Assembly (NCBI GenBank): GCA_020284085.1
Contig: JACEVL010000162.1
Span: 7,501-71,500, forward strand
From: Aporrectodea caliginosa
Lineage: Eukaryota > Annelida > Clitellata > Crassiclitellata > Lumbricidae
Length of the DNA stretch: 64,000 nt
Reading direction: 5' to 3'
The notes below the pieces were generated by a model. That model was not told where the DNA came from. It searched no databases and saw only the letters and a list, made by a program, of their open reading frames with translations. Position numbers and translations under genes: made by a program. Position 1 is the first letter of the stretch. Each line of letters starts with the position of its first letter. Positions 1 to 64,000 of the stretch are shown piece after piece.

Positions 1-164
1 TATCCTATCTGCAGGTGCCAACCCGTAATCGTGATTGAGATTGTGGCTGAATAGATCACCGTGTTGTGTAGGTTTGCAGTGTGTTGTGTAGGCATAGCAT
101 GAATAAAGTGTATGTTGTTTTCTGTTTTGAAAGACTTCGAGATCTAATCAAGGCAATCAGACAA
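1..164 (+). promoter_or_regulatory. Conserved 5' flank of propeller gene copy A
   Basis: This stretch aligns with the DNA just upstream of copies B (about 23560-23717), C (32750-32914) and D (36950-37128). Shared blocks include ATCACCGTGTT and the short sequence before the start codon. An in-frame upstream ATG at 99 exists only in copy A. Copies B, C and D share only the internal start, so the conserved start is at 165 and this stretch is most likely 5' UTR and promoter. I see no convincing TATA box. Confidence 0.45.
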
Positions 165-1977
165 ATGTATCATCCTCTGCTGATCGCGGTTATTTATCTG
201 ATTGGCGCCACCTGTGCGTCAAACATTGCGGATGGTTTGTACGACGATCGCAATGAAACCCATCTACATGCACAGTCACAACAAGAATTTGCACAAGGTA
301 ATATTCCAACTGAATGTTGTCTCTCAATCGTTAGTGGATGCATGGCCCATAACTGTTATTTTTAGATTCAGCATTTGGAAGGGGTGGGGTAAAGATAGTG
401 AATACAATTATGTTCTAAATGCTTAGTTCGCATGCGAAAGATTTAAACAGAGATTTTCATTGTATCCCTTCTCAATTTACGTTTTGTGTTAATTGTAGAA
501 ACTAATTATTAGTTTCGCGCCTCAGTTTAACCGATCTTCCGCGTGAAATAAGCGTAATAAATTAACCAAAAGATTTGAATCAAATGAACGCTTATGGTAC
601 AAGTGACAAAGTATATACTGAAACAACTAATTTCAAGCACCGAACAACTTTTAAAATCTGTTTCTTACCCTTCTGAAGAGACCCGATGTTTTTAAAGACC
701 TGCTAATTTTCATGTTCTGCATATCTCACTTTAATATACGGTTTTCAACAGCTCCATTCATTCTAAAATTATCACTTTTCAAAACATTTGTGGCTGAGGT
801 ATCACGAGTGGCTGTGTGTAATAATGTCACATATCCATGTATAAGTAGTAACCTCGAAGCGGCGCTATATAAATCTTCGTAATGATCGAACGAAAAAATG
901 AATAATTATCGATACGAAAATATATTATTAATAATCAGTGTATAATGATAAGCAGTATTCCTAATGGGGCCTGTGTTGAACCACAGAGGAATTTAATATC
1001 AACCATAAATTCGATGGTAAAATTCTGGAAATATCAAGTAGGCCTACTGTTTCGACTCTATGTAAAATTATTAAAGAACTATGAAATTTTGCTTCGTTGC
1101 AGTCTATGAAAATTTCTTGAAGACGTTGGATGCTCCTTTTTGTTACATTCGCGCTAATACAAGATTGAAAAACTATATTTTCATTATTTGTCGGCAAGAT
1201 TCGTACAAATCAATCCGCGTCTATGAAGATACGACTCCATTTGATCTTCTCATGATAATATCATTGGAAGAAATTACTAATTTTCCATACGCCTTAGCAT
1301 CAAGTGCCGCATCGGAATGTCTCTACGTTCCAGATTTCAATTCCTCGTGCATCTGGAAGATCCATTTGGAGGATCATCGTTTAACGAAATGGCTCTGCAC
1401 TCTAGGACGAATAAGGGACACTACCGTTTCCACAGATGACCAAGTGGTCGTTCTGCAACGTAATAAAACATCTGATATTTTGGAAACTTTTGTGGAAATC
1501 TATGGGCCAGACGCTGCTTTCATTCGCACAATCTACCTGCCAACTGATATCTATTACCCAATCAAGGCTATCCTAAAGCCCAATGGACATTTCATAATCG
1601 CTTATAAAGCTGACAACGAAAAAATGCTTGCTATGTTGATACGTTTAGTTACAATAAATGGACAGATAATCGATCAAGTCTATGTCATCGGTGCTTATTT
1701 GGAAACTGCTGCGGGTAAGCAAATATGTTGGTCACTTCAATCTGACGCTGCTCGAGTTGATGACCTTGACTTAAAGTATCTTTCTGAATGTACTATTACT
1801 TCTTATAATAAAAACCACCTGATGATGATGGAAGGACATATTATTCCAATGTTGGTAATGATTTACAAAGACGGACGACGTAGAATGGGCGATGTAATTG
1901 TGTTGGACGTGCAACTCGCATTTGGTATATATTCGTCTACACACAATCTTGTTATTCATGAGTATTTTCGGCCCTGA
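165..1977 (+). CDS. Secreted beta-propeller-like protein, copy A (two exons)
   Basis: Exon 1 is 165-297 and exon 2 is 1103-1977, giving 335 residues. Exon 1 opens with a canonical signal peptide (MYHPLLIAVI, then a small-residue stretch ending CAS). The intron has a GT donor at 298 and an acceptor ending TTCGTTGCAG at 1102, and is phase 1 on both sides. Exon 2 has motifs typical of NHL-like propellers: ECLYVPDF, SCIWKI, RDTTVSTDDQVVVL, VEIYGPDAAFIRTIYLP, AILKPNGHFIIA and LVTINGQI. Six or more cysteines recur between copies, fitting an extracellular protein. An NSS glycosylation sequon is present. AATAAA lies at 2106. The intron includes a retroposon 3' end (about 840-880, GGCGCTATATAAAT) also present in copy B, so it predates the duplication. 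The propeller assignment comes from motif pattern only; the ligand or function is unknown. Confidence 0.75.
1041..1046. other. TA-targeted GGCCTA microinsertion in the copy A intron
   Basis: Copy A reads CAAGTA-GGCCTA-CTGTTTCG, whereas copy B at about 24622 reads CAAGTACCTTTTCG and copy D at about 39148 reads CAAATACCGTTT. The simplest alignment needs one 6-bp insertion that turns TA into TAGGCCTA. Confidence 0.6.
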
Positions 1978-2105
1978 AATGGACAAGAGATCATAGTCAT
2001 TGTGCAAGAGCTATAATTTTCAACCCTCTGGCAAGTTAATGTCATGCGATAACATTATAAACTGCTCAACAGTGCTCATCATTTGCTACTTAATGTGGAC
2101 AGCGC

Positions 2106-2111
2106 AATAAA
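2106..2111 (+). promoter_or_regulatory. Polyadenylation signal of copy A
   Basis: AATAAA lies about 130 bp after the copy A stop codon, the only canonical signal close behind it. The 3' flank (about 1980-2150) aligns with the 3' flank of copy D (about 40103-40230). Confidence 0.45.
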
Positions 2112-2613
2112 TGGCTGGATACTTTTTGTTTCTATTTTTTTAATATCTATTTAGTATTGCACATACATTCATTACGATAGCATACTCGAGAAATTTGCAT
2201 ACGAGATTCCCGAAAGTTTCCTCCGACACAAATGTGCAATGCCATTACTCATTCAATCCCATAGTTGCTTATACCCAGATGTATGCATTCTTATGTACTA
2301 AGGTGGATAATGCTAATACCACCTATGAGTAGGAATATGTATGCAAGTGAGTATATGTATGCAATTATGCATATAATATGTATTTATGCTTATAGGCTAT
2401 GTCTCTAGCTTACTTATCTGTGTGAAATATATTTATACATCGAGGCAACGCCAACTGAGAATGTTCGATAACCGCCATACAAAATTTCATTGGTTTGAGC
2501 AGCTTAAGATTCCGAATGATTACCGCCTTAACCGCAGTCCTCTTTGTGTTCAATCAGCCTGTGTTAATCGGCCATCTTGCCTCAGCACGGCCATCTTGTA
2601 TTGCAACGTCACT

Positions 2614-3794
2614 CAGTGGCGGCTCTACAGGGGGGCCAGGGGGCACTTGCCCCCCCTAACTGAGGTTGTGGCCCCCTCCAGTGGCCTCCCAAATTTTATT
2701 CCAAAATATTATGAAATATGGTATCATTTAATTTTGATATTTTCAAAGGTATTACTTACTTGCTTCAGCATAAAGCATGATGAAATCCGATGTTATTTTA
2801 TCCATGGTGTTTTCACAAACATGACCTATTTACTTCCTGAGAGTCTTAATTATTTTCTTGTCGTATAAGCTACTTCCTGCTATCCATCACTGACTCCCTA
2901 TACGCAAGTATATTGAGTACAGGGTAGCTGCCCTGGTATGGCTACATCACCAGCTAAGGCCTATCCCAATTTACGTCCGAGAGCAATGCTGTCTGACTTC
3001 GGGTATCCCCAATGTGAATAACAGTGAATGAGGGAGTTCTCTTGGTTTCGTTCGCTCATGCTGCAACTATGAAGAATCGAGCCTTTTCAGTGGTAGGCCC
3101 AGTGGTTTGGAACGCCCTTCCTTTAGACCTACGCCTACACACTGAGACTATCTGAATCCTTCCTCAACAAACTTAAAACTGTACTACCCAAACAGTGTGT
3201 TCATAAATGCCCAGGCTCTTTTCGGGCTCTGCTGCAGATAAAAACTCTGGGCATCGTTCTTAAGCGGATCCCACAGACTGCATTTAGGCAACTTGTCTAC
3301 ATCCAGTTATTATATCATTCCGAACTAAATCTACAATTCTCTGACCATTCGCTTAGCTTACTATTATGATTGTATACAATCTTTAACGCCAAAACACAAG
3401 TCTTTTCTGATATTAGACATATCTGCAAAGCAAATATGTCTGATATTCGTTTCAGAGAGCAGTTTATCAATGCTGTTAGTTGAATGTGTTCGTGCAGAGT
3501 CGATTATCATGGGTGCCTTTGTGGAACAGTTTGACTCTAGGCATGAAAGTCTTAATAAAACTTGCACTTAATTAAAAGTGCATGTATTGTTTGTAGTTCA
3601 TAGGTTTTACTTTTAACAAAGTGAGTCTGTTTCCATTTGTGTCTTAACTTGAGGCTGTTGATTAAACAATTCATGTAGCTCCAATACAGGTCTCTTGTCA
3701 CCATTCTCACTTTGACGAAAATAGACTGGCCCCTCCATCTGTTTCCCCGCCCCCCCGTTGTCCCCCCCTGTTGCAAAGTCTAGAGCCGCCACTG
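2614..3794. mobile_element. Non-autonomous hAT element, 1,181 bp
   Basis: The ends are inverted repeats: CAGTGGCGGCTCTA at the left and its complement TAGAGCCGCCACTG at the right. A perfect 8-bp duplication, ACGTCACT, flanks it at 2606-2613 and 3795-3802, diagnostic of hAT. The paralogous 3' flank of copy D has the unoccupied site (ACGTTACT, 43321-43328). No transposase is visible; the interior carries a LINE tail. Confidence 0.9.
2870..3190 (+). repeat. CR1/L2-like LINE reverse transcriptase tail inside the hAT element
   Basis: Shifting + frames give peptides of the C-terminal end of non-LTR reverse transcriptases: HHWLPIRKYIEYRVAALVWL, PIYVREQCC, then a Phe-Ser-Val-Val-Gly-Pro-like stretch and WNALP. 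Stops and frame changes show it is dead. It was either captured by the hAT element or inserted in it. Confidence 0.6.
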
Positions 3795-3975
3795 ACGTCA
3801 CTTTATATTAGACTCTAAGATGGCGACAAACGAATCGCAGTTAAATACGAAGTGAAACCATCGTCGCCTCAGTGATGGACTGAGAGATCAAATCCAGCAA
3901 TTATCTAACCGGTCATTGAAGGAACTATTCACACACGCGCATAAAAAAGGCCTGTGCACGATCTCTTTTATTGGT

Positions 3976-4085
3976 GCATATATATATATTAGGGTGGTCC
4001 TTAAAAATAAAAGTTTGAATCTACTATTCTCCAAGGTTCTATTTGGTTCCATTCCATCCAGAGACATCACACAAAAAGTTGTATG
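3976..4085. repeat. Fragment of a TTAGGGTGG-type inverted-repeat element
   Basis: The sequence beginning TTAGGGTGGTCC after a short TA run resembles the end of the element at 43592-44376 and sits at the equivalent place in the duplicated block. The opposite end is not recognisable here. Confidence 0.35.
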
Positions 4086-4300
4086 AGAAAATATTAATAT
4101 TTAGGACTGCCACAACACCATCAAAGTTTTACCATGTGTATCGATATGCGAACACTCGAACAGTAAGCATAAGAACTTCAATTATTCTGCAACTTCAAAG
4201 TCCACTGGACGCTGCAAGATAAATAGGCGCAATTGTTTCAAAGGGAAAGTCAAGTGCAACAGTCAATGTCAAACTTTGATTGTGTTCATCATTTGCCTTT

Positions 4301-4459
4301 CAGGCAATCTGTCAAATTTTCATCATCAGATTTAAGGTATTTTACTAAATCCCTGGTTTTTTCAGGGATTTTGTAAAATGCCTGAGTGAATTGGGGATTT
4401 TACAAATTGCCTAACAATTTCACGCATTTTACAAAATCCCTGATTTTACAAATTGCCTG
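4301..4459. repeat. Short inverted-repeat (MITE-like) sequence
   Basis: It begins CAGGCAATCTGT and ends ACAAATTGCCTG. Inside are several copies, in both orientations, of a TTTTACAAAATCCCTG-like motif, so it could fold extensively. No clear target duplication is seen. Confidence 0.5.
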
Positions 4460-4479
4460 TAGCATTATATGTTTTAGTT

Positions 4480-4800
4480 TATCGGGCGGCTAGCGAGCGC
4501 CTGGCTAAGTAAACATTATTGACTGGATGTAGAATGGTCATTGCAGGTGTTAATTGCGCGCGAAAGACTGAAATTGCTGTTGACAGTTGTTTTAATACAG
4601 TAGAGAGAGCTGTATGTATTAAGAAGGAAATGTTAGGAGTTACAGTTGAGTTATGTTGATGAAGAACATTGGCACTGAAGTGTTGAGTTTAAAAGACTGT
4701 GTTTGAAATAAGAAGAAACATTTAAATAATAATAATAATAATTGCCTCGAAATCGGGACTGTCCCGACAAAGTCGGGACGGGTGGCAACCCTAATCACCA
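4480..4800. repeat. Dispersed repeat, second copy near 40880-41110
   Basis: Blocks such as AATACAGTAGAG, GAGCTGTAT and GTGTTTGAA occur in the same order at about 40890-41110. No coding sequence is evident. The class is unknown. Confidence 0.45.
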
Positions 4801-5019
4801 CCAGTAACACAACCACCACCACACTGACACAGCCAATCAAATCAAGTCCTATGCGATCCGATGACTCGTAAATTATATGGCGCCGTTAGCATAACTATGT
4901 ACATGCATCAATACACGGTGAACATCATTATCCACTAAAGAAACCAGGATGATATACGATGAGTCAGAGAAAGCAACTGTCACGCCAACCGGAACAGATG
5001 AGATCTAAGTAATGGGCTG

Positions 5020-5376
5020 TCAGTTAAGATGTCGGGGGTATAAATCCCCGGTGGCTTCATCTTCTATATACTCGGGATTTATAGAGAGGTGGTCTCCCAA
5101 GTCCTTCCTCTCGGTGTTTTTCTCGAGACACCATCTCTCTCTTGCGTTGACGAGCTCCATCATCCGTTCTTCAGAATTTTCTTCTCTGGGTACTCGCATA
5201 TACCGGCGACGACTCGGTCGTCCACCACGCACTTTGTTCCCAACAGGGGTACCACGAGAAGGTGGCGTGGTGGGCAATTGAGCAACAGAGGCTTTCTGAG
5301 ACGCTTGCTGCTCCATTTCGGCCCCATACCAATCCCCGGTATATGGCAGAAATTTGGTTCGAGATTTCTGCCACAC
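5020..5376 (-). CDS. Unrecognised 118-residue reading frame
   Basis: An open frame from an ATG at 5376 to a stop at 5020 lies in a locally GC-richer patch. The product is charged and basic in its centre (GGRPSRRRYMRVPREE) and acidic near the end. The opposite strand is also open over part of it, so this may be compositional. I recognise no domain and see no splice context. It could be a fragment of a mobile-element gene or not a gene at all. Confidence 0.2.
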   Translation of the reverse strand: MWQKSRTKFLPYTGDWYGAEMEQQASQKASVAQLPTTPPSRGTPVGNKVRGGRPSRRRYMRVPREENSEERMMELVNARERWCLEKNTERKDLGDHLSINPEYIEDEATGDLYPRHLN

Positions 5377-5489
5377 CTGCGACCCTAGCCAACTCAGCTA
5401 AATACAGAACACTGAACGTACAAAGTTGGTAGGAAGATGAGATGGCAAGAAACAGTACTAACCACCCGACATCATAATTCTGTCGAGGC

Positions 5490-5600
5490 GAAAAAATGAA
5501 GTCGCTAACACTTCATACCAATGGCTACCTCTCAGACTAGCTTAAGAGACTGATCTTCTTCCTCCTCCTCGCCCTAGCCCTCTCCATCTTCTTTATCACC
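5490..5600. repeat. Retroposon 3' end with pyrimidine tail
   Basis: The sequence AATGAAGTCGCTAACA...CTAGCTTAAGAGACYG followed by (TTC)n-like DNA recurs at about 30275-30339 (continuing at 31940), 36258-36330 and 59890-59975. The shared 3' portion running into different simple repeats suggests a SINE or LINE tail. Confidence 0.5.
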
Positions 5601-6190
5601 TCCCTCTCCCTTCTTCTTTGTGCTTCTGGGACTTTAACCGTATCTTAGCAACTTTCTGTGTCTAATCTAGCACCTGTTAGCGTCCGGTATTTTCTACTTT
5701 CTACGTATAAGTAACTTTACTACGGTATTATGCAGCAATTAATCAATAATTCAGACACTTAGATACTGTTCAATAGCCTATGTCTTCTTATTGTCTACTG
5801 TATAATGTATTTTGATCTTGGTTACTTCGTAGGTGCACATTTCTAAGATTATGATCACGCCTAGTCTATAGAACTTAACATTTGCTGTTCCAAAATATTA
5901 GGCCTAGGTTACTGGTTCAAAGCTCTTCCGTAAAACGTTGAGTCGCCCAAGCTCAAGAGGACGTCCTTACTCCTTATACCAGCGTGAAACACCTGACGAC
6001 GTTTAATTGATGAGGAAATTAGTTGTTCTGAGAGACGTCTTCACTGACAAACAGAAGACGGATGATCGAAGAATAATCTAAAGACGATCGAAAGATGATC
6101 GAAGAATGATGAACAGCGAGGAATTATTCCCATCGACGCGGAATAAGTGATGAAAGGACATGAACTAATTTAATGAGGATGGAATAATCA
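5601..6190. other. Non-coding stretch without recognisable features
   Basis: AT-rich unique-looking DNA with one TAGGCCTA octamer near 5902. No open frame or repeat boundary is supported here. Confidence 0.4.
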
Positions 6191-6209
6191 TCTTCAGTCA
6201 TTGTAGTCA

Positions 6210-6530
6210 ACCCAACACGACGGCCACCATATCACCACCACAATCACCATCACCACAATCACCACCACCACCACAGCTGCCACAGCCACAGATACCACAT
6301 TAGCCACCACCAACGCCGCCGCCACCACCACCACCACCACAACCACCACCACAACCACAATACCACTATGCTACCTCCACCACTACTATGTCAATACCAC
6401 CAACATCACCACCACATGACCATCACCACCACCTGTCTACCACCATCACTACCCCAACCAACACCACCAATATGATAATCGCTACGGCATCATCGTTGTT
6501 GTCATCATCATCATCGTCGTCATCCATGAA
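6210..6530. repeat. CAC/ATC-rich trinucleotide tract
   Basis: Degenerate runs of CAC, ACC and ATC triplets. Frames through it give His/Thr or Asp/Val homopolymers and are not genes. It is followed to about 6860 by ATAC/CATA-rich simple sequence. Confidence 0.8.
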
Positions 6531-7098
6531 TTCATGCATACATAATATGGGCATGCATACATGCATGCTATACAATACAATCATATACGCAAAAAGCATA
6601 CATATACACACACAATCATGTTAAACTAAACTTAAATTAAACTTTTAAATTTTGATAAGTAAATCTAATTACACGTAAAGGAGCAGCGTTCTGTCTGCTC
6701 CTCATGATTTATTAAACGAAAATGCAATACAGGACAGTACAATACATACATTATGATACATGCAGACATGCGTAAATACATACACCCATACATACGTGCT
6801 TACATACAAGCGTACATGCATAGGCCTACATAAATACATAAACAAACACATAATCTAGGCATATTACAAATTGAAATACATTATAATTATATAAAAACGC
6901 AATTTTGAGTCGTGTATCTAGAATGGTACAGTGGAAAGGTAGAATGTTAAATTGCGAGTCGACCAGAATGCCAGTATGTAGGTCAGCCCACGAGAGAGGA
7001 GATCTTAGTTATGGATCCATGACCGGAATGGTAGATCCATATCTACCAGTTGTCACATGAGGATCTGGTCTTAGCAGAAATTCCCTTTAATACATTAA

Positions 7099-7926
7099 CA
7101 TGGGCGCCCGCAGGATTTTTTGCAGGGGGTCAGAAATGCAAAAATGTCTTGTGGACCACTACTAGGGCCTATAATAGGCTACTATACTATATAAAACTGT
7201 TTCATCAGTGCAAACAAAGTAATTGATAGTTCCGTCAAAATCAATATTCTCAACCAGTTCTCTTTCGATCAATAATGCCAGTCCAGACAGGCGTTCAGTT
7301 GTCATATGGTGTATCACAAGTAATTTGTAATTATTTTCAATCTGCTAAAACTTATTTTTGCACTTGCTGATGTAATCGTAATCGTAATCGTAATCTCCAA
7401 ACTTCTAAAGCGCCACTCGAAAGCCAAGCGCAGGGCACCAGCTTATTCACGAGCGCTGGAATAGCACGAAGAGTGAGATATATTTTATAAAATACTGACA
7501 GATTGCGGAGTCCTGGTGCCATGTGTTTTTCTGTAAAAAATACCGCTTTTCCGCGGATTTGCCTTTAGGCCCAGTATTTTCAGCTATTATGATACAATTT
7601 TTAATTATATCCAGTTTATCACAATTTAAAGCTAATTTAATTTATTTCAAGAATGTGATTGCTTTCATACCTACCAAATAGTCTTCGTTTCGTAGCAGTT
7701 CAATTCAATATGCGGATCGCGAATCCGAGAGCCACTTGTTGAGAACATTCAATTGATGCAATAGGCGTAAACTTATACGCCTATCCAATACGCTGTGTGA
7801 TTTGTCTTCAGATGCCGTCTGGCCAGACTCGAGGGCCTCTGTATATCCAGGGGTTCGTGCCCGACTTCACTAGAAATTTTATATGAACTTATACTACAAA
7901 CTCTTGGGAGCATGAGAGGCCGAAAT

Positions 7927-7969
<43 letters not shown>

Positions 7970-8708
7970 ATATAGTTTGATGATAGATGTGTTTAAGCTG
8001 CCTGCCTGTTGCTGGCTTGGCTATGTTTGGAAGAGGTATCACATATCGAGGATGACTTCGACTGTTCATGCGTTTTAGCCTACATGTACATCCCGAGAGT
8101 GAGACACACAGAGACTGAGGGTCAAATTAAGGGTCATGCTAATCTTCCATGACCTGTCGATGCTGTTCGTCTCTCTATCCCCTTACTCCTTACTTAATCC
8201 CTAATCCCTATACTTACATACGTTAAGAGAGACATAACAGAAATACTTGGGGAAGTACAGTTGAACGTAGACTAGTAGCACACTCAATCGTGATGAGCAT
8301 TGTTTATTGGGGTTAAGAACTTAGAACTTAGTCCTTCCCGTGCAGGTCTGCAAATCGGGCATTGGGGTTAAGATAAGAACTAAATCTCGGCCATGCCAGG
8401 TCCGTTCTGGCAGACCAGTGGCAGCATACGATGACGGACGGGTCTGGTTTTAAGGGGTGCCGGAACACAACCAGGAGCCTGGCAGGAGGGGAACGGGGGA
8501 GGGCGGTTGGCTTGCAGGCTTATTGGTAAATCCGCCACTGAATATTAGTATAAGCTTAGTAACTTATTAGTAGGCCTAAGCAGTCTGAAACTAAAGCTAG
8601 TAATTACTAAGTGATTTGAACAGAATTTTATTTTAAGCTTCATTTGCATGATTAAACTTGTCGGATTTTTATATTTAAATTCCTTGACCTATGCTGCGGG
8701 CGCCCATG
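7099..8708. mobile_element. hAT-like element with CATGGGCGCCCGCAG ends, 1,610 bp
   Basis: The 15-bp terminal inverted repeats (CATGGGCGCCCGCAG) match perfectly. The left target copy is TACATTAA (7091-7098). The right copy reads TA-GGCCTA-CATTAA (8709-8722), the same 8 bp interrupted by GGCCTA. No transposase frame is visible. The interior has a (TA)n tract at 7923-7972 and a ~70-bp block near 7400 shared with about 58340-58410 (GCGCAGGG...CCAGCTTATTCACGAGC). Related ends occur at 33068-34207 and near 29478. Confidence 0.8.
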
Positions 8709-8710
8709 TA

Positions 8711-8716
8711 GGCCTA
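8711..8716. other. GGCCTA microinsertion inside a target-site duplication
   Basis: The right target-site copy of the preceding element should read TACATTAA; it reads TA, GGCCTA, CATTAA. The two copies were identical at the time of transposition, so the 6 bp arrived later. Confidence 0.65.
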
Positions 8717-8839
8717 CATTAAGTCTTCGATGATATGTCCATCTAATACGATCCATTTCTCTCTTCCGTTTTTCGCTGCAACAGTTTCTCTCGACATTTA
8801 ATATGACTGTCACTCATCTCGACCACAGGTTCAAACGCA

Positions 8840-9140
8840 ACTCATATACAGCATGGATTACAGATCACTGAGTGCATTAAGAGTCGTCTCATGATGAAAG
8901 CTGTGACCACTCGACGAAATTAATAAAGCTGGCGCCATCTGTCCGTTGCTAAGACATGCTGCACTTGGTTGGCAGGTTCGCTTGCAAGGAAGACGATGAC
9001 AGGAGAACAGAAAATCCATGTCACGACAGACGATCTTTAAAGAAATACTAAAGTGAATTGGTTTCTGACATTCAGATTTAATGTAATCCCCATATAACAT
9101 GGCGTTCCAAAAGTAAGTAACAGGCCTGGTCCTGTAATTC
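8840..9140. repeat. ~300-bp dispersed repeat body, copy 1
   Basis: High similarity to 25573-25790, 26130-26285 and 45305-45560. Shared landmarks are GGATTACAGATCACTGAGTG, AATTAATAAAGCTGGCGCCA and TTCGCTTGCAAGGAAGACGA. In two loci it directly precedes the tRNA-like SINE. The minus strand is open over about 110 codons in this copy, but the frame is not preserved elsewhere, so I do not call a gene. Confidence 0.75.
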
Positions 9141-9183
9141 TGTTTTAAGTAGAAGTATTGAATAGAGATAAGAACTTTACGCT

Positions 9184-9392
9184 GGTTAGCCATAGAAGAT
9201 TATGCTGGGATACACGTCCCAGTAAGCGACTTTGCGCCTCTGTGTGTGAGGATTCTGGTTCGTATACCGATGGAGTCTTATAAATTTAAGAGATTCTGAT
9301 CTCCGGTTAACATGATCCGTATCCGGAGAACTTAAATGGCGTGATACCCACCATTCAAACGGTAACGGTGGAGAAGGATTTCACCCGACTAA
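9184..9392 (+). repeat. tRNA-derived SINE, copy 1 (degenerate)
   Basis: It contains a B-box-like GGTTCGTATACC and the downstream block ending GGTAACGGTGGAGAAGGATTTCACCCGA, matching the copies near 26924 and 45619. The A box is eroded. A small hAT MITE sits in its 3' part. Confidence 0.6.
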
Positions 9393-9565
9393 CAGTGGCG
9401 GCGCCAGGATTTCAGGTTTGGGGGGGGCTAAAGCTCCAAATTTTTTCCGCATGACCTTTTTTGGCTTTTACAGCTCAACAAATGAATTTAAAACCCTCCT
9501 CGCTCGATTTTAGGGGGGGCTGAGCCACATTTAAGCACCCCCTAACCCCCCTGATGCCGCCACTG
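9393..9565. mobile_element. Small hAT-type MITE, 173 bp
   Basis: It starts CAGTGGCGGCGCCAGG and ends GATGCCGCCACTG. Flanking 8-mers CCGACTAA (9385-9392) and CCGATTAA (9566-9573) match at 7 of 8. It shares the CAGTGGCGGC terminus with 2614-3794, and homopolymer G and C runs lie inside both ends. Confidence 0.8.
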
Positions 9566-9709
9566 CCGATTAATTTGTAGAAAAATGTGCATTAATCGAG
9601 GACCACTGTTTATTGCCTTTGAAAAAAGGAGGGCGTGAAAATATAACATAGGCTACGCTGTATAGTCGGGTCAAATTCAATCTACCAAAAAACCACCTAA
9701 CCCTAAAAA

Positions 9710-10335
9710 AAATTGATACAAAAGGTTTCGCAACGGAATCTGGTACCATTTGGCATGCCTATAAACACAGTAAAAGTCTCCTCTATTCTGACCATCAAAA
9801 CAGGGTCATTTTCAAGATGGCGTCCAAGATGGCTGCCTAGAGCTAAACTAGTTGTCTATATCTCAGCCTTGAAAATTGATACAAAAGCTTTCTCAACAGA
9901 ATCTGGTGCCATTTGTAATGCTTGTTGACATAGTAAAAGCCTCCTTTAATCTCACCACCACAAAAGGGTCATTTTCAAGATGGCGTCCAAGATGGCTGCC
10001 TGGAATTAAACTTGTCTATAACTTAGCCTATTAAATTGATACAAAGGTTTTCTCAACGGAATCTGGTACCATCTGGCATGCCTGTAGACATAGTAAAAGT
10101 CTCCTTTAATATAACCATTGGAAAATGGTCATTTTTAAGACGGCGTCCAAGATGGCTGCCTGGAACTGAAATTATCTATATCTCAGCCTTAAAATGATAC
10201 AAAAGTTTTCTCAACGTAATCTGGCACCATTTGGCATGCCTATCAATATGATAAAAATCTCCTCTTTTCTGGCCATCGGAACAGGGTCATTTTCAAGATG
10301 GCCTCCAATATGGCTGTCTGGAACTAAAACCATCT
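9710..10335. repeat. Left satellite arm, about four ~160-bp units
   Basis: The ATTGATACAAA landmark recurs near 9712, 9874, 10034 and (slightly altered) 10194. Units are diverged but keep the same order of blocks, and appear in reverse complement at 14056-15060. Confidence 0.85.
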
Positions 10336-10359
10336 TTTGTCTTGTCAGATCTGAAGTAA

Positions 10360-10745
10360 AGACTTACGATGCATGCGGCTTCACAGGACAGGAGTACAGG
10401 AGTAAGAAAAGGATGTCGGTGTCTTCTCCGATTAGTTTAGTTGTGTGTAGAAGAGATGTCTCCACTAGAGCCTTTACAATGTCCATGTCAGCATCGCCAG
10501 GTGCGTTGACCACAGTGTGGAATTCTTTTTTCTGAGCGCATCACTCACCAGCCATAGCATTTTCTGCTTATTGATAGCTCTTGACAGGAACTCCTCTTTC
10601 TATTACCGGACGGTGAAGTCGACGTACGACTGCGCTATTGCACCATACCATTCTCTTTTTTTCCACGGAATCCGATGAAGTAAGGAACCTCCATTGAAGA
10701 CGTATCTCTCTGCCTCTGGTGAAATCTAGTAAGCCATCCCGTGCA
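10360..10745 (-). pseudogene. Transposon-associated ORF, C-terminal part
   Basis: Minus-strand translation gives HTVVNAPGDADMDIVKALVE, then LIGEDTDILFLLLYSC. This resembles the GDAD...GEDTDLLVLLLY segment of a widespread, poorly characterised protein family found beside animal DNA transposons. The N-terminal part is at 13690-14037, separated by the piggyBac element. Stops and frame changes between the motifs indicate decay. Family recall is from memory of motif pattern; the biochemical activity is not known to me. Confidence 0.5.
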
Positions 10746-11309
10746 TGTTAACCCTCTAAGGGACAAGATTTGTTGGGTCTGCAAAATGTTCAAAACTAAC
10801 ACAAATACATTGTCTAGGGTTCTCCTGTCAACATAATGTAGTTTATTTTATGCCTAGTAGTACACATTTACATTTTGGTCACTTTTATTTTATGGGACAG
10901 ATATGTCCCATTGTCCGTTAGGCAGTAAAAGTACATTTTTGTGCTATGTTGGATTTTTGTTCATTAAATGTCAGAATATGATCATGTACCATGTAGCAAC
11001 GAATTTAATTGAACAGATATGATAGATAGATAGTTAGTGTGGAACTTGGTGAAACAGTTACGGTCATTTTGCAAACATATAGCAACACTACAGGTGGCAC
11101 ACTGAAATCTTGACCGGTTATCTTTGCCCATCTTGTGACTAAGCTTGCATCTCTTCCTGTCAGGCATGATGTGAGGCAAATGATCATGTATCAACACTGG
11201 AGACTCCTTTCTTTGATAGCTCCAGTCGGAAAAGCATTCCTCCTGGAAGTATAAGTGCCTATGAGACCACGAACCACCTGCTGTCTGAACTCTAAATGTG
11301 TTACTTGGT

Positions 11310-12270
11310 GGCCTGACAAAATGTCATGCGACTAAATGTCACCGACAAAATGTCACCGACAAAATGTCATAACGACAAAATGTCACCTGACAAAATGTCG
11401 CCGACAAAATGTCATAAGTATAAATCAGTAAATAAGCAATAATTTTAATAATTGATAATTTCAAAAGCAAAATCTTGTAAAAAGGCTAATAGTAGTGTCA
11501 AATGATTGTAACAAAACCTTTTCGACGGTAAGAAAACCTCGAAAAAAATTTTTATGATCAAAAGCAAAATCAGCTTACTGAATACTAATACATCGCTGAA
11601 TAATAGTGTCTGTCAATGATTATAGTGCGTATGTAAGTTATTGAAATGTACACACAACATTTATATTTATAACTCTTGCAATGTCCCCCAAATAGATAAT
11701 GGAGTCTCTGTTACTGTAGTGTGTAACGAGAATGTGGAGAGCTTCACTGATTCTTACATAATATGCCTTCTTCTTCTTTCCTGGTTGAACTCCAAGTTCC
11801 AGTTGGCGACGCAGGAGTTCCATACTGCGCTGTTCTTGCAAAGCCAACAACGTTGTTGAAGACATTGTGCCAACCTTCAACGGCGTTGTTGCTTCAAGGC
11901 AAATGTTCAAGTACACGCGCGTATTGGTTCCAACGTGCGATGCCAAACCTTGATTGTACTCGCCCACCAATTCGCTGTAGCCCAATGAAGTTGTCTTCGA
12001 GATAGTCGATGATGCATTTGAGGTAACGATACACTGGTAGTTCAGATAGGTTTCCAATTGTGCTGATTACATCGGCCGGGGGGATGAAGGCAAGTGCAAG
12101 TAAAAACTAAATTCATGCCATGACATTTTGTCGGCGACATTTTGTCGGCGACATTTTGTCGGCGACATTTTGTCGGCGACATTTTGTCAGGTGACATTTT
12201 GTCGTTATGACATTTTGTCGGTGACATTTTGTCGGTGACATTTTGTTGCATGACATATTGTCATGGAACC
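11310..12270. mobile_element. Mutator-like (MULE) element with repeat-array TIRs
   Basis: Both ends are tandem arrays of a ~14-bp unit built on the palindrome GACAAAATGTC, in inverted orientation: about 6 units at 11314-11415 and about 10 at 12118-12262. Flanks TGTTACTTGGT (11299-11309) and TGTTACTTTGGT (12271-12282) are an ~11-bp target duplication with one T indel. Its insertion split the piggyBac transposase gene. Elements of this class typically make 9-11-bp duplications. Confidence 0.8.
11760..12080 (-). pseudogene. MULE transposase C-terminal fragment
   Basis: One minus-strand frame reads LPVYRYLKCIIDYLEDNFIG, a WNQYARVLEHLP segment, then NNAVEGWHNVFNNVVG. The WNQY...TNNAVEGWHN arrangement is characteristic of animal MULE transposases. 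A stop separates the two parts. A different frame over the same DNA (11638-12057) is longer but meaningless. Confidence 0.65.
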
Positions 12271-12659
12271 TGTTACTTTGGTGTCTGTTGTGAGACTTGT
12301 AATTCAAGTAGTCATTTACAACTGCTTTATCCAGGCTATCAAACATCACTCTCAGATAATATTATGTCGGCTTCAAATTCTATGTTACATAATAAGAGTT
12401 GAGCTGGTCTTCCAGATCAACTCATCCCACATAATTAATTGTTGTATTCTTTCACCCACAAAGGAACGTTGATAACAACCTTCACAGTGGAACCTTCTGA
12501 CGTCTATCTATAGGTTCTGTACCTATGGATGGTTCTCAATTGGATACGAGATGGACAGCCTTTGTGTCCATCCACATGAATAAGTTCATCTGCTTGTCCA
12601 TTGTTTGGAGGGACTGAATGTCTCCTCTTGTATGCTTGCAGGCCTTCTGCATATTTTTT

Positions 12660-13111
12660 ATGTATGTACGTATGTATGTATGTATGTATGTATGTATGTA
12701 TGTATGCATGTATGTATGTATGTATGTATGTATGTATGTATGTATGTATGTATGTATGTATGCATGTATGTATGTATGTATGTATGTATGTATGTATGTA
12801 TGTATGTATGTATGGATGTATGTATGAATGGATGTACGTATGCATGCATGCATACATGTATTTGTGTATGTATGTGTGCATGTATGTCTGTATGTATATA
12901 TGTATGTACGTATGCATGTATGTACATATGCACATACATATACACATGTGTATATGTATGTATATATGTATGCATGCATGTACATATGTTTCTATGTATG
13001 CATATATGTATGTATGCATATATGTATGTACATATGGATGTATCTATGTATGTGTGAATGCGTGTATATATGTGTGTAAATGTGAATTGTTATGTATATC
13101 TCTATGCATGC

Positions 13112-13144
<33 letters not shown>

Positions 13145-13240
13145 TGCCTGTATATATATATATGTGTGTGTATGCATGTACATATGTATGTATAATATGT
13201 TTTTATGTTTGTATGCAAGTATGCATGAACGCATCTATGT
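12660..13240. repeat. (ATGT)n microsatellite
   Basis: Long, partly degenerate tetranucleotide tract. It is open in several frames on both strands (Met/Tyr/Val/Cys or His/Ile/Tyr/Thr repeats), which is an artefact of the 4-bp unit. Confidence 0.97.
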
Positions 13241-13689
13241 ACGTTTTTACCATGCCCTTTCATGTACAGGCATTTTGTACATGCAATTTATGACATTGCT
13301 TAAGGGACAATGGGACATATATATCCCATGAAGATTTTCTTCGAAATCTGCAAGACTGTGATAGGAATGGTTCTTGTCAATGAATATCCTATTTTGTGAA
13401 GAGTCGATGTACATTATTTAAGAGTTTTGTAATGTATTATTCCACTGTGTGAAAAAATAAAAAATGACAAAGTTTGTATTTTATTTTAAAAAATTAATAA
13501 TTTTAAAATAAAAAAATCTGGCCCATAGAATGTGCGGAAACTCATTGAAAGGTCACAGTTAGATTGATCAAATAGTGAACAAATAAATAAAACCGTTAAA
13601 CAAACCAATTTGTTCAATCTAATAAATCCAGGCACTTTTTTCTGACATGGGACATATATGTCCCATATCCCTTAGAGGGTTAACTGATC

Positions 13690-14037
13690 GCATATGCATG
13701 CTGTGGCTTATTGGCCTTTCTACAGACATTCCTGGATTCAAAGAGGGCAGGAGGGAAAGGACTGAGCTCGTAACTTATAACCTCTTACAATGACAGTTCT
13801 CCTGTTTTGGCAACTACCAGGAAACGTTCGAACACAAGACTGGATTTAGTGGTTAGATCTGGAGCGACTGTGACAGCTGACGTCTCTCCATGGGTTCTGA
13901 CTTTATCCTTTCTTCTGAATGGGAATGTGAATACAGGCTTTCCGACCATACTGTGTCATGACAAAGATGATCAACGTCGTTCTCCTCCTTTCTCCAGGCT
14001 TGGGACTGGTATTACCAGAGTAGAGGTAGTGGCGTAG
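13690..14037 (-). pseudogene. Transposon-associated ORF, N-terminal part
   Basis: The minus strand encodes a segment ending VFERFLVVAKTGELSL, a stop, then VISYELSPFPPALFESRNV and RKANKP. The YEL-P-P--LF...RK--K signature belongs to the same family as the GDAD/GEDTD fragment at 10360-10745. The gene was cut at a TTAA by the piggyBac insertion. Confidence 0.5.
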
Positions 14038-14055
14038 TTAAAGCCTATGGTTAGA

Positions 14056-15060
14056 CACCAAAAACACCTATCTAGGTTGATTATTGCTTGAGATATAGAC
14101 TGTTTTAGTTCCAGGCAGCCATGTTCGACGCCATCTTGAAAATGACCCTGTTTCGATTATCAGAATAGAGGAGACTTCTACTTGTCAATAAGCATTACAA
14201 ATGGTACCAGATTCCGTTGAGAAAACCTTTGCATCAATTTTCTAGGCTGAGATATAGACAAGTTTAGCTTCATGCAGACAGCCATCTTGGACGCCATCTT
14301 GAAAATTACCTTGTTTCGATGGTCAGAATAGAGGAGACTTTAACTATGTAGTATGTTTATAGGCATGCCGAATGGTACCAGATCCCGTTGAGAAAACTTT
14401 TATATCTATTTTCAAGGCTGAGATATAGACAACTAGTTTAGCTCTAGGCAGCCATCTTGGACGCCATCTTGAAAATGACCCTTTTCCGATGGTCAGATTA
14501 AAGGAGACTTTTACTATGTCAATAAGCATTACAAATGGTACCAGATTCCATTGAGAAAACATTTGTATCAATTTTCTAGGCTGATATATAGACAAGTTCT
14601 GCTCCAGGCAGCCATCTTGGATGCCATCTTGAAAATGACCATGTTTTGATGGTCAGAATAGAGGAGATTTTTACTGTGTTTATAGGCATGCCAAATGGTA
14701 CCAGATTCCGTTGACAGAACTTTTGTATCAATTTGTTAGGCTGAGATATAGACAATTTTAGTTCCAGGCAGCCATCTTGGACGCCATCTTGAAAATGAAC
14801 CTTTTCCGATGGTCAGATCAAAGGAGACTTTTACTATGTTAATAAGCATTACAAATGACACCATATTCCGTTGAGAAACCTTTTGTATAAATTTCTTAGG
14901 CTGAGATATATACAATTTTAGTTCCAGGCAGCCATCTTGGACGCCATCTTGAAAATGACCCATTTCCGATGGTCAGATCAAAGGAGACTTTTAGTATGTT
15001 AATAAGCATTAAAAATGGTACCAGATTCCGTTGAGAAACCTTTTGTATCAATTTTTTTGG
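14056..15060. repeat. Right satellite arm, about six ~160-bp units
   Basis: The AGGCTGAGATATAGACAA landmark recurs about every 160 bp (near 14245, 14415, 14577, 14739, 14898). This is the reverse complement of the left-arm unit. Confidence 0.85.
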
Positions 15061-15114
15061 GTTAAACCATATATTGACCCGTCTAGTAGTTTGTTTAGCA
15101 CTCGAAAAGACCTG

Positions 15115-17875
15115 GAGCCGTATTTATGGGACACGCGTAAGTAACACCGGGCATAGCACCTACGCCGAGAATAACTATTCACAGAATAAAACTTAGTCTT
15201 GGTCGGTATTCATGAAACCCGCGTAGACAGTGGATTAGTTCTTCTGGGCGCAAACTGGTCTGACGCTGGGTTTTCCCAATATTTGAGTGGTTATCGTTGA
15301 TCGCGCATGCGCAAATCTGCATATACCGACGAAAAGTAAAGTAAGCAAGCAGGTCTAGCCTTTATTATCCCACTAGGCCACTACCAAACGGGCAGCATTT
15401 GCATCGAAATAGAATGTAAAATAACAGATAAAAGTAAAAATAATGAATAAAAATAATAGTGAGGAGGTCGCAACGTCGAATTTCACTGTTTTGAGGACGT
15501 GAGAACAAAGTAAACAACTAAAAATTGAAAGACGGCGCTAAACCAAAACGAATCTTATTTAATGTAGGCCTAAATGTAAAATTAAGAGTGTTTTTTGTTA
15601 GAGTAAATATGAGAGCGAACGTTAGCAGCAAATGTACAGTAAGAAAGTGACACAAGGAAGAGTGAAAAGATTTTGAAGTTTACGGCGAAGTTCGGACAGA
15701 TCACGGCAGATCATGGCCTAACGGTAAGACGCGGCACTTCGAATGCAACATCGTCAGACATCTCGCCAAATTTTAACATTTAGTGACGGTGAAATTAAAG
15801 GCAATGTAAAGTTCGCCGTCCGCGAAGAGACCAGTCAATTACAGAATCTCTTAAACACTTATTGACGTCCAAAACGTCGTCGAATGCAACGAATAACGAC
15901 GGCGCCATTTTGTTTATCGCCTTTAAGCTGGGAATAGAGGACTTACTCCTACCTCAGACTCGGAGTAGCCTTATTTTCAGTGTAGATCGCTACGCGTGTC
16001 TCATGAATATCGACTTAATCCGCTACGCCGGTGTCATGATATAAAGTCTCCCCCGAAACAGAGTCTCCCCTGGCTGAAATAATGTCTCCCCCGGAGACTC
16101 TGTATCGAAACAAAGTCTCCCCCATTGAAACAGAATCTCCCCGTCTACGATGCAAAGTCTCCCTCTACTAAAAAAATCGCCCACTCTATAGTTTAGCTGC
16201 TTTCCTATATAATTTTAAATGTGATTTAATATGTACATTTTCGTAAAAAATTCTTATGTGTTTACTATTTGAATTGGACATGTAAAACATGAAATGAAAT
16301 CAGAAAATTATTAAATAAATGTTTTATAAGAGTAAATTTAGAACACCACTAGGATGTCGGACGCTTATGTCAATAAAACGCAATGAATAGGCCTAGATTA
16401 CACACATTGTTTGTTATAGCCTAATTAAGGAAATGGCTCTGACTACAAGTAGGCATTTTACTGGTGCTAGTTTCTGAAACGATTCTGTGAACAGTAATCC
16501 CTATCCCATTCAATAATTAATGCTGTAGTCCTTTTGCCAGCTAACGCTAATTAGCTTCCCGCTGATTCTTTTAGGGTTAGATTACTTAGATCTACCACTG
16601 AAACTGTGTTGGATATCGGTCGTTCAATATTATTAGCGTCAGATATAATATCAGGCCAGCTTATTAGCTAGACAAGGAGTCTGAAACAATATATTGGAAT
16701 AACTATACCTGTACTGACTTCCTGATACGAGCTAGCACGTGGCTTCTATGCGATTCTTGATGCAGATTAGGCCTAACCTTCAACTGATATTAATCAACTG
16801 ATATGAGCTTGCACGTGATTTTCTGTGAATGTTTTGATGCGGAATAGGCCTACCATTCTTCGTCCATTGATCTGGTTAACATAATTATTCGTTGCTTATT
16901 ATTGTTAGCATTCACAGAACCACTGAATAAGCGAAGCTAAATCAAACCTATTTAGTGTCGATAGGCCAATATCAATTAAAGAAAATAAAGCATTGTAGTC
17001 CGTGACGCCAGTACAGGCTTGAGATGAAGACTACTGAAGCAAATTTTGTTGAACCATTGAATTATTATGCTTGCCCTTGCTTCACATTGGCGTTAAAGAT
17101 AGAATATATAGAAATATTTTTCATCAATGAAACAACTATTCTCATGGATTCAGCTTCTACTTACTGGTAGGCCTACAATTTTTGTCATCAATCCAGCGTC
17201 CATATTAAATTGACCATACGAAATAATTTACCAACTTAAAGTATTGGATTAGCCACAAAGGCTTTAGAATTAATTGACCAGATAAACACCCAACATCCTA
17301 CAAATAAGCGAATTTATCCATGGTAGGCCTACCCTTGGTATGGAACAACATCCCTAAAATTCCCTATCACCATTCGTCGATTGCCTAACTTGAAATTATT
17401 TATGAAGACTAGGGCCTATGCGTAGGCTTACTCGTCTAATAAATGCTTAATCATTTAAATCTCTATGTTGCTGACACTTAGTTAAAATTATTTTTAATAC
17501 TCCGTTATGCTTATTATTTGCTAAAATTAATAAATATGGACTATTAGTTCCTTAAAAATTGCAACTATCACAATAAGTGCATAATTGTTGCTTAAAACTG
17601 GGAACAATGAATTGTTTGAAATGAAAATTGAAATTGAAATAAAATCTCCCCGGGGGATGAAACATTCTCTCCCACCGGAGACTTTGTTTCAGAATATAGT
17701 CTCCGGGAGGCGCATTTATTCTGAAATAGATCCGCCGGGGGAGAATCTGTTTCAAAATAGAGTCTCCGGGGGGAGACTTTTAGGGGGAGACTCTGTCACG
17801 CGACACCGGCATAGTCGAGATTTAAGCTAGGAATAAGAGTTACGCGTGTCCCAAGAATATGGATACGGAATTTTG
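15115..17875. mobile_element. TIR element with GGGACACGCGTAA ends
   Basis: The left end reads GAGCCGTATTTATGGGACAC, and the right end is the complement of a sequence with TTCCGTATC...TTGGGACACGCGTAAC. The homologous unit at 46004-46035 reads GAAAAGACCTGAAGTTTTAAGCCAAG uninterrupted, so it is the unoccupied site. No coding sequence is recognised; another inverted-repeat element is nested at 16041-17797. Boundaries are good to a few bases. Confidence 0.6.
16041..17797. mobile_element. Nested element with arrays of AGTCTCCCCC motifs
   Basis: The left ~130 bp contains at least five copies of (A)RAGTCTCCCCC spaced ~20-30 bp. The right ~160 bp contains the complementary GGGGGAGACT motifs alternating with TTTCARAATA. 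Inverted blocks GCCGGTGTC and GACACCGGC lie just outside. The ~1.5-kb interior is AT-rich with several TAGGCCTA octamers and no coding potential. Confidence 0.55.
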
Positions 17876-18763
17876 AAGCCAAGTTAAGAACCACTACCTT
17901 GATAAGGATGTCGTAAAGTAATCTGAAATTTAGAATGTTGCATGCATGGGAACTTTAAGTTTTGTATACAATTATTGTGGAACATTGGCTAAAACGTCGG
18001 GCAGAGTCAGTTTTAAATATGACAGAAGGAAATGGATTAAAAATATCCATGCATGTACATGTATGTGTTGCGAACTATCCTTTTATGGTTCGCTAGAGGC
18101 GCCACCGCTCCGTCATCCACTGGCAATGCACACAGGCGCTAGGTCTAACGTAACAGACAATCTGGGGTTGACGCCCTTTTACATAGCGGTGATTGGATAA
18201 TATTCTCGCGCGACTGGCGATGATTGCCGGTCAGTACCGCCAACTTTACCCGCCAGTTAAGGGTCTATGAAAGACCGACTCTAGGAGTGGTGGGAAGAGT
18301 TGGTAAAAAGCATTTGTAAGAAGAACTGCTATTAGCATTATTACTAGAGTTAATTCGTTTGAGTTGGTACGAATAGTACGAGAAGACCAGTTGAATTGAA
18401 GGTGGAAGAGAAGTTGAGGGAAGAATCGAGTCAGAGAAGAACAGAAAGAGCATAATCGTGCGTCGATAATAAGGCGTAGCCTTTGCTGGTGTCGTTTCGC
18501 CGTGGTGCTGTTTGATCGCTCCGTTGGTTGTTCGCCGTGGGTTCGATTCCTGTCTGTCCGGTCAACTTCTGCTTTCGCCTTGTCAACTGGTTCTGTTTGG
18601 GTTAGTCGCTATACAAATGTTTAATTGATAATTTTACTCTCGAAAGTCCTGATAAATTTGTATCGCGTGCTGTTTAACTAATTAGACTGTAGAAACCATG
18701 TAGGCTTATAGGTTCAGGATTCGAATCCGAAAATGTGTTTACGTTTCGTGATGATTCCCTTAG
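17876..18763. other. Repeat-unit tail and unassigned non-coding DNA
   Basis: The first ~130 bp aligns with 46070-46160 (AAATTTAGAAT...ACATTGGCTAAAACGTCGG), closing the repeat unit that starts at 8840. The rest, GC-richer around 18080-18620, has no recognised gene. A GGGTTCGATTCC motif at 18538 resembles a Pol III B box, but I found no matching tRNA fold. Confidence 0.4.
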
Positions 18764-19010
18764 CCCGTTTTTGCCCAAATTTTATTTTTGGCTCATTTTG
18801 ATTCATGTTACACAGTTTGATGCTAGAATAGCCATGCCACCTTAATTTTTCATGTATTTTAAGAAATTCCATGTAATTTTTTATTTTGTTCCTATGTTCC
18901 AATATTGGAAGACTGGGCACATATGGGGTCAGATAATAACATAATCCACGCCAACACCACCAAGTACAGCTTTGATTATTTAAAGTGAAATAACCAAGCA
19001 CAAATGTTCT

Positions 19011-19027
19011 ACATGTATGTATGTATG

Positions 19028-19059
<32 letters not shown>

Positions 19060-19178
19060 TGTATGTATGTATGTATGTATGTATGTATGTATGTATGTAT
19101 GTATGTATGTATGTATGTATGTATGTATGTATGTATGTATGTATGTATGTATGTATGTATGTATGTATGTATGTATGT
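19011..19178. repeat. (TATG)n microsatellite, nearly perfect
   Basis: About 40 uninterrupted tetranucleotide units. The tract resumes in the same phase sense at 20900, on the far side of the nested element. Confidence 0.97.
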
Positions 19179-20899
19179 TAGACTGGTCCAAACTTACATG
19201 GGAAAAATATTTTTCCAAAATATGCTGCTCCACAAGGCTGCCCTTGTTACACTTGACTAGAAGACTCTGTATTGACAAAATTGAAGAGATCTGAGCATGT
19301 TTAGAGGTCGCTAGGTTTTTACACTTTTTGTAGAAATTGCAAAAATTGCGCATCTGACGCGTTAATAGCTGCATTATGAATTAAAATTAAAATCCATGAA
19401 CACCAAGCACCATCTTTCTGAATCATGATCAATATGACAACTGTATTTAAGTAAATAAAATAATAATAAGCTTATTTACAAATAAAACACTTGTTTCAAG
19501 TTCTTTTGATAGATAAACTGTTGTTGGCTTATAGCTAATTTTTAAATTTTGCATTGCAATTACAATAATACATTACAATTCGTTTCATATACAATTGGAT
19601 TGTTCAATATTGCTCTGTACGCTACTAATTTAGCATGATTCGAGTTTTTTTTAGTCTGTGAAGCCAGCCTTGAATATGAAATAAGCCTACAGCACATATT
19701 TTTTCTCTTTCTGCAATAAAAGCTCATACGAGACAAAAACAGCAGCTATGGTGGAACTGGCATCAACCAGGAGTTCCCCACAATGATGGTTGTTAGGGAT
19801 GCCTGGCAAACACATTCTTGGGTCTGGACTCCCAAGCAAATGGGTCAATCCTGAGGAATTTCATGTTTCATTACCAGGATGGACTAGCAGTTGATGAGAC
19901 CACTAAAGCAAAAATAGTCACTGCGTTGGTAATTCGGGAGAAGGCTAGAATCCCCGCACAGCGTGTGGATTCGGGTGTTGGCAAGCTGTGAAAGTTGTAT
20001 GAACACAGATTTGTGCTGATTCAAGGAGTAACAGTTTGAGGTCAATTTAAATTAACTCTTTTCAGGCGTCATCTATGCTATTTCTTCGAACACCTTGTAG
20101 CCACGCGCTTTCTTCGACGAGCGTGTCAACGGTGTCATTGAAGACATCGATGCTGTTCTGGTAAATACAATCTTACTCATCCACCTAATCCGCTATCCTG
20201 GACAGGACGTCCTTCGACCACAAGAATCCACTGGAAGCGTAGGCCTATGTCACTAGGAGATCTTTAAAACGGTTTGATCGTTTTACTACCCAGAATCAAG
20301 AACAAGCCAAAGCCTTCTTATCGACGCCTTTTGCTCTCTGGTCATTGGACCAGTCGATGAAGGCAAATGTCAAACTGTCGATTGTCATCAATGATTGCGC
20401 AGATTTTGGAGTGGCTCTGATCCAGTCTTACAATGATGTACTAAGGATGAGTCACAGAAACAATACTTGCTGCAACTTGTCTCCAGTCATCGGATAAAAC
20501 TTTCTGTTCCAACAAAGGCAAAATGAAATAATGGTGGATTGCGGGTTTTCCACCACTTCAATGACCGGATTTATTTAATTATCAAAAATTCTATTTAATT
20601 ACAAACTTAATGCAGCCTGACTAAACAGTAACACTGCGGTATATATTTCTAAGTGTGCTGTTTATTGTTCAAAATAATAACTGACTTGAAAAAAAATTAT
20701 GACTGATTTGAAAAAAATCAAAATTACGCATGTTTTTTACAAGTTCAAACTATATAGCAGAAAGTCGAAAAACATAGCGACCTCTAAATATAATCCAATC
20801 TTTCCAAAATTTTGCATACAGACTCATGTTTTCATGTGTAACAAGGGCAGCCTTGTGGAGCAATGCATTTTCATCTTTTAATTTTTTGGACCAGACTAA
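19179..20899. mobile_element. Inverted-repeat element inserted in the (ATGT)n tract
   Basis: The first ~200 bp and last ~200 bp are inverted copies: TTAGACTGGTCCAAAC...AAGGCTGCCCTTGTTACA on the left and the complement of TTAGTCTGGTCCAAAA...GGCTGCCCTTGTTACA on the right. Both flanks are same-strand ATGT repeat, so the element landed in the microsatellite and the target duplication cannot be read. Confidence 0.7.
20100..20480 (+). pseudogene. Possible gypsy-type pol remnant
   Basis: Frames around 20120-20170 give GVIEDIDAVLV, loosely like the catalytic-loop region of LTR reverse transcriptases. Around 20300-20430 a segment NQEQAKAFLSTPFALWSLDQ and KLSIVINDCADFGVALIQS resembles the RT/RNase H junction. 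Frames do not connect. This is weak pattern matching. Confidence 0.3.
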
Positions 20900-21470
20900 T
20901 GTATGTATGTATGTATGTATGTATGAATCTATGCATGCATGTATGTATGTATGTATGTATGAATCTATGCATGTATGTATGCATGCATGTATGTATGTAT
21001 GGATGATGATGCAAACACCAAAACACTTATCTTTATATGAGAGTAAGTTCTCTAAACCAGTGCTGTATAGAAAGAGTTGGGGCCCATATTCAGTATACTT
21101 GTGCCTTAGTTCAGACAAAGAACAGAAAATATTCCAAAAATGACCATTTTCCTTGCAAACAAGCGAAGAAAATTATCGTGGAAGGGAATGCCGGCCAGAA
21201 CCACACTGGCACTTGGAACCAAAACCTTGAAACCTATCGTTCGCTCAGAATGTTCAGGGTTTCACCAGTTTTTCATCAGCACTATCTTCTTCGCTCTGGT
21301 GTGCATTACATGTATGTATGAATCTATGCATGTATGTACATACATACATTACATGTATGTATGAATCTATGCATGTATGTATGTATACATGCATGTATGT
21401 ATACATGTAGGCTATGTATGTATGTATGTATGTATGCATGCATGCATGTATGTATGGATGGATGATGATG
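20900..21470. repeat. ATGT-rich tracts with a local duplication
   Basis: ATGT repeats at 20900-21005 and 21310-21455 are each followed by GATGATGATGCAAA and CACTTATCTTTATATGAGAG-like sequence (21003-21060, 21460-21520), so a ~150-bp unit is duplicated around a 240-bp spacer. A TAGGCTA interrupts the second tract near 21408. Confidence 0.7.
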
Positions 21471-22034
21471 CAAAAACCAAAAAACTTGTCTTTATATGCG
21501 AGTAAGTTCGCTAAACCAAGCTAAATTTCATTGTGAAATGCAATATAAGAGCCTAGAGCGATATGCGGTAACGAGAAAATTTTGCACCCATATGTGCCCA
21601 GTGTTCCAATATTGGAACATACAATATAATTGCAAAAAGTCCAAGCAAAAGTTCGTCCTAAAAACTAATTAAAATTATCGTGGAATATAAGTGGTATTAG
21701 AGTACCAAAAACAGAAACTTCTAAAAAGATCTTTATTTATATGAATTTTATTTATATATGTATCTTTTCGTAGAAATTCGTCGAAATTTGTTTAATACAA
21801 AAGTGATTATAAAGACCGTATCTCATAACTATTAGTTATTCAAAATAATAATTTTTTTATAGATATATCTTAGAAATACTGTTTACAACGGCAGGTGATG
21901 ATTTATATTCACTATATAGCGCTAAATTACAAGTAAGTAAATTATTTTCAAATTGTTCCAATAATGGAACTGGGCAAAAACGGGTTAGTGAAGAGACACT
22001 AATTACATGTGAATTTAAGTATAATTCTCGAGAA

Positions 22035-22535
22035 TTGGAGATTACAATCAATAATAATCATAAGTTGACAATGTCTGAATCATCATCATTAGAGCAAAAG
22101 GTTACTGAGTTAACTACGATCATGTCACAACTATTGCATCATCAATCCGAACAGGCTAGGCTAATTTCCTACATCATGCAACAAGCCCAGCAGACTGAGA
22201 TTAAAGTTACTACGGCTGAAATTCATCCAGTTGAGGGTTCGAACCCTAAAGTGTCTGAACACTTCGCTAAGCCCTTAGTGGAAGCCGCGGTAAGGACGTA
22301 GAGAACCAGTCAGAACTGGCCTTGTTGATGAGTAGTGGTAATTTGCCGCGCCGGAGCGCTCGCTTACGCGCCAAATCTGCAGTGCATTATGATTTCCCGC
22401 CCTTTTCTAATATAAAAAAAGCGATTTGCCCCAACTGTCAGAAGAGAGTTCGGTTCTTGTGCGCGGGAAATCGGGAGATCCTCAACAGGAGCGCTACTGC
22501 ACGCAAGAGGGCGGGCAGGACGCGAGAGCTTTGTT
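22035..22535 (+). CDS. Uncharacterised repeat-borne ORFs, copy 1
   Basis: Two consecutive frames: an 88-residue coiled-coil-like peptide (SSSLEQKVTELTTIMSQLL, Gln-rich) at 22035-22301, and an 85-residue peptide at 22322-22579 with LPRRSARLRAKS and a Cys pair (CPNCQKRVRF). A similar block lies at 34683-35140, so this is repeat DNA. The layout (coiled coil plus basic/Cys segment ahead of a LINE 3' end) hints at a retroelement ORF1/gag-like protein, but I do not recognise the family. Confidence 0.35.
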
Positions 22536-22539
22536 GCCC

Positions 22540-22860
22540 CTCGGGCATTCAGGGTCGCTGCAGAGCGGAGGGTGCGTGATCTAAGTCCCATTTGCACGAA
22601 CTGCAACTATGCAAAATCCTGACTTTTCTGTGGTGGGACCAGTGGTCTGGAAGGGCACCCCTAGGAACTACGCCTGCTCTCTGGGATTCTCACAAAAGCA
22701 TTCTTTATTAGACACAAAACTGTACTTTTGGCCATGCTGGGGTCTGGAGCTCCTCTGAGTAGTCCCTTTGAAGGGGCGCTATATAGATTCTTCTCCTTCT
22801 CTTTCCCCTTCTCTTTCTCCTTCTCCTCCACCTCCTCCTCCTCCTTCTTCTAGGTCGTCG
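22540..22860 (+). repeat. CR1/L2-like LINE 3' end
   Basis: Encodes RELCCPSGIQGRCRAEGA, shifts frame, then gives the TFLWWDQWSG-type RT tail, and ends with GGGCGCTATATAGATTC followed by a (TTCTCC)n tail. Closely similar to 35560-35890. Confidence 0.75.
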
Positions 22861-22879
22861 TACAACATTCATTCGTAAA

Positions 22880-23148
22880 ATACGATATTATATAAACAAC
22901 ACATGTTTCAACTGCGACTTAGTTACAACAGAGTCTTTCATTGTTTAAGGCGGCACTGTCAAATTAATATCGAAATCCTCCGATGTTCGAACGTCGCAGT
23001 TGCAAATTGATACCAAAATTTATAGTCCAATATGACGTAGTCTTAGATGCTTATATATATGTAAATATATGTGTGTGTGTGTGCGTGGAATTTCTGTTCT
23101 GTACCTTGCTCTCAGTCTGCCTGTCTGTCTGCCTGTCTGTCTGTCTGC

Positions 23149-23184
<36 letters not shown>

Positions 23185-23717
23185 GCCTGTTGGCGTGAAG
23201 AAGCTTAGAAGCGGTCTGGAGTGAGAGATTTTAATAATTTTATTTATGCTTAAGTCATACTCGAAAGCGATTTAATTCATTCACCTATTTATTTATTCAT
23301 CCTCTTCTGTGTTTTGCTTAACTGGTATTCCAATGTCGTGAATAAATAATGCTCAATATGTCAATATGCTTAGAGACTTTCTTTCTTTCTTCTTTATTTA
23401 TACAAAATATCATTATTGCAAAGCGATTTCATTTATTTATTTATTTACATATTTATTTACATATTTATTTACATATCCGTTTATTTATTTTGTTTAAATC
23501 GTATTCCAAGGCGCAAGACAAGCGTGTAAGAACAACTTGACCGTCGTTGCAACGTGGAGTCCGCTCGGCAGATGCGAACCCGTAATCGCAGAATAACAGA
23601 TTCAGATCACCGTGTTAAGTAGATTTGCAGTGTGTTGTGTAGGCATAGCATGAAATATAAGTGTAGGTTTTGTTCTGTTTTGAAAGACTTCGAGCTCTAA
23701 TCAAAGAAGTCAGAGAA
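22880..23717 (+). promoter_or_regulatory. Conserved 5' flanking block of copy B
   Basis: Includes TCTTTAATTGTTT/GGCACTGTCAAATTAATATCGAA-like sequence shared with the flanks of copies C and D (32310-32430, 36525-36620) and with 35970-36095. A (CTGT)/(CT)n tract lies at 23115-23185. Retention ahead of all copies suggests promoter-proximal DNA carried along by duplication; there is no direct evidence of activity. Confidence 0.4.
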
Positions 23718-25644
23718 ATGTTTCATTATCTGCTGATTGCTGTAATTTCTCTCACTGGCGCCATCTGGGCGTCAAACATTGCGGATGGTCTGGACGACGA
23801 TCAAAATGAAATTCAACTACAGTCTCACCAAGAACTTATGCAAGGTAAGATTCCTACAGAATGTTGTTTCTCAATCGTGAGTAATGGCATGAATCCATAA
23901 ATGTTTTTTAGGTGCAGCATATGAAGGGGGTAAAGGTAGTGAATAAAGTTATGCTACATAAGCTCAGTTCGCATGCAAACGGGCTTGAACAGAGATTTCC
24001 GTTCTGCATCTTCTCAATTTTACGTTTTATGGTAATTGTACAAGTTACTTTTACAGATTAGTTTTGCCTCTCACTTTTACCGGTCTTTCGCTTATAATAA
24101 GTGTATCAAATATGTAAATAGTTTAAAATAAACTGAAAGCTTATGGTACAAGTGACAATGTATATAATGAAACAACTAATTTGAAACCATGGAACCACTT
24201 TTGAAATGTTTTTCTTACCGTTCTGAAGAGGCCTGATGTTTGAAAAAGACCTCCTATTTTTCCTGCTCTGCATTTTTAAATTTAATATACGGCTATTAAC
24301 ACCTCCATTCCTTCTAAAATTATCAGTTTTAAAACATTTGTCGCTGCGGTTTCATGAGCGACATGTACGTAGTAATGCCACATATCCATAATATTATATA
24401 AGTAGTAACCTTGGAAAGGCGCTATATAAATCTTCCTAATGAATTAATAATTATCGATACGAAAATATAATATTAACAATGATTAGTAGGCCTAATACAT
24501 ATCTACACAAGTAACTTATTATGATAATAAGCAGTAGGCATTATAGAGTCTGTGTGATTTTACGGGAGAGGGGGTGGGGGGTAATGTGACCTAATTCTAT
24601 GGTAAAATTAAGAAAATATCAAGTACCTTTTCGTCTGTGTTTGAAAATTATCTATGAACTATGAAATTTTGCTTCGTTGCAGTCTATGTAAATTTCTTGA
24701 AGACTTTGGATGCTCCTTTTTGTAACTTTCGCGCTAATACAAGACTGAAAAACTATATTTTCATTCTTTGTTGGGGAGATACATACCAATCAATCCGCGT
24801 GTATGAGGATACGACTCCATTTGATCTTCTCATGCTAATATCATTGGATGAAATTGATATTCCATTCGCCTTAGCATCAAGTGCCGCATCGGAATGTCTC
24901 TACGTTGCAGATTTCAAATCGTCGTGCATTTGGAAGATCCGTTTAGAGGATCATCGTTTAACGAAATGGCTCTGCAATCTGGGAGAAATAAGGGACATCA
25001 CGGTGTCCACAGATGACCAAGTGGTCGTTCTGCTACGTAAGATAACATCTGATATTGTGGAAAACATTGTGGAAATCTATGGGCCAGACGCTGCTTTCAT
25101 TCGCAGAATCTACCTGTCAAATGATAACAATCGTAGGCCCACATTCAAGGCTATCCTAAAGCCCAATGGACATTTCATAATTGTTCATCGACCATACCAT
25201 GGCAGGTTTAAATACAAAGAAATGTGGGTTATAGGCCTAAGTCAAGTTACAACAAATGGACAGATAATCAATGAAGCGTATGTCGTCGGTGCTTATTTGA
25301 ATACTGCTACTGATATGAAACTATATTGGTCACTTCATTCAGACGCTGTTCATTTGAATGATTTTGACCCAAAGAATAATTCTGAGTGTATTATCACTCC
25401 TTTCGGAATCCCTTTCCTACTGTTGGAAGGACATATTATTCCAATTCAGATCGTCGAGTACACAGAATCTGATGCACATGGAAGACTCGATGCAATTATG
25501 TTGGATGTACAACTAGCACTTGGAATATATTCGTCTACACGCAGCATTTTTATTCGTGAGTGTATTGGCTCACACGGATTACAGATCACTGAGTGCAATA
25601 AGAGTCGTCTCATGGAGAAAGCTGCGACCACTCGACGAAATTAA
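23718..25644 (+). CDS. Secreted beta-propeller-like protein, copy B (two exons)
   Basis: Exon 1 is 23718-23844 and exon 2 is 24683-25644, giving 362 residues. The signal peptide begins MFHYLLIAVISLTGAIWAS. The phase-1 intron has a CAAG/GTAAG donor and a TTCGTTGCAG acceptor. The propeller motifs match copy A (ECLYVADF, SCIWKIRLEDHRLTKWLC, VEIYGPDAAFIRRIYLS, AILKPNGHFIIVH). Two in-frame 6-bp microinsertions, GGCCCA at 25136 and GGCCTA at 25234, add two residues each relative to A and D. The last ~23 residues (from HGLQITECNK) come from the ~300-bp dispersed repeat, which also supplies the stop and an overlapping AATAAA (25643-25648). Substrate or ligand unknown. Confidence 0.75.
25136..25141. 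other. In-frame GGCCCA microinsertion in copy B
   Basis: Copy B has nine codons (GAT...AAG) where copies A and D have seven. Removing GGCCCA after TA at 25134-25135 restores the length. It looks like GGCCTA with one substitution. Confidence 0.5.
25234..25239. other. In-frame GGCCTA microinsertion in copy B
   Basis: Copy B reads GTTATA-GGCCTA-AGTCAAGTTACAA, and copy D at 39764-39783 reads GTTATAAGTCTAGTTACAA. The insertion adds Gly-Leu. Confidence 0.75.
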
Positions 25645-25790
25645 TAAAGCTGGCGCCATCTGTCCGTTGCTAAGGCAGATGATGCACTTGGTTGACACGA
25701 CAACAGAAATCCATGTCACGCAGACGATCTATTCAGATATCTAAAGTGATTTAGTTTCTGACATTCAGATTTCAGGTAGTCACCGTATAA
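25573..25790. repeat. ~300-bp dispersed repeat, exapted as the 3' end of copy B
   Basis: From GGATTACAGATCACTGAGTG onward it is nearly identical to 8852-8960 and matches 45305-45400. Copies A and D lack it at this place. Confidence 0.8.
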
Positions 25791-25849
25791 TAATGTCCAA
25801 CGGTACGTGACTTTTTGGCGCGGCCGTTTAGGCGCCGGCCGTTGGGTTG

Positions 25850-26125
25850 GAAAATATTTCTATCTCAGACACACGCAATCGAAGTTGGATTGATGAGAAA
25901 GTTCTTTGGTATATGGTGGCTGGATTGATGAAAAGAATTATTGTTTCAATGGGAGTTGGATTGATAAAAATAATTGTTTAAATGGGACCTGGATTGATGA
26001 AAATAATTGTTTCATTTGGACCTGGATTAATTTTAAGAATTGTTTTCTTAAAATCGAAGCTGATTGATGAAAATAATTGTTTCAATGGAAGCCGGATTGA
26101 TGAAAATAATTGCTTAAATAGGAAC
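25850..26125. repeat. ~30-bp minisatellite, TGGATTGATGAAAATAATT type
   Basis: Seven or more degenerate units with AATGGRAGCTGGATTGATGA-like sequence. The same unit occurs at 48715-48970 and 53660-53740, so it is a dispersed family. Confidence 0.8.
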
Positions 26126-26299
26126 TTGATTGTCATGTTCGCTTGCAAGGAAGACGATGACACGAGAACAGAAAATCCATGTCACGACAGACGATCTATA
26201 CAGATATACTAAAGTGATTTAGTTTCTAACATTCAGATTTCAGGTAGTCACCACATAATGAATTATGTCCAATAATATAAATTGACCTTTTCCTGTCAT

Positions 26300-26650
26300 T
26301 CTGGTTCAAGTGGAAGTGATGTATGCACGTCTTCCTCGATGCTCACACATCTACACATACATGATTAATGATCTTCTCTGGCTCCCTGTCTCAGCTCGAA
26401 TCAAATACAAGGTACTGCTCCTAGCTCCTAGGTACCTCTGTGACTTGATGTGTAAGCCGCTCTCGGCACGTTCTTCTCGTCCTCTTCGTTCTGCTGACCG
26501 GCTTGATCTCTTCGTACCTCGATTGCGAACCTCAGTAACCCAGCATCGGGCTTTCGCTGTTTGTGTGTCCCTCACTATGTAATGACCTTCTTCCTGCAAT
26601 ACGTGGCAGAACTCTGCATCTCTTCCCTACTAAGAACCTCTCTCTTTTCA
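26300..26650 (+). repeat. CR1/L2-like LINE reverse transcriptase tail
   Basis: RLPRCSHIYTYMINDLLWLP, then SARIKYKVLLLAPRYLCDL, RSSRPLRSADRLDLFVPR and a frame-shifted tail are the standard C-terminal motifs of this LINE group. The expected 'THITPLLxxLHWLPV' core is slightly eroded. It separates a copy of the 300-bp repeat (26130-26285) from the SINE at 26893. Confidence 0.75.
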
Positions 26651-27039
26651 TGGAACTAGTAGATTTCGTTTATTGAGATATTACGTTGACATACCGCAAC
26701 TTGCGTACATGGTATAATGAAAAGTCATGATATTAAAACTATCAGTTACCTTGTTAATAGTAAACTTATCAGTGACTTGATGTGTAAGCCTGTCATGCTG
26801 GGAGAGCTTCTGAATAGCTCTGCTGTGAGAAGCGCATTACAGATTAGATTAGATTAGATTAGAATGTATAGGGACAAAACATAACACAGGTTAGCCATGG
26901 CGTAGAAGGTCATGCTGATTATGGCCCAGTTAGCTATACTTTGGTAAGAACGTACGTCTACTGCACCTCAGTGCATGCAGATGCCAGTTTGCACACCGAT
27001 GGTGGCATATTTCAGAAAGTGGAATCCCGTACTAGCACG

Positions 27040-28887
27040 CAGGGCCGATGAGAGGGGGGTCAGGGGGTTGCTGCCCCGGGGCCCGGTTCTATAGAAGGGG
27101 CCCTTGGCAGGGGCCCAGAAATGTCTAAGATTTTGTTCAAACTGAAGAAATCTGTGGGTTTTGGCCTAATGCAGTCTGTAGGCCCTATATATGACGAATG
27201 CTTCATGATACCTGATATCTACACACTACACAGGGCCACGGACGTGTGTATCCGTTGTGCCTATCTAGGTCACAACCACTGCTTAAATTTATACCCTTTG
27301 CCTTGCCTATACTGAGCTCCTGCGCTGAGGAATGTTTGAAATAATATCTGCATTGTCTCTCTCGCGCGCCTTTTTTCTCTTGCAGTCGGTCTCTTTCAAT
27401 ATCTCTCTGCATCCTCCAGTGTTCATTTTGCGCGGCCTATTGTGAAAGCAGATCTTCAAGTTCAGAATACAATCGCTAATCCATTCGTTTACTTTTAAAT
27501 AAAAACGATTTAAATTAAATTTTCAAGTTTAATTGCTTCAATTTACTAACTATGTAATGAAGCGTTATAGAGGAACCGATCTAATGAATTTCTTTACCAA
27601 AAAGCAAGACCATAACGAATGTGACGGTAGTAGTAATGGGACTGAAGAGGTTAGCACTGCAGATAATTCTATTAGCAATGTTGTTAACGAAAACGATTTA
27701 ACAGCTGTGAAACTTAATTCAGTCTCAGTTGCTCATTCAGAGGATTTAGGAAATTAGGAGTAAGCACAGTAACAAGCGTTGGTCATCGCTCATCAGAATG
27801 ATTTTGGACTAGCTGTTGGTGCAAAGTTAACTGATGCAGACAAATTTCGATTTCTGATTGAATTCTATAGGCCTATACAGACCTATATGCTCCACCAGAA
27901 TCGTATGCGTGGCCTAGCACTTCGCATTGCACAATCCCTCTGGTAAATCCTAGCTAAGCCACTTATTTAAGTCACATCTTTTGTGGTCGTTATTATAGTT
28001 GAATCATTTGAATTTGTAAAAACACTGCTTATCAGTATTTGGAGATTCATCAGCAGTCAGCCTAGAATTGATTATTGGTTTTCTGGCAAGCATAAAATCT
28101 TTTAAAATTTAATAATTGAAATTTGAGTTATTATTCAAATAAATAATACTTTAACTTGCTGCTGGATGGAAGTCATCATAATAAATAATTGATACCAAAT
28201 TACCAATATTTGATATTATATTCCATTAAGTTGATGATGAATTAGAGGATAAATTATCATCAGAAATCTGGAGCTCAATTAAGGAAAGAAAGATTAATGA
28301 AAGTCAGAATTACAAACGAGAGACAGACGCTCCTTCTAAGTCTTGCATTTTCAATTTCATAAAAAGCAGCAAATCAAGCTGACAGCTAGTATCATTACTA
28401 GTAGGCCTAAGTAGTAGTAGAAGTTGAGTTGATGATTATGGTACAGAGCGAGTTGTTGATGTAGTGATTGTATTCCATGTAGACAATGCAGCAACTCATT
28501 CTCTTGCAATTGGATATCATAATGCGATAACTGTCATTTAAAAATAATTTATCACATTCACATTATCACATTTTCGTATTTCTGTAATTTCTTTATAATT
28601 AGAGTCAGAGATGGACCTTTTAAACCAGAAATTGATTTTCACATTTACTTCTATTATTATTTTTTTAAAGGTAAGCATGATCCCTCAGGGACTTCAAGAT
28701 TAATTAAAATTATTATTATTATTATTATTATTATTACACTTATTATTATTCATAATATGTAGTTTGATAGCCTTTTTATAGGCTTACATCAGATTTGGGC
28801 TTAATGATAAAATTGAAAAAACGAGAAGCCCTGATGGACCGTGAAAAGTGTCTGCCCCGGGGCCCGCCTTGGCTCTCGACGCCCATG
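27040..28887. mobile_element. hAT element, 1,848 bp, inside a SINE
   Basis: A perfect 8-bp duplication CTAGCACG sits at 27032-27039 and 28888-28895. The ends CAGGGCCGATGAGAG and the complement of CATGGGCGTCGAGAG are imperfect inverted repeats, followed by G-rich GGGGCCC blocks. It carries a short transposase-like N-terminal frame and a (TTA)n tract. Confidence 0.85.
27533..27757 (+). pseudogene. hAT transposase N-terminal remnant
   Basis: A 74-residue frame with KRYRGTDLMNFFTKKQD followed by a Ser/Asn/Glu-rich segment. This is the usual style of the N-terminus of ZMYM/ZBED-like hAT transposases. No catalytic or dimerisation domain follows, so the gene is internally deleted. Confidence 0.45.
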
Positions 28888-29109
28888 CTAGCACGGACTC
28901 ACTGTCCGGCTGTGCAGCGAGACTTTAAATGGTGTGGCACCCATTCAAACGGGCAGCGGTGGTGAAGGATCACACCCTATCAATTTGTTAAAAATGAGCA
29001 TGGTCGAGACAATACGGTAGCTATAGAGGAAAGGTTTAGATTTATATTTTAATGTGGTGTTATGATCATTGTAAACAATTTATTCATTCATTTATACATT
29101 CAAGTATTT

Positions 29110-29640
29110 ACAGTGCTGGATTAAGCCATAAACCAGATAAGCCATGGCTTAGGGCCCCGCAAGGTTTTGGGGCCTCCAAAATCCGAAGAAATTAAATCAA
29201 ATTGTTATAGCAAATTCCTAATTTTGTATAATTTTAAATAGTTTAAGTTTTAGTTACTACTTACTGAATACTCACTCTAGTTGCAGATTCACAATCAGTC
29301 TGTACAGAGGCCCCTAACGACCGACGGCAGACGTCAAAGGCTCAAAGCGTAACTGTAATATTTCCCAATTTGGGTCGACCATAATTATTGACACAATTTG
29401 TTGACACGGTGATCGGGCGCAACTGGGTGAAAATTATGAAATTAGCTTAAATTAATGTAGTATAACGAAACATAATTATGGGCGTCCACAAGAATTTTTG
29501 TGGGGCAAAGAATTCTTTTTAGGGGGTAAAAGTTTTGAATTTTTGGGACGGAGACTAACGAGGGTGCCGAAAGCAACCTATCATGTCACCCTCCCGCGAT
29601 TAGGGATCTTGAAGTCTTAATTCGGCCCTCAGCCAAATGT
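29110..29640. repeat. hAT-like terminal fragments
   Basis: At 29111 CAGTGCTGGATTAAGCC followed by AGGGCCCCGCAAGG resembles a hAT 5' end. At 29478 ATGGGCGTCCACAAGAATTTT and later GCCGAAAGCAACC match the left end of the element at 33068. Right ends and duplications are not found. Confidence 0.4.
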
Positions 29641-29654
29641 TGTTTCGTTAATGG

Positions 29655-29821
29655 GGTTCTGAGTTATAGTCATTTGACCTTGATTTTTAAGTGTTGACCT
29701 TTAAATGACCTTGGATTGTGTTAGTCTTTTAGTACTCTGCCTTCTGGAAGACTAACACAATCCAAGGTAATTTAAAGGTCAAAACTTATAAATCAAGGTC
29801 AAATGACCATAACTCAGAACC
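29655..29821. repeat. 167-bp near-perfect hairpin
   Basis: Arms 29655-29728 and 29748-29821 are 74 bp each, differing at about 4 positions, around a 19-nt loop. Each arm carries TGACCTTGA, TTGACCT and TGACCTTGG, i.e. AGGTCA-type half-sites. The structure fits a palindromic MITE or a hairpin transcript. No coding potential. Confidence 0.9.
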
Positions 29822-29998
29822 ATCCGGAGTGTTACCGTTTCCAATACCACATTTATGCTGTGCTTGTTGCTAGGCTGCGTACGGCACAACTCTTCAGGTG
29901 CATGGCGTGGATTCGCTTCCACGACGTCCACGTCCGAGTTTAAATGTGCCTTGATAGTCCGACTGGGTTCTTTCAGCTCCTATGTGTGGTTGTGAAAA

Positions 29999-30335
29999 TC
30001 AAGGCTTGGAGCTTCCTAAAGTGGCCCTACCTAGAGTCTTCTTGTTTCGATCATCTCCCCAACCGGACTTGTTCTGACAGTTTCTGCATTGAGGATATGC
30101 GCAGTATATGACAGTTCCAAGAGACGTCACATGCCTATTAGGACCCACTTTACATTTTGAATAAAGTCTTACGACACAGTAATTATCATCGATTGATGTC
30201 ACTTGTGGCGCTACAACGTTGCAAGGACAATGAATATATATATATATGTGTTATATAGCCTATATATATATGTGTTATAAAGAAAACTGAGGTCGCTAAC
30301 ATTTCCTATACCCATTGCTTTCTTTGACGGCTAGC
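29999..30335. other. Non-coding DNA with TA-rich and retroposon-end sequence
   Basis: Contains TA repeats around 30235-30275 and the retroposon 3' block AAAACTGAGGTCGCTAACATT (30283-30335), also found at 36262. The tail of that retroposon resumes at 31940 after the TTAA-flanked insertion. Confidence 0.5.
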
Positions 30336-30339
30336 TTAA

Positions 30340-31939
30340 CCCGTTGGAGGTGAGGTGGGGTATGACACACCCCATAGCTATTATACGCTGCGTTTTCTAC
30401 GGAAAAAGTGAAACCAGCTTGGATTATTTTTGTCTACCTTAGTGAATGTGAACTACGGACACTTTAGGACAATTTAAGGTACTTTTGAACGCACATTTTT
30501 TAAATTTTGATGCATATTGAAGTGAAATTGTAAATTTTCGTATACATGTTGATTATAATGAACTAGATGTTTTCCCGTCCTAAGACGGTTGAGTTTAGGG
30601 TGCGCGGGCGAGCCACTTAAAATATATGACCGGCGGCCCGCAGACCCATACAGGGCACCAGACTATCGCGCAGCGCAAAGGTCATCACATGCGACGGCTA
30701 AAAGTTGATAGCAGCGTAACCTACGGACTTTCATTACACGCAAATTTTAATCTCTGCGACTGTCTAAGCTTCATAGCAGCGCCACCTACCGAATTTGAAT
30801 CGACGCGACAGTTTAAATTTAAATCTCCAACTCCCCTCCCCGCCTCTCTCCTGCTAACTGTGCTCTCTTTGAAACGGTACGCCCCAGCGACGGAGTTAAT
30901 AGACTGAGATACAAAAGAAATCAATCTTGAGACCTCTAGCGTTGAATACTCGCTAACTGCGACCTCAACCAGTGAGTATTCGCTGGCTGCGCCAGTCTCG
31001 AGCGACCCCTAGCGGTTTCGTTTTGACTCCAGCGACCTCTAAACAGTGAGTACTCGCTGGCTGCGCCAGTCTCGAGAGACCCCACGTGCTTGCTCCTCCA
31101 CTGTGTTCCTCCCTCCCTTCCTCCATCACTCCCTCTCTCTCTCCGTACTTTCCTGCCGTCCATCCCTGCCGTTCGTACCTCCCTCCCTCCCTCCTACGTC
31201 CGTCCCTCCCTCCCGTAGTCCCTCGCGGCGATCTTGTGTGTGGCTGACCCGTCGCTTCCCCTCCGCTTCCCATAGACGTCTATTTAATAGCAAGCTATTA
31301 TACAGAAGTCCATGCACATCCCCTTATAGAAATGCAGAAAGACCCATACGTCATCATCTGGCGTTGCTATGACAACCTATGCAATAATTGCGATGACGTG
31401 AATGACGTAAGCTGGCAATGAAGGCGAAAATAGCATAACAGGCAAAGAGCGTAACTACACCACGCACGCATCGACCGGGCAGGCACGCAGTCAGCCAGTC
31501 ACGCACAGACAGAGATTTCTGTGCGTTTATATTATTAATTACAAAAGTTACGGCTCAGAGCATAAAAATTGGGTGATAATGGAAGATATTGCAGATAGAT
31601 GATGATAATAATAGGCCTATAGTTTTGCATCGATGCAAAATTAATGCATTATTACGGGTATTATGTCACAATGTTCGCAAACGTTACATGTTTCACAGGC
31701 CACGAAGATGCCATTGCAGACGGCCGCTTTGATTTTGAGAGCTAACAATTATGATTGAAAACAGTTATTTGCTCCTGATATTCACCAGTTCAGCGGATAG
31801 TTGGTTATAAAACTATAGTTTAGCTCACAATTAATGTTATGCAGTTGATATTGCGACTTGTAAGTAAAAATATGTATTGGGGTTTGTCATACCCCACCTC
31901 ACCGGAAACGTTCCAATGCTTCACCTCACCTCCAAAGGG
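30340..31939. mobile_element. piggyBac-like non-autonomous element, 1,600 bp
   Basis: TTAA at 30336-30339 and 31940-31943. The inverted ends CCCGTTGGAGGTGAGGTG and CCCTTTGGAGGTGAGGTG match at 16 of 18, and a subterminal GGTGAGGTGGGGTATGACA is present at both ends. The paralogous retroposon at 36302-36330 reads straight through TAGCTTAAGAGACCGCTCT, the unoccupied site. Inside, a ~90-bp unit (AGTGAGTAYTCGCTGGCTGC) occurs twice at about 30960-31085. No transposase. Confidence 0.9.
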
Positions 31940-31974
31940 TTAAGAGACCGCTCTACTGCTTTTTCTTCGTCGTC

Positions 31975-32015
31975 GTCATCATCATCATCATCTTCTTCTT
32001 CTTCCTCTCCCTTCC

Positions 32016-32106
<91 letters not shown>

Positions 32107-32133
32107 TATCATTATCATTATCATCATCATCAG

Positions 32134-32208
<75 letters not shown>

Positions 32209-32230
32209 CATCATCATCATCATCATCATA
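31975..32230. repeat. (ATC)n/(AGC)n microsatellite
   Basis: Long trinucleotide tract forming the tail of the retroposon resumed at 31944. Frames here (poly-Ile/Ser, poly-Met) are artefacts. Confidence 0.97.
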
Positions 32231-32914
32231 TTGGACTACAACATTCGTCTATATATACGATATTATATTACATTATTAGCAACTGTGAGTGACCCTCAAC
32301 AGAATCTTTAATTGTTTTAGGAAGCGCTGCCAAATTAATATCAGAAGCCTCGAATGCTCCCACATTCAAAGGTCACGGTTTCTAATTGAAACCAAATGGC
32401 TCATTTTGACGTAGATTTGATATCTGCCTAACAGGAGATATAGTGTTAGCAACTCATACAAGGGATCTTTGTTCTGCTGCTTGCTATCTCTGCATGAGAA
32501 TTATGGGCATAATTATGTTCTATGGATTTCTTCCTGTACAGTCTGTTGGTGTGAAGAAGCTTAGAACTTTGCGGTCTGAGGTTTAACGACTTTCTTGCTC
32601 TCTTTCTCCTTAATTTATTTCAATCATATTTCAAAGCGAATTCATTTATTTGCCAATTTATGCATTTGCTAATCCGTTTCTCTGTTTGTTTGAATCGTAA
32701 TCCAAGGCGCGATACAAGTGTGTAAGAATAACTTGTCCAGTCTTGCAACGCCGAAGTCCGCTTGGCAGATGCGAACCTGTAAGCGTTGAATTACAGATTC
32801 AGATTGATGCTGAATAGATCACCGTGTAGCATGCACAGGGTGTTGCTTAGACATTGCACGAAATAAGTGTTTGTTGTCTTTCGATTTGACAGACTTCGAG
32901 CTGCAGTCAAAGCC

Positions 32915-33041
32915 ATGCATCATCCTGTACTGATTGCGTTGATTTCTGCGGCTGCCGCCATCTGTGTGTCAAACATTGCTAATGGTTTGGACGACGATCA
33001 AACTAAAGCTCAACTACAGCATAACCAAGACTTTACGCCAG
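32915..33041 (+). pseudogene. Propeller gene copy C, exon 1 only
   Basis: Signal-peptide exon MHHPVLIALISAAAAICVS with the same GCCAG/GTAGG donor and phase as copy D. No exon 2 follows: the intron start runs to about 34590, then joins unrelated duplicated repeat DNA, then copy D's own 5' flank. A hAT-like element sits in the intron. It could splice to copy D's exon 2 as an alternative first exon, but the simplest reading is a truncated duplicate. Confidence 0.7.
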
Positions 33042-33067
33042 GTAGGATTCCAACTGAGTGTTGTTTC

Positions 33068-34207
33068 CATGGGCGTCCGCAGGAATTTTTCCAGGGGGTC
33101 GCAAACTTTTCAGTAGTTGTCACAGAAACTAAATATAGGCCTGGTGTCGAAAGCAACCGATCACTCAACATGCTACGCTCGCTCCCTAGGCTCTGGCTAC
33201 CTCTCGATCTTCTGGCGCGGATCCCAACATGCGAAACAATTCATAGACATTCATTGTCAAAAACTATTATGATAATATTAAATTTTATATGACTGAAATC
33301 TGACCTTATTCTTGAAATAATAATTGCAATCGTCTGGGTTCTTGTCCAAATTGAGTTGTCAGTCTATCTATGAATTCGTCTTTGTATGATGAGGTTACAT
33401 CGAAATAAATTCAGACAACAAAGACCAGGTAAGACACCTGATAAACGGTCGTCACTGTCAGTCAGTTCCAACGAAATTGTCCAGAAGTGTTCCTATTTTC
33501 CGTTCCTTGGACACTGCCCGACTGACTCACAAAGCGTACCGTTAGTAGTAGGCCTAGAAGTTTCAGTTTAACGACCCGTGCGACAAAAAAGATCAATAGA
33601 TTCGCATTCCTCCTTCATCCAGGCTTGGGACTGGTTCCGAAGCTAGCGGGTTATGTTTAAAACGTCTGGCAGGATCCTGTGTTAGCTGGCATCTAACTTC
33701 TAAGGGAAATGATGATTATTTAGTCAGAGACTGTGGCACCAGCCAGTGTCAATTATATATTATGTTTATATAGATTTGTGTGTCTATATATATAGGCCTA
33801 TATGACGTCCTGACTACGCGGTTCACCGGCCGAACCTGTTATCTCGGACCGATCGGCTAAACACAAAAAAAGAGCCGCTGGTAAAGGGTATATACGATAC
33901 CAATTAGCCGATACGACTGAAAGCATTTTGCCGTCTGGAGGTTGCCAATATGAATTTCCATATTACCAAGAGAGAACTCTATACGTTAAATTTAAAATAT
34001 ACGCCTAAGCAAAGATAGGCCTATAATATAGGTCCAAATTGGGTTAATTTTAAATAATTAATTAGGGAATTTAGTGTTTTTCCGATAATAACGTTGAAAA
34101 TCGTGTTGTAGTAATCACAATAACCAAAAAATCAAAATTTCTCTGCAACTACACGCAAAATCCAGGGGGCGCATATGCGCCCCTTGCGCCCCCTGCGGAC
34201 GCCCATG
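33068..34207. mobile_element. hAT-like element in the copy C intron, 1,140 bp
   Basis: 16-bp perfect inverted ends CATGGGCGTCCGCAGG, and a perfect 8-bp duplication GTTGTTTC (33060-33067, 34208-34215). Copy D has the single unoccupied GTTGTTTC at 37274-37281. Same family as 7099-8708. No transposase found. Confidence 0.92.
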
Positions 34208-34592
34208 GTTGTTTCTTAAACGTTAGTATATTTATGGGTCCATAAATGTCATTTTAAGAATCAGTATTTGTTGGTGGTGCAAGGTAGTGAATAAATTATG
34301 CCCAAATCCCAATAAGAACATAATATTTTAGTACGAGCTTGACATTCTCAAATGTCCACTTGTCAAAGAGTAAACAATTATAGGCGAACCGAGAAATGTC
34401 GGAGGAAATTGGTATGCCCTCTATTCACCTAATAGTCCACTGTTTCGCCTCTGTTGATGGATGCATATATTGTGAGATGTGTTTGAGCGCCCACCGTGCG
34501 CGGACTGTGCTGAGAATGCCTATAGCAAGACGACGTAAAAATAAAATAATAACAGCATCATCGATTGATGCTTGATGATTGCATGGTGTTGC

Positions 34593-36086
34593 CCGTTAGT
34601 GAAGAGACACTAATTACTTGTGAATTTAAATATAATCTGTATGAGTTGACGATTAAAATCAATATTAATCATAAGTTGTCAATGTCTGAATCATCATCAT
34701 TAGAGCAAAAGGTTACTGAGTAAACCACGATCATTTCACAATTATTGCAGCGCCAATCTGAACAGGCTAGGCTAACCTCCTACCTCATGCAACAGGCTCA
34801 GCAGGCGGAGATTAAAGTTACTACGGCTGAAATTCATCCAGTTGAGGGTTCGAACCCTAAAGTGTCTGAACACTTCGCTAAGCCCTTAGTGGAAGCCGCG
34901 GTAAGGACGTAGAGAACCAGTCAGAACTGGCCTTGTTGATGAGTAGTGGTCATTTGCCGCGACGGAGCGCTCGCTTACGCGCCAAATCTGCAGTACGGTA
35001 CATTATGAATTCCCGCCCTTTTCTAATATAAGAAAAAGCGGTTTGCCCCAACTGTCAGAAGAGAGTTCGGTCCTTGTGCGCGGGAAATCGGGGGTTCCTT
35101 AACAGGAGCGCTACTGGACGCAAGAGGGCGGGCAGGACGCGACATCAAGTGCATGTATGTTTGTATGTTGTATGATTGCAATTGTATTTATGTATGTAGG
35201 CTATGTTTGTGTGTTTGCTTGAATGCATGTATTTATGTATGTAGGCTATGTATGTATGTATGTTTATACGTATGTATGTGTGCATGCATGATTGTATGAA
35301 TAAATGCATGTACTGTACGTATATATGATCGTGTGTATGTATATATATGTATGTACGGACTCATAATTATAAGTATGCATGCATGTATATAGGTATTCGT
35401 CTATGTATGCACGCATGCGTGACTGTATGAGCTTATGTGTATGTGCCTGGACCGGGTCTTGCGCTCTGCAGCGCGTCTAATGGGGCCAATTCCTAAATTT
35501 GGTCATGTATCCAGCCAAATCCTGGACATTTTACACTGGCTCCTTATCCCAGACTACCTGCGAGAGCTTTGTTGCCCCTCGAGTATTCAAGGTCGCTGCA
35601 GAGCGGAGGGAGCGAAGCGTGCTCTTAGTCCCCTTTGCACGAACTGCAACTATGCAGAATCCTGACTTTTCTGTGGTGGGACCAGTGGTCCGGAAGGGCT
35701 CCCCCAGGAACTACGCCTGCTCCCTGGGATTCTTACTAAAGCATTCTTTATTAGACTCAAAACTGTACTTTTCGCCATGCTGGAGTCTGGAGCTCCTCTG
35801 AGTAGTCCTCTTTTGAAAGGGCGCTATATAAATTCTTATCCTTCTCTTTCCCCTTCTCCTGTTCTTCTCCTTCCTTCTTCTAGGTCGTCGTACAACATTC
35901 ATTCGTAAATCCGATATTATATCAACGACACGTGTTTCATTGTTTCAACTGCGACTTAGTTACAACAGAGTCTTTAATTGTTTTAGGAGGCACTGTCAAA
36001 TTAATATCGAAATCCTCCGATGTTCAAATGTCGCAGTTGCAAATTGATCCCAAAATTTATAGTCCAATATGATGTAATCTTAGATG

Positions 36087-36095
<9 letters not shown>
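34593..36095. repeat. Duplicated block matching 21985-23060
   Basis: It repeats the block upstream of copy B: TTAGTGAAGAGACACTAATT, the coiled-coil ORF region (34683-35140, here with a stop at GAGTAA), the LINE 3' end (35560-35890) and the GGCACTGTCAAATTAATATCG block. An ATGT-rich segment (35140-35440) and extra LINE sequence lie between the two parts in this copy. It is a remnant of another gene-copy flank. Confidence 0.75.
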
Positions 36096-36122
<27 letters not shown>

Positions 36123-36227
36123 AGAAAGTAAAGTAAGTAAGTAAGTATATCCTTTATTGAAAAACCAACTGCTAACCGCATTTTTGTGTACGAAGATCAT
36201 CAAATATAAATACAAATTAAGTATAAA

Positions 36228-36261
<34 letters not shown>

Positions 36262-36348
36262 AAAACTGAGGTCGCTAGCATTTCCTACCCATTGCTTTCT
36301 TTGAGGGATAGCTTAAGAGACCGCTCTGCTGCTTTTTCTTCGTCGTCG

Positions 36349-36394
<46 letters not shown>

Positions 36395-36460
36395 TATCAT
36401 CATCATCATCATTATCATCATCATCATCATCATCACCATCATCATATTGGACTACAACGT
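36088..36460. repeat. (TA)n, retroposon end and (ATC)n tract
   Basis: TA repeats at 36088-36120 and 36230-36258, then the AAAACTGAGGTCGCTAGCATT retroposon end with an intact TAGCTTAAGAGACCGC junction and an (ATC)n tail at 36345-36450. Confidence 0.8.
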
Positions 36461-37128
36461 TCGTCTATATAATATACGATATTATATTACATTATTAGCA
36501 ACTGTGTGTGACCCTCAACGGAATCTTTAATTGTTTTAGGAAGCGATGCCAAATTAATATCAGAAGCCTCGAATGCTCCCACATTCAAGGGTCACGGTTT
36601 CTAATTGAAACCAAATGGCTCATTTTGACGTAGATTTGATATCTGGCAAACAGGAGATATAGTGTTAGTAACTCATACAAGGGATCTTTGTTCTGCTGCT
36701 TGCTATCTCTGCATGAGAATTATGGGCATAATTATGTCCTATGGATTTCTTCCTGTAGAGTCTGTTGGTGTGAAGAAGCTGAGTTGTGGTCTGAGGTTAA
36801 CGACTTTCTTTCTCTATTTCTCCTTAATTTATTTGAATCATATTTCAAAGCGAATTAATTTATTTGCCAATTTATTTATTTGCTAATCCGTTTCTCTGTT
36901 TTGTTTGAATCCAAGGCGCGATACAAGTGTGTAAGAACACCTTGTCCAGTGTTGCAGCGCCGAAGTCCGCTCGGCAGATGCGAACCTGTAAGCTTTGGAT
37001 TGCAGATTCAGATTGATGCTGAATAGATCACCGTGTTATGTAGCATGCACAGGGTGTTGCGTAGGCATTGCACGAAATAAGTGTGTGTTGTCTTTTGATT
37101 TGACAGACTTCGAGCTGCAGTCAAAGAC

Positions 37129-40102
37129 ATGCATCATCCAGTACTGATTGCGTTGATTTCTGTGGCTGCCGCCATCTGTACGTCAAACATTGCTAATGGT
37201 TTGGACGACGATCAAACTGAAGCTCAACTACAACATAACCAAGACTTTACTCCAGGTAGGATTCCAACTGAGTGTTGTTTCTTAAACGTTAGTATATTCA
37301 TAGGCCCCTAAATGTCAGTTTAAGAATCAGTATTTGTTGGTGGTGCAAGGTAGTGAATAAATTATGCACAAATCTCAATAAGAACTTAATATTATTTAGT
37401 ACGAGCTTGACATTCTCAAAATGTCCACTTGTCAAAGAGTAAACAATTATAGGCGAGCCGAGAAATGTCGGAGGAAATTGGTATGCCCTCTATTCACCTA
37501 ATAGTCCACTGTTTCGCCTCTGTTGATGCATTATAGGCATCATATTGTGAGATGTGTTTGAGCGCGCCCACCGTGCGCGGACTGTGCTGAGAATGCCTTG
37601 CCTATTATAGCAAGACGACGCACAATAAAAATTAATAATGACGGCATCATCGATTGATGCTTGATGATTGCATGGTGTTGATCAATAAAATTATTCTGAA
37701 ATAATAATAAGGAAATTAATAATAATAATTTGATGATAGTGGTGAAACCTGGCACGAGGCTAATTTCTCAGATAAATTATGAATTTTCTATATTCTTACC
37801 TAATTTTTTTTCTTGAAGGAGCATTTCTACCTCGGGTTACAAATATATAATAGATTACAAACTTCAGGACACCGTAAAGAAACAATACCTCTTTTAATCT
37901 CTTCAGTAGCAATTCAGCATTTCAATGCCGTTGACTTTGGTAGCACTCTTGCTCAATCTTGTGTTTATTTAAACCTTAGAATATAACAGCCTCAAATAAA
38001 CAAATAAACTTATGCTGGTTTGTTAAGAAAACCTCTTATATTTACGACTGTTTATGTAGACCTTTGAAATGATAATGTTGGTAATAATAATAATGGCGAT
38101 AATATTAACACAATTTATCGTATAAAATGTTATGAATGTTAATAAAAGTTTTTTTTTTATCAAATTGACAAGTCCTTATAGTTATTATTATGACAGTGTT
38201 TCTCACCAATGTTTTATTTGGTCTAACTATTCTTAACGTTCAATTGCCAGACCCGTTTGTGAATATTTTAACGTATGTGTTTAAGAATGCATCTGAATAG
38301 CGTGCAGTCATTCAACCGCCGCGTCATGTTTTACTGACAGACCCGTTTGTGAATATTTCAACGTATGTGTTTAAGAATGCATCTGAATAGCATGTAGTCA
38401 TTCAACCGCCGCGTCATTTTTTAGATCCATTTGTACCGACTGCTCAAGCCAGAGCTCGGTCCACACGCCTCTGGAATATAATTACTCTATGTATGAAAGG
38501 CTTTAACAGAGATTTCCATTGTCTCTCTTCACAATGTTGCTTTTGTGGCAACACAGTACAGTACAGTATTGGTCTAACGGTCCATGCATAATACGCTGTA
38601 TTCTGCGCCGTTTCCGGAAATAACCCTGGACAAGTTGTATGTAAAAACTTGTTTCGCGTTTCCGATTTAGGGCTTACTGACCTAGCGCGTGTAATGAATA
38701 AATAAATAGATTATAAATCAAATGAAAACCTTTAGTCGAAATGAAAACGTATATCATGGAACACATGTTTCTAATTTTAAACCTATGGCCAACTTTTCAA
38801 ATCTTTCTATTACCTTCAAGAAGTCTGATGCTTGAAAAGAACTGCTAATATTTCATGATCGGCATGTCTCACGTTAATGTACAGCTATAACATTAGCAGC
38901 TATTTATTTAATTCTAAATTATCAGCTTATAGAATATTAGTAGTTTGCAATAGTGTGAGTGACTGTAAGTGATGATGCTAGGTACCTATCTAATAGTATC
39001 TGTAATAAATTGGAAATATACTACTAATGAGTAATAACACATTATCGATTTAAGCCTATTAATATTATTAATGATAAGCAGCGATAGAACCTATGTATTG
39101 GATCGTTTGAATATTAACCATAAGTCTGTGGTAACATCCCGAAAATATCAAATACCGTTTAGGCTGTGTTTATAGTGGCGATGTTAAGAACATTTTCTTT
39201 GTTGCAGTCTATGTAAATTTCTTGAAGACTTTGGATGCTCCCTATTGTGCCTTTTCTGGTATTACAAGACTGAAAGACTACATTTTCATTATGTGTGATC
39301 TCAACGAGTCCATCCGCAATTCCGCATCTATCAGGATACGCCTCCATTCGATCTTCTGATGCTTATTCCGTTGGAAGGACTTCATGAGTTAAGATTCTTT
39401 GCTTCACGTGGCGAATCGAAATATCTCTATGTCAGCAAAATGTTTTCAGAGTGCATCTGGAAGATTAACGTAGAAGATCATCAGGTAACGAACTGGCTCT
39501 GCAATGTAACGCTTCTAAAGGGCGTTACGGTATCCGCTGATGGACAAGTAGTACTTCTGCGACAGGATGAAACGTCTCAGAGACGAGTTGTGGAAATCTA
39601 TGGGTCAGACGCTGTTTTCGATCGCAGAATCTACCTTTCAAATGACATCTATAAACCATTCGAGGCTATTTTAAAACCCGATGGACAATTCATAATCGCT
39701 CATGAACTATACCGCACTAGGCCTATGCGTCTCGGTTATGATGTAATGCACGCTGCTAGTACGGTTATAAGTCTAGTTACAATAAATGGACAAGTAATCA
39801 ATCAAGTCTTTGTCATCGGTGCTTTTTTAGAAATTGCTGTGAACACGAAGATATGTTGGTCACTTAAATCTGACGCTGCTCAAGTTAATAGTGTTGACAT
39901 AAAGAATCGTTCTGAATGTATTTTTACTCCGATTTGTACCCCTTTCCTAATGGTCGATGAATATCTTATTAAAATTATGATAGCTAAGTACTATGATGGA
40001 TATGGAAGAATCCGGAGAGTAACTGTATTGGACATACAAGTAGCTTTTGGAATACATTCGTCTCGAAACAATCTTGTTACTCATGAATATCTCTGCCACT
40101 GA
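37129..40102 (+). pseudogene. Propeller gene copy D, frameshifted exon 2
   Basis: Exon 1 is 37129-37255 (MHHPVLIALISVAAAICTS, donor CCAG/GTAGG) and exon 2 is 39208-40102 (acceptor TTTGTTGCAG). Exon 2 starts VYVNFLKTLDAPYC but contains an 8-bp local duplication-like insertion near 39313-39328 (ATCCGCAATTCCGCA), which brings an early stop at 39357. Subtracting 8 bp leaves a multiple of three. After it, the frame from 39359 runs intact to 40102 with ECIWKINVEDHQVTNWLC, VEIYGSDAVFDRRIYLS and AILKPDGQFIIAHE. The long intact remainder suggests a recent lesion or an assembly error. Confidence 0.65.
37760..39200. repeat. Copy D intron with a 90-bp tandem duplication
   Basis: Non-coding. CAGACCCGTTTGTGAATATT...CAACCGCCGCGTCAT occurs twice in tandem (38248-38337 and 38338-38418) with few differences. 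The 3' part of the intron aligns with the introns of copies A and B. Confidence 0.7.
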
Positions 40103-41160
40103 AATTGAACGGAGCTCATAGTCATTGCGCAGAAATCTAATTGTCCACCTTCTGGCGATTGTCATACAATGAACTGCACATCGTTGCATGGACAGCATTA
40201 TAAACGACTTGACATTTTCCGTTTCTATTGTTTAAATATGAATTTAGCTTTGCACATATTCATAGCTATTACTCGCTCTATCCTAAGACTGATTTTAACC
40301 AGGTACATTCATGCCTGTCAGCTTGTTTATTAGGTCGGCAATGCTAATACCACCTATGCAGGACTAACATGCACACATGTTAGTGAGTACGTTAAGTATT
40401 TGCGTATTTATGTCATACTATGAAGTGCACATCATTGTATCATAACAAGGATGTTGAGTAAATGCAACATAACAAATGGCTTGACATTTTGTGTTTCTAT
40501 TGTTTAAATGTGAATTTAGCACTGCACATATTACAAAGCGCATACTCAGGAAATTTAAGCATGAGATCAGCGCAAGTTTACTGCGACACCGTTGTTCTTG
40601 ATCAGGAACTTAACCTTCTCTGAACACCTAAAAGTCCTAAATCTTTATGCTGTGCTTGTTTCTTCAATTGCGGCAATTGCGAGTTATTTCCCGTTCACTT
40701 TCACCTAATGCTACACTTGCTCTTTGTGAACTAATGTTTTGCATATATAATGAGTACAGGTGTTCCTTATGTTGATATATATATAATGTGTATTCGATTG
40801 TTAAGCGTTTTAGTCTTAGGCCTTAGTTGCGCTGTCGGCTCGTGGGCGCTTGGCCTAAAGTAGCCTAAATATTGGCTGACGATAGATTCTCTACACGTGT
40901 AGTTAGCGCGCCAAACTTAGAAACTGCTGATGACAGTGAATTTGAACAATACAGTGTAGTAGTTGGTTTAATGCAGTAGAGTGCTGTATGTTAGAAGTTA
41001 CAGTCGAGCTGTATTGATAAGAACTTTGATTGTACGTTTGAAATAACTGTGTTTGAAGAAAGGAGAAACATTCAAAGAACTGTGTCAATTTAATTTTTAA
41101 ACAGTTAGAAGTCGTTGAGCAATTTATATGTAGAGATAAGGAAAGTTCTTGAGGTAGGTC
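40103..41160. other. 3' flank of copy D
   Basis: Aligns with the 3' flank of copy A at the start. A ~80-bp segment (CTTGACATTTT...GTTTCTATTGTTTAAAT) is duplicated at about 40205 and 40480. From 40880 it overlaps the dispersed repeat shared with 4480-4800. No gene seen. Confidence 0.45.
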
Positions 41161-41179
41161 ACAACTAAGAAAGAAAAGA

Positions 41180-41649
41180 GTTGGTGACACTCTTGTTCAT
41201 GCTTTTGTTTGTATTAGGATTGACTACTGCAGTGCCATCTATGCTGGCCTCCCCTTGGCCGCATTGCTCAGCTTGAACGCTTGCTTCGTGCAGCTGCTAG
41301 GCTTGTTTGTGGTTTCTCTAAATTTGACCACGTCTCGCATTATATCATTTATGGCCTTGGTAGACTAGGTCTTACATCACATTATTAAGAAACGTCGCAT
41401 GATGCTCTATAGGCGACTAGTTCATTCGACATCTAATTTTCTCCAGGATATTTTCTGGTGTTACGTTGTTGAGCACTTTCTGTATGACTCTGAACTCGCC
41501 GGCATCTTGAACGGTAAATTTAGTTGCGTAAATGATAATATTTACGAACATTTTCGCAGTCTGTGAATTGACTTTTATTTGTTCAGCTTTGTGCATGTAT
41601 GTTGTGACGTCTGATTTGTTTCTGCCTTCGGGAGCAATAAAGTACTGAT

Positions 41650-41683
<34 letters not shown>

Positions 41684-41690
41684 TATTTTG
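41180..41690 (+). repeat. LINE 3' fragment with (ATCA)n tail
   Basis: Encodes RIDYCSAIYAGLPL, then in another frame AQLERLLRAAARLVCGFSKF, typical of CR1-group reverse transcriptase C-termini. It ends AGCAATAAAGTACTGATATC followed by (ATCA)n. Confidence 0.75.
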
Positions 41691-41694
41691 TAAC

Positions 41695-42670
41695 CAACCA
41701 ACCAACCACTTTACAATTTACTACAGAGTTGCAAATCACACAGACAATAGGAGATCTCCACAAGGAAAGGCCGTGAAGGGAACATTGTTCCCGCTAAGTA
41801 GGGGCACCTATGTACAAGTTAAACTAAAAGATGCAACGGCCGAGAAATACTTACTGGGTATGACAGTAGGTAATTTCGATTACTTGATAGAATCTTAACT
41901 AAATTAGGAAAATCAAGTGAATCATTGGAGAAAAATGTTATGCGTGGAAGATAAAATTATGCACAGACATTTGGATTCATCCAGATACATTATTATTATC
42001 AGCAACCAAATAAGTGCGTAGTTTTTTTAAACAATACTAATGAAGGAGATTGCCTAATTCCTTGAGGAATTTTATTCCAGATTGAAGGTGCAGTAGCTCT
42101 AATTGAGAACAGACGGGAGTTAGTACGAGCAAAGATGCATCTATAATTACTTGAGTTTCTTGTTGAATGGGAATGTATTTGGGAAGCAAGACTAAAAAAA
42201 GCCCTTGTAAACAAAAGAAAGCAAGCTGTGGTCGTAACGGAACATGAATTCACCATATTGTTAAAACTTGATTTGTTCAAATTTTATCATTTTAGTATGT
42301 TAAGCTGGTAGAATTATAGTGGGGCAGTATGTGATCCATATGCAGTACCAGCCACTACGCGAATCACCCTTTTTTGCAGTATTGTCAGTCTATGCAATCT
42401 AGTGGTGTAGGTAGATGCCCATATCAGAATACAGTGTGCTAGGTATGGATACACAAGTGAATAATATAACTTTATGCGAACAGAGAATGGTAGGAGGTAT
42501 GCAGTACGTGCTATGATCCCAGTATTTTTAGCAATTTTTGAGGAGATACATTTTATGTGGTCCTTCCATGACAGATGCTGGTCTACATAGACGTCCAGAA
42601 ATTTTAAGGACTGCACTCTGAATATATACGTGACGTACTCCACTGACTTCCTGTTTCCCAGCGCATTCAA
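41695..42670 (-). repeat. Non-LTR retrotransposon 3' part, minus strand
   Basis: Minus frames 42670-42314 and 42280-41999 give LKFLDVYVDQHLSWKDHIK, YYSLVYPYLAHCILIWAS, LTILQKRVIRVVAG and later RLFSIRATAPSIWNKIPQ. This is the C-terminal region of a Jockey/CR1-type RT with one frameshift. Its 3' end, (TTGG)n on the minus strand, abuts the (ATCA)n tail of the previous LINE, so the two meet tail to tail. Confidence 0.8.
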
Positions 42671-43030
42671 TTTAGGATTTCGGTCTGGGTCTGGCGGTAC
42701 CAGTTAGGGAGCGCCCCAGCCTACTTGCGCGAGTTCTGTTGCCCGACCTCAGGTTTAACTGCCCGCAGAAATCTTCGTTCTGCATCTCGTGGCGTACTTG
42801 CTGTTCCCTTTGCGCGCACTTCAAAGATGCAACTCGTGCCTTGTCAGTGGTTGGACCGACCACGGGGAATAACCTTCTATCAGATCATTCTGCGTGTTCT
42901 TTTAGTTAGAAACTCTGCATTCACCTTTGCAATAATTTGAAAACTGTTCTTTATCGCCGGAGTTGAGCTAGGAGCGCCTCTGAGTAGGTTATCTTGGAGG
43001 GCGCTATGTAAGTCCTATGAGTGAATGAAT
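42671..43030 (+). repeat. CR1/L2-like LINE 3' end
   Basis: Encodes SAPAYLREFCCPTSGLTARR, then VPFARTSKMQLVPCQWLDR, and ends in GGAGGGCGCTATGTAAGTCC and a (GAAT)n tail. Confidence 0.75.
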
Positions 43031-43591
43031 GAAAGTGTGTGTATGCATGTATTTCTGCTTGTATATGTATATATTTGTGCATTTATGCTTGAATGCATGT
43101 AGATTGCCTGAACTTGTCTCTACGTAAAACATGTATACATCGATGCCATGCCAATGAAGAATGTCCGATGACCTCAATATAAAATGTTAGCAGTTTCTTG
43201 TGCGCATCAGTAGCTTATATGAATCCGAGTGATTAGCGCTTGATCCGCAATCCCTCTTTCTATTCAAGCCGCATAAATTCATCGGCCATCTTTTCTCAGC
43301 ACGGCCGTGTTTTTATCGGCACGTTACTCTGCATTAAACTTTAAGATGGCGGCAAACGAATCTTAGTTAAATCGGCCAGCAATCTTCCTCGCCTGAGTGA
43401 AGGACTGAGGGATACAATCCGGCAACTATATGACCAGTCATTGAAAGAACTATTCACGCGCGCGCATAAATAAAAGACTGCACGAACTCTTTGCACACAA
43501 AGGCCTATGTCCAATTGTCCATAAACATATAGGCCCTAATTGTATTCATATAGGCCTACGCACATATATAAATATATATAATTAGATACAT

Positions 43592-44376
43592 TAGGGTGGA
43601 GCGAAAAAATCGAAAATTGGAAATTCAAATAATACAATATACCGTTGAAAAGAGCTATTCAAACTGAATAAAATTATATACTAATTTTTGCCGTAGTTTC
43701 TGTCCGTGTCAGAACAACAATAAGTAGGGGCCTAGGTTTTAGAATGAGTAGGTGTTGTATTTTTATGCTTCGACATTTCGTAATTATTCACGATCTAAGC
43801 CTGAAAATAGTTAAACAAAATTGGGAATCAACTTAAATGACAACAGAATCAATGAAAAATTGCAAAAAAACTATACTAAAACTGTCAACAAAATTAAAAC
43901 AAAATGTTTTACTGTTTACAATCCTCATCCCAATATACTGTCAGAAAGGCGGTCCAGAGCTGAAGAGAATGACATACTATGGGTTTGAATATCTCGAAGG
44001 ATAAAAAGTTACAGGTGTTTAACCATTTTCAGGCTTAGAGACATGTCGCGAACCAGAGGAAATGGTACGAAGTTAATCACTTCTACAAATATGGGCATAT
44101 TTTAAAAATTAGTATATCCTTTTATTCAGTTTGAATAGCTCTTTTCAACGGTATATTGTATTATAGTTAATTAGTTTACAATTAGAATATTTTACAAGAA
44201 AACCTGCAATTTTCTCGAAAAAACGCTATTTTCGTAACTTTGGCCCTCTGGTGGGGCGGAAGACATTAATATTTTTAAAAATTTCTGAACAGTTTTTTAC
44301 CCCATACCATTAGGTAACTTTTGGTTGCTATTACTTTTTGAATTTCCAATTTTCGTTTTTTTCACTCTACCCTAAT
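43592..44376. mobile_element. Long inverted-repeat element, TTAGGGTGGAGCGAAAAAA
   Basis: The left end TTAGGGTGGAGCGAAAAAAT and the complement of the right end TTAGGGTAGAGTGAAAAAAA match over ~40 bp, ending in AAATTGGAAATTC. A second inverted block, CAATATACCGTTGAAAAGAG, lies at 43639 and (complement) at 44140. The right arm carries ~160 bp of extra sequence. No coding region. Confidence 0.8.
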
Positions 44377-44433
44377 ATAGGCCTACATAAATATATAGGC
44401 CTATTGCCACAATATGTATGGTATGTAGACTGA

Positions 44434-44492
44434 CAGGACCTCGTAGTTAGCCTATAGCCTATATGAATGATTCATATAACTATGAGGTCCTG
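44434..44492. repeat. Short palindrome with one arm interrupted
   Basis: CAGGACCTC...TATGAATGATTCATATAACTATGAGGTCCTG is a hairpin. The left arm carries an extra GCCTATAGCCTA (44450-44461) between TA and TATG that the right arm lacks. Confidence 0.75.
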
Positions 44493-44514
44493 CAAGTCTA
44501 TGCATTGTATTGTA

Positions 44515-45150
44515 TTGTATTGTGTTGTATTCAAACATTTATAAAGCGCCTCTCATAGGGTGAACCATTCAGAGGCGCTCCCAGTGCGCAAGGCCAAAGA
44601 GAAGAAAAAGGTTTCGAGAAAAGCAAAGGGTGGAAGAGAGGTTACTAGCTAGAATTCGAGAGCGAGTAGATGGAGACAGCGCATTCCAAAGAGAGGGACC
44701 AATTGAAGTAAAGGACCGGGACTGAGCCATAGCTGTTCTAGTATGAGGTACTAGAAGCTCAAGTCTGTTTGATGAGCGTAGTGGTCGATGGGAGGAGGCT
44801 GAAAGAGGCCGGAGTAAAACATCAGCTAAATATTTTGGGGCAAGACCCCTTTGTGCCTTGAAGACTAAAATGAGGATTTTGAATTTAATGCGAGCAGAGA
44901 GAGGAAGCCAGTGCAGTTGTTCAAACATGAAAGTATAAATGTGAGAGTACCATGGTAGGCGTGCTATTAATCTGGCGGCAGCATTTAGGACCGACTGAAG
45001 AGGTGAAAGACGAACCTTAGGAAGACCAATGAGAAGAGAATAATTACAGTTATCAATTCGGGAGCACATGAAAGCATGAACCAGAGAGGTGAAAACAGAA
45101 GATGAGACAGAACGCCGAACAGCCCTAAGACGCCTTAATTGAAAATAAGT
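44515..45150 (-). repeat. CR1/L2-like LINE reverse transcriptase C-terminus
   Basis: An open minus frame from about 45150 to 44569 carries RRSVSSSVFTSLVHAFMCSR, IDNCNYSLLIGLP, LNAAARLIARLPWYSHIYTF, LHWLPLSARIKFKIL and FTSIGPSLWNALSP. It ends with GGCGCTTTATAAATGTTTG and a (CAATA)n tail on the minus strand. 5'-truncated, as usual for LINE copies, but the frame is intact, so fairly young. Confidence 0.85.
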
Positions 45151-45304
45151 ACATAAATATGTACATAATGAATCTATAAGGCCAATGACCACTGGGTGTA
45201 AATACTACAACTGGGCATGAGTGGTACCTGAATAGTTTAGGTCGCATTGTCATCATGTATTTGTAAGTATGTATTGTATTGTATACTGTATCTGTCAATT
45301 TATA

Positions 45305-46150
45305 TAGCGTCTCATGATGAAAGCTGGGACCACTCGACGAAATTAATAAAGCTGGCGCCATCTGTTCGTTGCTAAGGCAGATGATGCATTTGATTGTCAG
45401 GTTCGCTTGCAAGGAAGACGATGACAAGAGAACAGAAAATCCATGTCACGACAAACGATCTATTAAGATATACTAAAGTGAATTGGTTTCTGACATTCAG
45501 ATTTCATGCAGTCCTCATGTAACATTGCGGTCCAAAAGGAATTAGTAGGCCTGGTCCTGTAATTCTTTTGTAGTTAAAGTATTTTATTAAAACATAAGAT
45601 CCCGCTGGTAAGTTTATATGGCGCAGTTAGCTGGTAAGAGCGTAGGCCTACGTGCATTGCACGACCGTGCATTGCGGATACCGGTTCGCATACCGATGGT
45701 GGCTTATTTCAGAGAGTGCAATCCCGGGCTAACACCGGTCGTAGCCTACGTTAAGGGAGACCTTGAATGGTGTGGCACCTATTCAAATTGCCAATGGTGG
45801 TGAAGGATCTCACCCGATCAACTCATTGGATCGAAGTCACGCGGTCGTTGTTGAAAAACGTGTAGTCTACATTTATGTGTGATGATGTCAACATTATAAA
45901 CAATAACCCAAATCAATTAGGGGCTTGTTAAAGGAAACCGTTGTTTATTGCTTTAAAAAACCCAAGGTTTAAAAATATAACATAGTTTGTTGAGGATCTC
46001 GAAAAGACCTGAAGTTTTAAGCCAAGCTGAAAATGTTCCAAATCAACCAGTAGGCCTACGTACTTGTATGCCATAAAGTTATCATAAATTTAGAATTTTT
46101 GCTGTGGTACATTGACTGAAACATCGGACATAGGGCCTAGTCAGTGGTAT
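45305..46150 (+). repeat. ~850-bp composite repeat unit with tRNA-derived SINE (reference copy)
   Basis: 45305-45560 is the ~300-bp repeat body. 45619-45830 is the best-preserved SINE: TGGCGCAGTTAGCTGG (A-box-like), GGTTCGCATACC (B-box-like), then GTGGTGAAGGATCTCACCCG. The tail to 46150 aligns in order with segments at 9570-9667, 15085-15114 and 17876-18005, showing this is the compact form of the 8.8-18 kb region. Confidence 0.7.
45645..45650. other. GGCCTA microinsertion in the SINE
   Basis: Copy 3 reads GTAAGAGCGTA-GGCCTA-CGTGCATTGCAC, whereas copy 2 at about 26945 reads GTAAGAACGTACGTCTACTGCAC. Confidence 0.6.
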
Positions 46151-46174
46151 AATAGAGAAGGAACCCAATTTAAA

Positions 46175-46350
46175 TGTACGCACGTATGTATTCATGTATG
46201 CCTGTGTATGTATATAAAAATGCATGTATGTATGTATGTATGTATGTATGTATGCATGCATGTACGCCTGTATTCATGTATGTATTAATGTATGCGTGTA
46301 TATGAGTGTAGGCCCCTATGCATGTATGTATGTATGCAAGTATCTTTGAA
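46175..46350. repeat. ATGT-rich simple sequence
   Basis: Degenerate (ATGT)n tract; His/Ile/Tyr/Thr frames on the minus strand are artefacts. Confidence 0.9.
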
Positions 46351-46522
46351 TAAATGTATAAGAGGTCTGGCTGGTCTGCGGGTAGAGTATTTTTGCTACC
46401 AAACCAGTGCCCGTAACTCAAGACTGTTACCCGTACCCGTACCCGATCCGCACTAAAAATTACTACCAGACCCGCGGGTATAGCCGTACCCAGAACGTAT
46501 CTGGTGTGTCAATAAAACGAAT

Positions 46523-46523
<1 letters not shown>

Positions 46524-46612
<89 letters not shown>
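46524..46612. repeat. (ATC)n microsatellite
   Basis: About 29 uninterrupted ATC/TCA triplets. Confidence 0.97.
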
Positions 46613-46707
46613 TTCCACGTCATTAGTTCACCTTCCCATAGTCCCAGTTCCTACCAGGCCAATAGGCTTGCAACTTAGCATTTAGTAATGATACTATAAT
46701 AGGCTGA

Positions 46708-47460
46708 TTATGATAGTAGTAGTAGCAGCAGCAGCAGCTGCAGCAGCAACAGCAGATATAATGCCTTCAGTTGGTCGCTGTATGGATTATGAGTCAGTGG
46801 ATCTTCGCTTGGAATTCGATCTCTGACGACATCACAGATGACGTAGCTGTAGAGATGCCGTTTACCCTGGTGATCACCATTGAATAGTGTGCAAACCAGC
46901 AATATTCTACTGTATCTACAGAATACATAACATGTATAATATGGTGACTGTTCCAGTGTCCTGAGCACGAATGTTTCGACGGTTCTTCTACGAGGTAATG
47001 ACAAACACTGCTGCAACGTGAATCCCCTGGGTTTCTGGTAAATGCATAACCTGTGACGCCACTGCACTCTACACCTCATGTGACTGACAGGCTGCACCGC
47101 ACAATCCAGTAAATATGCTCGGTTGCCTAAAGATAATAAACGGTTTATCTTATCAACCTTCAAACTGTTGGTCCTTGCCGATGGAAATAGAAATTTGTTT
47201 GCCGTATTACGGGTGTATCGAGACAGCGACCCACGGACATCAGTTTCTTGTTCAATGACCCTAATGGTGTCGCCTTCAGATATATACCTTTCCGGATAGC
47301 CGTCAAACAGCCTCGACCTGATTGTCCGTAGATCTTCTTCCCACATACACCAAACATAATTTTCATTAAATATCTGAAGGATTTTTTTATCTCGGATACT
47401 AATAAAAATTATAACAAATTTAAACATTGAAAAAAAATAATAACAATAAGAATGGGACAC
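46708..47460 (-). CDS. Unrecognised 250-residue open frame
   Basis: The longest open frame outside recognised genes and simple repeats. It runs from an ATG at 47460 to a stop at 46708. The last ~15 residues are poly-Leu encoded by a CAG/CTG run (46722-46755). The middle has spaced cysteines and a YYTCYVFC stretch. I recognise no domain. If it is an exon, the real boundaries are probably internal, with a possible acceptor (CCTTCAG) near 47375. It could equally be chance in moderately GC-rich DNA. Confidence 0.25.
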   Translation of the reverse strand: MSHSYCYYFFSMFKFVIIFISIRDKKILQIFNENYVWCMWEEDLRTIRSRLFDGYPERYISEGDTIRVIEQETDVRGSLSRYTRNTANKFLFPSARTNSLKVDKINRLLSLGNRAYLLDCAVQPVSHMRCRVQWRHRLCIYQKPRGFTLQQCLSLPRRRTVETFVLRTLEQSPYYTCYVFCRYSRILLVCTLFNGDHQGKRHLYSYVICDVVRDRIPSEDPLTHNPYSDQLKALYLLLLLQLLLLLLLLS

Positions 47461-48190
47461 GAACTACAATTTTGCAAGTTTAAATCACTGAGAAACAGTT
47501 TACAGTAAAACCTAGTAGCCTAGTGAGTGATAACCATCTCAATACGATATTTGTGTAGCAAAATGAAATTCTGATACTGTGTAGCCAGAACAATGCATTG
47601 TCCTTCCGTAATTGTAGTTTAAACAACAGCATTAAAATGAAATACTTAAGAAATTTTTCTTCAAACCTAGGGAGTGTGAAAATTTAGCTAATTTCAACGT
47701 ATTTCTTTCCTGTACTCAACCGTATATTACAGTTATAACCATCTGTCATGACCGACAACAAAGTAGTTTAGCTCGCCCTAGAATCTCTAATAGCGCTATT
47801 CACTAGCAGTTTTCGAACTGTTGTAGACGAATTATTTTAGCAACAAACCCCTCAATGGGCGGCGGTGGTTCTCGCACACTTCATAATTTCCTTGTCGAAG
47901 ATTGTATACAACTTGAGCCTCAACATTGTCCGAACAATACAAGCTACAGGTGGCACGTGAGGAATAATCCAACTGCATAGCATAACTAACAGTTCATTGC
48001 GAAATGTGGGACTGTTTTGTCCTTGTAGCCGTTGGAAAAATCTAATAACAAAACTCAAAATCTCCGATATTCAGAAGGAATGACTCTGATCCATAAACGC
48101 AGATACACTTTGGATATATTTCTAAGGCGATCAGGTACTACCATTCAGTGCAATAAACGCAATGCTTTCTGCACGTGACGGCAACCATTC
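47461..48190. other. Non-coding stretch
   Basis: AT-rich, no supported gene or repeat boundary. It may be the 3' flank of the zinc-finger locus. Confidence 0.35.
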
Positions 48191-48260
48191 AGCCAAAGTT
48201 CATCATATTATAATTGGAGTAAAATTAACAAAAGTAGGCCTACAGTTGGAACAAATGAAT

Positions 48261-50178
48261 TTAATCAGCTTCCCGCCTTTGAGGAAAGTAACTGAGAAGA
48301 TGAATTTCAAATAGTTCAAGAAATGTATCTTTGTGTGGTTCATCCCAGTAGTGATTATAAGAATGATCCATAAAATCTTTCGTTTCAAACTCAAATGTTT
48401 CATAACAGATTCCACAACCATAAGGTATCACAAAGATCTGATTTATGTGAGGACCAACTGTCGACACAGATGCAGAAACTAGTTTTCCACCTTCACTTGT
48501 CTTGATATCCTTCCTAGATGACTTGGCTTTCGCAGTTGGAGACTTCTTCTCGACAACACAGTTTTCATCTTCACTGCATGTGCTGAATCTCAAATGTGAA
48601 CTACTTGCATGCTGTCTCTCTGTCTTGCTTAAGACAGAGCTTTGACGTGCATCTGAATTTTCGGTACTTGTCGGTTTTACGAAAACCAAAAATTCTTCAT
48701 ATCGTCACTTTGAAATGGAAGCTGGATTGATGAAAAAAATTGTTTCCCGACATGGAAGTGGGATTGATGAAAACATTCCTGTGTTTAAACAGAAGCTGGA
48801 TTGATAGAAATAATTTTCCCCATAAATAGAAGCTGGATGGATGAAACTAAGTTTTCGATTGAATATATCCTGTATTTTAGCGTTTTTTTAAAATTTATCT
48901 TGTCTGCTTGCGTAAATGGAAGTTGGATTGATGAAAATAATTCTTTGCGTAAATAGTAGTTGGATTGATGGATATGAGGAATTTTAAATCACGTAATATA
49001 TGAAGAATTTTAGGGGTCGTAAAACCGACAAGTACCGAATTTTCTCCAGTGTGGGTTTTGGAATGAGATTCTAGATCAGCACTACAAGCAAATGCAGTGT
49101 GGCATAATTCACATGTGTATAACGCTTTTCCAATGTGGTGTCTCGTGTGCCTCTCCAGATCTTCCGCGGGTGCAAATGCTTTCCGGGAAAAATGGCATTT
49201 GTGTGTTTATTTCATAGTGCGGCTTTTTGCATGCATATAAAGACCAATGCGTCCTACAAAAGATTTGTTGCACAACACACATACATATGGTTTTTCTCCA
49301 GTGTGAGTTCTTACATGCACTTCAAGATTATTTCTTCGTGAAAACACTTTGCAGCATAAATCGCATTTGTATGGTTTTTCTCCAGTGTGGGTTCTTACAA
49401 GGTGTACTAGACTTTTCGAATATGCAAATTCTTTCTTACATAGATTGCACTTGTATGCTGTTGCCTCAGAATGAGACCTTTTATGCGTTTCAAGAGTACA
49501 CCTCCAAGCAAATACCCTGTCACATAAATTGCACTAATGTGGCTTTTCTCCAGAGTGGGTTCTTGTATGTTGAATCAGATACTGACTACATGTAAATGTT
49601 TTGTTGCATAAATTGCACTTATACACATTTTCTCCAGGGTGGATTCTTGCATGCAAAGAAAGATGAGTCTGTTGAGAATACATTTTGTTGCAAGACAGAC
49701 AATTGTATGGTTTTTCTCCAGTGTGGGTCCTTTTGTGTGTTACAAGGTATTGCCTTTGTGTAAACGCCTTGTCACATAAATTGCATCCATATGGTTTCTT
49801 TCCAGTTTGGGTTCTTTTATGTGTTACAAGATAGTATGGTGATGAAAACGCCTTGCAACAAAGATTGCATGTGTATCTCCATTTTGCATTTTGTTCTCCA
49901 GTGTGACTTCTTGCATGTTTCTCAAGCTGACACCTATAATTTTATGCAAAACATTTGCCACATACATTACACTTGTGTGATTTTTCTCCACTGTAGGTTG
50001 TTCTATGGTCTTCTAGATCATCCTCATTTGCAAATGCTTTGTGGCATAAACTGCACTCATATGGGTTTTCTCCAGTGTGGGTTCTTAGATGGCGAATTGG
50101 GCTCCAATTCTTTGCAAATATTCTGTTACAAAAGTTACAGTTGTACGGTGTTTCCTGGTTACGTTTACTTGTATCCAT
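48261..50178 (-). pseudogene. C2H2 zinc-finger gene, disrupted
   Basis: From an ATG at 50178 the minus strand encodes a tandem array of roughly eight or more C2H2 fingers with TGEKPY-type linkers (CNFCNRIFAKNWSPIRHLRTH, CSLCHKAFANEDDLEDH, CNVCGKCFA and others down to ~49050). It then has a Ser/Lys-rich tail and a final CGICYETFEFETKDFMDHSYNH motif ending at 48261. Such proteins bind DNA in the nucleus. In-frame stops occur near 49942 (in KCFA-stop-NYRC) and about 49533, with frame loss around 49260-49050. A 375-bp inverted-repeat element sits in the coding sequence. The gene therefore looks dead, though the first three fingers and the last 140 codons remain open. Confidence 0.8.
48662..49036. 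mobile_element. 375-bp TIR element inside the zinc-finger coding sequence
   Basis: The ends CGGTACTTGTCGGTTTTACG and the exact complement form ~21-bp inverted repeats. AATTTT is duplicated at 48656-48661 and 49037-49042. The interior is mostly the TGGATTGATGAAAATAATT minisatellite. Removing the element and one AATTTT rejoins the finger linker HTGEN to SDARQSSV in one frame. Confidence 0.85.
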
Positions 50179-50189
50179 CTTCAGATCTT

Positions 50190-51640
50190 CAACTCAGAAA
50201 AACAAATAGCACATGAGTAACAGTTTGTACCGCGTGTCTACGCCACAGTTTGATCTGCCAGAAGTTAAGCAGTTCAACAAGTGAGGACTTTTCTAACTGA
50301 CCTATCTAATCTAACGTAATGACTTCTATTGCCCTGTTATTACCATATCAGAGACATCAGTTCTTGTCACTTCGAGTAAAACCAAAAACAAAAACTCATA
50401 ATCCGAAGAAAATGCCAGGTCGAAATCTGATAGATCAGAGAAACCTGAAGCCAGGTTGTGGTTGGTAAGCAGGACAAAAGAGATGAGTCTTGAGCTTGGA
50501 ACTCAATGACACCAAAGAACTGACAGATCAAACCGAATTGGGCAGCGGATTTCAATAGCTTCGGACCATCGACCAGAAATGCACGAGCACCCTACGCTGT
50601 TCAGAGGCGAGGCACATTAAATGTCACACAGCGTCCATTGATAAAGTGCTATATCTGTTTGTATTCGGAGTGAACATGAAACCCATATAAGTCCGTTGGT
50701 GAAAATGTATAATTACAGGCATATATCCTCATTAAAGACGAACAGAAAAGAAAAGGAGAAAAAGATCATGAATCACGATATTGTATTTGTGATCCAAGCA
50801 ACTTACGAATGTTGAGCTCTCATGATGACTGCTAATTCACTGCCTGCAGAACTTTTAGGAAGAAGAACTAGTCTAAACCCAAAAGGTGACTTTAAACTGT
50901 GCAGTTGAAAAGAAGTACCAAACAATAGTCATTCTTATACTGCGATCAAAAGGGCGATTCTTAATTGCCCCCAACGAATTGTGGAACGAGAAATGAAAAC
51001 AAGTAGATTGATTCCATGGTATCAAATAACGTCATGACGAGAGGATTCTCCTTTGCTAAATGAACTCCTACCAATTTCAAACTATGGCTATCACCGTTAA
51101 CAAGTGAAACTCAATTCTAAACTTCTGATAGTATTTTTTGATAACTATTTAGCGACTTTTCCAGCATTATTGTCAGGCCCTTCCGGCGCCCCTGGGCAGA
51201 TAGCGCCCGGGGCGCCACAGGTGGTTTATGGCTGTTCTTTCCAGCGACAGCGTAGGCCTACAATCAAGTAGGCCTACCTGTCCAATACCTGAGTCCATCA
51301 TGGTGTGAACTGGGGAGAAACTCATCCAATACAGGCCTATTTCCTTCCAAAAGATGCTTGGATATTTGATTTTCAGAAAGCGAAAGCAAAAATGTGAGGT
51401 TTACGGTCAAAACCAGACGAGCGCTGCTCTGGTTAGAGATGCGATGATTCTTGCAAAAATGCCACGGAATCTAAGATGAGTTAAAACCAATAAAAGCAAT
51501 AAGTTCGTAAGGGAAGTCTCGAAAATCGTCGACAAGCTGTCTGCATAAAACAGAACATTTACAGTTTTCATTAAACCAATATCGCCGTTGACCCAAAGAA
51601 TTTGCATCGAAAATTGTATATCATGAGGGCTATCGTGAGT
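50190..51640. other. Non-coding stretch upstream of the zinc-finger locus
   Basis: No gene is supported. A GC-rich scrap at 51176-51225 (CCTTCCGGCGCCCCTGGGC) resembles a hAT-type end. Two TAGGCCTA octamers lie 16 bp apart at 51255 and 51271. Confidence 0.4.
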
Positions 51641-51867
51641 CATGACAATTGAAGGTATTGGTGCAATAACCAGGTAAGTGCAATTTTATAGTTTTCGGCA
51701 AAATGAGTTTGAATGTTTTTCGATCTTCATAAGCTTGCCGTTTAGTGCAGGAAATAGGTAATGCGAAAATTTCAAAAGTTTGAAATGCAACTTTGTGCAA
51801 TTAATCAGAAACTCAATTTCCCACGTCCTGCTGTCACTAATTAATTAATTATATGCATTTTAAGAAC

Positions 51868-52105
51868 AAACCTGGTTATTGCACGGAAACTTCCGTGTGG
51901 TACTGTAGACTAATTTTGATGCAAGAATGAAATATGTGAACAAACTTGGTTATTGCACGAAAACTTCCGTGTGGTGCTGTAGACTTATTTTGATGCAAGA
52001 ATGAAATATGTGAACAAACCTGGTTATTGCACGGAAACTTCCGTGTGGTGCTGGATACTTATTTCAATGCAAGATTCCAATATATGTGAACAAACCTTGT
52101 TATTG
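51868..52105. repeat. ~85-bp tandem repeat, about three units
   Basis: GGTTATTGCACGGAAACTTC and CCGTGTGGTRCTGTAGACT recur at 51882, 51945 and 52020 with 60-75-bp spacing. The units contain the terminal motif of the surrounding element. Confidence 0.75.
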
Positions 52106-52650
52106 CATGGAAATGATAAACAGGGAAGAACTGTGAGCCTAATGTACAAGAACAAGGTAACTGTACAAACACATTTTTTTGCCACAAAATCTTCACAACG
52201 TGAACAAATTTAAATGCCGAAATAAGATGTAGTAATGGAGGCAATGAATGTATGTAAGAAAATACAAAAGACACACAACACCTGCGAAATCGGATTAGTC
52301 AATGTTATTTTCCACATGTCACAGATTTAGCCTTGGCCACAACTGATGAAAGCGACTGGTGAATATCATTCTGTAGAAATGCTGTGAGACTGCCTGAAAT
52401 TGCTCTGACACCATTCTTTATATAATCCATACATTTTGTAAATGCTTAGTGTGAAGAAACACATGAATTGAACTTACCTAACATCCAGGACAATGTAACT
52501 GGCGTTTATAGGGCTGGTGATGGCTCTTATATAATCTCATCAGAATGTGTATCAGCACTTAAAAGTGACAACATGCTACAGAGAGTTTGAGGAGAGTGGA
52601 AATGTTTGTTCGTTTGTAGACAAGAGAAACTTAGAAAGTGATGTGCCCAA

Positions 52651-52923
52651 ATGGAGCAACCACCAGAAAGTGATGATGCAATAACTGCAGCATTAACTAA
52701 TGAGCACAAGAAAAGCCGGAAGAGAACACGAAATGAAGACACATGGAAGAGAAACCAGGTTAAGAAGGCTAGACAAAGTGGCCATGCATATAATATTATT
52801 GGTGCAGGTGGTAAACTGGTGTCTGCTAAGCAGCCTTTGCTGACTGGAATCCTGTGCACAAGAAAATGTCATAGACAGTGTAGCATGAAACTGAATGAAA
52901 GTCAGCGAACAAACTGTTTTTAA
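52651..52923 (+). CDS. Element-encoded basic protein, N-terminal fragment
   Basis: A 90-residue frame starting MEQPPESDDA with KKSRKRTRNEDTWKRNQVKK, ARQSGHAYN, GGKLVSAKQ and CTRKCHRQCSMKLNESQRTN. The order RKR-RN--WKRN-KK-R--G--Y...PAK...C--KC---C resembles the start of a common invertebrate uncharacterised protein family usually found in mobile elements. The usual downstream region is missing; a minisatellite follows directly. Function unknown. Confidence 0.5.
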   Translation: MEQPPESDDAITAALTNEHKKSRKRTRNEDTWKRNQVKKARQSGHAYNIIGAGGKLVSAKQPLLTGILCTRKCHRQCSMKLNESQRTNCF

Positions 52924-52941
52924 CGGTTTTTATAACCTTTC

Positions 52942-53346
52942 TTAGATGTCAGTTAAGTTCCCTTCATGTGTTTCTTCAGTTAAGTTCCCTTCATGTGTTT
53001 CTTCAGTTAAGTTCACTTCATGTGTTTCTTCAGTTAAGTTCACTTCATGTATTTCTTCAGTAAAGTTCCCTTCATGTGTTTCTTCAGTTTTGTTCTCTTC
53101 ATGTGTTTCTTCAGTTAAGTTCACTTCCTGTGAACCTTCAGCCAATGGTTGCTCATGAGCTTGGATGTCAGTTAAGTTCTCTTCATGTGTTTCTTCAGTT
53201 AAGTTCCCTTCACGTGTTTCTTCAGTTAAGTTCACTTCATGTGTTTCTTCAGTTAAGTTCACTTCATGTGTTTCTTCAGTTAAGTTCACTTCGGCCAATG
53301 CTTCCTCACCTACTGCCTGTCTTTTGATGCGTTTTGCTCTTGTCAC
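52942..53346 (-). CDS. Open minisatellite encoding NLTEETHEV repeats
   Basis: A 27-30-bp unit (CAGTTAAGTTCACTTCATGT) is tandemly repeated about 12 times. Read on the minus strand it encodes MTRAKRIKRQA followed by about 12 copies of (V/G)NLTEETHE, acidic with an N-glycosylation-like NLT in each. It lacks frameshifts over 134 codons and so may be expressed, but the plus strand is also open. Whether it is protein-coding is unknown. Confidence 0.35.
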   Translation of the reverse strand: MTRAKRIKRQAVGEEALAEVNLTEETHEVNLTEETHEVNLTEETREGNLTEETHEENLTDIQAHEQPLAEGSQEVNLTEETHEENKTEETHEGNFTEEIHEVNLTEETHEVNLTEETHEGNLTEETHEGNLTDI

Positions 53347-54220
53347 CCGGTTTCGTAGTCACAGAACTTCCTGGGTCTATAATGCTTCCTAGCAGAGGAT
53401 CGCACAGCTGCATAACACAACATTAATATTTTAAAATATTTATAACCGGATTATGTAAGAATCCATTTCAGCGAATTTTAGTCTTGTTTTAATTCAGAGA
53501 AAAAGTAATAAGAGTATTTTATTATTATGAATGGGCTACTCCATTTCATGGTATCTTATTGCATACATGACAAAGTTATTGTAAGCTGGGCTGATGGAAC
53601 TAATGCTGGATGAAATTAGAAATTAGAGTTATTAAAATAATAATAATTTACTTCAATAACAGCTGGATTGGTAAAACTATTTCTTTGATTAAATGGAAGA
53701 TGGATAGATGAAATAATTTTTGCCGTAAATGGAAACAATGACCAGTTTTATGCTTGATAAAACAGGCGTTACTCTTATTCCTTGAAAACCCGCTTCACTT
53801 TTTGCTGTCATAACTAATATAACATTTCATTATAGACTACGCAACAAAACATGACAATGAAGAATGAAAATTAGGCATACCAGCTCCGTAGTTACAATCT
53901 TCTGATGATTGCTTATTTTTGTGTTTGGGGTAAAATGACGAGACATCTAAGTAAGACACTTTAAATGACTTTATCAACAAAACATCGACAGCTACGAAAT
54001 CACTATATCATCGCTCAAAGACACTATATCTCGCATACCCGAATCGTCTGCGATGCGTTACTTACTTCGTTATTGCACTCCATAAAGTATCTAACTGGTT
54101 TATGTTTGCGTGCAAGAATCAGGTTTGTTCATTTATATTATCTACTGCATACAACCGAGAGGTTTGGATGTAGCTACGATCTTCTGTGCAATAATCGGGT
54201 TTCTTCACTTACCTGACTAA

Positions 54221-54657
54221 GGGGCCGTCCATAAAGTACGTCACGCTATTTTTGACCATTTTTACCCCCTCCCCTGTCACAAACTGTCACAAAACTCGGA
54301 CCCCCCTAAAGTACGTCACACTTTCCGAAAGCAAGGCTAATACATAAACAAGGCTTCGCAACAGCATTATTACTAGCGCTCCTAGCGAGAGGAATCGTGA
54401 AAACACATTCAGGAGATATGCATTTCATGCTATTTTGACATAAAACTAATTAAAATGTTTCAGAAAATTTTTGAAAATTATTTTTTAAAGCTATGAAATT
54501 CTACTAAAAAATAAAAAATAAATTATAAATAAAATAAAAATAAAAATAAATAAATGTGTGACGTCACACATGGCCTGACCCCCTCCCCCCTGTCACAAAC
54601 TGTCACACTTTCTTAAACCCCCCTCCCTGGAGCGTGACGTACTTTATGGACGGCCCC
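54221..54657. mobile_element. MITE with GGGGCCGTCCATAAAGTACG ends, 437 bp
   Basis: At least 27 bp of perfect terminal inverted repeat starting GGGGCCGTCCATAAAGTACG. TAA flanks both sides (54218-54220, 54658-54660), compatible with the 3-bp TWA duplications of PIF/Harbinger. CACAAACTGTCAC-type motifs occur near both ends. Nested in the 3.2-kb TIR element. Confidence 0.85.
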
Positions 54658-55199
54658 TAATGCGCGAAATCGTGGCACACGAGCATATAATTCCCAAGTC
54701 AGGTATGTAGACTTGCCTCATTATTCTCATATTTACTCGCTCAATTTTAAAGATACCGAGCTGAAATTTACAGGATAAATGCGCCTATGTGTCCTGAGCA
54801 TTTTAAGCCAACTTTCCCGATTTTCAGGTAAGTCGACTTACCTGGTTATTGCACCAATACCTTCAATTATTCACAGATATTTAACCAAAGATTTAGATAT
54901 AATAATAGGCGCATTTTACTACATTCGGTCCCAGGAATCACCAGGTAAAAATTCGGCGCGTGGCCAGTCTTCACCCGTAGGCTACCCAGTCGGCTCCCTT
55001 TTTTACAAACAGAATGGCCAAATACGTCTCCTAAATGTAGGCTAAATCTGTAGTTGTAGCATACACCATAAACACGTAACTTATATTTATTATTATGCTT
55101 AAAAGTGTATTTTATTAAAAAAAACACTTATAAAATAAAAAGCGAAATATAATAGTTACTAGGCTTGGCCTACATCTGCTCCAACAAACGTCTCTTTGT

Positions 55200-56762
55200 C
55201 AGTGTTGCCACTCAATAAAAATAAAAAACCCAAGATCAGTTTTTCAGCAAAATTTTGAAACATTAAGGGGTATAATAACATAATAATTAATAAATCATAT
55301 ATTATAAATGATAAATATTATAATATAATGCAATTAAACCGGTTTTTAAAATAAACGTTTTGTTCTATTAGTCAAAATTTGAAAATGTTAATTGAAAATA
55401 TGACGAATTAATGTAGCAATCAAGTCATATGATTCAAATGAAGTTTGTTTATTTAATTTCAAATTTTCAAACCTTAAAACGCTCAAATGTTTATTTCAAT
55501 ACGCCAATAACGTCATAAACATCTTCTTCTTCAGAAGGAGGTAATGTAACCAAAGTTGTGCTTACCTGCATTTTTGTAAGTTTTTGTCTCTCACTGTAAC
55601 GCTGATGACAACGTCCTTCAGCAACATCCGCAACCAAAGACTTGGAAGGAGTCCAAGCATGGCAGTCGACACCGTCTCTAGCAATTGCTTGTTTTAGCAA
55701 GTAGACGGCGCTCAACAGTTTCAGCATGCAGTTTGTTCGTTTGAGCAGTCTTGACCATATTTACCTGTGAGAAAATTCTCTCAACACATGCCGACGAGTG
55801 TGGCAGAGCCATGAGTCCACACATAAAGTTTGACAAAAGTCCGAATTTCATGTGATCATTGCTCAATTTAAACCAAAATTCAACATGAAGGAGTTCGGCT
55901 TTGGCCACTTGTTCTCTTAACGAAGGTGTCTTGGGAGTTACAAAGAACGTCTTGATATTTGTCATGTCTTTTTAAATTCAAAATTCTTGACATGTTTCTG
56001 TGTCATTTTGTGCGCTAACAGCGACGATTTGTTTATATTCGAGAGACTAAAGTCACATACCTTGCATCTGACCACAAACCTGTCTTTAGAATCAGCTTCA
56101 ATCCAATCCTTGAGCTCCGGATCTTGAAGCCAATTGCTATTAAATGACTGCTGATACCATGATTTCGTTTTTTTAGCTGGATATGTTGCACTAGTAACAC
56201 TAGCAACACTGCTGCTACTACGTTTGTTGACTTTGTTTTTCTTTTCATCATAGTCCGAATCGCTGGAACTATTACTTCTATCACACATTCCAATTTTTTA
56301 CTTTGATTTAATGTTTAAACTTAATTACTTAAAGTAAAAAATATAATATTTTAGACTTTGACTTTATTTCAAACGCGCAAAGCGGCAAAAGTTTGACTTC
56401 CGGAAAAAGAGGAATGATCAAATCATGCAATCTGCTTTTAGAGCTATACTAAGTTCTATATTTAGCAATAGCATAGACCACGCTGCACAAATATTAAACT
56501 TTTATTGATCTCGATCATCCAGACCGTAATGGACAATCTATTATCTTTGTTTTATTTTATTATCACTGTCATTTTGTACGATTTTAATTATTTTGGAGAG
56601 GAAAGTTGAATTTTTACGTGAAATATATGATTCAGTTAATAAATTAATAAGTAATTAAAACCCAAGGAAAAAACCCAAGGTCTTCAGGAAAAAAACCCAG
56701 AACCCAAGGTCGAATCAAAAAACCCAAGATCTTGGGAAAAAAACCAAGGAGTGGTAACGCTG
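55200..56762 (-). mobile_element. hAT element, 1,563 bp, internally deleted
   Basis: A perfect 8-bp duplication CTCTTTGT (55192-55199, 56763-56770). The ends CAGTGTTGCCACTC and CAGCGTTACCACTC are inverted repeats, with AAAAAACCCAAGATC-type subterminal repeats at both ends. It encodes N- and C-terminal transposase parts on the minus strand. Confidence 0.92.
55678..56288 (-). pseudogene. hAT transposase, BED finger joined to dimerisation domain
   Basis: The 108-codon frame 56288-55962 has NSNWLQDPELKDWIEAD and a BED-type finger (RFVVRCKVCDFSLSNINKSS followed by LLAHKMTQKH). It overlaps by 4 bases a second frame, 55965-55678, with LPHSSACVERIFSQVNMVKT and KLHAETVERRLLAKT, the hAT C-terminal dimerisation motif. 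The ~400-residue catalytic core is absent, so the copy cannot transpose itself. The two retained ends could in principle give a BED-dimerisation protein by frameshift or splicing, but nothing shows that. Confidence 0.8.
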
Positions 56763-57119
56763 CTCTTTGTGAAGTTCATCAAAATGGCGTTCACTGCCGT
56801 TCAGCAGAAAAATCCTCTAAATTTTTAAATTTCCAAATGGAAGTAGGGTGATCAACGACGCTAAAAAGTAAGTAAGTAAGTAGGCATATAGGCCTACTCT
56901 ATATTAACCTGGTTGCCGAAGAGTCACACTCCGGTGTAAAAACATCGTGGGCCAATGTGTTTTGGGCGGCTGACAGTTTGTTTTTTTAACGGATATTGTA
57001 AGTAACTTACTTGATGCGAAAAATGTTAATTGTCAGGATACTTTATACTTTTTAACTGTATTTATAAGATGTATGTACACCAAAGTGCGATTAGCAATTG
57101 GTTAATAAAGAATATAGGC

Positions 57120-57710
57120 TACTTATTTACTTACTTAGTTGATTTCCTTAGTGGGAGCAGCTTGCGTTAAACTTACCTCTGGGTCTTAGAACAGCTGTGA
57201 AGAGACCGGTATCGGCCCACCAGCAGAGCCGATCAAAGGTTGGGTTGTAAATGGGGAGGTACCCCGGCCGTTCATCCTACATCTGATGCCATTTTTGTCC
57301 TTGCTGACGAGCAAAACCCCCACCAAGCTGGGCTAGCGCATCGCAGCCTATTCTACATTATCATTAGCGTTCTACAGAACTTGCTGCGGATCGGAAGTGC
57401 AACAAATAGGCCACGCTCTCTGCCTCCCATGAGTTCGTGCCGATGGCAGTTGAAACACTGGACCCTACCAATCACGCGGGTCTCGAGTTTTTGGTGGAGC
57501 TGGGCCACCGTGGAGCCACTGTTTCCGGCGATCGAAGAGGCCATCAGGCCATCAATCTGCACTCAGAGTTTTAACGACGTTACTTTTAGAGGCCCCTTGT
57601 CCCCACACCCGGGGACGAGGACCGCGTACACCAACTTGATCACACATCTTAAAAGTAATAATAATGGTAATAATATTAATTACAAATGCTTTCTTGTTTA
57701 AAGTAATAAT
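57120..57710. other. GC-richer segment of unknown nature
   Basis: A 153-codon + frame starts at 57240 and a 69-codon minus frame overlaps it, neither with recognisable motifs. The sharp composition change and the AT-rich (AAT)n end at 57655-57735 suggest a 5'-truncated retroelement, unidentified. Confidence 0.3.
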
Positions 57711-57735
57711 AATTAGTAGTAATAATAATTAAACA

Positions 57736-58668
57736 GAGAGCCGCTTTGGGCATTGAGTCACCTATTTCGCCGACAGGGGCTTATAAATATGATTTAGTAC
57801 TGTACGTAGTTCCTCAGCGCCCACCATAGGCACTGGCAGCTGGCGATGGACAAGGACGATCCAATAAACAGTCTGGCGACCCTATCCTTTCCTGAAGAGT
57901 CCGTTCTTAATCATTGAAGAAACGTACAAGCTACATAAATAATGTAAGATCATGGAGTAAGAATAACTGCATCGTTCCGTTGTTCGTGATGGTTTAAATC
58001 AAAGATGAAGACTTAAGACTAAGCTTAATCCAAGTTCTCTGTAAAATTCTCGACCCAGCGGTTCTTTTCTTACTTTTTGCAACTAAAACACTGGCATATT
58101 ATGGTCTTGTGCCAGTAATAATAAAATATTGTACATGTATACTGTATAGCTTTAGGTTTTGCCATTCAGCCGCAGAACAGGCTCAAGACATCTCCGAGTA
58201 CCGTGGCGCTAAGGTTAGGAAACACTGCTTTAGAAAATCAAAGAAAAATTCCTTTGGTAAAAATCATGAGCACAATATTTAATAACAAGGTTAATGCTTA
58301 TATAAAAACAAAACCTTAGTAATCTTAAATGTAAACAGTAAATTTATAAAGTGCCACTCATTAGGTAAGCGCAGGGTACCAGCTTATTCACGAGCACCTT
58401 AGGTCCGGGTTTCATCTAGGGAATTGAAAAATGGAAAAATTCTTTTCTAATACCTTATCTAAGATGTGAAGAGTCACGCGATGCATCATCAGAATCTTAA
58501 GACTCAGGACCGAAGAAAAGGAAATGACTGTCTTACAAAAATAACGATATGGAAGGACTTGCTTTCGAATTTTGATTTAAAATTCAAAAACATAACATGA
58601 AAGTTCACCTTGCTTTCAAAGTAAACGATAGCCTATTAAGCGCTTAATTTCTGTCAGTTTTTGCCTAA
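57736..58668. other. Non-coding 3' flank of the TRIM-NHL gene
   Basis: No gene. About 58335-58415 shares AAGCGCAGGGTACCAGCTTA with 7405-7460, a retroposon fragment. Confidence 0.45.
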
Positions 58669-61600
58669 TTATTTAAATTCGAAAATCAAAATCAGTGGAC
58701 TGCTAAATCCGTTGTCCGCCACAAACAGTCGACTATTTGACTCATCCAGTAGAATCCTCCATGGATGTCGTATTCCGTGTTTTGCTTTTGAGAGAATTTC
58801 TCTCCTAAATTTCAATTCAGAATCGCATAATAAAACTCGACTCTTCAACTGATCAGCGACCATCACAAATCCATTTCCATCGACGGACAAATAGACTGGA
58901 CGTTTCATTCCACGTCCTGCACCTACTGACTTCAAAGGTATTCCATCTCCATCCACTATACACACACTGTGCAGGTCATCACTCTGAATGCCAAGACTGA
59001 CCATGAAGTGACCATTGGTCAGTTTTATGGCATGCCATGGATGACAAAAACCCGAATCCATTGATAGTTTTAATTGCCGGATCAATTGTCCATCTGGCGA
59101 ATATTCGTTTAAGTTATTTCTACTATGAAGAGTCAAAATGATATTTGATTCATTTGTAACAGACAGACCCCATCCCCAATCGTTTCCTGTTGACCATTTC
59201 TTTATTAATTTTCCATTTGGATCAACTCTTAAGATCTGCTTCGGCTTTTGAAGGTCTTTGACATTGAAGATGTAAAGACATTTATTTCTGTTGCAGGATA
59301 CTATGTCCCTTGGATCAATTAATTCCTTCAAATTCCATCGACGACTGAAACTGAATCTCATAGAATCGTAGACTTCAACTTCCGAAAAATATCTACTTAC
59401 AACAAACAATTCGCTGTCTAAGATCGTTAATCCACTTATCGTTTTCTTTTTTTCTTTTGTCGCTTTTGTCATAATCGTCTGTAGTAAGACTGGATTCGAA
59501 TTATATGGAACTTCAACTGAAAATGGACACAAAAGACTCAATATTACCTATTTTACAATAATATATTGATTTAATAAATCAATTTGGTTAACAGCTGGCT
59601 TCATTTAGTCAACAAATGTCCAATATGTATTATCCAGAGTTAAAACAAGAAATTGGTAAATATTTCAGCCTGACTAACTACTTTCAACGCAGACGACTTT
59701 TAGGGTAGTGTATTGCGTCACATACTGAATATGTGTCACATACTGAATATGTGTATTGCATGACATATTATGGAACGTCCTTTCCTCGTTATTGTTAGTA
59801 TAACTATTGTCTTATGCAGCAGTCGAAATGTGAAGTTTATTTGGGCTTCATGTAACTTGAAATCATCTAGCTCCCAATATTCCGAGGCTAAGAAAATGAA
59901 GTCGCTATAATACTTCATACCCATGGCTGCAAGCCCAGGCTAGCTCAAGGGACCGCTCTTCTTCTTCTTAACTTGAACTGTGCGAGTTTGTGCATAGGTT
60001 TTACCATTGAGGGCGTTTCCTCATACATCACTTTTTACTGCCTAATTGGCATGTTATTTTATTTTAAAACCACCCTCTTCATCAGCTGAAGTTAAATTTT
60101 CATTAGCTTCTTTTGCAATATACATGCTACATCTCTATACAACGATCTAGAATTCTATTTAAAAGCCTGTTCATAGTGCACAAGGCATTAGCTTAACATA
60201 GGTTTGCACAACTCTAAATTCTTTCTTCACCCACTGTGCTACAAAATATTGCACTGATTTTTATTGTGCACCATACTAGGAATGCGTTGTGCTGTAGGCA
60301 TACATAGCTGTGTGATCTGTTAGTCCTGTAATATCGTTTAGATCTGAACTTAAGATTCATCTGCTTGGATTTGCACTCACTGTAACCTTACTCATGGTTT
60401 CTTTTACCCACTGAAATTCGACCGGACTTTTCCAAAGAAATATGGTTTTCACTAGGATTTCAGTAGAACAGGCCTTTTGGATAATGAGAACGATAATGTT
60501 AAAGTCTCTGGATACGATTAAGTCAAAAGTTGAGATAATTTCAAGCTTTGTTTTACCGGTTTTCGTTGTCTCTAGCTCTTGCTTGAGTTTCTTTACGTCG
60601 CATTCTCTGATTGTTGTTTTATGCGCGGCGTCCACTTCTTGTACGAATCGGTTGTTGCTGACTTCAACAAGATCGTTGGTCAGTTTTTCTTTTTCCAGTT
60701 TGTCATTTTTTTCTTTAAGTGATTTGTTGGTCTCAATCGTTGCATCGAGTTTCTGCGTCAGTTCGTTCTTTTCGGCTTGAAGAGTGTTCAGCTTCTCTCT
60801 CAGTTTCTTTATGTGTGCATTATCATTAGTTTTGTCCTTACTCAGTTGCTCTATGAAAATCTTATTAGCCTGTACTTCCTTGTTCATATTAATTCTCAGC
60901 TGTACAATTGCTAATCGCAAACTCTCTCTATTTGCTATCTCGCTTTTGATTTCTTTCCTCAGTCGTTCAATTTCATTACTTTGTTGTGATAATAGACTTT
61001 GTTTACTTTTTTTATTTGGCTCTGAGTCACCTTCTTCTGAAACAAATGATAACTTGTTGCAGACAATTCTATTCATATTTGTCAAATTAACCTAATTAAT
61101 ATGCAGTAACATAGAAGCCCAAAAGTCAATCTCGAGTATATGCTGTGTACAGGTTGTGGCCTACATCATATCAATTTTTATAATTTAAAAGAGCTGATAT
61201 GTAGTTTTTGACTGGATTTGCCCGTTTATCCTTCGCTGCGAGTACAGTACGATCGGACACATTGTAATAATAATTATCAGAATGCCGAAGGTTCCTGTGT
61301 ATCAGGCGAATCAGGGCCATTTGGATGGTGCCTGTCTATTGGGAGCGTGGCCCTCTATCCTCCAAGCCGATTCCAGGATCTATTTGCGGCCTTTTCCTGG
61401 TAACATGACTATAAGTCTAAGATCAAACCACATTCAACAGCTAACAACACACACGTCAAAATATAACTGGATAATCTATTGCACATTAAAGTCCAGCTAT
61501 CAACCAGGTATATCCTAAAGAGATAAACAGTTTAGCAATTTGGTGTAAATATTTATTATTAAATTAGCTTAATGCCAACTGCCAGAAACATAAGAAGTGT

Positions 61601-64000
61601 CTAATTCGTAGAAAACAGTGGCGACTCTCTCCAATTAATCCCTGATACTCCTTCGAGCTTAAATGAAATTGATCAATAGCACTCCTGATCATAAATCCTT
61701 CAAGAAATTGCACAAACAAAATATCCAAGCGAAGGCTTCACGTTACCCTTATACTACTCAAGTTTCTCATCCTCTGTGTTCGGTTGGAGTCCAGTCAGAT
61801 ATTTGCAGCTCAACGCCTAATCCACAAAAATCAAAAATCCAGTCTTCTCTCTGACTGCTTCAAAGCCACCAGAACCGTTAACAAGCGTAGCGAAACCTAG
61901 GAAATCTCTTTTAATTCTCAGTTCTGCTTCTGGTATCTACCTCATGGCCTAACTCATTCACAGCTAGTGGCTGGTCTCAACCCAGCTGGTCGATCAAACA
62001 CCTTATTCTCCCAGCATAATCTTGCCTAACTTTTTGCTCTCCATTCATGTACTGTATTCTGGTCTGTTGCAAGCCATCCATTCACACTCAAACCTAGGAT
62101 CTGTTCTAATTGCAATCCAATATACTTGAATCATGGATCAGACAGCCTCCGTTGCATTTCTACGTGGAAAGCTAAACTCTGGAGGCACCTAATCTACATT
62201 CTCAACCCCAATGTCAGATATTTTCAATAATGTAATTTAGCCTATATGTATCTTATAATGCAAAAAATATCCATCATATAAATTGCCTTCCAGTCGAGGA
62301 ATGAGACATTTTTCTCGTGTACTAACTTCGAACGAAATTCTGCCTCTGACATATACAGGGTGGGCCAGTAGAAATGCAACTAATTTGAATTGATATAACT
62401 TGAACAATTGTTATCCGAACATCGTGCCCAATGTACTATATTGAAATTAATTATCCACTCTACTATTGTGTCAAATCTTGCACTGATATGCGGCACCGTT
62501 GTTATAAAATTTCGGTGCGGCGCACACCTCTCAATTTTGAATGTAAATATTGAACATCATGGCGCCGCTCACGGAAGAGGATAGAATTTTGATCCGAATT
62601 GTAAGAGCAGAAAAAGGATACAATGCACATCAGACGCTGATAGAATTCCCTTCTAGAAAATGGAATAAATATGCTCTGCATCGATTGATTAAACAAATTG
62701 ATGCTACGGGAACGTCTAACAGTCGCAACTGTGGTCGCAAACGTTCTGCGCGCACAGCAGCGAACATTGCACAAGTCCAAGAGTTGCCTATCTGAACGCT
62801 AACGTGCCAGAGTTAATTGAACCGGAGAACTGGCCACCGAACAGTCCGGATTTAAACCCGGTTGACTATTCGATCTGGGGTTGTCTTCAGCAACTTGTCT
62901 ATCGTGAACCGATACGTGACGTTGAACATTTGAAAGAACTGATTCTTTGCTGCTGGGCTAAGATAACCCAAGCACTGGTGGACTCAGCCATCGATCAGTG
63001 GTCGTCGTGTTGATGCAGTCATTAAAGCACGTGGTGGACATATTGAGTATTTGCTTGACTGATGGTAAATTCACACAAGATATTAATTGTTAGTACTAAG
63101 TGATTGTTTAGAATTGACATCTTCAGTTTCAGACTTTTGTTTTTTTTGCAGTTTTATGGCAAGAAAATGGCACATCGAATATTAATAGCAATATCTCAAA
63201 AAGTCGTGATAGTATCTCGTAGATAATTTGCAGAATGATAAAATGGATAATTATCTTAAATGTGATATATTGGACAAGACGCTCAGATAAAAAGTGTTCA
63301 CGTTATAACGCGTCAAAGTTGTTGAATTTCTACTGGCCCACCCTGTATTTTATGATAAAATAATTATATGCAAATACAATTTTTAACACGATCAGTCGAT
63401 CACAGCATAGGCTTTAAAAAACAATATGTACAAATGAAGCTGCTTACCCTCAATTTTGCCAATCAAGTTGTCACAATTTTCCTCTAGAAACTCTTCGAGT
63501 TCTGATTTTTGGAAGCAGAAATTGAAGGGCTGAATTTCTCTTTCAATCATAAGTTGGCATTGTTGCTGCAAATCCACCACTCTAACAGATAAATCCGCAA
63601 ATGCGCGACAGATGTCGTTAGCTGATCCTTTATCCATTATCTTCTGACAGTAAGCATTGTAAGTTTCTAAACTCGATAGATATGTATCAATATCATCTGT
63701 GGCCATTTGGATATCTTTCAATCTGCTTTGCCTTGTTGAATGTATATCTTGTAGAAGAGAAGTCGCATGCTTATCTGTAAATTGTTTCAGTTCATCTTTT
63801 CTGGTCTCTACATTACACTCTAAGTTGTCCACCCTTTCCCGTATATATTCCTTCACTTTCAAAAGTTCTGCCTTTTTCGTCTCAGCTTTAGAACTGCACT
63901 CATTTACTGCTTCAACATTGCTTTTGATCTGCTTCTGAAAGCCATCCACGAATTTGTTAACATGAGAACCTTCGTGATTTTTATGGTTGTCAATGAAGCA
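58669..64000 (-). CDS. TRIM-type protein: B-box, coiled coil, NHL propeller (3' exons)
   Basis: Three exons on the minus strand; the 5' part lies beyond the window. Exon 64000-63448 begins in the end of a B-box (CFIDNHKNHEGSHVNKFVDG) and continues as a ~150-residue coiled coil of the BBC type. Exon 61036-60557 (160 codons) is a heptad-rich coiled coil (KEIKSEIANRESLRLAIVQL onward). Exon 59516-58669 encodes a ~280-residue NHL-like six-bladed propeller (DPRDIVSCNRNKCLYIFNVK, WGWGLSVTNESNIILTLHS, HPWHAIKLTNGHFMVSLGI, RPVYLSVDGNGFVMVADQ, ending HPWRILLDESNSRLFVADNG). All splice junctions are phase 1 with consensus GT/AG. Such proteins are usually RING E3 ligases whose NHL domain binds RNA or protein; the RING would lie upstream and is not seen. 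Confidence 0.85.
59880..59980. repeat. Retroposon 3' end in the last TRIM intron
   Basis: AATGAAGTCGCTATAATACTTC...GGCTAGCTCAAGGGACCGCTC followed by (TTC)n; same family as 5490-5600. Confidence 0.55.
61100..62350. other. TRIM intron, 5' part
   Basis: No exon or domain recognised between the middle coiled-coil exon and the mariner. 61620-62215 is compositionally different (CT-rich, higher GC) and may be an unidentified retroelement. Confidence 0.35.
62356..63345 (+). mobile_element. Internally deleted Tc1/mariner element, 990 bp
   Basis: Terminal inverted repeats CAGGGTGGGCCAGTAGAAAT match at 24 of 25 positions. TA flanks both ends (62354-62355, 63346-63347), as expected for this superfamily. 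It lies in a TRIM intron, opposite to the gene. Confidence 0.92.
62550..63013 (+). pseudogene. mariner transposase with internal deletion
   Basis: The N-terminal helix-turn-helix region (MAPLTEEDRILIRIVRAEKG, FPSRKWNKYALHRLIKQID, GRKRSARTA) runs to 62795. After a stop, the C-terminal region starts at about 62804 with NWPPNSPDLNPVDYSIWGCL and VEHLKELI. The SPDLNPVDY motif holds the third acidic residue of the DDD catalytic triad; the first two are deleted. Non-functional. Confidence 0.85.

Follow-up and report, generated by a model that had tools for sequence, protein, structure and literature searches.

Transposon footprints are usually observed singly, in assays. For Tc1/mariner elements they are described as 2-4 bp long and for ZB as 0-3 bp (PMC7913693), and the breaks made at Tc1 are reported to carry non-complementary 2-nt 3' overhangs (PMC4490562). 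Similarly, footprints of 0-4 bp are given for Passer of the pogo group (PMC9976928), and the pogo superfamily is summarized as having a TA target in most families, elements of 1.2-5.2 kb and transposases of 300-977 aa (PMC7386202).

In the window, the whole 64-kb stretch of DNA analysed here, the exact octamer TAGGCCTA occurs 30 times against 0.56-0.61 expected from order-1 and order-2 composition, which bears out the estimate in the earlier note of about 30 copies where about one was expected. The span given there, 1039 to 51276, starts correctly at the first copy (1039), but a further copy begins at 56889. Apart from the copies discussed individually below, motif counting places the octamer at 5899-5906, 6821-6828, 8571-8578, 15565-15572, 16388-16395, 16768-16775, 16845-16852, 17324-17331, 20240-20247, 27868-27875, 28402-28409, 31612-31619, 33549-33556, 33793-33800, 34016-34023, 43551-43558, 44396-44403, 46051-46058, 51253-51260, 51269-51276 and 56889-56896, as well as at 44378-44385, where it adjoins a hAT-like element end. 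In 261.5 kb of the same contig there are 83 copies against 1.8 expected. The over-representation is genome-wide: the 1.098-Gb genome holds 292,633 copies, compared with 7,583 of the letter-reversed control word ATCCGGAT, which is an imperfectly matched control because it contains CpG. The short forms TAGGCTA and TAGCCTA, which had likewise been said to recur, number 52 and 52 in 272 kb against 11.3 and 11.1 expected, and by extrapolation the total number of scars is roughly half a million. In the window, where about 1 in 4 or 5 of the TAGGCTA short forms is expected by chance, motif counting finds TAGGCTA at 2393-2399, 7175-7181, 9649-9655, 21408-21414, 22157-22163, 34768-34774, 54978-54984 and 55038-55044, and TAGCCTA at 5774-5780, 8076-8082, 10024-10030, 16417-16423, 30256-30262, 40861-40867, 44448-44454, 44455-44461, 45742-45748, 47516-47522 and 62238-62244. 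The word TAGTA is mildly over-represented (346 versus 278 expected). An Rfam search of the window returned no match.

Where sites can be scored against related copies, TAGGCCTA and its short forms appear mostly to behave as 6- or 5-letter insertions at TA. A check of the kind suggested in the earlier note, scoring paralog gaps at scar words against other words, gave an empty TA opposite 12 of the 20 classified sites with a paralog (2 octamer, 10 heptamer) and opposite 21 of 695 control words (14/420 TA-N4-TA, 7/275 TA-N3-TA), in a tally that allows one site in two classes and leaves out ambiguous sites (18 octamer, 18 heptamer, 585 control). The Fisher p value for scars versus controls is 1e-12 (688 controls, 7 empty non-TA cases excluded). 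Among octamer sites with paralogs the alignment is ambiguous at 18 of 22, and the clearest insertion is that at C161:80788 relative to two copies of 88-90% identity. Gap tallies over 272 kb are topped by a rotation, AGGCCT, among 6-nt gaps (6; next 2) and by AGCCT among 5-nt gaps (8; next 7). A search for insertions of 2-10 nt, whatever their sequence, at a single TA of a SINE gave 47 matches, among them GGCTA twice, GCCTA twice, and GGCCTA and GGTCTA once each. Among window heptamers, the aligned copy has an empty TA opposite TAGGCTA at 35197-35203 and 35242-35248, both inside (ATGT)n, as does the paralog opposite 57115-57121 and both of two paralogs opposite TAGCCTA at 58629-58635. A TA on both sides of the insert, against a single TA at the empty site, is the arrangement of an excision footprint of Tc1/mariner type.

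The claim of discrete insertions at TA is supported at the sites that can be scored; the individual cases named for it are mixed. In the intron of copy A (octamer 1039-1046), the insertion claimed at 1041-1046 is an exact 6-nt gap relative to copy D and two gaps totalling 6 nt relative to copy B. In the ORF of copy B (octamer 25232-25239), that at 25234-25239 is a single 6-nt gap relative to D, with poor alignment immediately upstream, but is substitution-like, with no gap, relative to A. For the GGCCCA at 25136-25141, the alignments to A and to D each show a 6-nt difference divided between two gaps. Two further cases are compatible with insertion: the octamer within a SINE (45643-45650; claimed at 45645 relative to about 26950), where the aligner places the gap elsewhere, and the octamer in what may be, from the sequence, the right-hand copy of a hAT target-site duplication (8709-8716; claimed at 8711-8716), where ATGTACAT at 8084 faces CATGTA-GGCCTA-CATT at 8705. 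The case proposed at 46055 relative to 17890 was not confirmed, no alignment there reaching the score shown. In addition, blastn gives a 6-nt gap for 48235-48242 relative to C161:145281-145852. The octamer at 24487-24494 falls within a longer gap relative to copy A, that in the ORF of copy D (39718-39725) aligns ambiguously to its paralog, and the sole paralog of 17168-17175 has TAGGCAAG, which is substitution-like.

The inserts form a length series. In 287 kb, words TA-G(m)C(n)-TA were counted 105 times in the (2,2) form against 2.8 expected, 54 and 52 times as (2,1) and (1,2) against 12, 12 and 5 times as (3,2) and (2,3) against 0.6, and 3 and 2 times as (2,4) and (4,2) against 0.1, whereas (1,1), (3,1), (1,3), (2,0) and (0,2) stay at background; the (1,1) excess is -1.5, compared with about 16 extra predicted were the two sides independent. 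The series follows the rule that the G or the C run on one side is two. Long forms in the window, from motif search, are TAGGGCCTA (3,2) at 7163-7171, 17410-17418 and 46131-46139, TAGGCCCTA (2,3) at 27179-27187 and 43530-43538, TAGGGGCCTA (4,2) at 43725-43734 and TAGGCCCCTA (2,4) at 37301-37310 and 46309-46318. A microsatellite trap returned inserts with three, four and five C's 37, 13 and 1 times in 100 of 136 matches listed (93 distinct), and the (2,5)/(5,2) words may be a single event within an inverted repeat. The base preceding TA at 97 octamers, both sides pooled, is A.36, G.37, T.20 and C.08, compared with A.32, G.18, T.32 and C.18 at every TA; a purine precedes 73% of scars.

One might suppose that selection and substitution have spread TAGGCCTA as a functional word, either a binding site or, like the cyanobacterial HIP1, a highly iterated palindrome. 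It is a perfect palindrome with very many copies, and most of its one-mismatch neighbours are near background, as such a word would have it; the alignments to empty sites, the length series and the presence of TAGGCCTA-type inserts in a SINE and in microsatellites nevertheless make this explanation extremely improbable. The neighbours number 60 against 25.4 expected for transitions and 53 against 47.0 for transversions, and they give a scar age equivalent to about 4.5% per site; this figure is only rough because three control palindromes likewise show a transition excess (95 versus 49.5, 55 versus 43.7 and 85 versus 54.3).

Based on the results presented above, the scars are probably excision footprints of TA-targeting, GG-ended transposons of the Tc1/mariner/pogo group, with a GGGGAGACCGGGG family as the predicted source, possibly together with related families. 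The Tc1/mariner-type source suggested in the earlier note is in keeping with the discrete insertions, the TA duplication and the targeting of TA; the GGC termini given to it there are not supported. GGC ends would not predict a series reaching GGCCCCC, which GG ends with 2-nt overhangs would fit, and GGCC, taken there for a longer variant, is the main product, beside GGCCC, GGCCCC and GGCCCCC. Neither the inserts with four and five C's nor the rule of two agrees with a model of 3-nt GGC overhangs and 2-nt tip pairing, which was dropped. In the favoured mechanism, transposase cleavage would fall 2 nt within either element end, and the two resulting TA-GG 3' overhangs could not pair; during end joining the GG of one overhang would be kept and would prime synthesis of C's opposite the other. 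The usual copy would be two C's, yielding TAGGCCTA, and sometimes one, yielding TAGGCTA or TAGCCTA; three to five C's could arise by slippage on the G template. Alternatively, no transposon would be involved, and a repair activity or polymerase might insert sequence of GGCC type where TA is broken; template-free or telomerase-like G addition to TA-3' ends is one example. The homopolymer series to C5 does look polymerase-like, and residents of the GGGGAGACCGGGG family are few, but the TA target with palindromic neighbours and the run of precisely two G's or C's at one flank suggest a defined, transposase-like cut, and this route is judged highly unlikely. We know of no insertion of GGCC type at TA sites by repair alone.

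Inverted-repeat scans of 272 kb for TAGGC...GCCTA found no recurring family; what they yielded were inverted duplications of some length and pairings attributable to chance. Microsatellites served as two further traps, GGC + A/G (100 of 292 matches listed) and GGC + C/T then C/G (100 of 136 listed); among the matches listed these also revealed no recurring TA-GGC family and returned microsatellite variants, more footprints and single tails, which would still allow a rare GGC-ended family. As candidate parents, TAGGGTGGAGTG inverted repeats were rejected as hAT elements with 8-bp duplications, and five Tc1/mariner families by their ends: L032 (CAGTACAAACGG, one end seen), L042 (CGAGGGTTG), L043 (YAGGGTGTCC), L044 (TAGGGTGACTCG) and L045 (CARGGTGGTCC). 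The TAGGGTGG and TAGGGAATG families show the hAT duplication nTnnnnAn; among five hAT copies with such duplications, four are identical and one matches at 7 of 8 positions.

The GGGGAGACCGGGG family, by comparison, has ends that fit. Ends within 3 mismatches of TAGGGGAGACCGGGGCTGGTTG number 341 + 367 = 708 genome-wide (controls 1 and 0). Terminal inverted repeats are seen in 13 facing pairs, paired TAGGGGAGACCGGGG copies of 1,371-1,406 bp that use 26 of the 100 ends listed; the other 74 have no partner among the ends listed. The scar GG..CC matches the first bases of the resident ends GGGG...CCCC. The 11 readable flanks differ beyond the TA, which is part of the search pattern by design, and the base before it is A5 G5 T1 C0, a purine at 10 of 11 in this small sample. 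One of the 11, each flank read singly, fits the hAT form nTnnnnAn. A duplication of 8 bp is at odds with the C25 pair but would account for the far end of C113, where A, G and T are all excluded at the eighth position. All 13 pairs contain the same coding remnant, whose peptide is lysine-rich and gave no match in a Pfam search. It weakly resembles the tail of pogo-type (DDE_1) transposases (E 7e-4): six of its seven weakest matches are open frames carrying DDE_1, which score alike and may all be copies of one family. Longer frames resemble it better (e.g. C84, C613, C118) and are absent from the DDE_1 matches listed. None of the DDE_1 matches (150 of 349 scored) lies at any GGGGAGACCGGGG-family end listed, and no autonomous partner was found, the tail-like remnant being read within 401 bases of the 1.38-kb element.

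We infer that this family made the scars; the predicted source would thus have TA-GGGGAGACCGGGG ends, a length of about 1.38 kb and the apparent tail of a pogo-type transposase gene, with related GG-ended families possibly contributing. Its resident ends are few beside about 280,000 excess octamers, and a TA-flanked, GGG-ended element is present at C161:133854-137881; both would suit an origin from another, perhaps extinct, GG- or GGC-ended TA-targeting family to which the GGGGAGACCGGGG family is unrelated. This is a less likely alternative, though one to be taken seriously, as against it the GGGGAGACCGGGG residents have fitting ends, contain a transposase-like remnant and, in the few flanks readable, seem to share the base preference before TA, and GGC ends leave GGCCCC and GGCCCCC unexplained. 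Under the preferred origin from the GGGGAGACCGGGG family, scars would have accumulated through many jumps while resident copies stayed few. A stronger version is rather doubtful: that a GG-ended pogo-type transposon is purged by continual germline excision, with scars outnumbering residents by hundreds to one and about 1% of TA sites scarred. Were it true, it would represent an IES-like, excision-driven coexistence with transposons in an animal, and each scar would be a datable, near-neutral marker.

The scars add bases within genes and repeats, and they thereby account for many small insertions to which a probable cause can be assigned. If they are footprints, this gigabase genome would be a closely spaced archive of earlier transposition in which few short words are as strongly over-represented, and excision would become countable, datable and mappable in terms of jump frequency, local hopping and the end-joining polymerase used. 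The contrast between the extrapolated number of scars and some hundreds of GGGGAGACCGGGG residents is surprising. No account of a comparable genome-wide footprint record was found among the matches listed in searches of open PubMed Central papers.

Among known systems, the hAT elements of the same genome have ends TAGGG...CCCTA, and TAGG+CCTA resembles their two tips joined; however, hAT duplications are 8-bp nTnnnnAn, whereas the scars duplicate TA alone. As in HIP1, a single palindromic octamer is strongly over-represented, but TAGGCCTA appears to enter as an insertion at TA and occurs together with longer and shorter variants. In common with the pogo superfamily (Passer, Tigger, Fot), DDE_1 transposases occur in the present genome; unlike pogo elements, the GGGGAGACCGGGG family is known only by its tail-like remnant. 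As in the footprints of Tc1, Sleeping Beauty and ZB, TA is duplicated with 2-4 element-end bases between. In contrast to those three, the scars here imply GG ends, have two on one side, and number hundreds of thousands per genome.

The octamer TAGGCCTA, of the TA-GGCC-TA type, occurs 30 times in the window against 0.56-0.61 expected from order-1 and order-2 composition, which bears out the excess of about 30 to one claimed in the earlier note. Genome-wide (1.098 Gb, 4,544 contigs), it was counted 292,633 times, or once per 3.75 kb, and ~280,000 copies are left once the composition background is removed. In the 272 kb analysed, with the satellite C161:189000-221500 of the same contig masked, there are 97 copies versus 2.7 expected, and among TA-NNNN-TA words GGCC is outnumbered only by the simple repeats ATAA, TTAT and TATA. 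The heptamers TAGGCTA and TAGCCTA, also noticed earlier as recurrent, are the most deviant TA-NNN-TA words of this set (52 each versus ~11), the next being TTA (90 versus 50). Only the octamer was counted directly across the genome; if the heptamer excess in 287 kb is scaled up as the octamer count scales, some 230,000 further copies result, and thus, by extrapolation, about half a million of these scars in total.

The proposal that the words are 6-bp and 5-bp insertions at TA was upheld when gaps were compared with those at other words. Tallying gap words by length in the self-aligned 272 kb, the AGGCCT rotation leads the 6-nt gaps (6 positions, runner-up 2) and AGCCT the 5-nt gaps (8, runner-up 7). 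Sites with an aligned copy were then scored by whether the flanks match a bare TA or a filled site, where one site may enter more than one class: the 22 octamer sites gave empty TA 2, empty non-TA 1, shared 2, one substitution 1 and unclear 18; the 28 heptamer sites empty TA 10, shared 2, substituted 1 and 1, and unclear 18; and 8 longer forms empty 0, shared 2, substituted 1 and unclear 8. The remaining TA-N4-TA and TA-N3-TA words, treated identically, gave 14 empty TA and 4 empty non-TA at 620 sites, and 7 and 3 at 421. An empty TA therefore faces 12 of the 20 classified octamer and heptamer sites versus 21 of 695 controls (Fisher p ~1e-12 against 688 controls, the 7 empty non-TA cases being omitted). 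At the cleanest site, C161:80788, TAGGCCTA stands against TA in two copies of 88-90% identity.

Two whole-genome traps agree with this result. An abundant SINE was screened at a single TA for any insertion of 2-10 nt, and the 47 copies with one yielded GGCTA and GCCTA twice each, GGCCTA and GGTCTA once each, and TAGGCC in a different register in one further copy. Seven of the 47 carry GGCCAATAA / TAGGCCAATAA at the same TA, apparently a single scar event duplicated along with the SINE, and the remainder are mainly AT-rich slippage or short duplications. In (GTAT)n microsatellites, GTATG-TA-GG-C(n)-TA was found with n=3 in 37, n=4 in 13 and n=5 in 1 of 100 listed matches out of 136 (34, 10 and 1 among the 93 distinct tails of the matches listed). 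Among the matches listed for a second microsatellite trap, GTATG-TA-GG[AG], several contigs carry TAGG-(filler)-TTG-TAGGCCTA, e.g., TAGGGCTTTGTAGGCCTA, which is either a longer filler footprint or a microsatellite variant.

The composition of the scars follows a rule. When TA-G(m)C(n)-TA words with m and n up to 6 were tallied in 287 kb, those in excess were (2,2) 105, (2,1) 54, (1,2) 52, (3,2) 12, (2,3) 5, (2,4) 3 and (4,2) 2, and no excess was seen for (1,1), (3,1), (1,3), (2,0) or (0,2). No similar pattern is seen in the same 287 kb for the mirrored C(m)G(n) words (the biggest, C3G1, 5 versus 1.6); TAGTA, or (1,0), is in mild excess (346 versus 278) and does not fit the rule. If the two sides were independent, ~16 extra (1,1) and 6 extra (3,1)/(1,3) words would be predicted, versus excesses of -1.5 and -1.7; thus the count is two on one side and ranges from one to about five on the opposite side. 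We infer from these observed counts, which it fits, that two non-complementary GG 3' overhangs would be joined, one GG serving as primer and the other as slippery template.

The scars are probably excision footprints of TA-targeting, GG-ended transposons, with the TAGGGGAGACCGGGG family of TA-flanked elements of ~1.38 kb as the predicted source. Transposons of the Tc1/mariner/pogo group are expected to favour TA in a palindromic context. At the 97 octamers, both sides pooled, the base 5' of TA is A/G in 73% and C in 8% (50% and 18% for all TA), and the next base outward is A/T in 73% versus 65%. The GGC termini suggested earlier found no counterpart: no recurring TA-GGC...GCC-TA family turned up in the 272 kb or among the matches listed for the two microsatellite traps (100 of 292 and 100 of 136). 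Four of the 100 listed matches (292 in total) of the GTATG-TA-GG[AG] trap start with TAGGGGAGACCGGGG or a near-match. This end has 341 and 367 genome matches with at most 3 mismatches (control 1 and 0); 13 facing pairs, 1,371-1,406 bp long, account for 26 of 100 listed ends, and no partner is listed for the other 74, which puts the copy number anywhere between ~350 and 700. A 401-base internal piece of one copy is open in one frame end to end. The encoded peptide, a coding remnant enclosed by all 13 pairs, matches nothing in Pfam; some of its relatives end in a weak PHD-like finger. Six open frames, 670-773 aa in length, match the remnant weakly (E 7e-4) and carry a DDE_1 (pogo-type) domain ~370 bases upstream of the match. 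We regard the family as a pogo-type deletion derivative and the likely origin of the scars.

Its flanks carry A/G before TA in 10 of 11 readable cases and fit nTnnnnAn in 1 of 11, against 5 of 5 hAT duplications of this genome; pair C25 contradicts an 8-bp duplication, whereas pair C113 is as one would predict. Four hAT-like elements without evident transposase, ending in TAGGGTGGAGTG or TAGGGAATG, lie at window 43592-44374 (no 8-bp duplication) and at C161:394-869, C161:175007-177171 and L029:3821-5099 (identical 8-bp duplications). Many listed TAGGGGAGACCGGGG ends lack a listed partner and the six DDE_1 frames, which score alike, may be copies of one family, which slightly weakens the case for this source; that a different GG- or GGC-ended TA-targeting family left the scars, with the TAGGGGAGACCGGGG family unrelated, is nevertheless unlikely. 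A possible second GG-ended TA element, 4,028 bp at C161:133854-137881 (L016), has inverted ends TA-GGGTATGCTCAATCC (19/20 matching) with no matching 8-bp repeat beside them, and it encloses a LINE-like frame for reverse transcriptase. A DDE_3 search gave twelve equally scoring matches; the ten loci compared (L032-L041) are 99.8-100% alike over ~3 kb, and the Tc1-like element there, one end of which is CAGTACAAACGGCC, was thus recently active.

Along C161, the five scar forms occupy 179 of 17,154 TA sites outside the satellite, background included, and 6 of 2,463 within it (short units around CTCTTTTCAATAA, ~30 kb, C161:190000-221000), as expected if scars build up with age; the satellite TA context is also less favoured. 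In the first 189 kb, scars are more clustered in 5-kb bins than the null average (dispersion 1.98 versus a null mean of 1.08, maximum 2.23; TA-weighted null, 2,000 replicates), and 22 gaps are shorter than 400 bases (null mean 11.8, maximum 23). The densest bin, C161:110-115 kb, is the same for octamers and heptamers, but no rank correlation between the two is seen over all bins (Spearman 0.09, p 0.6). A dense cluster of scars spans C161:110000-125000 (L013-L015). Abutting scars (TAGGCCTATAGCCTA at C161:110718 and 110966; TAGCCTATAGGCCTA near 120330), together with the clustering, are compatible with local hopping. The contig, whose bases 7501-71500 form the window, also holds long inverted duplications at C161:149942-153354 and C161:165361-169277 (main arms ~92-97% alike) and three divergent copies, A, B and D, of a single gene (window 1081-1977, 24661-25644 and 39359-40102), of which B has just seven database relatives, none named.

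Among the entries listed by searches of open PubMed Central papers on the octamer and on footprints across a genome, none described such a record. Tc1/mariner elements are documented to leave 2-4 bp footprints (PMC7913693), with 2-nt overhangs at Tc1 breaks (PMC4490562), and Passer of the pogo group leaves 0-4 bp (PMC9976928).
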